DNA of 64,000 nt from NCBI GenBank assembly GCA_002118135.1, contig BDIU01000047.1:62001-126000 (forward strand), written 5' to 3'. The position numbers and the translations under genes are program-made. Under the pieces are notes generated by a model. The model saw only the letters and a list, made by a program, of their open reading frames with translations, was not told the DNA's origin and ran no database searches. Below are positions 1-64,000 of this stretch, piece by piece. This DNA comes from Trebouxia sp. TZW2008. Taxonomy: Eukaryota > Chlorophyta > Trebouxiophyceae > Trebouxiales > Trebouxiaceae. How positions within the stretch are numbered: the stretch's first letter is position 1; each line of letters begins with the position of its first letter.

Positions 1-3000
1 GCTGATGCTGGCCTTCAGCGCAAAGGTGGCTTCATGGATCTGGACAATGAAGTTGTTGTACAGCTGGGCTGCTGCCTGGGGCAGCAGCTGGCTCAGCTGC
101 TTCATCAAGGCTGTTGGGGAGGGCAGCAGGGCTGCTTTCAGCTGCTGGGCATCAACTCGGAATAGCCCTACATCCCTCTGCAAGGCACAAACTTGCTTTC
201 TGCCTAAATGTATATCACAGCACAAATGTGTCAGAGACCTGCTGTGGCAGCTTAAGTTGTGACTCACATTTAGCCTGCATACATACGCCTGTGCTATCCT
301 TGAATCGAAAGCCTCACCTGGAACTTGTACAGATCATACGACCAGAGTATAGTACATTTAGCTGCAGACCCTTTCACATTAACTCGCTTTACAGACTAGA
401 CGGCTGAGTTGAGCTGTTGATCACAATCACTGAAGCTCAAGATACTGCATGATATAGAACAAGCACAAAGCTTTAATACTGCTGACCAATTCTGCATGCA
501 TCTCAGCCATGAATGCCCCATGTGAACACGATGCAGAAGCAGAGGATTGAGTTCAAGGCCAATGACCTTGACGCTGAGCTCATTGATGTCCTTCAGCTGG
601 TGCAACAAGTCCTCGATCAGATCCTTGAAGGTCTTCAGAGTCACCACTTTGGCAGCAGGCTGCCCGGCAGCAGCAGCAGCAGTAAAGTGAGCAGTTGGTC
701 TGCTTTGCTTGCCATGAGGTACGGCATCATCGCCGTCAGAAAGCGAGGGGCTGTGTGTGGCTTTGCCAGGCAACAGCTGTCCCTGAAATGCCTTGACATA
801 GGCTGCTGCCATGGCTGGTGCATTGACTGCATCATTGCGCCGCAGCATCTCCTCAAAAGGATTGTATGACTGCATGAACAAGTACAGCTGTAAGCATCAG
901 ACTGCCTCAACACCTAGAACAGCTGGACAATGCTGCCGTGAGTTGCCGTTTCGACAGACACATCGCAAACAGCTAGCAGCAGAAAAGGACACTCTCCACT
1001 TAGGCTTGAGGCCTGCAGCACAGCATCTTGTGCCTGCTCACCAAATGACAATCAGCCACAAGGCAACCTAGCCTGAAGCGTACAATAGCTGCTATCAAAA
1101 TGATTCGCTCTTAGCCCTCGATGTGTTGACTATGCAGTAAGTCAGGCATGCAGCTGACTCAAAGATCGATTCCTGGTGTTGCCGCCAGCGCTGTCATGTA
1201 AAGATCTGAGCTGACACCACCCTTTGGCAGGCTGTCAGCTGCCAACAGCGCAGCATGATAACGAGGGCAAGTCCAATTGTTGCCAAGACACAGAGCTTTA
1301 ACACCCAGAGGGGCTGAACACCATTCAGATGCGTATGACATCAAAGCCAAGCCAAGCAGAGCTGATCAGGCGCTCACTTGTCTGAAGCCTTCTACTTCAG
1401 CAAAGGCATCTTGCCAGGACTGTTGCAGCTCAGAAACCAGGCTACGCACATCGCCAACATCAATGAGGGCTGCCAGCGGGGTGTGGGAGTGATGCTCCTC
1501 CCCAGGGCTGGTGATGAGGTGTGTCACCTCCTTGTGCTGCCACAGGCGCGGCAAGCTGGACAGGATGCTCATCCAGTCAGCAATCAATGCCTCTAACGCC
1601 CTCTGCACACAACTTCCACATGAGGGCAATGGTTTTGTGAGGACTCACAAAGCTTGTGAAGCAGTGTTGCACATTCAGCAGCAGACAGCGTGGGCACAGC
1701 ATTAGCAGGATATAGGTGTTGTTTAGTGAGTAACAGTCAGTAAAGTACAAGAGCCTTGATGCAATGCATGTCTGAGCAGTGCATGGCTGCTGCAATAGCA
1801 ACGTATCATTGTCTGCTGTGCAGATGTGGACCACTGACACCTTGCACCCTTCAGCCTGAACTGTGGTAGCTTGTGCAGCGTCAATTGTATATAGGTGCAC
1901 ACCATATCACAACAAGCATACCAAGAATTGGGAGACGGAAGGAGTGATCTTGGTGCCAGCTAGCGTCAGTAGGGCTTCAACCTCAAAGATACACGACCTT
2001 TGTGACTGTGAGCCCAGCTGCTTGCTGTCAGCAGATAAACCAGGTGTCTCCATGTCAGCTGGGCTGTCTGTCTCTGGCTGACCCTCTTGGGGAGATGGCG
2101 ACTCATCTGCTTGCATCTGTGTCTGTGGCTGTTCAAGGACACCAGCTTGGAGCATGTCCAACACTGAGGCGGACAGCACCTATGCACGCACAACAAGTCA
2201 GATATGAATATTACACTCAGAGACTACAGGCGGACACCTTAACATGTACACCTGCAGTGTCAGTTTGCAGAAGACCTGCAGTTGCATACGTAAGCCGTGT
2301 ATGGTATGTCATTGTGGCTGGCAGTGTGTGTTTGCTTAGGCAGGTAATGAGCAAGCAAGCTGGACTGCTCCTGAGCTAGTGGCTGAATGTCCAAGAGCAC
2401 AGCAGGCAATACCTGCTGCAAGGTGTCACACATCATATAGTCCGCCATCTTCACAAAGTTCTGCAGGCGGCGCAGCTCTGTGCGTCTTGCAGCTGCCAAG
2501 GTGAACTTGAACTCCTGTGCTGGGTCCTGCTGCTGAGGCGGCACCAGCACAGACTGCTTGTTGGCACCACGCTTGGGGCTGACAGCTTGACCGACTGTGC
2601 TCAGCAGATCAGCTTGCTGCCCCTTGTTCTCCTGCAGCATTGCAGCAGTATCACAGCCCAGGACTAAGAATTGACATGACCTTGTCACCTGACCATGAAG
2701 CTAACAGCATGAGACTGCATGTTAGCATCGCTGCAGCCCGCAATCCAAGGCATGCATGCAAGTCAAGCAATGCAACCCCAAGCAGCATCAGGCTTTGTAA
2801 CACATGTCGATAAGTGAAGGGCTCCAATCTGCTCAAACTGGTTATCCTTGGCAGTAATCATGGTACGATTTGCAGCACTGGCATATTTTGCTTCTGTTGT
2901 GTGACTGTTCAAGTCGATGACTGCGATGTCTTCAAGCTGGGAATTCTCAGCAGTACATGCAGTAATGATCAAAGCACTGCAAACGTCTGATTCTATCATG

Positions 3001-5086
3001 TATCTGTGCACATGAATGACTGGAGTGTCCTCAAGCTGAGAGTGTTTGGCAGCAACGTCGGTGGAAGGAGCATGCCTCAGCGAGCTGTCTCTCCAGCTGC
3101 TCCAAGGCAGCCCGGCAAGCAGCTAAGACTTGTTCAGTGACATCCTGCCCAAACTTGCCCAGCTGTGCAGAGGACTCCTCATGCTTGGTCTCCTGGAAGG
3201 CCAGGAACTCAGGCAGGCGCTGCACCTGGCCTGGTATGAGCTGCTGCAGGCGAGCGCCAGACAGCCGGGAGCAGAAGCCTCGCACTGCCACCAGATAGCC
3301 CTAAGCCACATAAACAGCTCACGCGCTTGAGAGTGTATTTGGTCCTGTATAGGTTGGTTACTTATGCTGTCCGTACCGCGCACCCTGAAAATCTGTGATG
3401 CCCTTGCACTAGCATTGTTTACAGCTTTGGGTACAGCATCATGGCTCTGAGGGACTGAAACCCTCTCAGCTGGCTGACAAGTCAGAGTGGCGGCACAGAG
3501 ACTGTGCCTGCTCATGCTGGCATTATGCAACTTAGCAACAGAGTGTCCTGTCAGAATTGCATGCGTGAGACAGCAGACTCAGAGCAGTAGGTATAGCACA
3601 GTAAGATACTGACCTGCAGGATTGGGTTGGCAACAAACAGGCCATGCTGCAGGGCAACGTGGGCCCTTCCAGTCTTTGTCTGACGCACATTGTCCTTCCA
3701 AGACCTGCGCAAGTAATTAAGACTGACTGACACAACACAGCATTGAGATAAGCGTGTTATAGCTTACCATGCTACATGCACAGGGCCTGACTGACATTCT
3801 ATGGTGCAATGGCGGTTGTAACCCAGCAAAATGGCATCATGGGAAGCAGTGCAACAGTTCAGATGGCTCTGATTAGCTGGAACTGCTAGCAGACAGCAAT
3901 CTGGCTCCTGCTGCTGGGGCTCATGATGTAGCAGCATCATGACAGCCATACTGATGCTGCTCCAGCATGACAACAGTACCATGACCTTTTCTACAAAGTT
4001 CCAGGTGTGTGACAAAATGACAACAGTAGCAATAATGCATGAAGTAGAAATGGCATGCCTGAAGTTCTTCCATAGCTTGTACTGGTAGAATGTCCTCAAT
4101 TTTCTCAAGCTGGTGAACAGATTGACCTCACGCTGCCATTGTGTCAACGAGGTGAACTCAGTATGCACATTGTTTCTATACTGATTGACACCAGTGCCAC
4201 TCAGGGTATACAGCTCAGTCTTATCTGCTCTGGCATAGGAAACAATCTGCAGCAGAGCGCATTGTCAAATTCTGGCTGGATTCGTGCACATATTGCATTT
4301 GTTGCTTGTCATTCACATGTTGCAAGTACAATTGTTTGCATGCAGTCATGCACATGCTGGAGTTTTGCATGCAATGCACAACTAGCAACTTCAGCTTACC
4401 CTTAGAATGTATGGATTGTACTCAGCAGGATGCGCAATCAAGCGCCGGCAGTACACAAAGTCAGGCCCATCCTTGGGTGCTGAATTTGTCAGAAGCTGTT
4501 GTAGCAGCCTGCATGCATGCAGGTGGAGTCAGACACAGCTATAAGCCTCTTGTCGTTATGCATTTCAGGAAGTTGCTGCTTACTGAAGGTAAGCTTCAGC
4601 ACCGCGCTTGATGTCTTCAATGGCCTCCTCAGGAATATCCACCTCTACTGTGTCTCCACAGCCACATCCCGCGCCAGCTGATTCTGACTGATGAATAGCC
4701 TTCAAAGCAGATCAGCTTGTCAGGTGACGTTGAGGGGTGCAAGTAAATGCTCACAGAAGGTGTGTGTTTGTGCTGTTATGTGTGCTGCATGACAAATGTG
4801 GTCATACCTTGATGGAAGTAGCAGCAGTTCCTGCAAGTCTTGGATTGCCCTAGCATAGCAGGCAAAGCGTCAACAGAGGTGCTGTGCTGATCTGCGGGCT
4901 CTGCAAAGTCAAATGCTCAGCAGTCGCAGGCAAAAGCACCTCGTGACTAGCCGCCAACTGATCCGCGGGCGCATGTCGAGACTTCGGAGGAGAGCGGTTG
5001 GCTCTCTGGACCGTGCCATGTGCCTTATAAATATGACTTTTCAGATCAGTCCTTGGTGAAGGCTTGTCCTGCATCGAGTTGCGCAT
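1..5086 (-). CDS. Axonemal dynein heavy chain, N-terminal tail (partial, runs off left edge)
   Basis: This is the 5' part of a dynein heavy chain gene, the motor subunit of flagellar dynein arms. Recognisable tail pieces, in protein order: ATG at 5086; residues DGPDFVYCRRLIAHP near 4395-4480; SLTQWQREVNLF...KLWKNFR near 4060-4150; a segment ending QHGLFVANPILQ near 3615-3710; YLVAVRGFCSRL near 3070-3300; AARRTELRRLQNFVKMADYM near 2400-2640; IFEVEALLTLAG near 1960-2180; and VGLFRVDAQQLKAALLPSP near 1-180. These match the DHC N-terminal stem, closest in feel to the DNAH6/DNAH1 inner-arm type. Motor AAA+ domains would lie beyond position 1. At least ten exons are visible; several borders (2640-3070, 4680-4900) are not resolved. 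It is divergent from eIF4B. Family call is firm; the exact subtype is inference. Confidence 0.8.
2832..3057 (-). repeat. Three diverged copies of a 31-bp motif in the dynein gene
   Basis: A motif coding (minus strand) AKDNQFEQI, AENSQLEDI and AKHSQLEDT occurs at about 2832-2862, 2931-2961 and 3027-3057, roughly 96-99 bp apart. The region lies at an unresolved exon/intron border of the dynein heavy chain gene. Confidence 0.65.
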
Positions 5087-5501
5087 CAATCAACCCCACA
5101 TGTTGTATTTCAAGTACGAATAGTGTCGTGAGATGTTACTGAGTGCTACGGGCGACCGAGCGGCATGCAAACTACCTGTCCTTCTTTTGTGACGCTCGGC
5201 AAAACTTTTTGTGCAACCTTCGGATCTGGAGAAGTCATAGCGCCAGATCAATACAGGTACAGCCTTCGAGGACGTGCAGCCTCGCTGCCGCGCAGCGAAG
5301 CTTGTGCCGACCCTCGATCAGCTCAAGTCATTAGCAGGTTGGCAGGAATCTGAACAGTTAGTAAGGTACCTCCCTTAGTCACAGGAGGGCATCGTCGCCA
5401 AGCCTTGCAAGGCATGCTGCAGCCAAAAGCAAAGGTGGCATAGAACATTCGCCTCTGCCACATTGCAAACACAGTCCGGACCAGGCACAAGTTGCACAAC
5501 A
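5087..5501. promoter_or_regulatory. Divergent intergenic region between dynein heavy chain and eIF4B
   Basis: About 415 bp separate the two outward-facing start codons. It must hold both promoters and 5' leaders. No unambiguous TATA box or longer motif is evident by eye. Confidence 0.45.
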
Positions 5502-8242
5502 ATGGCAACCAACCCATGGGCTGCCGTAAAGCCGACAGGCGCGTGGGCGTCTCAGGTGGACGAGGAGGAGGCGGCCCAGGGAGGCGCCTTAGGGGCACCA
5601 GAAGAAGCTTTCCCAGATTTGTCTGTTGCAGCTACGACGAAGGAAAGCAAGCGTGACAAAAAGAAAAAGCAGACACTCAGCTTAGCCGAATTTCAGACTG
5701 GCAAGAAAGCATACCAAGCTCCCAAGCGTGGTCCAGCTACTGAAGAGATCGTCTTGCCCTCGGGTCCTCGCGTACGCGACGATGATGACGATGGCAACAG
5801 CCGTGGTGGCTTGGGCGGAGCATTTGCTGGGGGCCGCGACTATAAGGATCGCGGTGAGTCACATGTCGTCTTTGGCTTTTCTATGCTTGTCAAGTGCTGT
5901 GCCTGAAGTCAGCTTTGCAATGCAGTGGGCGGCTTTCGCGACAGAGACGACGACGATGACCGCAATGCCCGCTTTGACGATGGACCTTCCAGGGCAGATG
6001 CAGCAGATAGCTGGGGCAAAGACAGAACCTTCCAACCCAGCAGTGGTGGGGGTGGAGGATTTGGCAGCAGGTGAGGAGACAAACAAGTCACTGCATGTGG
6101 TGCAAAGGCTCTTTCAAGCAAGAACCCCACAAGCAAGCTGTTCTACAAGCACAGCTGCTACTGAGAGATTGGGTCAAATATCACAGTCCCGGTTTTCTTG
6201 CTTATACAGTCTTGCATGGCGTTGTACGCTTCAACAGTTGCTAACTGGACAGGCTGCCTGCTATACAGTCTCAGTATAACAACTGCATTGGTCCCCAAGA
6301 AAAATGTCCTTACATCACCGTGTCCTTACTCACAAGTATTGCTGCAGTCAGAATGCACTGATTGGTTCTGAACTGACTGTCCTTACATCAAAAATATCCC
6401 TATATCGAGTCCTTACGAAGAAAACTTCTGTAGCAAACTTTCTGAAGACAATGTTGGCAAGCATGTCAGCTTGTGTTGTGACCATGCGCAGGGGCAGAGG
6501 TGGCTTCGAGGATGAAGATGGCAAACCTGCACGAGAAGACATGGGCCCGTCAAAGGCAGACACTTCATCCAGCTGGGGCGCAGACCGCAGGCAGCGTGAG
6601 CCCTCACCTCCCAGACCTTCAAGAGGCGGCGGCTTTGGTGACAGCTACACTGAGCGGGACAGGAAACAGACAGGCGGTTTTGCTGACCGATATGGGGAAG
6701 ACAGGGGGAGCGTCGCAGACATGGGCCCTTCCAAAGCAGACCAGGAGGACCGCTGGAGCAGAAAGCCTGTTGAGCCAAGTGCGCCACGCGACAGTGACCG
6801 CAGCAGCGACCGCAATAGCTCCTTTGGGGCTCCACGGAGCGACAGTGAGGACAGGTGGTCTAGGCGGACAGCAAGCATTCCAGAAGCTGACAACAGCGCA
6901 AGCTTGGCAGCACCCACAGAGCGAAGGCGGCTGAACCTAGCTGCCCGTACAGCGCCTCCAAAAGAGCTGCCTCCTGTTGCTGCCCCCACACCTAAGCCAG
7001 CAGAAGATGAGCCTACAACAGCAGTGCCCAGGGAGCAGCCTGATGCACCAGCTCAGCCACCCAAGCCGAGGAGCAACCCCTTTGGGACTGCCAGGCCCCG
7101 TGAGGATGTGCTGAAAGAGCAAGGCAGGGACTGGAAGCGGGAGGAGCGGGCACTGGAACACAGCAGAGTCAAGAGGTGTGTACAGGAATCTCCTGATATA
7201 GCACATTTGACATGAGGATGATCATGCAGTCAGGACTTTGCAGTTGGGGGACCTGTCACTGCTTCCTGATTGCAGTTTAACCTTTGGGTAAGCCCAATCG
7301 GTGTTAGGCCAACTATGTTCGGGAATCACTGCAGTCATTTCATCAAGATGACATGCGTAAAATGCATGGCTACATGGCTGAGGGTTCAGTATGCAGTCAA
7401 GCTGTGTTGCATTCATCAGCTGCATTGATTTGTAAGTAAGTGCTACTCTGTAGGACTGTCAGCGTTGCACAGTATGGCAGAGCAGGCCATTCTAGACGAA
7501 GCAGGATTGTCTGGAACGTCTTGCTGTCTGACATGTTCCATCACCGTCTGCTTTGTCGTAGGTGATCTAGTTTGCCATGTTGTGCAACCTAGCTGCTCAT
7601 TGGTCAACCCAGGCAGAAGTGCTTTTAGGTTGGTACAATACTTTCTCTTTATAAGGATACTTGATGCAAGGTCAATGTAATCGGAAATCATGCACTGCAT
7701 TCCAACTGCAGTGGTTGTTTCAAGTAAGGGCAATGTGCTGCAAGGGCATGTTTCTTGGTGACCAGTGCAGGCATCGTAAAGAGAAATTATTGTACAAGCA
7801 GCTGCAGGCATCACATACTATACACACACCTGTCGAGTGCTTTGAGAAGTCATGTTGCATGATGCTATGCAGGGACCCCAGCGAGGAGGAAATGCAACTT
7901 GGGGACAGAATTGCTGCTCTTCAGCAGAGAGTGGAACAGGGTGAGGCTGATCAGCCAGAAACTGCTCCCAAGTCAGATGTAGCAGACTCTCCAGAAGTTG
8001 CACCAAGGGACTCAGATGATGGTGCTGCTGATGAATCAGTTGCTGATGCACCAGCTGCTGCCAAGGTTTCATATGCAGCAGCAGCAAAGCCTGTTGGTGG
8101 TGAGGAACAGAATGATGCGCCAGCAGTCACTGTGCAACAAGCACTTGATCAACTAGAAGCTGAGCTAGCAAAGCTGACTGCTGAGTTGGATGACAAAGTG
8201 AGGTTCAGCAAAGGTGGTGAGCGCGAATCTCGCTGGAAGTAA
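5502..8242 (+). CDS. Plant-type translation initiation factor eIF4B
   Basis: Assembled as four exons, 5502-5853, 5926-6070, 6492-7175 and 7873-8242, giving 516 residues with consistent phases. eIF4B stimulates the eIF4A helicase during 5' scanning in the cytosol. The start resembles plant eIF4B: a short N-terminus with NPWAAVK, then KKKKQTLSLAEF. A long Arg/Gly/Asp/Ser-rich central part follows, containing repeated DMGPSKAD blocks. The conserved plant signature NPFGTARPREDVLKEQGRDW precedes an acidic C-terminal region with coiled-coil-like stretches, ending in GGERESRWK. Animal eIF4B has an RRM; none is present here, as expected for plant-type proteins. The start at 5502 is the first ATG that gives the expected N-terminus. 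Confidence 0.88.
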
Positions 8243-9265
8243 GCAAGCCGACAGCTCAGGAACTTTGGTTGCATGTGATACAGCGCAGAGGCTGTTCTGA
8301 GTTGGTTGAGCTGCACGTAAGCAAACAATCACAAAGTATGATTTGCAGTCTGGGTCTCCTTGGCGTATATGTTAAATACAAAGGGTGACTTTCTCCAGAA
8401 AGACCGCAATTGGAACCCAATCACAAAGTATGATTTGCAGTCTGGGTCTCCTTGGCGTATATGTTAAATACAAAGGGTGACTTTCTCCAGAAAGACCGCA
8501 ATTGGAACCCAAGTCACAATTGGAGACGTCTATTTGTCTACGTTGATCGAGTCCTGTTCATGTGAACCAGGGAGGATGATGCCATTGTCAAACTCGTAAA
8601 ATAGCCTTCAATGAAGTAGACAGATTAACGAGGAAATCATTGGCTGTGCAGTCAGGAATCTGTTCGTGCTGCGTGTATTCAAGTGCGAAAGAAGCTCCAA
8701 CATTGATTGGACTGCCAAGACTGCAAGGTGACTATGGCCACATAGGCAGCAATCATGCTACAGCATCACATTCTTGCCAGGACAGACTGCAGCTGTTCTG
8801 AAACGCATTACTGAAGGTGCTTGGCTTTAAACATATATGGATCAACACACAGTATGGCAGCAAATAGGCTCAAGATAGATTGAATGGCTGGATGCCCAGC
8901 ATGAATTCTCAGGAACACCTAACAATTTGCTGAGAAACTATTAGTAACATTATACCTTTTGTAGCATTGAAGCAGGACCTGAATACTAGTGCTCAAACAT
9001 TCAAAATTCACTGCAATGTCTCTTTTCTGCCACCTGTTTGTCATGGCATTCATGACTCAAGCAGCAATTCATACATTTTCGCCAAGAGACTTCTGCTGAT
9101 CGTCGCAACAAGACTGTACTGACCCATGACACACTCAAACTGGTAAAGTTTTGCCAGCAGCATCAACTCTGAGCATGCTGCCAATAGACAGAAATACTTC
9201 TTCATCAGACAGCAAATTGAGCTTACTCAAGTTATCAAAAAATGGAACACCAGTGCCTAGTTTGA
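8243..9265. other. Convergent intergenic region, eIF4B / UGP3 3' ends
   Basis: About 1 kb between two 3' ends. It holds a perfect 92-bp tandem duplication (listed separately). I see no convincing coding region; the rest is AT-rich and probably 3' untranslated sequence. Confidence 0.5.
8326..8512. repeat. Exact 92-bp direct tandem duplication
   Basis: The stretch beginning CAATCACAAAGTATGATTTG at 8326 is repeated without a visible mismatch from 8418, period 92 bp. It lies just after the eIF4B stop codon, probably in its 3' untranslated region. The lack of divergence means a recent event, or an assembly artefact. Confidence 0.9.
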
Positions 9266-12200
9266 TCAAATGATATATGACAGGTCGGCAGCATCATACT
9301 TTGGTTGCATGACATGAGTGGTGGAAGCTGTCTCCATGGACAACTTGACATTCTGCTTTGCGTCCATTGTGTACTTCCATTGCCACGAAGGCTCCTCTTG
9401 AAGCAGTTCAAGACTTCGGCTAAGTGTGCCACATGGCCCAGCAGTCACAATCATTTTGTAGCCGTTTGGCACCTCAAATGACTGTTCCCCACTCAGGGTG
9501 ACATTTGATGCCTCAAACTCTGACCGTCCATGCAGCACAATACTACATGACTGATGACGCTGAACCTGCAAATCAAACAAGAGTTGGGATGCTGACGAGT
9601 GCTGCCAACAATAAGTACAATATGTTCAAGCAATGGGGGTGCAAGTGCAAAGGCAAGCATGGCTCAAACATTTTCCAACATTCAAGCAGAACATAAAGCA
9701 TAGTCACATGATAAGCAGGATGTGCTGATGGTCACCTTATGCTGCCAGTAGACATTACGCTCATGATCGTAATCTACTCCTTGGTTCTGGACAGTCACGT
9801 TGTTGAGCCGGACTCGACCACATCTGTTACTGTAAACCAAACGTTGCCCCTCTACTCTATGTGGCTTGAAACTTGCAATCTGCTCATTACTCTGATCTGG
9901 GCTACCAGTACCTGAAGGTAATGCAGGATCATTCACGTAAACATAAACAATCGCAACTGACAGCAACTGCAGCTTGTTGGTCTGGACGCAAGCTCACACT
10001 TCTGCATAGCATATCTTGCTGAGGACGTCTCACAGCATTGCGCCACACTTTTGCGCCAGGCAAAGCAGAACACAAACAGTCAGCAGCCAAGCGGTGAGAG
10101 GTGTGCAGAGGTGTACCTATAATGTTGCTCAATTCTTGGTGCAATGGCATGGCACGCTGCAGTGTAGCCACAGATCCATTGGCTGCACTGCTTTGCCTGC
10201 AAGACACAGGACTGCAGTGAAAAAGTGTGCGAGATTATGATGTAGTTTGGAGCAAAGGCTGCTCCTTTCCACAAGAATATATGTTCTGGCAGGTTGACCA
10301 GCAAATGCTTTCATCACAGGCAAATTAAGCTGAGACAAGCTGCACTATGCATGCTAGCACTTTACTCCCACTATGAAAAGGATGATGAGATGGAGCACTT
10401 TGAGCTGTTCAGGCATCATGTGAAAAACAGGCCAGCATAGACTAGTTCAGCAGGAGCGTCGCGACAGGCTGGGGAGCGGGGGGGGGGCGTCGGGGGGGCG
10501 TCTCGAAATGCAACCCACTGCCACCATATTGCTGATCCTGATGATGGAAAAACTCTTGGCTGCCCAAGCATTGTGCAAACAGGCAAGCACAGGCTGACAC
10601 TGTAGAACCAGAGCAACAGCTCAACAAGGCATACCACAAGCCGCGTGAGCTCTGCTGGTGCAGTTGCAGGTCATGTCGGCTGCGAATCTGGTTATAGTTG
10701 ACAGCCAGGGCATCTTCGCTGCCACCCATGACGCTATCTGCTGTGATGCGCAGGCTGCCGTCCACATGCAGTTCTGTGATGGCTGCCTCCGCCACTTCCA
10801 ACACCACTTCAGCCTTGTCTGCTAGGGAACCCCCCTGGATCTTTTGGGCTATCACGTCCCACAAGGGACCCAGGCTGGGGTGAAACAAGAAGATGAAGGA
10901 TGGGCCTTGATCCAAGTAGTCTCTGACTTCTGGCAACTACAAACAGCAGCGATGTACAAGCGTGAGAACCTGCGCAAAATTTGCTTGATGCTGTTGCTCT
11001 GTTGTGTCGCCAGCATCACGCTGTGAAGCCCTGCCAGCTGTGTGACACCATGCTGCAAGTTTCTGTGAATGCTCATGACAAACATGCTGTTACAAAGCTT
11101 TGCTGCAGGTGCGGGCTGCTTGCTGAGCTTACCAGCTACAACTTGTGTTTTGCTCACTTGATTCACCATTTGATTCGGCAGTCATAGATGGATCTGTGGA
11201 CTGTAACTCGTTTAACACTCAGCAATTTCTGGGCTTTGCTTTTAGTGCACTCTGCTTACAGATCATGACAGTCTGCAGCTAGAGCGCTTCAGCTCAGCAA
11301 TGACAATGCAAACATGTGTGAAGGCCACAGAGCCATTTGCACTTTAGGACAGGAAGCTATACAGCAGATCAAGTTTTGAATGACAAACGCTGCTGATGCT
11401 GAATCACAATGATGGGCTCCATCTGTCATGCAAGAATTAAGCCATCCGTCATGCAAGGTTTAAGCAAGGCAGCAAGAGGAGTCTGACTTGGCAAGAGTGC
11501 CTTGGCCTTGTGACCTTTTGTGATGATGCCTTGGCTTCATGATGTGTAGCATTGCGTCAGAATGCCTGGCTGCAAAACAAGCACCATACCATACACCTCA
11601 AACCTGCCTGTGTCTCTGCTTTTGCTGTTTGATCAACGTGCAGATGCAACCGTAGCAAAATGCATTGGACCGATGACCCAACAGCACAGGCAAGAAACAA
11701 GGCAGCTCAGATGTGTCTGCTGTTTTCTTTTTGACCCACAGATGTCTTCTGTTGTCATGCATAACAAACAAAGCATAATTGCTGCCCCCTTTCACCAGCA
11801 TTAAATTGGCAGGAACGTGTTTGAAATGCACTGTTGCCTGCAAATTCTGGGACAAAAGCGCCTATGAAGCTGCAGGTTTCTGAGTATAGCTCAGTGTACC
11901 TGGACAGCATGAGGGGATGTCCAATGCCCCTGACACCTTAGCTTGAGCAATGCATCAGCTACCCCGGAGTGTTGCAGAAAGCACTGTAGCAGATACTGCG
12001 TAAGCAGACAAAACAGGAGCACTGGAGTGGCCAGCACCAGGAACAACAACGCCGTTTGGCAGCAACATGCCACATGCATTGCATGAGGACGGCTAGTACC
12101 TCCGGAACGTCAACGCTGCATCGCAGCAGCATGTCACGTGCATTGCGCATGAGGTCCAGGAAGGAGCCGTCTGGAGTCTGGTGAATTTTGAGGCTGCCCG

Positions 12201-15200
12201 GCTGGCGCTTGCGCTTGGCAGAGCTGGTGACGCGGCTGCGCTGATTGTACACCACAAAGGTGTTCAGCTCACTGTGCCGCTCCACTGGCACTGCCACTTG
12301 GAAGTGCTGAGCCAAGCTGTCCACCAAGTTCTGCAAATGCACAGCATTTCAGCTGTCTGACAATGCTCAGCAAGACTGTATGCCTTGTGCAGGGAAACCT
12401 TGAGGCAAGTGAAACAACAAAAATGGCCCAGTGAACTCAGACAAGAGTATATGCAATTTGATGTGGGCACAAGGCTGCACTTTGCTTGACTTCGCCTGGA
12501 ATACCTTGGCAGCAAGTTTGCAGTGTCTCTAAGAGTGGACACAACACTGCAGCAAAGCTGACAGCCCAAAAAGCTGCTTGTGAGCCAGATGAAACAACAG
12601 GAATTGAGACTGTGTGCACCAAGTCTCCCGCATGGATGTCAGATATGAAGCATGTGGGGACCTGACCTGCATGGTGCACTCCATCCTGCCTGCAGGAACA
12701 TTGTGCTCCAGGCCAGTGGCAGCATCTGTGTAGGTAGTCTTCTTGGTGGTGTTGAGAATCATGCCAGGCAGGGCAGCGCCCCCTCCAGCCTCCACCCCTG
12801 CCCTCACAGCTAGCTCAGCAGCCTGCAATGACCACAAATGAATGCCTTTGCTAGAGCAGACAGTGCAACATGTGCATGACCGATGTTGTTGCTGCTGAGA
12901 TGATTGTGCTGCTGTAGCTGTGGCACAGACGAAGCAGCGCTTGCTGTTGCATCTGTAGCATAAGGAAAGACATGCTTTGGGTGGTTACTGAAAGGCATGC
13001 AGATGGGATATAGCGCGCATTACTTTAAGCTTCACTCATACAGCAGGCAATAGCCAAAGTAGCACAGGCTGTTTGCATCACCGCTTGCACAATGACCCTC
13101 AGAACAAATTCGTGATCTGACTTCTACAAACATTTTGCCTGTGATTTGACAGACAATTGGGCCTATTGCCTGCTTGGCTATAATTAGCTTTGGAAACAAC
13201 AGACTTCACTAGCAACGAATCGTCAGTCTGACGTGAAAGGTGTGCATACCTTGAGGCCAACATAAAGCACATTGGTGTTGGCTGGGAAGCAGCTGTACTG
13301 ACTGCCAGGCGCTGCTGGCACATCACAGATCCCCTGCTTCTCAAACTCAGTGTACTCCACATTGGTCACATTGTATGCATGCTCCACATGACCATCTGGA
13401 TGCTTCATCTTCCTCTCCAGCAGCACATTCATGCCCTCTGCTGCACCCACCACCCGGGGGCAGGAGGCAAACCCAAAGGAGCGGCTGTCGGCGTAGCCAG
13501 CTCCAGATAGGGACAGTAGTGTAGCGTCTGTACCAGCCATGGGATTGCTGCAAGGAACATCACAGAGTCTTTGGCATCAGCTGAGATGCGACTAAGTCAT
13601 TGTACTGATCAGAAACTGTATAAACAGGCACCACAGCTTGCAAGCCAACATGGTCAGGGTCAATGCTAGCTAGCTAGCGCCAGACAGAGACAGCAGTTTG
13701 GCGTCTGTGCCAGCCATCAGGTTGCTGCAAGAGCAGATAGAGCCTCAGCACAAGCTGAGCCGTGGCAGTCTCATTGCAATGAATTGTAGCTGTTTAAGCA
13801 GGGACAAGGGCTTGCAAGCAAACATGCTGAGCCTGGACATTAGCCAGCGCTAGACAAGGACAGCAATGTGACATCAGTGCCAGCCAGTGGACAGCTGCAG
13901 GAACAAACCTCAACCTCAGCACGCTGAGCGCAGAAATAGCTGGATGATTGATCTGGCTGCATGCTGTGAGGCAAGACAATACCCAAGTGTTGGTAGTAAA
14001 GGTCTGCATTGGCCACCGGCAATGCTAATTGCAACCTCTTGCCTCTTACACAGACAGCAGTCGCATTGTGCAAGAAGCAAAGAGTTGAAATTAGCATTCC
14101 AACGGCGAATGCAGACCTTTATTACCGATGCATACGAATGACAGTACAGGAAAACAGCGTACAGCATGCAAAAGGAGCGAGCTTACAGCAATCCACACAA
14201 CAGGGCCAATACAGAAGCTGTGCATCAAGGCATAGCAACGTTGCAGGCCAACATGCTGAGGCCCCATGTGTACAGTAACAGCAGATCCATCTTCACAAAG
14301 TGTACAGACACAGCATGAGAAGGGGCTGGCATGTACAAAGTCCTCTAACACTGAGCCATTGCAGTAGCAATGTGCATACCTGATCTGTCGCACAATGGCT
14401 GCCTCTCTGTCATGCTGGTACATCCAGCTGAACACGCCCTCATCCAGCATCAGCTTCCAGATGGCTCCATGTCCACCTGGTTTCAGAATGGGTGCTAGGC
14501 CTTCAGGCACCAGCCACTTGCCATCTGCTGCGCTCACCAACGGCACCAAGGGCTGGCGAAACAACCTGCCAAGCAGCCAGACACCAGTCAAGGGCTTGAT
14601 ATCAACCTGATGAACCCCTGATCAAATCAGTACCAAAAGCTTGATATGGTGCCTGTGACAAATTACTTCTGCGAGCATATAATTATCAGAATCAGGTGGA
14701 CAAGTTCGTCAAGATTGAGATTTTCCTGAGCTGTCTGCTGACATGGATGCCATGCAGTTGTCTTCATGAGCACTCACAAGCCTTTGCAAGACAAAGTCGT
14801 GTGATGACTTTGACCTCCTGCCACACACAGGGAACTGCTGAATGCAGGCAGACCTTGTATGCATTGTGCGTTCCTACCTGAAGGACTCTTTGCCACGGCC
14901 AAACCAGTCGCAGCTGCCAATGAAGTCAGTCACTCTCCTGTGGTTATCCTTGGCATCTGAGGTCATGATGGCAATGGGGGTCATCTGCTGAACACCATGC
15001 AGCTTGTAGTACAGGTACTCCCTGGCTTGCACATCCCTGATCAGGCTCTCAAGCAAGGGCCTGCCACAGTAGGGCAGCACGGCCACTGGCAAGCCTTCAC
15101 CACTTTGAGGGTCCTTCAAGCCCAGCCTGTCACCAGCACCTGTGCAGCAAATGCCTGGTTCAATGCACGCCTGCAGAAGGTCTCACAGTGGCAATGGAGG

Positions 15201-16742
15201 TATAGGGCAGCTTGCACTTTGAATAGGAACGGGAACGTGCACCAAAGTGCATCGCTGCCTTCAGTGCCGGTACATTCAAAGCATTTGTGACTGCGATAGA
15301 CATGGCTGTGAATTAAGTACACACGCAACTCATGAGTGCTGCTCGGTTTGACCACCCGCTTGCCTGCACTGCCCACTTACCTGCACTGCAACCCCGTTGG
15401 CATGTCGTAGCTTGCAGCAGTGTGGGCACCAACACCGCTCAGCACTCGAGCGACCATGAGTGCAGCATTGGCAGTGGTGGCATTGGAGCAACAGTGCAGC
15501 TCTTGCCCTGACACGCATGTATGGACAATGCAGCTGACGGTGACTGACCTCCAAGTGGGTAGATCTCTGCCATGTGAGGCAGAGCCTCAAGCCCAGCAGC
15601 TGCTGACTCGGCAGCCAGCTGGCGCCCATTTGGGCCTGCCAAGTTGGGACCCTCTGGCATGTGAAACTTGACATCTTCACAAACAGCAGTGGACTGTGAC
15701 CCAGCAGCGCTTTGCTGACCAGCCTTCTCAAGCATGATCTGCAAGCACTTGCGATGATAGCCCAGCAGACCTCCTATGCTGTTGTAGAACACCTCAACTC
15801 GCTGTAAAGTTGCTGCTAGCTGGTTGACTGCTTCTCGAAAGCCTACACCTGTGAAGGCAGAGGCACTAATGAGATCCACCCCTCTCACAATGTGCATCTG
15901 AGGTGCAACGGAATGGGCAAAAAGAAATGAGCCAGCTGAGATGGTCAAAGACAGTTGATTGCTCCTGCACATACTAGCTGGGGGCCTTGAGCCTGCCTAG
16001 CATGCATCATCAATGAATGCAAAAAAGGGATGAGGGCATACCAGCTGCGATGGGAGCTGTGAGTACATGCTCCTGACACATGGCAGGTAGGCACAGAATG
16101 GTATAGACCTCCTCAGCAGACAGAGACACCAGCTCTTCCAGCAGCAAGTCCTTGTGTCTGCAATCAGAGATTCAGATGACAGTTCATGTGTGTACTCTGT
16201 CAGGTTGTAGCAATGACAGGAGAACAGCACTAGCGCCTTTACCTGTAACTGCTGAAAAAGGCACGTATGTCTGGCTCGTTTTGCAACGCCAGCACCTGCA
16301 CGTGGAGAACCGTTGTCATCATACATGACTCTACAGCTTGTAGCAATGAATTGCTTTTATGAAAATGACTCTACAGCCTGTAGTGATGCTTCCCAACAAC
16401 AGCACAGGTGGATACCTTGTCGTGCCAACTGTTGAGACCTTCCAGTGTCTGAAGCAAGCTGATAAGTCTGTCAACTTGAGCTTGCAACTTTCCAGAATCA
16501 GATTGCAGTGTCTCAGCGGCCTTGCTTGCAGCACAGCGCAGGACATGGCTCTGCAAGCGACGTTGCGCTGTTCTGAACTTGGCAGGGCAGGCGTTTGTGA
16601 TAAACGCACGGGCTTCCGAGCGATGTACAGGCCGCAGCCGACGGCTCGCGCAGTGCGCTGCAGGTCTATTCACACTTCTGAACTGTGCTTGACTCCGTCC
16701 GCGAACAAGCTGACATGGCTGATCGATACCAACGCTGTGCAT
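9266..16742 (-). CDS. UGP3: Chloroplast UDP-glucose pyrophosphorylase UGP3 type
   Basis: Thirteen exons: 16416-16742, 16243-16295, 16042-16157, 15549-15935, 15139-15... to 14878, 14380-14565, 13250-13547, 12667-12822, 12100-12330, 10635-10936, 10117-10196, 9736-9911 and 9266-9565. They total 957 residues with every phase matching. UGP3 makes UDP-glucose from UTP and glucose-1-phosphate in the plastid, feeding sulfolipid synthesis (known for the Arabidopsis family member). An Arg/Ala-rich N-terminus of about 60 residues looks like a transit peptide. The nucleotidyltransferase core shows AEIYPLGGAGDRLGL, LPYCGRPLLE, EGLAPILKPGGHGAIWKL and GSLRITADSVMG. The C-terminal beta-helix part includes GRSEFEASNVTL and FEVPNGYKMIV, as in UGP3. 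Intron 6 carries degenerate copies of the start of exon 7 and a long hairpin. Exon 10 carries an insertion after SVMGG that may be partly misjoined. Confidence 0.9.
10470..10500 (+). repeat. G-run tract in UGP3 intron
   Basis: Three G runs of 4, 10 and 7 bases separated by 3-4 bases lie in the intron between exons 10 and 11 of UGP3. On the + strand this could form a G-quadruplex; the UGP3 transcript would carry the C-rich complement. Confidence 0.5.
11421..11468. repeat. Short 24-bp tandem repeat in UGP3 intron 9
   Basis: CCATCTGTCATGCAAGAATT and the diverged CCATCCGTCATGCAAGGTTT follow each other head to tail, with a period of about 24 bp, in the long UGP3 intron between exons 9 and 10. Confidence 0.6.
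13548..13900 (-). repeat. Degenerate tandem copies of the 5' border of UGP3 exon 7
   Basis: The true acceptor and start of exon 7 (coding SNPMAGTDATLLSLSGAG) lie at 13547. Upstream in the intron the same acceptor-plus-exon start recurs at about 13673-13727 (coding NLMAGTDAKLLSLSGAS) and 13848-13894 (coding PLAGTDVTLLSLSSAG), at spacings of about 180 and 167 bp. The flanking intron also shares blocks such as GCTTGCAAGC. Both extra copies lack a full exon and run into stops, so they are decayed duplicates or cryptic exons. Confidence 0.8.
13992..14126 (-). other. Long imperfect hairpin in UGP3 intron 6
   Basis: Positions 13992-14052 and 14067-14126 are inverted copies, with 49 of 60 aligned positions identical, one gap and a 14-nt loop. 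Seven of the eleven mismatches become G-U wobbles if the minus strand (UGP3 sense) is transcribed, giving 56 of 60 paired positions. The foldback could be a small-RNA precursor, a MITE-like element or a structured intron segment. Confidence 0.75.
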
Positions 16743-17219
16743 ATTTGACGTCGTGGGCTTTCGCAGGTCAACAGCAACAACAGCAGCAACAACATCGACA
16801 GCAACAATCCTCGCTATGACGACAGGGGTGCACGCCCGCGTTATGGCTTCTGGTGAGGTTGACTTGCGCTTGCCCCACTGTCAGCCTGACCATAGTGCTG
16901 CTGCTGTTGTTGCAGTAACGTCAAGGCCTGGCAGGTGCGGAGCAAGCTGCAAATCACCACAGCTCAAGCTGCCACCCTGTGCTTGTTGACGGCAACGCTG
17001 ACGAGAGATGCCACACGCTCCAGCACAGATTCTAGGCAACAAATGCCTGGCTCTGCAGCCCGCGCCTAAACAGGCAAACTTCCGTAGTGCCTTCCCGCGG
17101 CGCGTTCCAGATTACTGATCATAGAAGCAAAGCGCCTGCATTGGCGACATTTCCTAGCGCAGTAGAGTTGCGCGTCGAGATCCCTTTGCCCGAAAGTCGG
17201 GGCATTCAGATCATTCAGA
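16743..17219. promoter_or_regulatory. Divergent intergenic region UGP3 / LisH-WD40 gene
   Basis: About 480 bp between outward-facing start codons. An Asn/Ser-rich open stretch on the + strand ending near 16857 is noted but not supported as a gene. No clear promoter element is visible. Confidence 0.4.
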
Positions 17220-19628
17220 ATGTCAGACATGATGTCGGATCCAGATGAATATGCTGCAGCTATTGTGCAGCAGTATATGCATGAGCATGACATGCAATCA
17301 GGTAAACTGATTGAACAGTGGCGCGCTTTTGACAAATGGCTGATCGTCGTCACACGAACAATGTTGCACAAATTACAGTGTCTGCAGCCAACATCTTACA
17401 GTCTTGGTTGCATAAACAGCGCTACAGGCTCTGGAAAAGCAAAGAGGCCGTAAGTTTGTGCCTGACTTAATGCCAAGAGGATCGATCCTGCTTGAGGTAC
17501 GTTTATGTGCATGCTGTGTCCACAAGCCATGCACAAATCATGCAAATGTCCTGTTCTGCTGATCTGCTGGAAGAGTCCACAGGTCGCCAGCAGCTGACAT
17601 TTTAAGTTCAACATTGACATGCAGATGGTATATAAACAGCTAGAAGAGCAAGCAGCTGTCAATGATTCAGGACAAGATCAACTTGCAGCAGAAGAAGAGG
17701 CTCTCCTTCATGGTGGCAACCAGGACTACCCACAGCAGCTGACTCATTCTGTAGACAATTTGCACGAAAGCAGTGTCATCTCTGTTTGTTGCTGGCCTGG
17801 CAACAACACAAAAGCAATCACAGGATCAGGCAAGTCTTCATGATGCCTCAAGCCCCTGATACAGCATGCATTGTAGTTCATGTACCTGTCATTGGGACTT
17901 GCTGCGTTGCCAATCAGCAGCCAATCGTCCCCAAAAGTACTGTCAAATGAAAAGGCAACAATCGCCGCAGTTGAAGCGTGATTGTGTGCTTGCAGGCAAT
18001 GGCCTCATTCAACTGATAGACTATGCAAGAGATGAATTTGAGTGGCAGTGCCGAACCAATGCAGGCGGCATTCTCAGTCTGGCATTGCAACCTGCTGAAC
18101 AGTACGCCTTCCAGATCATGAGCATTTGAGCATCCAAATGTGCATATGGTCATACTCATGAGAAACACACGTAGTTGATTGCCCAAAATCAAGGGCAGAA
18201 CTTTGGCCACAATATTTGCTCTGATTTAGCAGACCTGCATCACAAATTCAGCTGCACTTGTCCTGCAAGCGACCATTGAGCTCCAGGCCTTGCAATACAT
18301 GCCACATGCATGCATTCAGATCAAAGTGCTTGTCAGGTCAGTGTGTTGAACGGAATGCATGTAGCAACGCTCATCATCTGCAGAACAACATATGCAGATT
18401 GTAGAGCTGTGGATATCCACTTTGCAGCAACTGCAAGTTGCTCAGTATGCAAACATGTGTCCCTTGCATGCAGGTCACAAAGCATGCTCCTGTCAGCTGG
18501 AGCCATGGATGGTTCTGTTGTGCTACTTGATGCACACTCTGGGCAGCTTTTGTTTTGTCATAAGGCACATGCCAAGTATTGTGTCAGAGTGCGATGGAAT
18601 CCAGATTGCCGCCAGTTTGTCAGCTGCTCCTGGGATTGCACAATGTCAGTTTTCCAGCTGCAAAAGGGGGCAGATGAACCCAGCTTCAGCTTGCAGAAGT
18701 CTGAAACTTATCTCTCACAAGTACAAGATGTGGAATTCATTCCTGCTGCTGCACCGTCTGAACAGCTGGTTGTCATAGCATTGAAGAATACAAACTACTT
18801 GCGCTTATATGATCCAACCAAACTCAAGGTAAGGACACTTAATTGTGCTACATTGTCTTGTAATCGTCTGCTGATTTTCATTCGCTGCATCCTGAAATTG
18901 ATCACAAATGATCAGAACCCCAATGTGATGAGGCTGTGCAGCCTGCAGTCACAATATTGATGGTGGGGTCTGAATGCAGGAGCACTCAAAAGTCAACATG
19001 AACGTCATGGGGGATGATCATGTCTCTTTCGCAGCAAGTCATCTGGCCATATCGCCATGTCGGCGTTACTTACTAGTTTCAACAGATGGGGCGCGCATCA
19101 TCATGTTCAAGATACAAGGTACGTGGGATTATGATAGCATGCGTTCATTTTTTATCTTTTCGGGGTACGGGGAGAAGCTCTTCGTATGGGTCTGCAGCGC
19201 ATTGTGTACCTTCTGTGACTAACACGGTGAAGTGTGTACAGATTGGTCACAGACCAGAAATTTCTATGGATTGCATGTGGAAGAGAAGTTTCATCAGCCA
19301 TGTACAGCTTGGCACAGCAGCGGCTTTTACATATTTGCAGCTGCAGCAGCAGGCAGGGTTTATGTCTTTCATGTTGGCACATCTAAGGTAACATGTAACA
19401 TGACACCTGCATGATGTTGGGTTGATTGCTTTTGTGTGACAAGAAGTCCAACAATGAGCATAACTCTTGGGAAGATGCAGCTGTGTTCTCTAGACGGAAT
19501 GTTTTGTTTTGCAGGTGGAGTCCCAAATCAAGGCCCATCTGAAGAATGTACGCGCCTTGGACTGTAACCCAAAGACAAATGCGCTGGTTACATGCAGCTT
19601 CGACAAAACAATCAAAGTGTTCTCGTGA
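17220..19628 (+). CDS. LisH-like N-terminus plus WD40-repeat protein
   Basis: Eight exons: 17220-17301, 17420-17496, 17625-17829, 17996-18101, 18474-18828, 18980-19118, 19242-19387 and 19515-19628, for 407 residues with consistent phases. The first 50 residues, including DEYAAAIVQQYMHEHDMQSA, look like a LisH dimerisation motif. The rest shows WD40-type strands: SSVISVCCWP, GAMDGSVVLLDAHSGQ, CVRVRWNPDCRQFVSCSWDCT, HLAISPCRRYLLVSTDG and a final CSFDKTIKVF. Such proteins are scaffolds. I do not recognise a specific orthologue, so partner and pathway are unknown. The intron after exon 3 uses a GC donor (G|GCAAGT at 17830); taking it is the only choice that keeps the frame into GNGLIQL. Confidence 0.8.
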
Positions 19629-20039
19629 CATTTGAGGACAGTTTGGCGACTCCTGTCACTGCCCACTTTTGCATTAAAGCAGCATCTAATGTGTGCATTG
19701 ATCCAGGGATGAGTTCACGCAAATAGTAGTCAGAGCTGAAATTGTAGACCAGCTGGCAGCTTTGCATGCATGTCAAGGCCCAAGCTTGTGGGGCATGTGT
19801 GGATTTTGCATGTCTGTAAAAAACGTGATGACCGTGTATGAATTGTGCAATACATCTTCACACAGCGTCACGGTATGACTGCCATGCTAGCTAAGCATTT
19901 TAAGCCTCAATTGGGCCAATTTTCATATCTGTGAACTGCTGTTGGCCCAGAAGCTAGCTCAAACTGCTACACTGTTTTTGAACAATGAAATGCTGCTGCG
20001 CAAAATGCATTCAATTTAGGATGGTGTAAAGCAGTCAAC
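19629..20039. other. Convergent 3' intergenic region
   Basis: About 410 bp between the 3' ends of the WD40 gene and CNOT4. No coding signal is seen. A TGTAA, the usual chlorophyte polyadenylation signal, occurs at about 19814 and could serve the upstream gene. Confidence 0.4.
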
Positions 20040-23000
20040 TCATGATGATATGCGGATGTTCTGAAACTTCTGCTGTGCATGAGCCAATTGAGCGCCACTT
20101 ATGGCTAGCTGAGACTTGGCTTGGTCATATTGTTGCTGTAGCACCACCATGTCTGAACTGCCAGGACTGCTGGTACTAGCATTAGCACCTCTGCCTCTGC
20201 CCCTGGTCTGAGGACTTCTGTGAGCAGCACCTCCTTTTGTGCCCTGCATGAATCAACGCTCTTGCTCTATTTGCCGACAGATCCAAGAAGCACCAAGCAA
20301 ATGCGCTTGCAAGCAGCTGTGAACGACATTCTACAGTGGTCTGAACTTGCTTTGCAGCACATATGGCGGAGCTGTTGTATGAGTCAAGAACTCAATGCAC
20401 CATGTCTTTGGTGTGCTGAAGGCATGTTCAGTAGCAGTGATCACCAATGGTCAGAAGTCAGCATTGAAACAGCTCCTGATTGCCATGCTGCGTAACATCT
20501 TGTCAGAGTTCAGGTGCAGTGCATGACACGGCAGAGACAAGCGCTGATCAGGAAATTCAGAGCATTGCACATTGGATTCCCACCCCAGCAGGTGACCTGT
20601 TGAGGGACGAGTGATGCACAGCAAGCTTACCCGGCCCCCTCTGCGCCGCTTCCCATTCTTGGGAGGTGTCTGCAGTTCAGGAGCGCCAGCTGCATCACTG
20701 TCATTCTCAGCTGCCTTGTCTGTGGCTGTGTGGCCGTTGGCAGGGCGGGCTGGGCTAGCTGCTGTGGGTTGTGGAGGTGCCGGGGCAGGAGGTACAGCCA
20801 TCTGAACTGGCGCTGCTGAGGAGCTGCCAAGATCTGCAACATCATCAACATCATTGCAATGCTGTGAGAAACCATGAGCCTGGTGAGTACATACACAAGC
20901 AGTCAACTGCTTCATAATAATTTCGGGTTAAGCAGTCCTGCACCAGCGCAAGACTAGCCTACTGCAGCAATCTCACCATCTGTCACTGGTCAAGCTGAAA
21001 GAGCATGGCTTATGCAAAACATCAACGCCGAAGCACTGAGGGTGCAGACCATTGACGGCACGCTGCCAATCAGATCCATTCAAAGATCTAGCCTGAGGCC
21101 CTGCTGTCAAACAGATGCATGTGGGTGAAAGCAAGCGCAGCACCGGTTAGACAGATGTTTAAAGCCTGCAATGGAGTGCTATGAGGAGGCAAACAGTGTG
21201 ATGTGATGAGGATGTGCGCACCTGATTCTCGCAAGGCTGCGCTGCTGGCATTCACAATGGCAGGGTCAAAGAACGGTGATGAAGACTGTGCAGGATAGAC
21301 GTCCCAGCCTGAGGCTGGTGCAGCAGTCTGACTCTCTGGCCATGCGTGACCATTGTTCAAGCCCTGTGGTGATGACAACGAGCGTGACATCTGGAGCTGG
21401 CGCAACAGTGCTTGGCCTGGGGCGATGTCCTGACTAGCCGAGCCTGCAAGGATGCGACCAGCTTGATTTGTGACTTGTGGCATCAATGCAGTGCACTTTG
21501 TGCAGCACCATCCTCAATCACTAGAGGAACCTTTGCCATGTAACAGGCACAAGGTCTGCGGGATTGATTACGCTGAAGGCTATCTCAAGCTTGCATTGCC
21601 CAAAGCAAGCTGAAATGGCAAGAGAAAACTCAGGCCATACGCATCAATTCTTATGCATTTGCAACAAGTATGACTGTTGTTGCATTTGTGGCAAGAGGGC
21701 GCGTTGTCGAGGTGCCAACACCTCATTGCATGATCTTACAGCGACATCTATTATAGAAAAGTTTTGCCAATGGAACACACACATGCTGGCCAAATCAAGA
21801 CACAAATTGGTTGACCGTGCTAACCTGTGTGACCCATCAGAGCTGCCGCAGCTGCTGTGGATGCCTGTGCCTGCGAGCCTGGCACGCTGTGCATGCTGAG
21901 CTGAGGCACACTGCTTGAGCTAGACATGCCTAAGCTGCCGCCAAACAAGCTTGCTGGCGCTAAGCCCCCTGAGTGTGAAGGGAACAATTGATGATCTGAG
22001 TGATGCCGCTGATGCTGTGCCTGACCATTGGCCTGCCCTTGGTGACCAGGTTGTTCAGGGCCTGTAGACAAGCCTGCACTGAAGAGGGATGGACTGGAGC
22101 TGCCAGAGGTCAGAAGCTCACTGCTATTGAGCCCAGCATCCTGGCCTGCAAACTGGAAGCGTGAGCGCTGCCTGAACTGGCTCTGAGGAGCAAAGCCAGC
22201 TGTGTTGGAGAACAGGCTGTGCTGAGAGCCTGGATGGTCACGCAGGCCATTCAGCCCAGGCATGGCAAAGGCATTGGAGTGCGACTGGTACCCTGCCGGC
22301 CCAGCAGACTGTGATTGCTGCAGGCCATTTGTCCCTTGGCTGCTGCCTGCTGCATTTGGGCTGGAGTTAGACTGGGTGAACTGTGACCATTGCCTTGGCG
22401 GCCAGGGCTGAGCCTGGGGGTCATGCAGTGAGCTGGCTGAGCCGTCTGAGCTGGACTGGGAAGGGAAGGGTGGAGTTGTGCTGCCGTTGAGAGGGGCGGT
22501 GTTGGAGGTGGAAGGACCACCAAAGCCAGGCGGAGGACCCTGTGCAAGTGTTGAGCTATGTTGAGAAGAGGTGTACTTGGCAGCTTGCAGCATGCCCATT
22601 GACAGAAAGGGTCTTGAGAAGGTCGGCTTGCAAGTTGGGGCAAGATTAGCAGCAAAGAGCGCCTTTACCTAGGCAATGAACACAACATACTACAATGCTG
22701 CTGAGGCAGGCAGTGCATGCTGATGCTGTGAGCAGCTGACAGGAGATGACATCTCAGCAAACAGAGGTAGCATACAGGTCTGTGCTGCACATCCAGATCA
22801 TGACATGAGCCACAGAACCCCTAACAGCAACCACTTGCTGCACAAACTTCAGGTAACACTTATTGTGCAAACACTGCAAGCTGATTTACGACATGCCAAA
22901 CCACTGAACAAGTGGGCCTATGCATGCCTGTGCCTGTCATGCGTGATATGTATGCCCAGCATGGCTTTACTAGCACGACACTGCCTAGCCTGGCATGACT

Positions 23001-25536
23001 ACCTTTTGCCTTGCTGTACTGGGCTGAGATCCAACACCAGGCATAGGGGCTGCCACAGGGCCAGAAAAGCCAGGTGGAGCCACCCTGCCAGACGCCCTAC
23101 GGCTGACATGCTGCACAACAGGGTCATTCTGCACTGCACTCATGCTTGCAGTTGGCAGCTGCCCTTGCGCCAAGCTTGCTTGCTGTGGTTGCAATGACAC
23201 TGTGCCTGCCTGTTGTGCTGCAGCAGCAAGGGGCTGCGCTGGTGTTGAGCTAGCAAATGCATGCTGCTCCTGTTGCTGACTGTCAGAGGCATCACACAGC
23301 TGATGCTGTTGGTGTTGCAGCTGCTGCTGGGGCTGTTGCTTTGCAGTGTGAGGAGCGGCTGATGGACTGGCAGATGCTATGTCATGGCCTGGTGTTACAA
23401 TCACGCTTTGATGAGAATGAGCCGTGGATGATGGAGGCGTGCTTGGCAGTCTGTGCTCGGGACTGTTGGTGCTGCTTGTTGCAGGGGATACGCCAGCAGA
23501 TTGTGATACTGCTCGAGATGCACTTCTACTTGAGCCTACTCCAGCTGCAGAGGATTGTGAGTCGTTGCTGCCAAACAGCTGACCGCCTGACTGGGCTGCA
23601 TGTGATGCAGGCTCTTGGGAGGGTGCAGACTGCTGATGACTGGCAGATGCTGCTTGTTGACTTGCAGAAGCGCCCACGCCAAGCTCAGGCCATTCCTGTG
23701 GCACAATGAGATGCAATCAGGAACATGTCATGATTAGAGGCAACAGAAAGCCTGCTAGAGCTGACTGCATCAAGCTGCAATGCATAGTGCACAGCATTAC
23801 ATACAGCGGTGGCTTTGCTTGCTGACAAGGGTGAACCTGGGTGCAGAGGCAATCAGGCAATCAATGTGCTGAGCACGCTTTGATTGCTGTGTGAAGCCTA
23901 CACTCATAACAACTGCACTTTCCAGCAAGATTGCTAGGTGTGTGTGGCACAAGTCTTGTCTCGCCAGGCTGGCTTGTTCTGAGCATCATTCTAATGTTCA
24001 ATGTTTTGTGTGTACCTGATCATCTGCAGAGGGCGGCACAGGCAGAAAGGGTGGAGAGGAGGAGGCAGGCTGCACATGACCAGAGGCTGCCTTGGCTAGC
24101 CAAGATGAATTTGGTGGGGAGCCAACCCAGGGCGACCCAGCTGTATCCCATCCATCAGCAGCTGGGTTGAAGCCTGATCCTGATTCTGAGATCTGAGAAG
24201 AGCTGAACTGACGTGGTAGAGTTCCAGAGGCAGCTGCTTGTAGCCTGCTGGGGGCACCTGGGGGTGGGGGAGGGGGTGGCCCAGCCAGAGGCCCTTGGCT
24301 TTGCTGCTTTGTCATGGAAGCTGCGTGGGTGAGATTGATGAACTTGCTTGACTTCGTCTCCTCTTTTGTGTAACTGTCGGTGTCCTGGGCTGCAAAAGGC
24401 ACAGCTGGACTGAGCACTTCTGGACAGGTGATGATGCCTTTCATGCTGTGCAGCCACATCCACGCACTCTGTGTCACATTTGAAATATGAAGCATCTGAG
24501 CATGCTAGGGCTGCATTTGTCTACAAAAAATCCTTTTACTTTGCCGCATTTAGCTCAAACAAAGCAAAATAAACAATCTCAGATTGCTTGGACTCACCAA
24601 TATCATGAAGGTACAGGCACTCTGGATTGTTGCACACAACACCCTTCAAGAAGGCATTGCAGTACTTGGTGGTGCCAAAGCATGCCTTCACCTGCTTGCC
24701 TGCAAGATAACCAGACCTTGACAACTGCTGCACGCGCAAATGCCAGCAGCTGTATCGTGCATTACAACTTCAGCTTGCTTACCACCCCAAACAACTCCAT
24801 TGACTGCCTCTATGCATTTGGTGGCATCTTCTTGCCGTTTAAAAGTGATGTATGCACTGCCAGTTGGCCCATTTCGGCTTGCAGATGCTCCGTATGGTCC
24901 TGATCTGTTGACTGACATCTGCTTCACCATTTTGCCAAAAGCTCCAAAGTATTCTGGGCCCATCAGCGTGTCCTCATAGCAAATCTCCATTGCCAGACCA
25001 ACCGCATATACCAAGTTGCGCTGGACGACACGTACATTCTGCACATAAAAGTACATTGTTTCGGCACATAAGCAAACATTGTCTTGCCAGAGCAGATGCA
25101 AGGTATTGTCGTTTGGTGCAGCCCGCAAACTCACTGCTAGGTCTTTGCGTGTCTTTGGTTGAGCTACAGCAGCTCTTTTGCGCTCTTCCCTTTTCTTTTT
25201 CCTTGTGTCCTCAAGCCTACATAAGAACATCATCTTGCACAGATCTTGCGACATCGAGTGTTGACCTATCACAATCATGATTAGCAGGCAAAGTAAGCCC
25301 CACTGCACTCACTGGCCAGGGTCGATGCTATCCATCCTGACTCTGTCTTTTTGGTACACGGTGCGACAGTTGGGACAACGCGCAGGCAGATTCTGTTTCG
25401 AAGCATCTTCCCTGATACGGTGCCAACACCACAAGCACATGCTGTACCCGCATGTGCAGAATTGACAGGCAAGGTCGGTAATGTCCAGTGCCTCAAGGCA
25501 CAGAGGACAAGCCTCGCCCTCATCGGCATTTCCCAT
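20040..25536 (-). CDS. CNOT4: CCR4-NOT subunit 4 (CNOT4/NOT4), RING-RRM ubiquitin ligase
   Basis: NOT4 is the E3 ligase linked to the CCR4-NOT mRNA decay complex and ribosome quality control. Exon 1 (25313-25536) encodes the C4C4 RING: CPLC, CQFC, CGYSMCLWC, then RCPNC. Exons 25135-25216, 24783-25038 and 24598-24699 encode a Lys-rich linker, the RRM (NVRVVQRNLVYAVGL through GSAYITF) and a CCCH finger (CNAFLKGVVCNNPECLYLH), the canonical NOT4 order. The remaining exons (about 24016-24389, 23003-23695, 21820-22590, 21220-21480, 20630-20850 and 20040-20228) encode a very long Gln/Ser/Pro-rich tail, ending in a short coiled-coil-like helix (QQQYDQAKSQLAISGAQ). The tail is low complexity, so its exon borders are approximate. 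Confidence 0.88.
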
Positions 25537-25790
25537 TTTGCCCGCCCTGAGGCGGACAGGTTTTTACAACAACTGTGTGCCACTGCTCAAGAAGCCACAA
25601 CTGCCAGCATTGCAAGCTCCATGCCTGCTGCAAGCTTCCGGGTTCAAGGGCGAGTTTGTTAGAAGTTGCACAAAGCGAATTTTCGATACCCTAGACGAAT
25701 TGGAATCAGTGCTCTGCTCTGCTCAGAACTGCCAGCCGGTTTGGTGAAGGTGGCCAATTTCCGGGAGTCTGCGGCCACGACTGCTTGACA
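25537..25790. promoter_or_regulatory. Short divergent promoter region CNOT4 / centrin
   Basis: Only about 255 bp separate the two start codons, so a shared bidirectional promoter is likely. No motif can be named with confidence. Confidence 0.45.
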
Positions 25791-26419
25791 ATGTCAACCC
25801 TCACAGCAATCAGACCGTTCGTCAAAAGACCCAGCCGCACACTGACTGACGATGAGGTCAAGCCTTATTGCTTGCAAGTGTTTCAAGCTGTTTCTCAGAC
25901 CGCCTGCAGTCAGTGCCTGTCTTGCAGATTGCAGAAATTCAAGAAGCATTCAAGTTGTTTGACACCGACAACAGCGGGTCGATAGACTATCGTGAACTCA
26001 AGGTACCGGCTGCTTGTCAAATTGGAGAGGACTGTACACCTCTAATTTCCCCACTGGTGCAGGCAGCGTTGACAGCACTCGGCTTTCCTGCTAAAAAGGC
26101 CGATGTGCAGCAAAAAATGGCCTTGTATGACAGAGAGGAAACAGGCAAAATCACTCAGCAACAATTTCAGCTGATGTTAACAGATGCTATGCTGAGCAAA
26201 AGCCCTGCAGAATCTGTGAGCAGAGCTTTCCAACTTTTTGACGCACAAGGCTTTGGCAGAATTGGCCCTGGGGACCTTCGCATGATTGCCAATGAGCTGG
26301 GGCATGAAGTTGATGATCAAGACCTTCTTGGCATGATCGAAATGTTTGACACCAATCAGGATGGCGTCATTGATGCTGCTGAGTTTCAGAGCATCATGAC
26401 TTCTGCAGAGGCATTGTAG
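25791..26419 (+). CDS. Centrin-like EF-hand protein
   Basis: Three exons, 25791-25856, 25928-26002 and 26063-26419, all phase 0, encode 165 residues. Centrins are Ca2+-binding proteins of basal bodies and flagellar fibres. Order: short basic N-terminus; EF1 loop DTDNSGSIDYRE; the ALGFPAKK segment typical of centrin; EF2 (DREETGKITQQQ); EF3 (DAQGFGRIGPGD); EF4 loop DTNQDGVIDAAE. EF1 and EF4 keep the Asp/Glu ligands. EF2 and EF3 are degraded, EF3 strongly (Gln and Phe in the loop). It ends after IMTSAEAL without the usual centrin C-terminal aromatic/Lys tail. It could be a divergent centrin or a caltractin-like paralogue. A flagellar role fits the dynein heavy chain in the same window. Confidence 0.85.
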
Positions 26420-27522
26420 ATATTGCTCATGTGTTGGCAATTGCACCAGCTCCTCTTCAAGTTGCTGCAGGAGTTCTGTATGTTCCTTCTCATTTGTCAA
26501 TTGTGCCGTTGATGCTGTCAATGCTGCAGAGGTTCCCTTGCAGTGAGATCATTGTTGTGCATTGCCAACCACCAATAAGCTCAATCAGATGCAGCGGCAT
26601 GGCTGTTTTCAAGGGTCTTGTAAATTCCTACATCTACGTCAGGTTTAGCCAATCTGTGTGGCAAGTCAGCACGCCTTTGCAAAATGGCTGCATGTGTTGA
26701 TTTTGCAGATTTCAGGCGCTGTAGAAAGTCCAGTGCCTTCAGACATCTTACTGAAGCCGACCTGCCCAGAAGTAGCCTGATAGCAGTCTGTACTTAGGTG
26801 GCCTTTTGCCATCGTTGGTAACAGCTGCCCACTATATAGTGCCCTGTTGTTTGTCTTAGCTTAGCTAAATTCCATCTGTATGGATTGGAACTTGGCCTGT
26901 ACGTGAAAGAAATGTACTGATCTGTTTGATAGTATCAGATAATTTTGCAACTTTGAATTTGCTTTCGATTTCTATTTGAACAACGATTTGGAAGCTCTGT
27001 TGCAACTGGTGCAGGTGTGACATCAACACACTGTGTCTGCTTTTAGATCATGACGCCACAATTTTAGCAGCAGCTGTGGTGATTGTACAGCAACCATTGC
27101 ATCCACAGGTGTGCAGTGCACCTACACATGATGCAAGGCAGCAGATATCCCCCAAATAAAGCTGCGATTCTACTTCTCAGTGCAGGGTGTCTCATTGCAG
27201 CAGTGCTTTGGAGTTATGTGTTTTGCTTTGTAAAATTGTTTTATACTGGACAATTAAGAATTGCACAAGAACATGGCACCACCCGGGGGTGTGTTCAGTC
27301 AAGGCTCTGCCTTGTGCCTACCAGTCTGACAAAAATGTTGCACATCAGTCTTGACGTTGTTTCTCATTGCTGTGCAAAGTGATGAGCTGATAGTCACTGT
27401 TGCAGAAATGCCGCACACTTCCTGAGTCAATGCAAGACATAGGACGCTTTTGACTGGTGCTCCAGTCACATTCCTGGAAAAAGAAATTCACTGATGTTCT
27501 GCAGCAGGTCATAGGAAGCTGT
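26420..27522. other. Convergent intergenic region centrin / petM
   Basis: About 1.1 kb with no supported gene. It is probably the 3' untranslated regions of both neighbours; a TGTAA occurs near 26618. Confidence 0.4.
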
Positions 27523-28023
27523 CTATATCTTGCCCTCCTCGACAAGAGCCTCAACCCTCAACAAAACAAAGCCCACTGCTAGTCCCTGCACAAACATCAG
27601 GTGCGTGTCAGCTTTGCAAGACCGAGGCCAACCTTGCAGAAACCTGTCATAGTGCGAGCAACGCCTGCTGCTCTTACCACCAACGTGATTGCAAAGAGCA
27701 CAGCTGCTGTTCCACCGATCAAAGCACCCTCGTCCGCCAGTTGGAAAACCTCAACTGCGCTAGCTTTTGGGGCTGTACGGGATCGCGGGCTGCGAATGGT
27801 TCTCTGGGGCGCGCATTGGCGCAGGCTGTAGCGTACACGCCATTCTGTGAAAATTGCCAAAATGTGCTCGGCAATCGTTATAATGACGCTTCGCGTACCT
27901 GGTGCAGCCGGCTGACCTTCCGAGACCATGGGGTATACTGGCCGCGCCATGGCTTGCGGGACGAGCAACGGTGTGGCTACGAGCAATCCCGGTGGTGGGC
28001 AGGGTGCATAGTGTGGAGGCCAT
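27523..28023 (-). CDS. petM: Cytochrome b6f complex subunit 7, plastid-targeted PetM
   Basis: PetM is a single-pass thylakoid subunit of the cytochrome b6f complex, nuclear encoded in green algae. Three exons, 27899-28023, 27678-27825 and 27523-27585, give 111 residues. Residues 1-65 are rich in Ala/Ser/Thr/Arg without acidic residues and form a stroma/thylakoid transit peptide starting MASTLCTLP. The mature part begins near VEVFQLADEGALIGGTA and carries one membrane helix. The diagnostic end is GFVLLRVEALVEEGKI, which is nearly invariant in PetM. That end is encoded in the last 63-nt exon, so a reading without splicing misses it. An in-frame ATG at 28053 is an alternative start ten codons upstream. 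It is divergent from Y14. Confidence 0.93.
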
Positions 28024-28249
28024 GTCTCTCGATTGAAGCACAAGCCTGTTCAATCCGGCTTTCTTGGCGCACGGTTCACTCTAAGAGCGAGGATAACGAG
28101 ATGACTGATCCTGCTGCAAGGCAAACTTTGCTCTAGGGCCAATGCGCAGACCCTAGCTTCATTTTTGCAAAATTGGAGCTTGGATCCCTGCCAGTGCCCC
28201 GGCAGGTACAGGCGCTGTGTATCGACATTAGAATTGCTGCCTTGGCACC
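28024..28249. promoter_or_regulatory. Short divergent promoter region petM / Y14
   Basis: About 225 bp between start codons, the tightest head-to-head pair in the window. It likely contains a bidirectional promoter; a plastid photosynthesis gene and an mRNA-surveillance gene would share it. Confidence 0.45.
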
Positions 28250-28777
28250 ATGGCCTTTGCTGATGAGGAAATGGGGGAGGCACAGCCTCAGAGACAAGGT
28301 CAAAGGAGACAGAAGGGTCGAGGATTTCGAGACCAGCCAGCAGAGGAGGTTGAGGACGATAGAGCCGGACCGTACGAAAGTCAGGATGACGCCACAAGAG
28401 GCCCTGTCAAATGTACGAGTATCTGTGCACGTCATGAGTGAAAGGCTTACCGCTTCTAAGCTGAGAGACCTGACTGATCCTGCTTTGCAGCTGTGGAGAG
28501 CTGGGTAATATTCGTATCCGGCGTGCAAGAAGAGGCTCAGGAAGAGGACCTAGTTGACATCTTTGGAGAGTTTGGAGAATTGAGAAACATTCACCTGAAT
28601 CTAGACAGAAGGACTGGTTACGTGAAAGGCTATGCTATAATAGAGTATGGCGAGCAGAAAGAGGCAGAGGCAGCTATTGCCAACCTCAACAATAGGCAGA
28701 TGCTGGAACAGACGCTTGCGGTAGACTGGGCGTTTGCGGCACCTGCAAAGAAAAGTGGCAGAGGAAACCGAAGATAA
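28250..28777 (+). CDS. RBM8A: RNA-binding protein Y14 / RBM8A, exon junction complex core
   Basis: Y14 with Mago forms the exon junction complex lock on spliced mRNA in the nucleus and cytoplasm. Two exons, 28250-28412 and 28491-28777, give 149 residues. The N-terminal 55 residues are charged (KGRGF, as in RBM8A). The single RRM has RNP2 (IFVSGV) and RNP1 (GYVKGYAIIEY). The Y14 signature NIHLNLDRRTGYVKGY is intact. It ends with LAVDWAF and a Lys/Gly/Arg tail, shorter than the RS-rich animal tail. The high intron density of the window makes a conserved EJC unsurprising. Confidence 0.95.
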
Positions 28778-29619
28778 GGACATTTCCTCAGAATGAATCC
28801 ATTTGTCTCTGAATGCACAGATGACTCCTGTGCTGCCAGCTGTTTGTGTTGGTCAAGTTCATGTGTACACAATGATGCTGCATCGCAGTGATAGGTCACT
28901 TGTCTCAGGTATTTGCATGCTTTGCTACAACTGCCCATCTCATGTTTAACACCAGATGTCTTGAGTCGTCACGAGTAGCATCTTACCCTGCTGAAGTTCT
29001 CAAGCATTCCTCTTGCATTGATGAGATAGAATATGGATCAGCTCTATACAAAAGTCCAGCTGCAGCTGGGTGAATATAGGACATTTGTATTTTGCATCAG
29101 CAACTCATCAAATTTGGCAATTGCACTCGATGGCAATTGTTCAGCAGCCCATATTACTGTTGCTGCTTCAGCAGCCACAAGCTGGACACAGCAAGGCCCT
29201 GCTGTGGTGCAATTGACTGTAAGCAATTTAGGCCTGCAAGGGGGAGAAGGCATTGAGTGTAATCAATGTGGGCCTACGAAGGACAAGGCATCCTGTGAGC
29301 TGCACATCAGGTGTTCTGGTCAGCCTCATGAACGCTAACTCTGCATGTGCTGCATATGCACATCGCTGGCACTGCATTGCCACTTGCAGGTGGTGAAAAT
29401 GAGCATGTCATGCATTTACACAAACAGAAGGTAGATGCAACCTGCAAGCATCACAAGATGGCTGCGTTACATGAGCTGCTGCAAAGGCTGCGCGGACATA
29501 TCGTCAACAGTACAAGCATGGCAACGCCTTATAAATTATGCGCCATCTGCGCAGTAGGCCATCGGAAGCCCGGTCCCATGTCCTCTCTGAACCACAAGCT
29601 GATCATAACAGACTGACTC
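28778..29619. other. Intergenic region between Y14 and MTHFR-domain gene
   Basis: About 840 bp between two + strand genes. Open stretches exist (around 29033-29250) but none has recognisable protein features or matching splice sites; it is probably 3' and 5' untranslated sequence. Confidence 0.4.
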
Positions 29620-31345
29620 ATGACATCAGTACAGGCCTGGTCCGGCAGTCCGAATTCAATACCGACTTGTAAGGCAACTCCGTCGCGTGCAAGTCAGCTG
29701 ATTGTGATGTCAACAGTCCGCGCTGGACGTCGCCTGCACAGTCTATTTCAGGACAGGCCTGTACTGACACTGGAGCGCAGTGTCGGCAAAGTTGCAGGAG
29801 CAGACACTGCTCTTTGGCAAAGTGGCTTATTCAGAGCTGGCATAACCCCTGATTTGCCTGTGGTGTCCAGCTGGAAGGAACTTGTTGCAAAGCTGATGGG
29901 CAGGTGCAGGAAAATGCTTTTTCAGGTCACCTGCCTGGACAATGCTGCTGGGTAGCATCGTGATGCATGGTGCTGCATGCATTGCTGCTTGATGTTGCAA
30001 CAATTGTTGTTGCGGCGCCTGTGACGTGCTCCAGCAGCACTTTATGTTATTTTCTGTGCAGGCCAGTGGCCGCACCTCAGGTCATACATGTTGCAAAGCT
30101 GGGCGCTGAGTCAGAAGCTTCTGAGGGCAGCGAGCAATGGCATGTGCAGACCATTGCAGCACAGGTGGTGCAGAACGCAATGATGCAGTGACATCCTGTG
30201 GCACAGCAGTATCAGCACCACCAGTAACTTGTCATTTGCAGACGCACAGCTACGCACAGATGCGACAAAGAATATTGGAGGCGTGCAACCCACACAGTGG
30301 TGCGCAGCAACCAGCAGATGCGCTTTTGTGTCTTTCTGGCAGCCACCCACTGAGAGCATTGCCATTTGCAAGCAGGCAAGATGTTCCTGCCAATATCATA
30401 GCAGCCTTAACTTGCAGCAGTCCTCTTTGGCACTCTGCTGAAACATTTACATGCACTCAAGGGAGTTGCAATGCAGGTGGATGACCAATAGCCTGCAGAC
30501 CGTTGAACTGGCCAAGAGCCTGAGGCTGGAAGGCCAGATTGCTGCTGACACATCCTTGTGGGCTGTAGAAAACCCCTTGACAAATCCTGCAGCAAGACTT
30601 GAACAGAAGGTGCACGCTGTTTACATAAATTTATTGCCGGCTATGTTTGCGCAATACACTGTGCTCAGCACGGCATGGTCTTCATGTTGTGTCTGCATCA
30701 TGTGTGAGGTGTTGACAGTCACAGAATGTTCACTAGCGGTTTACATGACCCTGGAACAAACAGGTCCATGCAGGTGCAGAGGTCATCATCACCCAGCCAC
30801 CCTTGTTGTGGCAAAGATTTGAGAAATGGATTGATGCAGTCCAGCGGTAAGTTTGTGCATTCTGTGCTGCTCATGACGCTGTCACTGGTAAGATTTTCTC
30901 TGAACAGCATGTCACGGAATTTGCACTTGCAAGCATGATGACATGCAGGCAAGGGCTGCTAGGGGACAGCAAGTTACTTGTGGGGTGCCCAATGATCAGC
31001 TCAGCTGCCAATATGAAGTTCTGGCTGTACCTCTGTCAGGCATTGCACCTGCCAGAAGCTGATGCAGCCATTGAGCCATTTGCAGCAGCTGCAGCGCAAG
31101 GCAAAGACTGCCTGAATGAGCATTGTCTACAGTACAATGCAGACTTAGTACAGAGGGTCAGTCAGCGCCAAAGGCACCAATGACGTACTGCTGATGTGCT
31201 GTGCATCATCATCCTGCTGATATCTTGTGCAATATGTGTGCAGGTGCTTGCTATCCCTGAGGTTGCAGGGCTGCATGTGATGCCTCTGACCAAGCAATCT
31301 CGCAAGCAAACATTGCCGCTGATGCAGTTCTTACTGAAATCATGA
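29620..31345 (+). CDS. MTHFR-superfamily (FAD-linked oxidoreductase) domain protein
   Basis: Seven exons: 29620-29903, 30062-30164, 30242-30375, 30477-30609, 30764-30846, 30949-31156 and 31244-31345, for 348 residues with all phases matching. The second half reads like the methylenetetrahydrofolate reductase barrel: SLWAVENPLTNPAARLEQK, then VHAGAEVIITQPPLLWQRFEKW (compare the GADFxxTQ element), KLLVGCPMISSAANMKFW, and VAGLHVMPLTK near the end. It lacks the C-terminal regulatory domain of eukaryotic MTHFR and is shorter than true MTHFR. The N-terminal 40 residues are Ser/Arg-rich and may be an organelle transit peptide. Function is not known; it may not be a genuine folate reductase. The intron after exon 3 uses a GC donor (AG|GCAAGA at 30376). 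Confidence 0.7.
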
Positions 31346-31581
31346 CAGCAGACTGGTCATGCAAGCAATAGATGTGTCTGTTTTCACTCTGGTTGGCTGG
31401 CCTGAGTCAGCACAAAACCATTCACATGTGGGTCATGTTCAGTTCAGTTAGTTGCACAATGCAATGCCCAGTACAGAGCCGTCATGCAAGCACACAGAAT
31501 GCCTCAACACTTCACTGCTAGGTTTACAAAGCTTTAAAGCAGTATGTGTTGAACATAGACCTACAGTCATGTGTAACAGCT
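31346..31581. other. Convergent 3' gap MTHFR-domain gene / HROB
   Basis: About 235 bp without coding signal between two convergent stop codons. Confidence 0.4.
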
Positions 31582-33861
31582 TCAGCCAAGCATTATAGGT
31601 AGCATGGCTCTGCTGCAGAAAGGCTTTAAAGTAGTCTGCCAAGGCTGATTCTCTTGCTGCCAGCCATGTTTTGAAGTTGAGTTAGCCTGCTGCAAAGACT
31701 GTGTACTAGGCAAACAACATTGAAGTCCAGCGCTGATGCTTGCACACTCAAACAACGTATCACACTGAAGACAGATGTTATGGAGGATTGTTGGCCTGCC
31801 AGCAACAGTAGCATCATTGCTATAAGTCTTGGATCTGAGCGGCAATACGCCATTTGAGCAGATACTCTGGCAGATAGTCATGTCATCAGCACTTGATGAC
31901 CTGCATGCAAGGCGCATCTGTAGAGCAGTTGTACATGGCAATCACTGAGCAGCAATGATGACATACCTGAACGATACTCTCTGCTGTAATGCACAAGTAC
32001 TTGAGCGTCTTTGACAGTACCAGCAACGGCACCTGCAGCAAAGCTTGATTGTTGTATCAGCGCTGTGACCAAAATGCAAACCTAGGTACCTACCAGTTGC
32101 ATACCAATTCATTTTGCGTACCTCTTCCAGCATCAAAACAGCCCCCACACTCACACCTTCTTCTGCTCGGAAGACGCTTGAGTGAATGCCAGCACCGATG
32201 GTGCCTGATGGGTCCTGCACCAACATGATGTTGCATTGATTGATTACATGCATGTGTGCATACGCAGCTTGAACAGGGCAGTTGATACACCGCTGTCAAG
32301 CAAAGTTCTGGCCTGTGTTGAATCAATCCTCAAGGAAGCAGACGCATTACGAATAAACAGAGGGGGGGGTTTTTACCAGGTGGGTCATTTGTGTTATCTA
32401 GTCGTTGGCTGCGTAAAGGCTTGGTGAAAATCAGCACCTGGTGATATGATCAGCAGGAGTGACTTGCATCTGTAAAGATGCAATACATAGGGAGAGGAGA
32501 TGTGCACAGCAACATAAACATGTGTACATGCAGGTAAGAGGCAGGGCAAGCTGATGTGTTGCAAGTGCAACGCCAGACATGGATAAGGTGTTCACCTTCA
32601 TATGAGCAAAAGCATCCCCACTACCAGTATGCTTCAAGGACTCTACCAGCAGTATCATCTGCACTGCAATCATTGTTGCAAAGTTGGATCAACAACATCA
32701 ACAGCAGAGCAGTGGCAGACACATAAGACGCACTGACCAGCACGAGAATTTTACCTTGGGCAACTTGCAGGATGTCTGGCATAGCTTCACTTTCCGTACA
32801 TGATTTTGGAGTAGCGGTGATGTCTCTGCAACTTCCAATGCAATAGTTGTATGTTGCTGTCTGCCATAGATGCCAGCAACTTGTTGCAGCCTCAGCATAC
32901 CTGAAAAGCAAAGCAGGTCAATGGCCTCCATGGCAGACCGCCATGCTGGAGACACAAAGTCCGGATGCATTTCTTGCTGCAGCTGCTGCTGTGAGGATGT
33001 GAGCGCAGACTGTGCCTGCAGGTGAAGTTCTGGCATTTGCGGCATCTGCAAGCCTGCTGCTTGTGCTCTCTGCAAAGCGCCTGCTGGGCCAGGCAGATGC
33101 AGACCTTCCTGCACTTTTGCTCAGCTCAGTAGGTGCTGGCAAAGTAGTGCAGTGTTCAGTGTGCAATGTTATTTTGGCAATGCGGTTTGTCTGTACTGCT
33201 AGAGACAGTGTTCAGCAGCATACGCAAATGCTCTCACCAGTGCAAGGCTGACTTCTGTCGTAGCAGATGCTGATGGTGCTTGTCTCGGCGGCACAGGCAG
33301 GGCATGAGATTGCTGGGAGTGCAAAGCTGTCTGAGGAGCTGATCGCATCTGTGAGACAGCTTGGCTTACAGTGGCACTGCCCCATTGCTCTGTGACTTGA
33401 CTGTTTGAATTGAGCCCTTGATTGTAGGTTCTGGGTTGTGCCCTGAGTGTCTCACCAAAGTGCTGATTCTCCGCAGCAGTGTGCAATCTGCTGGCTGTCC
33501 TGCTGCCACTAATTGACGACATTTCAGAGACCAAGCTGGGCATTGGCGCCTCAAGTTCAAGGTCATCGAAGTCTGTGCTAGCTTGCCAAGTGGGTCTTGA
33601 AGGCTGTCTGAGCTTGTGAGGCCAGGCACCACTCAGCTCACTGGCAGGTCTTTTGTTCGTGATGCAAGTTAGACTCTGCTTGTGTGGATGACACTGTGAT
33701 GATGTGACATTTGGCAAGGCGTTCTGATGCTGCGTCTGCGTGTTTGCAGCGCTGCTGCTGGGTGCGGCAGGACCCGTTGGCTCTTGGGTGTAACCAAACA
33801 ACGCACGCATGTCATCGTCAAGCTCAGTGTCAAGCTCTAGCGCAGAGAAATCGTCTGCCAT
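31582..33861 (-). CDS. HROB: Homologous recombination OB-fold protein (HROB / MCM8IP)
   Basis: HROB binds the MCM8-MCM9 helicase and promotes DNA synthesis after strand invasion. Exons: 33238-33861, 32901-33108, 32755-32825, 32596-32658, 32122-32214, 31967-32032 and probably 31582-31917, together about 486 residues. The first 280 residues are disordered and Ser/Gln-rich with an acidic N-terminus (MADDFSALELDTELDDDM). The OB-fold region is diagnostic: ILLVESLKHTGSGDAFAHMK, then DPSGTIGAGIHSSVF, then VGAVLMLEEVPLLVLSKTLKYLCIT. This is the DUF4539/HROB pattern (K-DPTG-x-I-x-x-x-IH ... GaVLlL). The last exon is Ser/Cys-rich without features and is the weakest part. MCM9 lies about 14 kb away. Confidence 0.8.
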
Positions 33862-34167
33862 AGCTTACGACGATAGCTGGTGAGCTCGTGCACGGGCAAA
33901 GATGAAGAGCTTGTGCACAGGCAACGACGTTGATGCACCGCGAAAGGTCTTGAGGCAACTTGTTCCGAGCTAGAATTTGAAATGGTTAATCCGCACGTGA
34001 GCTGCTCACATGCTAGCTGTCCCGAATTTAGCATCCTGAACGAGAACTTCGTTTGAAGTCTTGACAAAATTCTCTCTGTTCAGCGCCACGTGACACTGCG
34101 AAGGCCGCTTGAAAAGATAGCAACGCCAAGCCAGTGCGCTCCTTCGCGAAAAGGCTTAACACATGAG
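33862..34167. promoter_or_regulatory. Divergent intergenic region HROB / hydrolase-propeller gene
   Basis: About 305 bp between start codons, with a repeated AGCTTGTGCACAGGCAA-like stretch near 33885-33925 (two close variants, GAGCTCGTGCACGGGCAAAG and GAGCTTGTGCACAGGCAACG). These paired elements could be transcription factor sites, but that is inference. Confidence 0.4.
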
Positions 34168-37100
34168 ATGGCTACGATTCGCGCTGCAGATGTCATTTGC
34201 TCAGCGTTGATTCTACTGGTCGCGCCGTTGTCAGCGACATACGTGCGATACTCGACCGAGTATTGCAGTGCTGCAGAGTTTGCTCTGCCGGGCTTTCACA
34301 GTCGGCGAGCACTGTATCCAGCGGATGAAGTTTGGGACGGTCTGAAAAAGGTCGCGTTTCAGAATGCCGACTGCGCTTGGCTGGCCGGAAATTTTCGAGA
34401 TACAGGCTCCGACTTTGTTGCCGTTTTCTTTCCTGGTTGGACGATGCATAAGGAAGTGTGGCCTTTGCCCGAGTTGACAAAGACCCTTGCGGACAAACAT
34501 GGACTGAGCTCCCTCGTCGTTGATTTTGCGGGAAGAGGCGAGAGCTGCGGCTATGAAACAGGGCCAGACTGCACGTCAGCGGTATGCAAGCACAAACCAG
34601 CTGCAACCCTCTTAAGAGCTTGTCGTCGTGCCATCAATGTTGATCATTGATACAAGTTGACTATGCTCAATGTGTCGCAGCTGGTGGACATGGCTGCTGC
34701 TGCACATTTCATCAATAGCCTTCCTGGACGATACTGTGGTGCTCTGTTTGGTAAGTCAGTTGCAGTTGGCCTGTTGGCTCTCTGAGCTGAATTTCGAGTT
34801 GCCGCAGACCCCAAGCATATGCTATGCTGCAATGTTGCAGGTCTGAGTCTTTCAGCCTCATCTGCACTTTATTATGCTGCTCGAGTCTCAGATGTACCTG
34901 CTGTTTTCATGGGAGAGCCAGATGATATTGTGGGCCTATCAAGTAAGCTCATGATCATTCAAGACTGTGCATCAGTTGGCTGTACGCACTGTGACTAGCC
35001 TTGTTCAGCTTGCCAGCATGCAATGTAACATGCACAGCAAGCCATACTGTACTGGCAGCACAGATTTTGCCCCATTGCATGCAATCATATGACTGCACAT
35101 GCAAATTTGTGTGCACTGCAGCTTGTTGGATGACAACTCTCAGCGTAACAAGCCCGCAGGCATGTCTGCTGCTGTAACACAAGTCATGCACACACAACAC
35201 AGAGGGCATGCTCAAGCGTTGACTAGCTAGAGTTCACCCGCTGCAGCGAAAGATCTTGCCTGCATGCGATTCACAGCAATGGCATGATGTGGGTCTTGAC
35301 TTTGGCAGGCTATGTGGACGATGAGGCTGGTGGCGATCTTGTCAAGCGCCTGCAAAGGGCAGTAGAAGTGGAGGTCACTGTCACAAACACAGATGATCAC
35401 CTGGTCATGACCGCTGAGGTAAGCCATGCCAGCACAGCTTCAGCATGCCAGCAGACGTGCGTAGGCATGCACGCATGATGCAGCAGACTAGTTGAGTGCA
35501 ATTTGAGTCTCTCAATTTGTTGTACTGTGTATGGAGAACCCTTCTGGATGTTATTGTTGATCTTACTGAAGCTTCTGATATGGCCAGCACTTCTTCCATC
35601 ATTGCAAGGACCCGCATATAGACAGTGCATGAAGATTGATGAGGCTGCTTATCAATGTGTTGTTGAAGCTTATTGACCTGGCAAATTCTGTTGCATCAAC
35701 TTATTTGTCTCACATGTTATAGTGCTAATGCTTTCTGCAGAGCTACCAGAAGCTGCTCGCTGTAGACATACAGAAGGAGATCAAGCAGATCCCTTCAGAC
35801 ATCCATCTGCATTGGTACACAGCTCAATACGGGGTAAGCCTGCTATCTACCCATGCACTTCATCTCTGATCAATGTGTTCGCACATCAAAACCTTGTCTG
35901 TCATTACAACTTTAGCTTCCTTGCCTGCAAAGGATGCAGCTTCTATCTGGCACCGACTGCAGACAGTCAACATCTAGTTGCAGACTGTCATGACATGACA
36001 TGACATGACACGACACGGCAAAGTGACATGATAAAGTGTTGTGTGTAGAGCTCAGTCAGAAGCGACATGAGGAACCTGTCATTTGCTCACGTCAAGGGCT
36101 TCAGCCATCGGCACTTCCAAGAAATTGAGCACGACTTTGGCGGCAATGACAAGTACTCCAAGGAGTTCATGAGCGCTGCTGTTGCTGACTTGGCAGCTGA
36201 AGCAGCTGATCAAGCCAATATCAAGCAGTATTTGAGGCGGCACAGACAGCCAGCAGAGTATGCACCTTGCGCTAACTCCAAAGCTGATGGTCACCGTGGA
36301 CACAGACGGCTTGCATCACAGCAATCTCGGCAGCAGCGGCGGCAGGCCATGCCTAAGCACTTTCACATTGATGATGAGTACAGGTCCAGTCTGAATCAAG
36401 GTATGACTGAGCTGCGGGTAGCAGTAGTGGTGCAGTTTGTATTGTGTATCAGCCAGTGTTTCTGAGTTTTACAACTCTCAGCTTGTTGCTGGAGTTTACT
36501 TTGTACGATGCATTTGCTCTTCCAGTATTCATGCCATCTGAGCAAGCCTGCTGTGCCAGTTCTAGTTGAAGCATGTATACGTTTTTGTTATGCACGCCTG
36601 AGATGCATACTAAATGCGCTCTGACAGAGCTACTTGTGCTTTGCAGCTGTCGTGAAAGCCGTCTTGGAGGTTGCATGGACCCATTATAGCCGGCAAATGC
36701 ACACTGTTATAGCCTGGCAGTTCTGACAGTGTTGCTTGCGTGTTACAGGTCTTGTGAACCCTGCAGCAGCAGAGCTGCAGCCGTTTGGGTGGTTGCTGAT
36801 TGTGATGCCCTACAAGGGTTGCTTTGCCTCAGACTGCATCCTCCAGGTATGCTTGCCAATACAGTCTGCCAGCACCACAATATGTTGATTGTCTAGTATC
36901 AATCTGAGGATACTAGGTTGATATGCTAGTATCAATGAGCGACTAGAAGTCGCCCCATCGACTACTGCAGCACATTTGTTTCTATGGCACTTGTGATTTG
37001 ACAGGCCTGTGTGTAAAGTTTTGGTTTCATGCATCATGCTAGCACAAACAGCCTGAATCACACACCTCGATGCACGACTGCAATTGTGGCAAGCAGCATG

Positions 37101-38691
37101 GTCAAGCATCAAGCTGACACCTCTCTGGCTTGGGGACACAAGCATGCAAATGCCCCATAGCATTGGTGACACCTTTAGAGCGCATGAGAGCTGGCATGAG
37201 CATCATCAACATACGTGCAACTGTCAGTTTGTTGTGCAATTATCTCAGCAAAGGTGTTGTGTTGCAGACGGAGCGTGCTTTCACGCCGCCTTTGGTAGCA
37301 ATCATGGGTAATGGTACTGAGCCAAATCCTCGCAACATCTCCAGCCCCAAAATGACCTCTTTCAACGCTCAGTCTTGGGCAGCGGTGACAGAAGAGATGT
37401 CGGCCCATCCAATTGGTGGCTTGAGATTTTCATCTTTCAGGTAGATGCTGACTCACCCCTGCTGTGCATGCCTTGCACAGGGCAAGCATTGCATGCTGCT
37501 GCAGTACAATTAGTCAGCCCAGACATGTGTTGAGATGCAGTGTGAATGCTGTCCTACTGAATAATCAGGACTGCAAAAGAGACAGGCTTGTTGCTGCTGT
37601 GAAGTCATGCATACAGACAATATGTGCTGACATGAACTCATGCATAGAGACAATGTGTGGGAGGGTGGTAATCATGCTACTGTTCCCCCCTTGGCGAATG
37701 CATCAGATCATCCTAAGCACTGAGCTCTGACAGCTAGCCTTTCTGTCATCTGCAGGCCATTTGTATACAAGAATCCGTTGCCAGTCATGTCCCCTGTAAT
37801 TGTGTCACCCTTCTACAACATTCGGCTTCAACAGCCACACCTATTCTTTCCTGCAGGCCGTTTGTATACAAGAATCAGCTGCATGTTTCCTATGCCATGG
37901 AGATCTTTGACAAGGCGCTCACTGTCAACAACCAGACGCGCAGCGATGAGCATAAGATGCGCTTCCAAGGCAGCGGCTTTGCCAGAATCGACCTAGAAAC
38001 CCTGGAGCTGCACAGCCTCATCAACTTTGACCAGCCACTAATTCCCAGGAGGGAATTCCCATGCTGTGACAAGAATTGGGGAGTAATTGAACATGGGCAG
38101 GAGCTATACATCATTTACACATTGCTACCATGTTTGACGATCTTCAAGCTAGATCAGAGTCAAGCTACAGGGGCTTCCATGGTGTATGCATCCTGTCTCA
38201 AAGACAATGTCTCTGCTATGCTGTCAGAGGCTGTCAAGCTTGAGATGCGTGATGTGAGAATCAGTGGACACCCTATTTGGTGGTCACAGTATCCTCAGAC
38301 CCTACTGGTGCTAGTACACCATAACTGGAGGAAGCACGGGGGGTCAATGCATTGGGCAGTACAGTTGCAATTCAGCCCAGAGCGCAACAGATTCAGCGTT
38401 GCTGCAGTCTCCAAGGAACCAGTACTGAATCATGAGCACTACTACCTGTACAATGCGGCTGTTGAGAATGTGATAGCAGTGGGCAGCTACCACTTGTCTG
38501 GTGGGCATTTGCGCATCCTGTATGGTGATGGCGACAAATACTCAGCCTTTGCAGATGTGGACACAGCAACCATCAGCTGGCAGCATTTGAATGAGTCATC
38601 GGCTGCTGAGTGGACAGATGGCTTGGGTGTTGCGCTGGGTGACAGAGTCAACAGCATTACCTACAAAGAATATGAAAGTCTTGTGTGGTAG
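34168..38691 (+). CDS. Secreted alpha/beta-hydrolase fused to five-bladed beta-propeller glycosidase-like domain
   Basis: Nine exons: 34168-34581, 34681-34750, 34841-34942, 35309-35418, 35741-35833, 36049-36400, 36749-36846, 37268-37440 and 37857-38691, for 748 residues with every phase matching. Residues 1-25 are a signal peptide or anchor (VICSALILLVAPLSAT). Residues about 60-330 look like an alpha/beta-hydrolase: FFPGWTMHKEVW, SLVVDFAGRGES, nucleophile elbow FGLSLSASSA (G-x-S-x-S rather than G-x-S-x-G), and a late His-rich segment HDFGGND. Residues about 385-748 resemble GH43/GH32/GH130-like propellers: NPAAAELQPFGWLL, a CCDKNWGVIEHGQELYIIYT blade motif, and HYYLYNAAVENVIAVGSYH. The pairing suggests carbohydrate deacylation plus glycan cleavage or binding in the secretory path or cell wall. 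Substrate is unknown. The domain calls are by pattern, not search. Confidence 0.7.
35988..36017. repeat. Pentanucleotide microsatellite (CATGA)n
   Basis: Repeated CATGA units with two diverged CACGA units lie in the intron before the sixth exon of the hydrolase-propeller gene. Confidence 0.75.
37756..37856 (+). repeat. Duplicate of the 5' border of the last hydrolase-propeller exon
   Basis: CTGCAGGCCATTTGTATACA at about 37751 recurs as CTGCAGGCCGTTTGTATACA at 37851, 101 bp downstream. The second is the acceptor whose exon continues through PFVYKNQLHVSYAMEI to the stop. The upstream copy also splices in frame for more than 40 codons, so an alternative exon is possible. Confidence 0.8.
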
Positions 38692-38821
38692 TGAACATAT
38701 CTTAGTCAACAGCATTAGATACAAAGAACATGAAAGTTTTGTGTGGTAGCAAACATATCTGAGGCAGCAGCATTAGATACAAAGAACATGAAAGTCTTGT
38801 GTGGTAGAGCTATCTGTCTGA
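38648..38821 (+). repeat. 58-bp tandem triplicate spanning the hydrolase-propeller stop codon
   Basis: A 58-bp unit beginning GTCAACAGCATTA occurs at about 38647, 38705 and 38763. The first copy encodes the last residues VNSITYKEYESLVW and the stop. The next two follow in the 3' untranslated region, each with a few substitutions. Confidence 0.85.
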
Positions 38822-39989
38822 GTGAACAGCATGCATGCTGTCACTAAATGGTTGCTTGCTTGCTGATATGATGGCGGGTTTTGCAAACAAGCTGGGTCTC
38901 AATGCCACACCTTGCATGCAGCAATGTTGGCATTGATCTTCTGCTTGCTGCAGCCTGCCAGAAGTAAAAAAATGTTTATTGCAGCTTACATTTTCTGCCT
39001 CGTTTGACTGCCCTAGGGCCTTCAGCTGCTCATGGACAATACTAGAACTGTTAACTCAAGAATCAATCTGACTTGCACCTTGTACAGAAGTGTGCCACAC
39101 ACAACATTCAACGCTGTTTTGACCATAAAGAGCAGAAGTATCGAATTGAGCTTTGATAGGATCAGGGGTCTTTGAAGTTGGCTTGGACATCATTTCTTTA
39201 ATGCTTGAACTGTGATACAGTCACACGTTGCTCAGATACCTTGAGCTTACTTTTAACAGCTGGTGATTTATCATGTGCCATGTGGGAAGTAATCGACTTT
39301 CAATTTTGTACTACACGACTGTCGTTGATAATGTCATGAAGTCAGATCCGAACATGTAATGAAGTGTTGTCTCAGCTCAGGACTGCCAGCACAGTTTGCA
39401 ATGCATCAGAAATGTTCTTTGCGCAATGCGCAGGCGGTCTACCACGCCCCGTTTAGGGCCTTATCAGCAGCAGCCAGGTGCTGAAATTGTTGCATGTATC
39501 ACTCCCAAAACAAAGTCGCATGATGGTGTGTCACCGCAACATTCAAGTCAGTGGTTCGCTGCAAGGTGTAAGCTTGATCGCCGCGCGCTGCATTCTCAAT
39601 GGTACAGAGATAGTACAGAGAGGGGTGCAATGTAGTCTTTGTCAAGCAAACCTTGACAGCTGCTTGCCTCCATGCACATGTAACTCAAGGCTGCTGTAAT
39701 TCAACATTACACGTCATGCCAGGCTTGACACTCAAGCACAGGGTCATGCGGCTGTCTTATGTAGCTAGCATGCATATGCGACAAAGCAAGCTTTTGTACA
39801 TCAAGCAATGGTAAGCTGTAAACTTTACATTCTGTGCACAATTGTGCAGCATATGTACCAGCTTAGGTGCGAGGGGTGCCATAGCTACTCTCATGCCCAA
39901 GTGGCCTTTGAGTCAAGCAGTAGTACACCAACACCATGAGCCTTACTCATGCTCAATTGGGTGCAGCAAACAGCAATGGCTGCATCTGC
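38822..39989. other. Convergent intergenic region without supported genes
   Basis: About 1.2 kb between the hydrolase-propeller stop and the sulfotransferase stop. Small open frames on the + strand around 39396-39700 lack recognisable features. Nothing else is seen. Confidence 0.4.
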
Positions 39990-42983
39990 TTATTGCTCAA
40001 TGTCAGCCCACTGCAAGTCACGGTTCAGAAGATCATACAGAGCATTGTTGCTGCGCCTGAAATATGCCTTCAGATACTCTCTCACGCTTGGATGCATTGT
40101 CTTCCCGTGGTACTCGGTCTGCACAGAACAAATTGAAATGTAGCCAACTGACGCTAGAAAGGAAACAGATGAGTGGCACAAAACAGCAAATGTGAGGTAC
40201 ATTTGCAAGTGCAAGCTTGTAAACTGTAGGACTGTATACTTGTTGACCCACACAGATTCTGCAGTGCAATTTTCACAAGCTTACACTTGAAAAGCTGATA
40301 CTTTGTACTATAGCTACAGTTGACTGAGACATAGAGACAATGATTCAAATGACTGAGATATATGGCATGGTATCTTTGACGCATTGGCTGAGACATTGAT
40401 TGAGACATGGCTGTACAGAAATGAGCATACCTTCATGCCTGGTGGCAATGCAATGTGCTTGTACAGGTCTGGGTCAGCTCCGATAAAGCTGCAAACCTCC
40501 CTCATGACGCTTTCTGTATTCTTGGTGAACTCATTGAAGTCTATGAACATCATACTGCAGACAAGCCACTGGGTTGCTCAAGACTGGTTGCTTGATGACT
40601 GTATATACCTAGCTCGGCCTTTGAGCCTAATTAGCATGCGTCTTGATAGATAGATAGATGAGGGATAATTAGGCAAGCCAGCACTTTGTTCATGTCACGA
40701 GCCAGTCAGCAGCACAAGGCACATATGCTGATTCACAGCAAGAAGCTGCTCCAAAGGCAGACACAGAGGCAGAACGATGCTCCGCTGGTCCTGCTGCCCA
40801 TGTCTGAGCAGACAAATCATGCACATGAACATGATCACCGCATTGCAGACAAGCTAGCACTAGCTTCCTTTCCCCAGCCAGTTATGAACACAAGGCACAG
40901 CATTGCACTGCTCTGCTAGTCCCTCTGCCCATGCCTGAGCAGCTCAATGATGAAGGGCAAACATGCAAACACTGTATTGCAAGAAGACAAGAAAGTCTAC
41001 GCCGTAAGGTGTCATGACTGGAGCCTCTGTTTACAGAGGCAGCCCGAGGGGACTGCAGCTGCTAGAATAGGTGCAGACAAAGGCATCTTGCTGCTTACTC
41101 ATCGGGTGCAAATTCTTGCAGGAAAGGGCGGATGCGGTCTGCATAGCAGCCAGACATCAGCAGGGAATGCAGGCGGGTATAAAAGAGCTGCGGCATATTG
41201 TGGGGAAGGGGGTCCATTGGCTGCAGATCCTTGAGCTCCTTCCACAGCTCTATTTCATCTTCTGCCTCCTGTTCATTCATAAGCATTGTCATTGCATGAA
41301 GTACAGTCAGCCAACTCTTGGCTGCTTGCTGCATATATGGACCTGTTTGACACTATGCAACAACAGGGCTAGCTACTGGAGCAACATCATGCAGCACCAT
41401 AGCTGAGGTCAAGTGTTGCATCAGCAAAGCAGTAGCGACAGTGTTTGTTGATGTCACAAGCTTGAGCATAACTGCAAAGAATCAGCACCTGAAAGCGAGA
41501 ATCATTGGGCGTGATGGGGTCTGCTAAGCTCCATGTTAAAAGTACCCCCATGTTCACCAACTGCATGCACAATGGTGAATCAACAGCAGCAAAAAGTCAG
41601 AACGGCACAAATTGTAGAGCAAGCATTTTGACATTGGCAAGTAGATAACATGATCACAGTCAAGCAGCCTTACCATTGTCTCTGCGCTGAACATCACTGG
41701 CACTGGATCCCGCAACTGCATACGACACTCAAGAATCAGTGTAGTGATGTGAAGCACACGCTATTGCAGCAAGGCGTGAGCAAAGAGGTTGGGGCAGGAA
41801 CAGTGAAGAGCCAGCTTTGTAATCGTCAGCATGCAATACATCATGACAGCACAGGTGCATGCATCACGCATGTTCTTGCGAAGCAGTTGCACGTGTGCGA
41901 GACAGCATACAACAGAGTCACACTCAACTCAACCATGACAGGCTAGTGCAGCATGTTTGCAAGTTCGACTGCACTTGTGTTGCACATGTTTGATCGTATG
42001 CCAAACCACCAATGTGGAAATTGCATCTTACCATGAAGATGAGCTTAGCATTGGGAGTGATAGCCTTGATGCGCCTGGCAGTATATGGCAGGCAAGCTGT
42101 GACAGGACAGGCATCAAAGCACATCCACTGCATGCACACAAAGCTTCAGACTGCCACACAGTAGACTTAATTCAAGCAGCAACATGCTCTTTGTAGCTCA
42201 GCTACAAACAACAGGCTACATGCACAACGTTGTGTGCGTAAAATTTTTTGGTGCTGCTTTGATGAATTGTACACGCGTGCATGTAACAAGATAGAAACCT
42301 TTGTGACACCCCTGACATATTCTGCCCACCATCTGCACAGGATTGTTGGAAAGAAGCTTCTGTACAGTGTTGCAGAAGAGGCATGATTTGGGCCTAACAC
42401 GCCATTAAAGTAGTGAGATTCCTTGCTCAGAGCTTCGTGCCATGGCAAGCCATCTAGACCAGAAATGGCTGGATGCTGCCTCAGCTGATTAGCCAGTGAA
42501 GTGGTTCCAGCTTTCTACAGGCATTTTGATAATGAATAATTGCTTGCAACAAGGCTTGGCCTTGCACACAGTCAGGGCAAAAGAAACTTACAGGAAAGCC
42601 CACAACGTAAAAGTCAGGAAGGTGTGGCCTCATTGGCAGCGTCAGAAGGCGTCTCAGCACATTCAGCGTGTAGGTGTTTTCAAAGCCAAGGCGGAGGCAT
42701 TGTCCTCTGAGCCAGGGCTGGGCTTTGAAAATCGCAGGTATAAATGGGCAGCACCTACATGCAAGCAAACGCAGCTACTTGATCAGAGTGACTGGTGTGC
42801 CCAAACATCGCTGCTGGACGATACCTACCAATACAGTTTTCTGACTACGACCAGGCGAGGCAGATACAAAGTTGTCAACAAGATCGCGAGCATATACGCC
42901 ACGAGAAGGTATGCTAGGACGAATAGCACGGTGATCGGTGACAGCAAGATGGTAAGGGCAGTAAAGCACAGGTGTCGTTGCAT
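39990..42983 (-). CDS. Type II membrane-anchored sulfotransferase
   Basis: This enzyme would transfer sulfate from PAPS to a glycan in the Golgi. Exon 1 (42829-42983) begins MQRHLCFTALTILL and carries a long hydrophobic signal anchor. Exon 2 (42592-42754) leads to DFYVVGFP; exon 3 (42310-42514) opens with KAGTTSLANQL. Joined, they make the 5'-phosphosulfate-binding loop GFPKAGTTSL. Later exons: 42032-42131 (ITPNAKLIFM), about 41680-41725 (LRDPVPVMFSAETM, the 3'-phosphate-binding region), about 41490-41560 (LVNMGVLLTWSLADPIT), about 41100-41270 (GCYADRIRPFLQEF), about 40440-40560 (MMFIDFNEFTKNTES) and 39990-40120 (ending LNRDLQWADIEQ). The pattern fits the heparan/GalNAc sulfotransferase superfamily. 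The substrate is unknown; algal wall or matrix polysaccharide is a guess. An intron holds diverged duplicate blocks near 40720-41000. Confidence 0.82.
40645..40662. repeat. GATA microsatellite
   Basis: A short (GATA)n run of about four units lies in a sulfotransferase intron. Confidence 0.7.
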
Positions 42984-43841
42984 GGCTAGCTTCACAGGCG
43001 GAAGCAAGTTGCGGCCTCGACATGATTCTTGGCAGTTCTATCGTCCTTACAAGACTACGACCAGGTCACCTCGCGCCTGCAAACAGTTCGTCCTGTCTCT
43101 TGGACAAGCAAACGCCAAGCTGTAACGGCTGAATACAACGCCAGCAAAGCTTTGCCCGGCCCTTCCTGACAAGTGATTGAGTTAGTTACATGTCTTGTGG
43201 AGGAACAGCAATCTGCGTGGGTAACACAACGCAGCAAGTTTGCCGTGCCGGCCCGCATTTGCCGTGCCTACTCTATGATCGCATCAGGTCACTGCCATTG
43301 TGCATCCATGTCCAGTGAAATCGGCAATGTTGCTCAAAGCCTGGTTTTGCAAGTCCCAGAGAGCTCATTTGTGAGTACCCAACACGGTGGAGTGCTGACC
43401 TTGCAATCAGTCCTGCCAAGAACATCTCAAAGGGTGCATTGTCCCTTATGAGGTCATGGCATTGCCAAATTGATTGTTCTCGCATGATGGCAAACCTTTT
43501 TGTAGCTACAGTAGCTATAGTCTGTCCTACCTGCTTACGCTCATGCCATGTGTCCCTGATTAAGCACAAGCTCTATCCGCTAAACAGCAAGCTGGACAAC
43601 CTAGCAGAGCAAGGTATGGATTGTCAGACGCTTTGATCATCGATAATGCCTCCAGTCATAGGTTGTAGAGTGTTGATGCTGGGTCATGATTCAGAGCTCA
43701 AGCTGAATGTTTGGCTGGCTTGATGCTGTACAAGCAGCTGGAACTCTAGCATGCTGGATGCAATCAGCAAACTCTCCAACTAGCTAGATGATACAGCAGA
43801 ATTTGCCAACAAGTCCTGTGCTGCCACATCCGCTGCCACAT
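42984..43841. other. Intergenic region between sulfotransferase and Ub-RUB1
   Basis: About 860 bp upstream of the sulfotransferase start and downstream of the Ub-RUB1 stop. No supported gene is seen. Confidence 0.4.
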
Positions 43842-44721
<880 letters not shown>

Positions 44722-44801
44722 CTATGTACGGTTTCTCCTGTTGCTGCTCGCCTAGGTGGGAGCTGATGGGTCTAGATCAAGTAAGTGACGCGATCTCAGA
44801 T

Positions 44802-45220
44802 GGAGACTTGCAAAGCGGCATGCAGCAACCCTGGATTGACTGCTTATTGTGTTTTGAGTACTTTCGGCAGAAGCAATTGCACAGCTAGTTACCTGAATGC
44901 AGGGAACAAGCCTCTGTCAGCTTCGACGCTACGCGTGCATGCGCCATCCGTTCTTGTCAAACTTGAGCGCCGCATAGCAGACAGCAAAGTGAGATTGTGT
45001 CCACTGGCGACCTGTTGTGGTCCGCACGCCCACTGCTACGTATCTTGCAGCGCAGCAAGCCATTCAGCTGCTGTATGAGCATTCCCTGACCCAACACCAG
45101 CAAACTGAAAGCTCATCTGTGTATATACTTCGGCTCCTAGTCAAACATTCACTGGCTGTATGTGCCTACTGGATGCCGTTTGGTGCCAACAAAGACGTCT
45201 GTGCGAAGATGACTGCCTGA
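44802..45220 (+). CDS. Possible small + strand gene (weak)
   Basis: An open frame from ATG 44802 runs through SASTLRVHAPSVLVKLERRIADSK. A second open frame with the more protein-like stretch AAQQAIQLLYEHSLTQHQQ ends at 45220. A splice between them near 44990-45050 would be needed. It is divergent from Ub-RUB1, like other pairs here. I recognise no family, and it could be noncoding. Confidence 0.2.
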
Positions 45221-45825
45221 GAGCTGTCCTCCTTACGGTCATAATGTCACAGAGACATCTTGTTGGCTTGAACACTTGCACGCACAACAAAATAGCAGCC
45301 CGTCGCTTACCTGCAAGGCTGCATTGCGACAACCCTCGTCTCTGAGCAACCACACATGTTCGTGTACAGCCTTGCCTGCACGCTGTGACTTGAGACTTTG
45401 CAAATTCACACCTCAGTAGCGTGCATGCTCATATGATGCCTTGCTGGTGATTTTGCTGACATCGTGCCCAATACTGTTCATTTGGAGCTCTCTGAGAAAC
45501 TGGACTAGCATCAATGGTGAGAATGTCACACTGTAACAAGATCATCAAGCGCTGCAAAGTCATTGGCGTAGGATGCTTCTGCATTATGTGCACTTCACAT
45601 ATGCTTGCGCACAAATCTTTTCAAGACAGTCTGCAACCAAGTGTAGCTGTAGAAACCAAGCAGCACAAAGAATCAGTACACTGTGCGCACATTATGCATG
45701 GGCAATGCTTTACAGCACTGCCAGGAGGAAGTCCCAAAGTTTTTGACTTTCAGCATATTTAGCTGACCTTCGACATGCTGCACGAGCATGCAGGTCATCA
45801 TTGACATTTGCGGTGACAAGTGGCA
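45221..45825. other. Intergenic region before J-protein 3' end
   Basis: About 600 bp with no supported gene. It is probably the 3' untranslated region of the J-protein gene. Confidence 0.35.
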
Positions 45826-46904
45826 TCATAAGCTATGGCCATCTTGGCTTTCTTTGGTGCTGTCTCTCTGAGACTGCCAGCGCTTCAGATGGCTAAATTC
45901 AGTTGCACGGTGTTCATCCTTGAGCCAAGGATTGACAGGCGGGGACATAATGCCATGTCGGCGCCATGACTGCTCTTCCCACTTGGGAAAGGTCCTACAG
46001 ATCACACAAACAGTATAGTCACATGTCTACAGATAATTGGGCACTTATGATGCAATACCGTTTATTGTAACACTGACAGCCGCAGTTTTTCATGTATCAG
46101 CAGCTGCGAAAAATTGTGACCAGTCTGGTAGCTGGGGCGGTGTGACACTGATAACAAGTAACAACCAATGCTTACTTGCCAAATTGAACCCCAGTCAGCA
46201 CCAGTGGCACACACAGGCAGAAGGCCACAAGCATATTTGTGAAGCGTGGAGAGGGTTCAGATCCAGACATCCTTTTGGCACCTGCGCAAGTCAGGAACCA
46301 CATTTATGTCCAGCAAAGACAGCAATGTCTTGATGCACAGACTGTACATTTGCACGTCTGACCACTGACCATCAGGACATTCTTGTTGTACAGACAATGC
46401 CAGCATTCAGTAATGCTTCTTGGCAACAACCAACGTGGTAATCAAGGACAACCTTTCTCAAATCAAATGCTTTTATTACGCCAGAACATTGCACTAAAGA
46501 CAGTCAGTCTATATGTGCATACCTGGCTGAGTTCCATAAGGTTGTGTTGCATATCGGGGTCTTGTGCCTGGCGCTGAGCTGCCTGCAAAGGTCAACAATC
46601 AGTATGCACAACAACAGGCAGTGTGATCAGAAGCCGGACAATGCCTGCGCACCTTTGATGATCCTGGTATATGCTGCTGTGATGTCCTTGAAGGCTGCCT
46701 CGGCTTCAGAGCGTTCCTTTGCGGCACACAGGTCTGGGTGCCATCTCAGAGCTAGCTTCTTATACGCCTGCTTGACCTGCGACAAGAGGACTGTGATCAA
46801 AGCTCGCACTGTTGCAGAAATCTGTCAGACGGCAAGTACATTAATAGCACCTGCTGAGAAGAGGCGGAGCGAGACAGGCCTAAGACGGTGTAAGGGTCAC
46901 GCAT
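45826..46904 (-). CDS. J-domain protein with one C-terminal transmembrane helix
   Basis: Five exons: 46851-46904, 46653-46776, 46523-46582, 46176-46281 and 45826-45994, for 170 residues, phases matching. J domains activate Hsp70 ATPase. The J domain starts at residue 1 (MRDPYTVLGLSRSASSQQ) and contains the essential HPD in LALRWHPDLC, then FKDITAAYTRIIKG. A short linker leads to one hydrophobic segment, MLVAFCLCVPLVLTGVQF, then a charged tail (PKWEEQSWRRHGIMSPP). The layout resembles type III J proteins anchored in an organelle membrane. Which membrane cannot be told. The start was found by joining an 18-codon first exon. Confidence 0.85.
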
Positions 46905-47841
46905 ACTTCATTGTGCTAATCTCACAGTACACACTGCGTCACATTCTTCTTATGACTTCATCATGTCTGGCTTAACGACCTGTGCATGAGCTTCTGTAAT
47001 GCGCGTCGCGCTTTTGGCTCAAAAACATATGTGTGCACGTCAATGAATAAACTTAGTCATGCGCTGTTCTCCTGAGTGTCTCCTACTGCAAGCCCACAGA
47101 GCTACAGGGCAGCTCTGAGTTGCCTGGGCCTGCAGCTGAGTCAATGGCGGATCTGTCAGCACTCAACATGCAGATGAGACATGCAGAGCTGCAGTTCGAT
47201 GCTCAAATGACAAAAGCTGACAGCACAAGCCTTGAATGAGAATGCGCGCATTGTTTACTGCTGCAATCATCACTGCAGACCTGCGTGTGTGCTAGCTTGC
47301 AAAAATTGGTACAACAAGTCTGACACGCCGTCAAATGCCACAACTCTACGCAATGTCGAACTGGCTAATTGACTAAAAGTCCAGGTACCATCCAAAATTG
47401 CAAATGTGCAGTCTTGCATCGGCTGCAATTTATTCACTGCTGGACTGTCAAGCGATGAATGAAATGTAAACAACACAATTATACAGTTCATACACAAGTG
47501 TACTTCAATCAGTTTTAAGCTGCATGCTATCTATGCCTATCAGGACTTCAACACAACAATCAGCAAAACCTCTGTGCTCAGCTTTGTACTTGTGATATGC
47601 TGTGTACTTTGTTCACAGCGTGCACATGCAAAGTCAATGAAGCCCTGACCTTTGCCTTGAGGCATATAGTCAAGGCAGGAAGTGGCGCCTTTGAATTGCA
47701 CAGATCAGGCCAAGAAGCTCAAAAAGAGAAAAGCAAAGTCTGCAACATCCGGGGTTCAAAATGGCAGCTACAGTGCACTGTGCACAGCCCAAGCTAGACC
47801 GTGCAATTGCGACTGGCATGAACTGCTGAGTCAAGTCACAA
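46905..47841. other. Intergenic region J-protein / MCM9
   Basis: About 940 bp. One + strand open frame, about 47058-47239, ending in MADLSALNMQMRHAELQFDA, looks mildly protein-like but has no partner exon I can identify. Nothing else is supported. Confidence 0.35.
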
Positions 47842-50684
47842 TTAGTCACTCTCACTATGCATCTGTCTGATGGCGTCCAGCAGATACTGTGACTCCTCGG
47901 TGTATGCTGCATCTGGGTCTGAGTCGAACTCAGCTCCCACTGTAAACTGAACACCACTGCCCAAGACTTTAGATGCTGTCTCAGCCAAGCTTACAGCAAC
48001 AACAGCATCTTGCTCAGTGACAGTGTCCCTGGCCATCAGCTTGGCATGAGCTTGTGCAATTCTGACCAGGCTTTCCAGCATTCGCACAGTGCTACGAGCA
48101 GCGTTGCCATGCTCTGCAGATCTCTGCATCTTGTAGTATCCAATCAATACCTCCTCAGCTTCACAGCTCATCTCAGGGTGAAATGAAGTCTTCACCCACA
48201 GCAGGTATTGCCTCAACAAGTCAATGTTCCATGCCTGCACAAGCGGTAGAGCTATATGCATGACATGTTTTGGTGCAACCTTTTTTTTCAGGAAGTCACC
48301 TCCAAAAGTTGTGATGCCAGTTGTTGCGTGATGCTTAGCACTCATGGTCACCCACACACAGCATAGCTTCAGCTCAGGCGCAGCTCAGTACAGATGCAAC
48401 AGTATCACAGGCAACAGTGAACACAACTTTCTGTGCAACATCATACGGCATTTGCATAAGCTGGGGCGACGCTTGTGACACAGATGCTAGTGACCATCGA
48501 GTCTCTCATCCCTAACTGACACAGTAAATGCTAAAGAGCCCACACCATTGAGTCAACCATTGCAAGCGCAAATGCATACTCTGAGAGGGAACAGCAGCAG
48601 CGCAAGCCTACCTGCTCAGGACTGTGCTGTGCCTGATGATTGGTCAGGATGTGCTCTGAGATACACTCATCTGTCTCAGAGGTTTTGGAGTCATAAACAG
48701 GCAGCAAGATGTCAAACCGGCTGAGTAATGGGCCAGAAAGATTGGTCTGCTCAGTGACAGAGTCCCTGCTGTCACCTCTAGGATTCATGGCACCAAAGAC
48801 TGATGTGCGGGTGGTCAAGCTAGTGATCAAGCCTGCTTTTGCAACACTGAGAGTCTGTTGCTCCATCACCTCAAGTATGCTGGCTCTGTCTGCCTCTTTT
48901 AAGCCATCAAACTCATCTATACAACATACTCCTCCTGTGTGTGCACTTCACAGCATACTTGAATGACTTTGGTGAAACAGTGAAAAGCACGTACTATCTG
49001 CAGAATGGCCAGCGAAAATATTGACAATTGCAACATACAGCCATTTGAATGTGTGATGATGACTGACCATCTGCTAAAACAAGAGCTCCAGCTTCTAGTG
49101 CCCAATGGCCCCCATCTTTGATGGCAGTCACAGTCAGGCCTGCACTGCTGCTGCCTTTTCCACTGCTCATTACAGCCCTAGGACTCAGCTTCGCAGCATA
49201 CTGCATGAACTGAGATTTGCCTGCAGTCATCATGGAGCATGCATGGTCCTACTGATCACCACCCAGTGCTTTTGCCTGGCTGCTGCTTGCATAGGCTACA
49301 CACCTGTGCCTGGATCACCAACCAGCAGCATATGCAACTCAGCTCTGACTTGGCCACCTGCTTTGTTGAGGCGCTGCTCGCCGCCAATCAGCATCAGCAT
49401 CACAGCCAACTTGATCATGCACAGACCGTGCAACTGGGGGCAAATGCTTGACAGTAGCATGTTGCGGCCAGCTAATGGCTGCTTGGTGTGACTTTGCCAA
49501 AACTGCATGAACTTGTCCACAAGTTCTGGATTGCTGTCAGTAGGTATGTGCTGATGCAGCTGCTTCTGCAGGTTGTTAGCTGTCAATAACAGGTCTGTAT
49601 TGCATCTGGCACCTGGGGCACAGCACAGCCATTGCCTTGTCACAATACCAGTAACCTCAACAGTATCTGCAAACCAACACAATATTTGGATTGCTGGGAA
49701 TCCCTGCTGCCTTTACACTACAATGCAAGCAAATGATTGCTTACCGCCAGTTTGGCAGGAGTCTGCAAGATCATCCTGTAGCAGTACAGCTATGCTTTGG
49801 GGCACTGAGCCAACAGGAAGAGCTTTAGCATCTTCCTGTATTTTGATCTCTTGATAGTTTGTATGTATTGTCATGTCTGGTGCTAATCTATACTTGGTGT
49901 TGTTGCAAGTGTGTCTGCCACTTTGCACCTGGCAAGGGGTTGATGGTGGAGCGACATCTGTGGTGTCTGGACTGATGGGAATCAACACCCTGGCATCACA
50001 GGGCAAGAAAGGTTCACAGTCGCCTTTCAGGCTGCGCACCATGCTTAAGGATCTGCGCATGAAAGCATTGATGCAGTCACCTGTCATGACATCTTGTGCA
50101 TTCAAAGAGCTTGTGAGACTCCATCATAGTCACGCTGCCAGTGCGCACCACTGTCCCTGAGACTGTAATGAGCTTATCCACGTGACAGGACCGCACACTG
50201 CCAATGCCTGGGAATGCTGCTGATGCTGTGTCATCTAGATGAAAGGTCAAGCCATGCACTCTCACATGAACAAGCCCTTTGACTGTCACAGGACTCTGTG
50301 ATTTGTGCTGTTGCACCAACTTCTGTTGTGCCTCAGCAGCTGCTTTGTCAAGGACGAGCAGGATGTCATAAGGTTTTGCAACTAAAACTTCCGCTAGTGC
50401 AATGTCAAAACTGGCAAGCTGTAGCAGGTTGATATACACCGAGTAGTGCTCATTGAGCTCTGGGTTCAACACCAACTTGAAGAGCTCCTGAAATTGACAC
50501 TGTCACTTGTCACAGCTAGTGGTGGCAGAGTCATTGCAATGCTACCAGCGTGGATCGAAATGATGGCAGCAATTGCTTGTTTGTTGCTTCAGACCTGCGT
50601 ATGGTGAAGCAGCAAGTATTCTACACAACTTTGCTGGTAGCTGCTAAAGTCCGCTGCGTCCGTGGTCTGAGAGCCGCCTTGCAT
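47842..50684 (-). CDS. MCM9: MCM9 DNA helicase
   Basis: MCM9 with MCM8 forms a hexameric helicase for homologous recombination and interstrand crosslink repair. Seven exons: 50595-50684, 50081-50487, 49745-50052, 49304-49666, 49068-49220, 48612-48934 and 47842-48234, for 678 residues with total length divisible by three. Order: N-terminal domain with [18 protein letters not shown]; zinc-binding [16 protein letters not shown] (very similar to animal MCM9); Walker A GDPGTGKSQF split between exons 4 and 5; Walker B with IDEFD; sensor segment GAMNPRGD; arginine finger SGPLLSRFD; and the lid [23 protein letters not shown]. It ends soon after the AAA+ lid, lacking the long C-terminal tail of vertebrate MCM9. 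The intron between exons 2 and 3 is 28 nt, or 49 nt with the next in-frame acceptor. Confidence 0.93.
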
Positions 50685-51906
50685 GATGCAGAAGTCAGCG
50701 TGATCTAGCGTGACAATGCCGATGCGGCACCAAGCGTTGACGCTGCGGCAGTGCCGTCGATGCTGCTGCCGCAGATCGCTTGTCAGCGATCATGCCAAGT
50801 GATTGAAAGTTTGAACGTGCCGTGGGTTTGCGCAATGCGTAGAATGGTCAGCGTCAGGCCCCAGGGCGATGCAAGTGCGCTCTTGAACGAAGCTATGGCT
50901 CAATCAGTGTGCCATGCATTTCGCTAGTGGTCGAATGCATGGCTCAGGGGCGGCACACACCTCCTGAGGACAAAATACAGTAAAAAATCGGACATCATTA
51001 TGCGGAAATAAGAGATTGGTTAGAGCCTGAATGCAGAGCAGCATGCAGCACAGAGTGCAGACACAGTTGACTGTATTAGACAGCACAAACGTGTTTGAGC
51101 AGAAGCAAATGCGGCGTGGTGATGCTGTACATGCATCCATGTTTTGGTGCAAGCACCCAAAGCGCATGCAAGGCAGGGCTGGCTGGGAAAGGCCCTGCTG
51201 ACCTCGCGCACAACATTTTGTGCTTGATGCAGCCAAATGGACAGTTGCAAGGGGTTCAGGATGCTCATCAAGCAAGCATTGAATCATTGAAGCAATCGTA
51301 GCCACTGGGCTTTGCTTATAAGCCCTCGAGGCTAGTTTCCGGTCGTGGACTCTCAAGTCAGTCTCAGACAGCAAGCTTGCCTTCGCGGGGTGGACACAGC
51401 GTCGTCAGTAAAAGGTGTTGGCCAAGTCAAGCCCTTCTGCAGCGAGACCTGCGACGTTTGCGCTGCTGGGCGTCTCAAAAGCTCTGATCGGTAAGACTAC
51501 TCAAACCGCCTCAACGAAAGTCCGCCAGACAAAGAATTCCGCATGGACCTTGGGTTGCATGCTGAGACCTGAGTAGCATTTGCAATCAGTTGCATGCAAG
51601 CAAGCCTCATGCTGATGGGCATCATACATGCTGTACTACTGTTAATACCAGACACACCACATATTTTGCACACCCAGTACGTTGTCTGCATACATTTCTT
51701 CGTGCTGGCTGAACATGACCTGCATGGACATGAAATCTTTCACGCATGGCCTGCAGACACAGATCAGGAGGGACACCCATGTTTTGAGCAGTCAGCTGTG
51801 GACATCATGCAACAGCAGCTAAGGACAGCAAATCGGCAGCTCAGCCGAAGCAAAACAGCAGTTTGCTGATTGCTGACAGGCAAAGCTCCCACACTCAGTG
51901 TGCACC
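50685..51906. promoter_or_regulatory. Divergent intergenic region MCM9 / RING-RAWUL gene
   Basis: About 1.2 kb between start codons, the widest divergent gap here. A minus-strand open frame of 156 codons (50904-51374) has no ATG at its start and no recognisable features. An upstream noncoding exon of the RING gene could end near 51890. Confidence 0.35.
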
Positions 51907-53121
51907 ATGCCTGAGGGATCCACCAAAACTAAAGCCAAAACCAGTTCACCTAAGCCCCAAGCTGCACGCCACCGCCAGCAACCCACACCCACCCAAAGCC
52001 CTGTCAGCAGCAAGCAGCGCAACCAGTCAGGGCAAAGCAGCCCATCAGCTGCCAGGAAGCGCAAGCGTGAAGCGTCTGAGCCCCCTCCTGCTGCTGATGA
52101 CAACAGTGACAGGATGGTCAGTCCACAGCCAACGTCATCAGGCACCAACACAGCAGCTGAACAATCCGCTCCTGCATCATCCATGCCTCCTGTCAGCAGC
52201 TCCTCCATAGGCAGAAGCCCATCAACAGCTTCCGTCCACCCATGCAACGGTGCTACTGAGGCGAGTCACGCCACTAGTAATGATCAGAGCGCTGCAGCTT
52301 CCAAGGAAGATGCAGATGATGATGGCAATGTAGTATGGAGGAGCAGACAGAAATTGGCCTTGTGCCTAGCTTGCGATCTGTGCACTGATGTGCTGAAAGA
52401 CCCAGTCACAGCGCCAGAGTGCATGCACAGCTTCTGCCGAGACTGTATAGACCAGCATGTCTTATATGGGGGCACCAAAAACACCTGCCCAGTTTGCAAG
52501 AAGGAAGGTCTGCAGACTGTTTTTGGCCCCCAACCTTTCCAGCATGGCAAGCTGCAGTTTGACCCAATGCTGGCAGACATGACCCGGAAACTGTTCCCAC
52601 GATCTGATGTGGAAAAAAGCATTCTGGACCGGCATGATGCTGAGGCAACGTTTCGTGCAACTGTAGCAGCCAAGAAACAAAAGGTTGCACCCGCTAAGAC
52701 CCCTACTCAGGCTGCTGCTGCTGTTTCAACTGCTGCCCCTTCAGCAAATCAGTTGCCGCAGACAAATCTAGGTGCCACCTTTTCTGCCAGGCCGTCACAG
52801 CGTACAGCTGCACCTTTGTCTACTGCCAGAGTAGGTCTGTTTCTACAAACGCTGGATACAACTGCCACCCTGTTGCTGCCATACCTTTGGGTGCAACAGG
52901 CAATGCCTGTCAAGTCTTTGGCTTCTTTTGTTGTTAGCCAGCTGCAAGTTGATAGTAGTGTACATTATGTTCAGCTAGAATGTGAAGGTAGTCTGCTGCA
53001 GCCAAACGTCACTCTGCAGAGTGTTAGTCGCCAATGGTATGGCACACATGCAGCCTCTGATTTGGTAGTTATCAAAGTTAGAATAGAACAAAGAACGGCA
53101 TCACCTGAAAACCCTGGCTGA
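51907..53121 (+). CDS. Polycomb-type RING finger protein with C-terminal RAWUL-like domain (intronless)
   Basis: A single exon encodes 404 residues. The family includes RING1/BMI1/PCGF subunits of PRC1 and the plant DRIP ligases. Residues 1-155 are disordered, Ser/Pro-rich with a basic KRKRE patch. The RING runs from about residue 157: CDLCTDVLKDPVTAPECMH, then SFCRDCI and CPVC. The post-RING strand (LQFDPMLADMTRKLFP) is typical of PCGF/DRIP proteins. A basic linker follows. The last 90 residues, from about LWVQQAMPVKSLASF to DLVVIKVRI, fit a ubiquitin-like RAWUL fold. It may ubiquitinate histone H2A or a transcription factor; both are inference. The lack of introns is odd among these neighbours. 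An in-frame stop lies just upstream of the ATG. Confidence 0.8.
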   Translation: MPEGSTKTKAKTSSPKPQAARHRQQPTPTQSPVSSKQRNQSGQSSPSAARKRKREASEPPPAADDNSDRMVSPQPTSSGTNTAAEQSAPASSMPPVSSSSIGRSPSTASVHPCNGATEASHATSNDQSAAASKEDADDDGNVVWRSRQKLALCLACDLCTDVLKDPVTAPECMHSFCRDCIDQHVLYGGTKNTCPVCKKEGLQTVFGPQPFQHGKLQFDPMLADMTRKLFPRSDVEKSILDRHDAEATFRATVAAKKQKVAPAKTPTQAAAAVSTAAPSANQLPQTNLGATFSARPSQRTAAPLSTARVGLFLQTLDTTATLLLPYLWVQQAMPVKSLASFVVSQLQVDSSVHYVQLECEGSLLQPNVTLQSVSRQWYGTHAASDLVVIKVRIEQRTASPENPG

Positions 53122-53809
53122 ATAGATGAACATTAAAGCTTCTGCTGCCTACATGAATGAAAATTGTAGTGTACTTGCTGTGTTCAGGAAAGGTCCCTGT
53201 TACTGCAATTTGCACACGTGTGAACAGCAAATGGCTGAGCTGAAGCATTGAATATCGATGCATTTCCGCTATCATATTTTCTGCTGTATGCGTCAACTGG
53301 CTGCAAGAGTCTATGAAACGCACTATTTGCTATCATAATGATTGACGATAGCTTGTGCAGTGTAGAGCCGCTTACAGGCCTAGTTTGCCCATTTGCATTT
53401 CTTAGTCAATGTACCAATTCCAGTTCTGTGCATTCAAGCCAATCTCAACTAAATTTAATCTTGCTATACTGATGGCATCAGCGCAACAACCTGACAAATC
53501 CAAATGCAACAAACAGTGCACAGTAAAGGGGAGTACACCTTCATGCATATTCAGACCAAGCCTACAAGCTGTCAGTAAATAGTAAACAGTCGGGATGTTT
53601 AGCAATACAGCTGGGCGCCACACAATGACGCCTGCAACTCACTCATTAATCAAATAACCTGCTTGGAGAACAGTCATTGTTGTAAAGACCGAGGCAGGCT
53701 GCAAGCAAGCAATCCCAGCTGCATGTACAAAACCGGCAGCATCTGTCTTGCTGTACTGAAGTGACTCACATAGATTCAGATCCAGTGATCTGGATTTGGC
53801 CAGACCACG
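53122..53809. other. Convergent intergenic region RING gene / NAGS
   Basis: About 690 bp, AT-richer than the genes, without coding signal. It is probably 3' untranslated sequence of both neighbours. Confidence 0.4.
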
Positions 53810-56800
53810 TCAAAACCCAATGCGCTTGCCAGCTGGAGCTTGCACTGTGTCATGCAATGCTATAATCTCTTTGCAGTACAACTGTGAGTTTCTGGCTGGA
53901 TCAATCGCTTGCCGGCGGGATTCTGGGATGACCTTGCTCTTGTGTGCACAGCCAGCTGACTCAAAGTCCCGCTGCATGAACCAATCAGCTGTCCTGGTTG
54001 TCAACAACACCAGCCGCTGAATGCCACGCATTCTGGCACTCTGCTCAACATAGTCCAACAGGCTATCGCCACGGCCTGTGCCTCTGTGACTTGGATGGAC
54101 TGTGAAAGCAGCCAGTTCACCGCAACGCACGCCATCTGCTGCTTGCCCCAAGTCTTGCAGGAGCACACAAGCCAGAACCTGCAGCACACAATCAGCCTTT
54201 CAATGTTTGCTGCGGTTACGACTAAACGGGACTAGCAGGCCATGACCACAGCCTGTGCCTCTATGACTTGGATGAACTGTGAAGGCAGCCAGTTCATCAC
54301 AGCGCAGGAGCACACAAGCCAGAACCTGCGCCAGACAATCAGGCTTTCAATCTTTGCTGCTATTATCACTGAATGGGACCAGCGGGCTATCGCCACGGCC
54401 TGTGCCTCTATGACTGGGGTGAGCAGTGAAGGCAGCCAGTTCACGACAGAGCACGCCATCTGCTGCTTGCCCTAAGTCTTGCAGAAGCGCGCAAGCCAGA
54501 ACCTGCGCCATACAATCAGGCATTACGTGTTTTGCTGCTTTTACCACAGCGCATGCCATCTGCTGCTTGCCCTAAGTCTTGCAGAAGCATGCAAGCCAGC
54601 ACCTGTGCCATAAACTCAGGCATTCAGTACTGCTTGTACCAGTAAAAAGGACTGCAACATAATGGTGTCAATATGCTGTCAGCAGCACATGGTGGCGTCA
54701 TGAGGTGAGCATGCAGAGCTGTTGCATAGTCTACAAAGGGCTTTTGGGGGACAGCATCCGGTAGATATGCCTTGCAGAGGTACAAATGCTATGACAGATC
54801 ATGCAGGACCAGCGTCAATCACACTGAGCACCTATGCTAGCATGTGATTGACCAATGATCTTTGCATCACCATCTTGCAAGGTCAATTTGAAACGCGGTA
54901 GCAATGCTGTAGAGACAGACATTTTAGGCACTGCATACGGGCAGTAAGAATATACTGTGCAAGGCTGCAAACACTGCAGAAGGGCACAGGAATTTGAATG
55001 GCATTTTGCAAGAGTGAAGACCTCAGATTCTCTTTCAAGCACAGTGAAGCTGTGCAAGTCCCGCAGCAAACTCTCCCTGGAACGTGCTTTGGTGACTCCT
55101 GCCTGGGCTAGAGGCTTCAACAAGCCCTCAATGGCGTCCAAGTCCACCTGCTGAGCTGGCCTGATGCCCTCATAGAAGTCTGTGGAAATCATGGTCCCGA
55201 CGCCATCCCTACAATATAGTCGCTGCAAAATGAAGCACATGCAGATGTACACAGCTCAATTGGTTCTGCTGAGCTGGCCTGATGCCCTCAGAAAAGTTGA
55301 TGGAACTCATTGTGTCAATGCCATCTCTTCAGAACAATCATGCCTGATGAAGCATGTAAACGGCTCAACTAATTGTATCAGGGCAAGAGAGTGGATGCAC
55401 ATTTTGTGCAGATCAAAGTGTTGACTGTATGCAGCAGACTACGTGAGGCGAGGATAATGCAGGCCACCCTGTCATTGCAGCTGCATGAGCAAAGCAGCGT
55501 TTGCGTTTGTGTGTGGCAGGCTGCCTGAGGCTCACTTGCAGACAGCTGACAATGCTGTACGAGGGCCTGCAGAGACCTGATACAGCCTGCCCCACATTGA
55601 TATTGCCAAACAAGCCAAGCATACCAGGCAGGCATAGCCAAGGCTGCCCTCACCTTGAGTACAGCTCCAGCAGCAAGCCACCATTCTGGCGTGCATCCAC
55701 CAAATGAGCCCTTTTGACTCCACTCTTGCACGCCACAACAGCTGTCAGAAGGGCATTGGGAAAGTTGAGAGCCTGCCAGCAGTCCATGTCCAGCTCAACT
55801 TCTGCCAAAGTCTGATGCTTGACACCATTCATTGATCCGCTGCCATTGCCATTCCCCAGCAAAGCCTGCCTGGGTGACGCAACGCCGTTGCCGTTGCTGC
55901 TGGCATTAGTCGCCCAACGAGTTGGCATGTCTGATGGTCCTGTTGAGATCCCATCTAAGCTCGGGCAGGCTTCATCCAAACTGCAGACTAGGTCATCTGG
56001 GTCTATTGCTGACAGGCGCTCATGGATCAGCGCCTCAGCGTCGTTCAGGGATAGCCATTTGGGCATGTTGAGAGACTTAACGTCGTCCATTGTGACGCAC
56101 ATGATCTTGTCAGCTTTCAGCTCAATGGCTGCGTGTGTGGCCACATCAAACGTGTTGCAGTTCAGCACCTCCCCAGATGCACTGTAGCCCAAGTTAGATA
56201 GCAGTACCAAGTGCCCAAGGTCTAATTGCTGGTGGATAGCTTGATGCTGTACAAAGCGAACGCTGCCGGTGCTCCCAAAGTCTATGCCATCGACAACGCC
56301 TCTCCTTTTGCTGGTGACATAGTTGCCGCTGACCACACGCATTGCTGGAGCAAAGTGGAACTCATCCGAAGTGTTTGAGGTGCGGTTGTGCCGTCTGATG
56401 ACTGATACAGCTGGAGCCTGTATCAAGCACACAAGCATTGTGAACCATGTGCATCGCTTATACAGCAATTTATCCTTTATGACGACTGCAATGGTCACCA
56501 AGAATAACCATTGCAGTCAGAATGCAGTGATTGGTCCCCAATTGCCTTCTGCTTACATTATGAACGTCTGTAGAAAGAGAAAATACCGTTGCATACTTCT
56601 TTTGGCTCTCACAATACTGTATTTGCTGAATGTTGAGCCAATTCTTGTGGCTAGAAGTCAGTATGAAAGCAGGTCAAACTAGTGTCATAAGCAGTACATA
56701 TGACAAGCCTAAGCAAGCGCATTATGCGCAAAACCTGTTCACAAGTCCAAAGCAATTGTTGCAGCCTTACAGGCAAAGCCATAATGTGCGTGACAAGCCT

Positions 56801-57777
56801 CAGCCGGTGCATCATGTGCAAAGCTTATTCTCATAAGTTTGGGGCAACTATTGCAACCTTACTGGCAAAGCCCTGCCGTATCTGATGAGGCGCACAATCT
56901 GTTCTGCTATGCGATTCACAACATGTGCTCAAAAGGCTTATTCATGGAGCTGATTACCTTTGCAAGTTACAGCACATCCTGCAAAGGCCGAAAGGTAGAG
57001 CTGATCACCTTCGAGAGTTGTGCCTCGACAAGCATTCTTGCAGTGCCTGCTGCTTCCATGGCTGCCAGCATTGCATCTTCATCTGTCACTCGGTACCCGC
57101 CAACCCGCTTTGGGTCCAAACCTCGCATGCTGAGGTAGTTGTCGATTTGAGTCTTGACCCCAAGTACAACCACAAGACGACATCCCAGATCTGCGTGCCA
57201 ATTCCAGCTCATTTTGTTCAGAAGGCTTGGACTTGCAGTGCAGCAACCATGCACTGTTTGGTACAGGAAGAGTTGGTGCAGTCGAACTTGGACCTACCGT
57301 GCAAGATCTGGATATCCTGCAGCAATGTTTGCAGAAGGTGCCTGTGCAGTATGACCTGCATACCAGCACAGGTCATCATCCGCGTCGGCAGCATCGATTC
57401 AAGCACAAAGGATGCTTGGTGTCGTGTCCGTGCCGAGCTCGCCACCATTGTCTCTTTGCAAATACCTCGCCGGGAATCACAATGACAAAGGTTCGTCCAC
57501 GATGGCCTTCAATGTATGGCGAAGCCTGCCGGAAAAATTGAACAAACTTGCTGAAATCCTCTCCCCTTAGCTGTTCTTCAGGTGCGGAGTGCACAGGCTC
57601 CGGCAAGGGCGCCCATTGATATGGGGCTGGTTGCCAACGATTTGCGCGAAGTTTGCCATCATATTGCGAGCGTTTGCTGCGTTTATAACGCAATTTGCTG
57701 CTAGCAAGGTTTGGGAGCCTCTGCAAGCCGAAAATGCAGCGGTGATCAAGTGGACCGCCAAGGACTTGCATATTCAT
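53810..57777 (-). CDS. NAGS: N-acetylglutamate synthase, chloroplast type (AAK-GNAT)
   Basis: NAGS makes N-acetylglutamate from acetyl-CoA and glutamate, the first step of plastid arginine synthesis. Six exons: 57446-57777, 57298-57341, 57009-57190, 55654-56417, 55022-55208 and 53810-54178, for 625 residues, phases matching. The N-terminal 60 residues are basic and can be a transit peptide. The amino-acid-kinase-like domain shows HRGRTFVIVIPGE, KTQIDNYLSMRGLD, KRRGVVDGIDFGSTG and SNLGYSASGEVLNCNTFDVA. The GNAT domain shows ELAAFTVHPSHRGTGRGDSLLDYVE (acetyl-CoA loop HRGTGRG) and LLTTRTADWF. A Ser/Asn/Gly-rich insertion (about residues 345-385) separates parts of the kinase-like domain. Introns 3, 4 and 5 each contain degenerate copies of adjoining exon borders. 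Confidence 0.93.
54179..54625 (-). repeat. Three extra degenerate copies of the NAGS exon 6 start
   Basis: The real acceptor and exon start (GTTCTGGCTTGTGTGCTCCT on the minus strand) sit at 54178. Related acceptor-plus-exon starts recur with borders at about 54325, 54502 and 54602, at spacings of 147, 177 and 100 bp. Each is followed by parts of the exon (LACVLLQDLGQAADGV, GELAAFTVHPSHRGTGRGDS) with substitutions and gaps. Confidence 0.85.
55209..55345 (-). repeat. Degenerate copy of the NAGS exon 5 start
   Basis: The exon 5 start (border at 55208) recurs about 117 bp upstream in the intron (border at about 55326). It shares the block CTGCTGAGCTGGCCTGATGC on the + strand and the rest with substitutions. 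Confidence 0.8.
56484..56541. repeat. Short inverted repeat and dispersed motif in NAGS intron 3
   Basis: GACTGCAATGGT (56484-56495) and ACCATTGCAGTC (56507-56518) are perfect inverted 12-mers around an 11-nt loop. The following TTGCAGTCAGAATGCAGTGA is shared, with one mismatch in the core, with the eIF4B intron near 6340-6366. Both places also have a GGTCCCCAA close by. This may be the remnant of a small dispersed element. Confidence 0.6.
56700..56872. repeat. About 87-bp diverged tandem repeat in NAGS intron 3
   Basis: A unit starting TGACAAGCCTAAGC near 56701 recurs as TGACAAGCCTCAGC near 56790. Both run through a Cys-His-like ATGCGCAAA/ATGTGCAAA block to CCTTACAGGCAAAGCC and CCTTACTGGCAAAGCC. 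It is noncoding on the model used here. Confidence 0.7.
56946..57009 (-). repeat. Degenerate copy of the NAGS exon 3 donor border
   Basis: The exon 3 end and donor (minus strand AACTCTCGAAG|GTGATCAGCTC at 57009) recurs about 52 bp into the intron as AACTTGCAAAG|GTAATCAGCTC, border at about 56957. Confidence 0.75.
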
Positions 57778-58173
57778 GGTGCATTTCACTGAACGTGGAA
57801 GTCAAAGTACTCCTGTATGCTTGGCCACCACCTCACGGCTGTATGCATTGCGCGAGTGAAAATCGTGCCCCTTGCTGCTGCCTTTAAACGAAAAGTTCGC
57901 AGCCAACGACCGTATTAAGCCCACATGGGCTCCATGTGATGCTGCATGCTCTATAGCATGCTGCCTGCGCTCTCCCCAGTGCCAAAAGCTTTCATGCGCG
58001 ACTCACGTACTTCTGCGCGTAGCAGCTGTTTGTGACATGCAGCTGCTGTTGATGTCTCAGAGCGGCACCCTATTGTCTCAAGAAAGGATGCGCTGATCCT
58101 ATATGCATGGCAGGTGATCACTGATCGTTCTTGCAATCTCGCGTGCATATCTGTTCTCATGTTCTGACTATTC
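57778..58173. promoter_or_regulatory. Divergent intergenic region NAGS / APC10
   Basis: About 395 bp between start codons. A shared promoter is likely; no named element is visible. Confidence 0.4.
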
Positions 58174-59113
58174 ATGGTGAACACCAATGCAGAAGGACAG
58201 CCAAGCAAAAGTCAGCTGGCAGTGGACAAGAACAGCAGAGATATTGGCAAGCTTGCAGTTTGGAGCGTCACAAGCGCTAAGCCAGGCAATGGCGTTGAGC
58301 TGCTTTGCGACAACAGACATGATACCTATTGGCAGTCAGACGGATCCCAACCTCACCTCATCAACATTCAGTTCCAGAAAAAGGTCAGCAAGCCACACTC
58401 TCAAGACTTTCAAGCCACTGAGGGTCTGTTAGCCTGAACATACAAAGCTGAGTGATGTTTGCAATGCAGGTGCGCTTGCAGTCTCTTGCTGTCTACCTAG
58501 ATTACAAACTGGACGAAAGTTACACACCAAACAAGGTCTCAGTCAGCGCAGGCACAAGCTACGATGATCTGAGGCCCATCAAAACTGTTGAGATGGAGGA
58601 GCCCACAGGTTGGGTCAACATCCCTTTGCAGGTGCCACAAGTAAGGTGAGCAGGACATTCCAGCTTGTACTATCTGCATGTGACGCATCAAAAGTTTCAT
58701 GTGATCAGAAGTGCTTTCTGCAGCTAATCGCTCAAGGGAATGAAGTGTACGTATGACTGTTACTTGGCATTATATACGATATTTGGCCCAAATGTACACC
58801 ACGCTCACCTTGCCACAAAGGGGCTTTACTGTTCATTGCTGGTTTGTTACATGAAATCTGCACTTGACAAAGGTCTGACTCCTGGGCGTCACATGCCATC
58901 ATGTGGTCAACTGGCTTATCTTGTTCTTGCAGTGAGGCTCTTAAGGCATATTTTGTCCAGCTAGCTGTCATCAGCAATCATCAAAATGGAAGAGACACCC
59001 ACATTCGGCAAGTGAAGGTTTTTGGGCCAAGGCAAGACGCTGTGCAGCGCCTCATGGCCCATGATGTGGGGTTTGTCACACCAGAATTCCTGCAATTCTC
59101 TGTTGTCAGATAG
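58174..59113 (+). CDS. APC10: Anaphase-promoting complex subunit 10 (DOC1)
   Basis: APC10 is the substrate co-receptor of the APC/C ubiquitin ligase in mitosis. Three exons, 58174-58383, 58470-58645 and 58933-59113, give 188 residues, phases matching. The DOC-domain jelly roll is clear: [57 protein letters not shown] and [20 protein letters not shown]. The length matches the family (about 185). The last residues are SVVR; animal APC10 ends in Ile-Arg, which docks to APC3, so here Val-Arg replaces the IR tail. Confidence 0.95.
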
Positions 59114-59879
59114 AGCGCAAAAACTTGATTGTGCTGTGCCAATGTTCACGTGGTGAGAGGTAGATGCTGCAGTTGTGCTGGCAAGTGACTGCAGTTACTT
59201 CACTGTACTGCATGATGTAGCTGTGCACCTCACGTTGTGCGTCAAGTGCTGTGTGAGTATCAGGGCAGCATCTCAGGATGCAAGCAGCGCTCTGACTACG
59301 TTTCTCAACACCAGCTGCTGCATGCACACAACTATTCCTGCACATAGGTGGTCATGCTTGAGAGCTGTGCAAGTGCTTCACTGACAAGGTGATGCGCTGC
59401 ACTTCAATTGCAAACTGACTATTGCTTCAGCAGCAGCTGCTGGAAAAGAAGCTGATTGACAGGCACAAGGCGTCCGTGAGGTGATGGGGCAAAACATTGC
59501 CTCAGTCATTATCCTTATCAAACAGGATCTGCAGAGCTTGGCACCTCGGGCAGCAAGGACTCTTTTGCAATGACTATTCTATCTGAGTACTGCCAATGAC
59601 ATGCAAGAAGGATTGAACATGTAACAAAAACAATGTCCAAAAGCTGCACAAATTGTCATGACCAACTCAGTTTTGGGCAGACAGATCTATTGCAAGAACT
59701 TCAATGTGCACGCACATGTGCAGGCATGTATAAGCTGTATAAACTTTTCTCTTCTAGCTGCACATGCCAGAAAGCTGTATGGAAAAAGCCGCCAGGCAGC
59801 TGAGAGCATCTTATCAAAATCTTAATGGTAGTGTACAAAGCACTGCAAGCAGCCATGACTGGTACTGAATAGCTCATAA
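59114..59879. other. Convergent intergenic region APC10 / EngA
   Basis: About 770 bp without supported coding sequence between the two stop codons. Confidence 0.4.
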
Positions 59880-62150
59880 TCATGAACCTGCAGGAGACTT
59901 GCCATCTTTGCCTCTCCAGTACATCCTAACAGGTGTGCCAGCCAGTCCCACATTATCTCTCAGCTGACGCTCAACATAACGCCTATAATCATCAGTGAAC
60001 AGCTTGGGATTGTTGACGAAGAAGACAAAGGTGGGCGGCCTTGTGGCAGCTTGTGTGACATAGTAAATACGGCCTCTCTTGTTTTGCACGCCTTTGCCAG
60101 CAGGAGGAGCTTTCCATGCTAGGGTCTCTTGCAGCACCATATTCATGGTGGCAGTAGTCACCCTTCGAGCATGCTCTTTCCCTGCCTCTGTGCATGCATC
60201 CAACACCTTAGTGACCCTTTGCCCTGTTGTGGCACTGGTGAATACAACGCTCGCCCAACTGATGGGTCGCATTGAAGCTAGCACATCAGTCCTGTATGCG
60301 TCCATCGTCTTGTTGCTCTTGTCTTTGATACAGTCCCACTTGTTGACTACAATGACGCATGCCCTGCCTTCAGTAGCAATGATCTCGCACAGCCTGAAGT
60401 CCTGAGTTGTCACGGCAAAGTGACCAGAGCTGGTGCTTTCCACAGCATCTATGACCAGTACTGCAAGGTCAGCGCGGCGTATTGCTGCTAGGGCACGACC
60501 CACGGAGAGAGGCTCTGCTCCATCCTTGGACGCTGAGACAGCCACACGCTTGCGGATGCCAGCAGTGTCTATGAGCTTGAAAGCACGCCCATCAGGCAGA
60601 ACCAAGTCAGTGTCAATAGCGTCTCTTGTGGTCCCACTCATGCTGGAGACGATTGACCTCTCACGCCCTACAAAGTAGTTCAGCAAGCTGCTCTTGCCTA
60701 CATTGGGTCTTCCCACAATGGCTACAGCCAGAGGCTCAGCGCCTTCTGGTACACGCTCCTCAGACTTAGGCGGAGGCAAGGATTTTACCAACTGCTCCAT
60801 GAGGTCTCCAGTGCCACTGCCGCTGATAGCAGAGACAGCAATGGGCTCTAGACCCAGATTCCAGAAATCTGCTGCCTGTAAGTCAGCTTTCTGGGGGTTC
60901 TCACACTTGTTGATGGCAAGCATGACTGCTTTCTTGGGATGGCTGCGCCTCAGCCAGGCAACTATCTCCTCATCAGCTGATGTGAGACCCGTCTGGCCGT
61001 CCATGACTAGCACAAGGCAGTCTGCCTCAGCTACCCCTGCTGCGGCTTGCCTCTCTATGGCCTCTGGGAGGCCTTCTGCTGAGATGGCATGCATGGCAGC
61101 TGCTGAGATGTTGGCATCCAGCTTGGATGCATCTCCCATCAAACCACCTGTGTCTAGGAGGACAAACTCTGTGTTGCCCCAGTGCGCCCGAGTGTATAGC
61201 CTGCATGAGTGCCAAGTGTCACACATCAGTGACGGCTGGTAGATGCTGCAACTCTGGTGTTTAGCCACTGTAGCTGCACGTACCCGCAATGCAAGTACTG
61301 AGCAGCTGCAATGCTGATCACGTGACATGGTGATAGGGCTGAGGCAATCAATGCTTTACTGCAAAGTATTGATGATTTTACTGATTGCTTGAAACATGCA
61401 GTCAAGTGTCAACAAGTCTGCTTTGATTTGTGCCACGTTCAATGCAAAACAAGCTCTGCAAACAAGAGATGACTTTGGTGATTGCTAAAACAACGTGTAG
61501 CTGAGTGTCAATATGTTATACCTGTCCCGCGTTACGCCTGGATAGTCATACACAATAGCTGTTGCACTGCCAGTGATTCTGTTGAATAGAGCTGACTTGC
61601 CCACATTTGGGCGGCCAACTATGGCAACTTTGGGCAGGTCCTGAAAGGGAATCTCCTTGGCTCTGGGCTTTCCAGCTTTTCTGTTCACAGCCCTTCTGCC
61701 ACTAGTCTTGCCTGGCTTGGATGTGTCTTTGCTGTCTGATGGTTCAGTGTCATCAGCAGTGTCAGCAGCAGCTGTGCTGTCCCAATCAAGGGAATCTGTG
61801 TCAAGTATCGGCCTGTCATCTAAATCTGGTGGCATGAGGCGGGCTTGCTGCTCAAGTCTCGCTGCCATGACCTGAGCTATGCTGTCCATGGACGACTTGT
61901 CTGCATCTGTTGCTGTGTCCAGATCCAAGGAGAGCTGGGACTCACTTGAGGATGCTGCTTTGTCTGCTGTGGCTATTTGTTGAGCTGTGGCCCTGCAGTG
62001 GCAGCTGTGCCGTGCCTTATGCTGCTGCTGCGGCAGCTGTGTACGTCTCTTTGCTGCCTGTGACAGGCTGTTTCCTTGTTTGCAGGCTTGACTCCACAGA
62101 CTCGATGGGGATGGTCTGACACGAGGCATGTGTATCATAGTGGCATTCAT
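59880..62150 (-). CDS. Plastid-type double GTPase EngA/Der
   Basis: Der/EngA has two tandem GTPase domains and a KH-like domain and assembles the large subunit of bacterial-type ribosomes. Two exons, 61522-62150 and 59880-61200, give 649 residues, phases matching. Residues 1-170 hold a Ser/Gln/Arg-rich transit peptide and an Asp-rich acidic linker, typical of organelle versions. GTPase 1: [16 protein letters not shown] and NKCE. GTPase 2: [17 protein letters not shown] and NKWD. The KH-like end includes [21 protein letters not shown], ending [17 protein letters not shown] plastid location fits the algal setting; mitochondrial is possible. Confidence 0.93.
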
Positions 62151-63211
62151 TTGGACTTTGCGGTCTAAGGCTGGGGCTCACTGGTTCAAGATGAAACAAG
62201 TGTGGCTGCGGGTACTGACCAAGCCTGCAATGAACTGCTGAAATCATCACAATGGTGTCCAGGGTGCAGGGACAGGCAAGGTATAAAGTGGCAAACAATG
62301 CATGTTTCATGCCTGTGAAATCTTAGTATGTTGGTTGTGCCATTCAAAGAGATGGTGCATCCAGAAAGCGCTACCGTGCTGTGTTGCGTACAGCAATTGG
62401 AGTCTGCGAAGACTTATATGACTACAACAAGTCGATTTACAGGTGCATGTGGCTCAGGTATCTTTGCCCCACATCAGCAAGCCTTTTCAAATGTGACGAA
62501 TTGAGTTGCTGTGCTATTCATGTCGGAAAGTGTAGTGCAATCATGGTGTGACACTCAGACTTCCGAATTACAAAGACCAAAGCTATCATACTGTAATCCA
62601 GTCCACACCATGATCTGCACAACACCTTACAAGATGAACAGCACAGCAACTCAAACTGCTTACACACTTGGGTACTGACACAAACGCAAAGCTGCACATA
62701 GCAAAGGAATGCGGCAGCATTTGAAAAGAGGAGTGGCAGAAAGCCATACCACACATGATGATTATCTCATTTCATCACTGTTGATATCTATGCCCAACTT
62801 CAGCACATGCTAACATGAGAATGTTGGGCAGAGGTAGCAGAAGCAACAACATGCAACAGCTATTGACAGAGCATAATTCGCACCACCGCGTGGCACTGTT
62901 TCATGGCAACCTTGATCGATACAAAGAAACTAGAGCTGCGTCTGATGGCATGGATACTCAGCTCACATATCATTGAAGGTGCAAGTCAGTTGTGGCTTGT
63001 GGCTTGCATCAAACATGCAGGTAGTGCATAGGGGCAACATCTACTCAGACCTGCTAAAGTTTGGGCATGGCAAAAACGCTCTGCCAAGAATATCATTGGA
63101 GGGCACTCGACAGCATAATGAGCCATTATGCAGGAATTGGTATGTGCAATGCCGGTCACTCATGAAAGTACTTTACCTGAGCCAGCTAAGTTGCAAAGTT
63201 GACAACTAGTG
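62151..63211. other. Intergenic region EngA / LYR gene
   Basis: About 1.06 kb between the EngA start and the LYR gene stop. Open frames are short and featureless; nothing is supported. Confidence 0.4.
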
Positions 63212-63910
63212 TCAGCCGTCTATCTTGTCTGCAGGACTGCTGGTGACGCCTTCCTGTACACATCAAGAAGCCTCTGAGGTCAAATGCACTAACAGTCATC
63301 AGTGCACGTTGTGAATTATGCTCTACCTGGAGCATGCACTGTGCGTCCATAGACGTGTAGCTGCTGACATAACAAAGAATCAAGAGTCATCAGGGCACAT
63401 GCACTACCTTAGCCATGCGCTGTGCCTCCATGAACATGTAATTGCTGAGACCTCTGATCGCTGCTTCTTTTTGCTCTGCTATCTGCATGCAAACAGTCTG
63501 TTAGAACCTGCGCAGAAAGTCACAGGTACTTGTCTTGAGCAAACTTGTAATTTTTCTCACCTTCGTTGGATCGCTTTCGGAAGCGTTGCGCTGGAATTGC
63601 TGCTGCACCTGCTTCTTGATGATGCTTGCGTTGCCGCCCTACACACGTCCACGACCTGTTTACCCTTATAAGCTGTATGTCACTCGACTCACAGCGGCAG
63701 CTTGTGCGCAGCGATGCATTGCTGACAGTGAAAACACCCACGCAATCACCGACCTTTGTACCGACGTAGTCAGCAAGACGTAAGCAGTCTCGATAGAGCT
63801 GCAGGAAAGCAAGAGGATGCACGTCAGATCTGGTACCGTGCGCTGCTAAGGCGGCGGCGTCACTGGCATCAAGGCCTCACCTTGGTGACTGTGAATGCGC
63901 TTTTGTCCAT
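63212..63910 (-). CDS. Small LYR-motif (complex 1 LYR-like) protein
   Basis: LYRM proteins are small mitochondrial helpers that bind acy-carrier protein and aid Fe-S or respiratory complex assembly. Five tiny exons, all phase 0: 63881-63910, 63754-63798, 63561-63638, 63408-63482 and 63212-63253, for 89 residues. The LYR motif opens exon 2 (LYRDCLRLADYVGTK). A helical basic part follows (ASIIKKQVQQQFQRN), then QKEAAIRGLSNYMFMEAQRM. The length (about 90) suits LYRM proteins. The precise subtype is not clear. The 3' border of exon 4 has a degenerate copy in the next intron (border near 63327). Confidence 0.82.
63320..63372 (-). repeat. Degenerate copy of LYR gene exon 4 donor border
   Basis: Plus-strand GCACTACCTTAGCCATGCGC at 63401 recurs as GCTCTACCTGGAGCATGCAC at about 63320, with the following 30 bases also similar. 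The splice donor itself is included in the copy, 81 bp away. Confidence 0.75.
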
Positions 63911-64000
63911 AATAGCTAGACTTCATGCAACAGCTTGCGCCATACAAGGCATTGCATGACCGAGTCGACAGCACGGTGGGATGGGCTAGGCAGCAGGGTG

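What the first reader, a model, noticed from the sequence alone, without database searches (positions are those of the whole stretch)
13548..63372. Recurrent tandem duplication of exon borders across several unrelated genes
At six exon borders in four genes (UGP3 exon 7; NAGS exons 3, 5 and 6; the hydrolase-propeller last exon; LYR exon 4) the splice site plus 30-60 nt of adjoining exon is repeated, in diverged form, within the neighbouring intron. Copies are on the same strand, 50-180 bp apart, and include the splice site. Both acceptor and donor borders are affected. This looks like a genome-wide process: local tandem duplication that creates intron sequence or shifts borders, in line with proposed models in which a duplicated AGGT-bearing segment gives rise to new or longer introns. 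I know of no description of this pattern at this density in a green alga.
Basis: partly seen in the sequence, partly recalled or inferred. Interest (0 to 1): 0.75.

Follow-up and report, generated by a model that had tools for sequence, protein, structure and literature searches.

The report
Short tandem duplications scattered through genes
In this green-alga genome (probably the lichen alga Trebouxia) short stretches, mostly 60 to 200 bases long, have been copied side by side at many places, and in the sample examined the copies occur at exon borders about as often as inside introns or exons, so the repeated borders are likely by-products of a general duplication process rather than of one that makes introns.

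Summary
Five of the six claimed border copies are real: same-strand, diverged copies scoring above all 500 resampled controls. The sixth (NAGS exon 3 donor) is not significant, P = 0.06. The pattern is not shown to be border-specific. In 254 kb of this genome (the window plus 19 stretches; 12 contigs), 60-nt probes with a copy within 400 bp make up 11.0% at predicted splice borders, 9.8% in introns, 9.5% in exons and 4.5% in intergenic DNA; border/intron is 1.11 (interval 0.90-1.39). What stands out is a dense set of local tandem duplications covering 14.5% of the sample, with units of 60-200 bp in 80 of 90 not mostly coding arrays; planted duplications are recovered equally well up to 600 bp, so the drop above 200 bp is not a detection limit. 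The signature of intron gain from an AGGT-bearing duplication is absent in 350 introns. Exon-bearing copies diverge more slowly (46 of 57 pairs), which makes border copies conspicuous. The likely but untested source is fill-in and joining of staggered breaks. Effects on splicing are untested.

The parts
13494..13929 (-). Three diverged tandem copies (177 and 170 bp apart) spanning the acceptor of a UGP3-like exon; the copy contiguous with the exon body starts the exon at 13547, the two outer copies lie in the intron 13548-14379
54055..54653 (-). Four copies spanning the acceptor of the last NAGS exon (exon start 54178), 100-177 bp apart; one outer copy (54380-54502) keeps an open frame
   Evidence: relatives' NAGS proteins hold this exon head once
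55148..55354 (-). Two copies, 118 bp apart, spanning the acceptor of NAGS exon 5 (exon start 55208, placed by relatives' proteins)
37730..37882 (+).
63291..63448 (-). Two copies, lag about 81 bp, spanning the donor of LYR exon 63408-63482
56932..57019 (-). Claimed copy of the NAGS exon 3 donor (exon end 57009): not significant
   Evidence: score 15, control maximum 20, P = 0.06
38645..38832 (+). 58 bp unit in about 2.8 copies that starts inside the last coding exon and runs past the predicted stop codon (exon end 38691): the same kind of array at a border that is not a splice site
8326..8519 (.). Near-perfect 92 bp tandem duplication (99%), the youngest in the window, outside predicted coding exons
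40671..40981 (.). Local repeat lying wholly within a predicted intron (40555-41098), period 131
56701..56872 (.). Local repeat lying wholly within a predicted intron (56418-57008), period 90
2812..3052 (.). Local repeat lying wholly within a predicted intron (2632-3129), period 99

Best explanation
The copies at exon borders belong to a dense set of local head-to-tail duplications, mostly with units of 60-200 bp, that touch borders, introns and exons about equally in the 254 kb examined and likely arise when two nearby nicks on opposite strands make a staggered break whose overhangs are filled in and rejoined. Shown: the copies, their same-strand arrangement, their unit sizes with a drop above 200 bp that is not a detection limit, no significant border preference in the exhaustive test, and no AGGT intron-gain signature. 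Inferred: a duplication crossing one splice border can survive because the copy contiguous with the exon body keeps the reading frame, while the outer copy becomes intron and decays. Inferred: border copies stand out because one of the two exon copies is held by selection, so the pair diverges more slowly. Inferred and untested: the repair mechanism, and a role of the units in lengthening introns.
For: Direct local repeats: 143 pairs real vs 0 in one Markov-resampled copy. Probe rates border 11.0%, intron 9.8%, exon 9.5%. Unit size 60-200 bp in 80 of 90 arrays, with planted duplications recovered 19-20 of 20 for units of 60-600 bp. Exonic part of a pair more similar than its intronic part in 46 of 57 pairs, 81.5% vs 76.9% of aligned columns overall (several pairs can come from one array). 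81 of 84 arrays have no relative elsewhere in the 254 kb. One array crosses a predicted stop codon (38645-38832) and some lie wholly in introns. Staggered-break fill-in as a source of small tandem duplications is described in PMC8355091 (abstract, introduction and passages seen). Ku-family matches exist in the assembly.
Against: Sampled probe tests and the geometric test showed some border excess. Intergenic DNA is poorer in copies (4.5% vs 9.8%; intron/intergenic 2.17, interval 1.07-10.2), which an undirected process does not predict. Borders are gene-finder predictions. No junction data: most copies are too diverged to read breakpoints, and the one near-perfect case (8326) shows a 3-base overlap, which slippage would also allow. 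Whether the Ku matches belong to the alga was not checked, and the Stn1 search was uninformative.
Confidence: 0.6

Rival explanations
1. Border-targeted duplication: something about splice borders (chromatin, R-loops, splicing-coupled breakage) makes duplicated segments start in an exon and end in the intron, giving longer or new introns.
For: 30 of 46 exon-masked intron arrays cross a border vs 17.7 expected from present lengths; border rates above intron rates in sampled tests.
Against: Exhaustive test: border/intron 1.11 (0.90-1.39), border/exon 1.15 (0.71-1.81). The geometric excess disappears if introns were half as long when duplicated (28.6 expected). One array crosses a predicted stop codon instead.
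Confidence: 0.15
2. Replication-based duplication: Okazaki-fragment flaps or template slippage duplicate segments up to one fragment long, which would set the limit near 200 bp.
For: Units fall off sharply above 200 bp; the near-perfect 92 bp duplication has a matched stretch 3 bases longer than its lag. The length match with Okazaki fragments is recalled, not from a call.
Against: No direct test; strand and junction patterns could not be read in diverged copies.
Confidence: 0.2
3. New introns born from tandem duplication of an AGGT-bearing exon segment.
For: Same-strand copies at splice sites; border-crossing duplication made a new intron in potato RdRp (PMC4974935, abstract and introduction seen).
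Against: No similarity between donor and acceptor flanks at a lag equal to intron length: 17.87 vs 17.70 of 71 over 350 introns; highest value 27, within the range of control maxima 25-31 printed for the top rows.
Confidence: 0.03
4. A dispersed mobile element or introner family that inserts at borders.
For: Three of 84 arrays have a match elsewhere in the sample; a dispersed repeat exists in the window.
Against: 81 of 84 arrays have none; genome searches with the NAGS array, the UGP3-like unit and an L007 unit returned only their own locus (that search skips very common words).
Confidence: 0.02

Closest known systems
Small tandem duplications from break repair (PMC8355091; natural insertions in rice, Vaughn and Bennetzen 2014, seen here only as summarised in PMC7407515)
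   Same: Local head-to-tail copies; said there to be a common class of short insertion in human and plant genomes
   Different: Here the copies are old and diverged, cover 14.5% of the sample and are mostly 60-200 bp; the rice insertions are summarised as 10-1000 bp and the human ones as under 100 bp
Border-crossing tandem duplication in potato RdRp (PMC4974935, abstract and introduction seen)
   Same: The duplicated segment crosses an intron-exon boundary and copies the 3' splice site with exon head
   Different: There a new spliced intron was shown; here no new intron is shown and multi-copy decayed arrays are common
AGGT model of intron gain (Rogers 1989, as described in PMC4974935)
   Same: Tandem duplication near splice signals
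   Different: Its flank signature is absent in 350 introns
Introners (PMC9860276, passages seen)
   Same: A source of intron sequence discussed for algae
   Different: Introners are dispersed families copied into many genes; 81 of 84 arrays here have no relative elsewhere in the sample

Membership tests
Small local tandem duplications | Adjacent same-strand copies at one locus | tested here: met
   143 direct pairs within 600 bp vs 0 in a resampled copy; arrays with matched length exceeding the lag, i.e. head-to-tail
Small local tandem duplications | Unit in the tens to few hundreds of bases | tested here: met
   80 of 90 arrays 60-200 bp
Break-repair origin (fill-in and end joining) | Junctions with little homology; dependence on Ku and fill-in enzymes | not testable with these tools
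   Copies too diverged; Ku-family matches in the assembly, Stn1 search uninformative
Border-specific duplication | Copies more frequent at splice borders than in introns or exons | tested here: not met
   Ratios 1.11 (0.90-1.39) and 1.15 (0.71-1.81); sampled tests leaned the other way
AGGT intron gain | Donor flank and acceptor flank are copies at a lag equal to intron length | tested here: not met
   17.87 vs 17.70 of 71 over 350 introns
Intron creation by border-crossing duplication (potato RdRp type) | A new spliced intron between the copies | not testable with these tools
   No RNA; relatives' NAGS proteins hold the exon head once
Introners | Similar intron copies in many unrelated genes | tested here: not met
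   3 of 84 arrays have a relative elsewhere in 254 kb; own-locus hits only

The most novel reading that the evidence does not exclude
This alga has a size-gated duplicator of 60-200 bp segments, matched to a nucleosome or an Okazaki fragment, that is the main engine of intron growth and keeps supplying genes with decaying spare splice borders, some of them used as alternative borders.
Probability: 0.25. Interest if true: 0.65.

Novelty: new member of a known kind. Interest (0 to 1): 0.42.

Why it matters
If the size class holds across the genome, exon-anchored copies would serve as slowly decaying fossils that make a long-running rate of small tandem duplication measurable, and would tie a repair or replication length scale to intron length. 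Introns with detected repeats (100 of 351) have a median of 539 bp against 260 bp for the rest, with 325.5 bp outside the repeats; longer introns also have more room for repeats, so this is correlation only. It also shows how a striking border pattern can follow when the duplicated unit is about as long as half an intron.

Tried and rejected
BLAST self-comparison missed the 92 bp near-perfect duplication at 8326 (seen by TRF, absent from the listings), so unit sizes were taken from an ungapped lag scan. The first gene-finder training drifted into about 1,850 introns with a median exon of 44 nt; it was rewritten with length terms. Its models merge some neighbouring genes and added decoy exons in NAGS (54380-54502, 55536-55566), so border counts rest on predictions, and pseudo-exons inside arrays are counted as borders. 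Random probe sampling gave unstable intron rates (5.1%, 8.6%) and was replaced by the exhaustive scan. The geometric expectation was not taken as decisive because it hinges on unknown ancestral intron lengths. Nucleosome phasing was not tested. The eight paper searches cover open-licence full texts only; their listings showed me no paper describing this pattern in a green alga, but I opened only four papers. Vaughn and Bennetzen's paper is not held. How unusual the density is among algae could not be tested: no other algal genome was available to me.

Full report
What was asked.

Setting. The window is part of a 68.5 Mb, 527-contig assembly. Its NAGS protein is 83% identical to one from Trebouxia sp. 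C0006, so the genome is probably from Trebouxia or a close relative. Gene names: NAGS is supported by a Pfam GNAT match and a below-cut-off amino-acid-kinase match and by homologues; LYR by Pfam; the UGP3-like gene only weakly (UDPGP E 0.006, below the curated cut-off; UDP-sugar pyrophosphorylase structures, best E 9.8e-10).

Observation. Five of the six borders carry a copy that beats all 500 resampled controls, and one does not. The UGP3-like acceptor sits in three copies 177 and 170 bp apart, and the NAGS last-exon acceptor in four. Three Trebouxia NAGS proteins contain the duplicated exon head once (P0001-P0003) and place the NAGS exon 5 acceptor at exon start 55208.

Genome sample. I took 19 stretches of 10 kb from 11 other contigs, 254 kb with the window, and trained a simple gene finder on it. 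Its last training round had 36 genes, 386 exons and 350 introns with median 328 bp, acceptor TTGCAG and donor CAG/GTAAG; the final decoding gives 702 borders. All borders below are its predictions, and neighbouring genes are sometimes merged.

How much. Local direct repeats within 600 bp number 143 pairs in real sequence and 0 in one resampled copy. The ungapped lag scan gives 497 segments in 112 clusters after removal of overlaps; a first version of the scanner gave 1945 unmerged segments in real and 0 in resampled sequence. Together the repeats cover 36,929 of 254,000 bases: 23,895 of 143,684 intron, 11,433 of 78,549 exon and 1,601 of 31,767 intergenic bases. The exon figure includes true coding repeats, such as those in long open frames of the C4 stretch. 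At least one cluster occurs in each of the 12 contigs. The window is a sparse part.

Unit size. Of 112 clusters, 90 have exon content below 0.8 and lag 40 or more; 80 of these have units of 60-200 bp, 2 of 40-59, 2 of 201-300 and 6 of 301-1000, with median 135. Planted duplications with 22% substitutions and 1% indels are recovered 19-20 times of 20 for units of 60 to 600 bp, but 11 of 20 at 45 and 3 of 20 at 30, so the upper drop is real and the lower one is not measurable.

Border test. With every twelfth position as the centre of a 60-nt probe, copies within 400 bp at score 24 or more occur at 194 of 1,771 border, 999 of 10,146 intron, 436 of 4,588 exon and 89 of 1,960 intergenic positions. 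Block-bootstrap ratios are border/intron 1.11 (0.90-1.39) and border/exon 1.15 (0.71-1.81). Randomly sampled versions had given donors 10.2%, acceptors 13.0%, exon interior 10.1% and intron interior 5.1%, and border 11.6%, intron 8.6%, exon 8.2% with border/intron 1.36 (1.04-1.81) and border/exon 1.42 (1.13-1.91). I weigh the exhaustive count most; a modest excess is not excluded.

Geometry and ascertainment. In introns scanned with exons masked, 30 of 46 arrays extend over a border when unmasked; uniform placement in present introns minus the extra copies predicts 17.7 (z 4.3). If introns were three quarters as long at the time, 21.8 are expected; at half, 28.6; at 0.35, 34.4. In pairs with both an exon-intron and an intron-intron part the exonic part is the more similar in 46 of 57; over all aligned columns 81.5% vs 76.9% match. 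Pairs longer than 700 bp were left out, and several pairs can come from one array. This is expected if one copy is under selection, and it keeps such pairs visible longer.

Intron gain. The AGGT model predicts that the donor flank is a copy of the acceptor flank at a lag equal to the intron length. Across 350 introns mean identity is 17.87 of 71 against 17.70 at other lags; the highest value is 27, against control maxima of 25-31 in the top rows. Recent gains of this type are not detectable in the sample. The potato RdRp case (PMC4974935; abstract and introduction seen) shows that a border-crossing duplication can make an intron; whether any does here needs RNA.

Not a mobile family. Of 84 arrays with exon content below 0.6 and lag 50 or more, 3 have a relative elsewhere in the 254 kb. 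Genome searches with the NAGS array, the UGP3-like unit and an L007 unit return only their own locus.

Mechanism. The simplest reading is undirected local tandem duplication filtered by selection. Exon-internal events would be removed; exonic copies thin with distance from the border (10.9, 8.9, 4.8, 5.0, 4.0% in 30-nt steps from 30 nt) but rise again beyond 210 nt (8.6-14.7%), where few, long exons with coding repeats dominate (the reason for the rise is my inference). Intronic and border-crossing events would persist and decay. A fitting source is fill-in of overhangs at staggered breaks followed by end joining (PMC8355091; abstract, introduction and passages seen). Ku-family matches exist in the assembly (not checked to be the alga's own); the Stn1 search was uninformative. 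Replication-flap duplication is an untested rival for the limit near 200 bp. The lower rate in intergenic DNA (4.5% vs 9.8%; ratio interval 1.07-10.2) is not explained.

Verdict. The narrow unit size and the high coverage are the features worth following.

Noticed in passing
13992-14126, 62501-62654, 11590-11719, 3906-3984, 40202-40293, 7464-7588, 28136-28200: Diverged self-complementary stretches (palindromes of about 65-155 bp). In the 254 kb, 17 local inverted pairs at score 25 or more against 1 in a resampled copy. The one at 13992 hits only itself in the genome.
   Followed up: partly
6253-6429, 7639-7806, 56450-56600: A dispersed repeat present in both orientations within the window, unlike the private tandem arrays.
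   Followed up: no
L007 4601-5637 and 6604-8643: Long arrays with 192 and 180 bp units, up to about 11 units, with neighbouring units up to about 95% identical: recent expansion on top of old duplication.
   Followed up: partly
54380-54502: An outer NAGS copy keeps an open frame and was taken by the gene finder as an extra in-frame exon; a candidate alternative exon if RNA shows it.
   Followed up: no
C4 stretch (L004, L020-L022), joined coordinates 14294-15545, 17183-18566, 29816-30725: Coding tandem repeats with periods of 171-189 bp (57-63 codons) or fractions of these in long open frames, in the same size range as the noncoding units.
   Followed up: no
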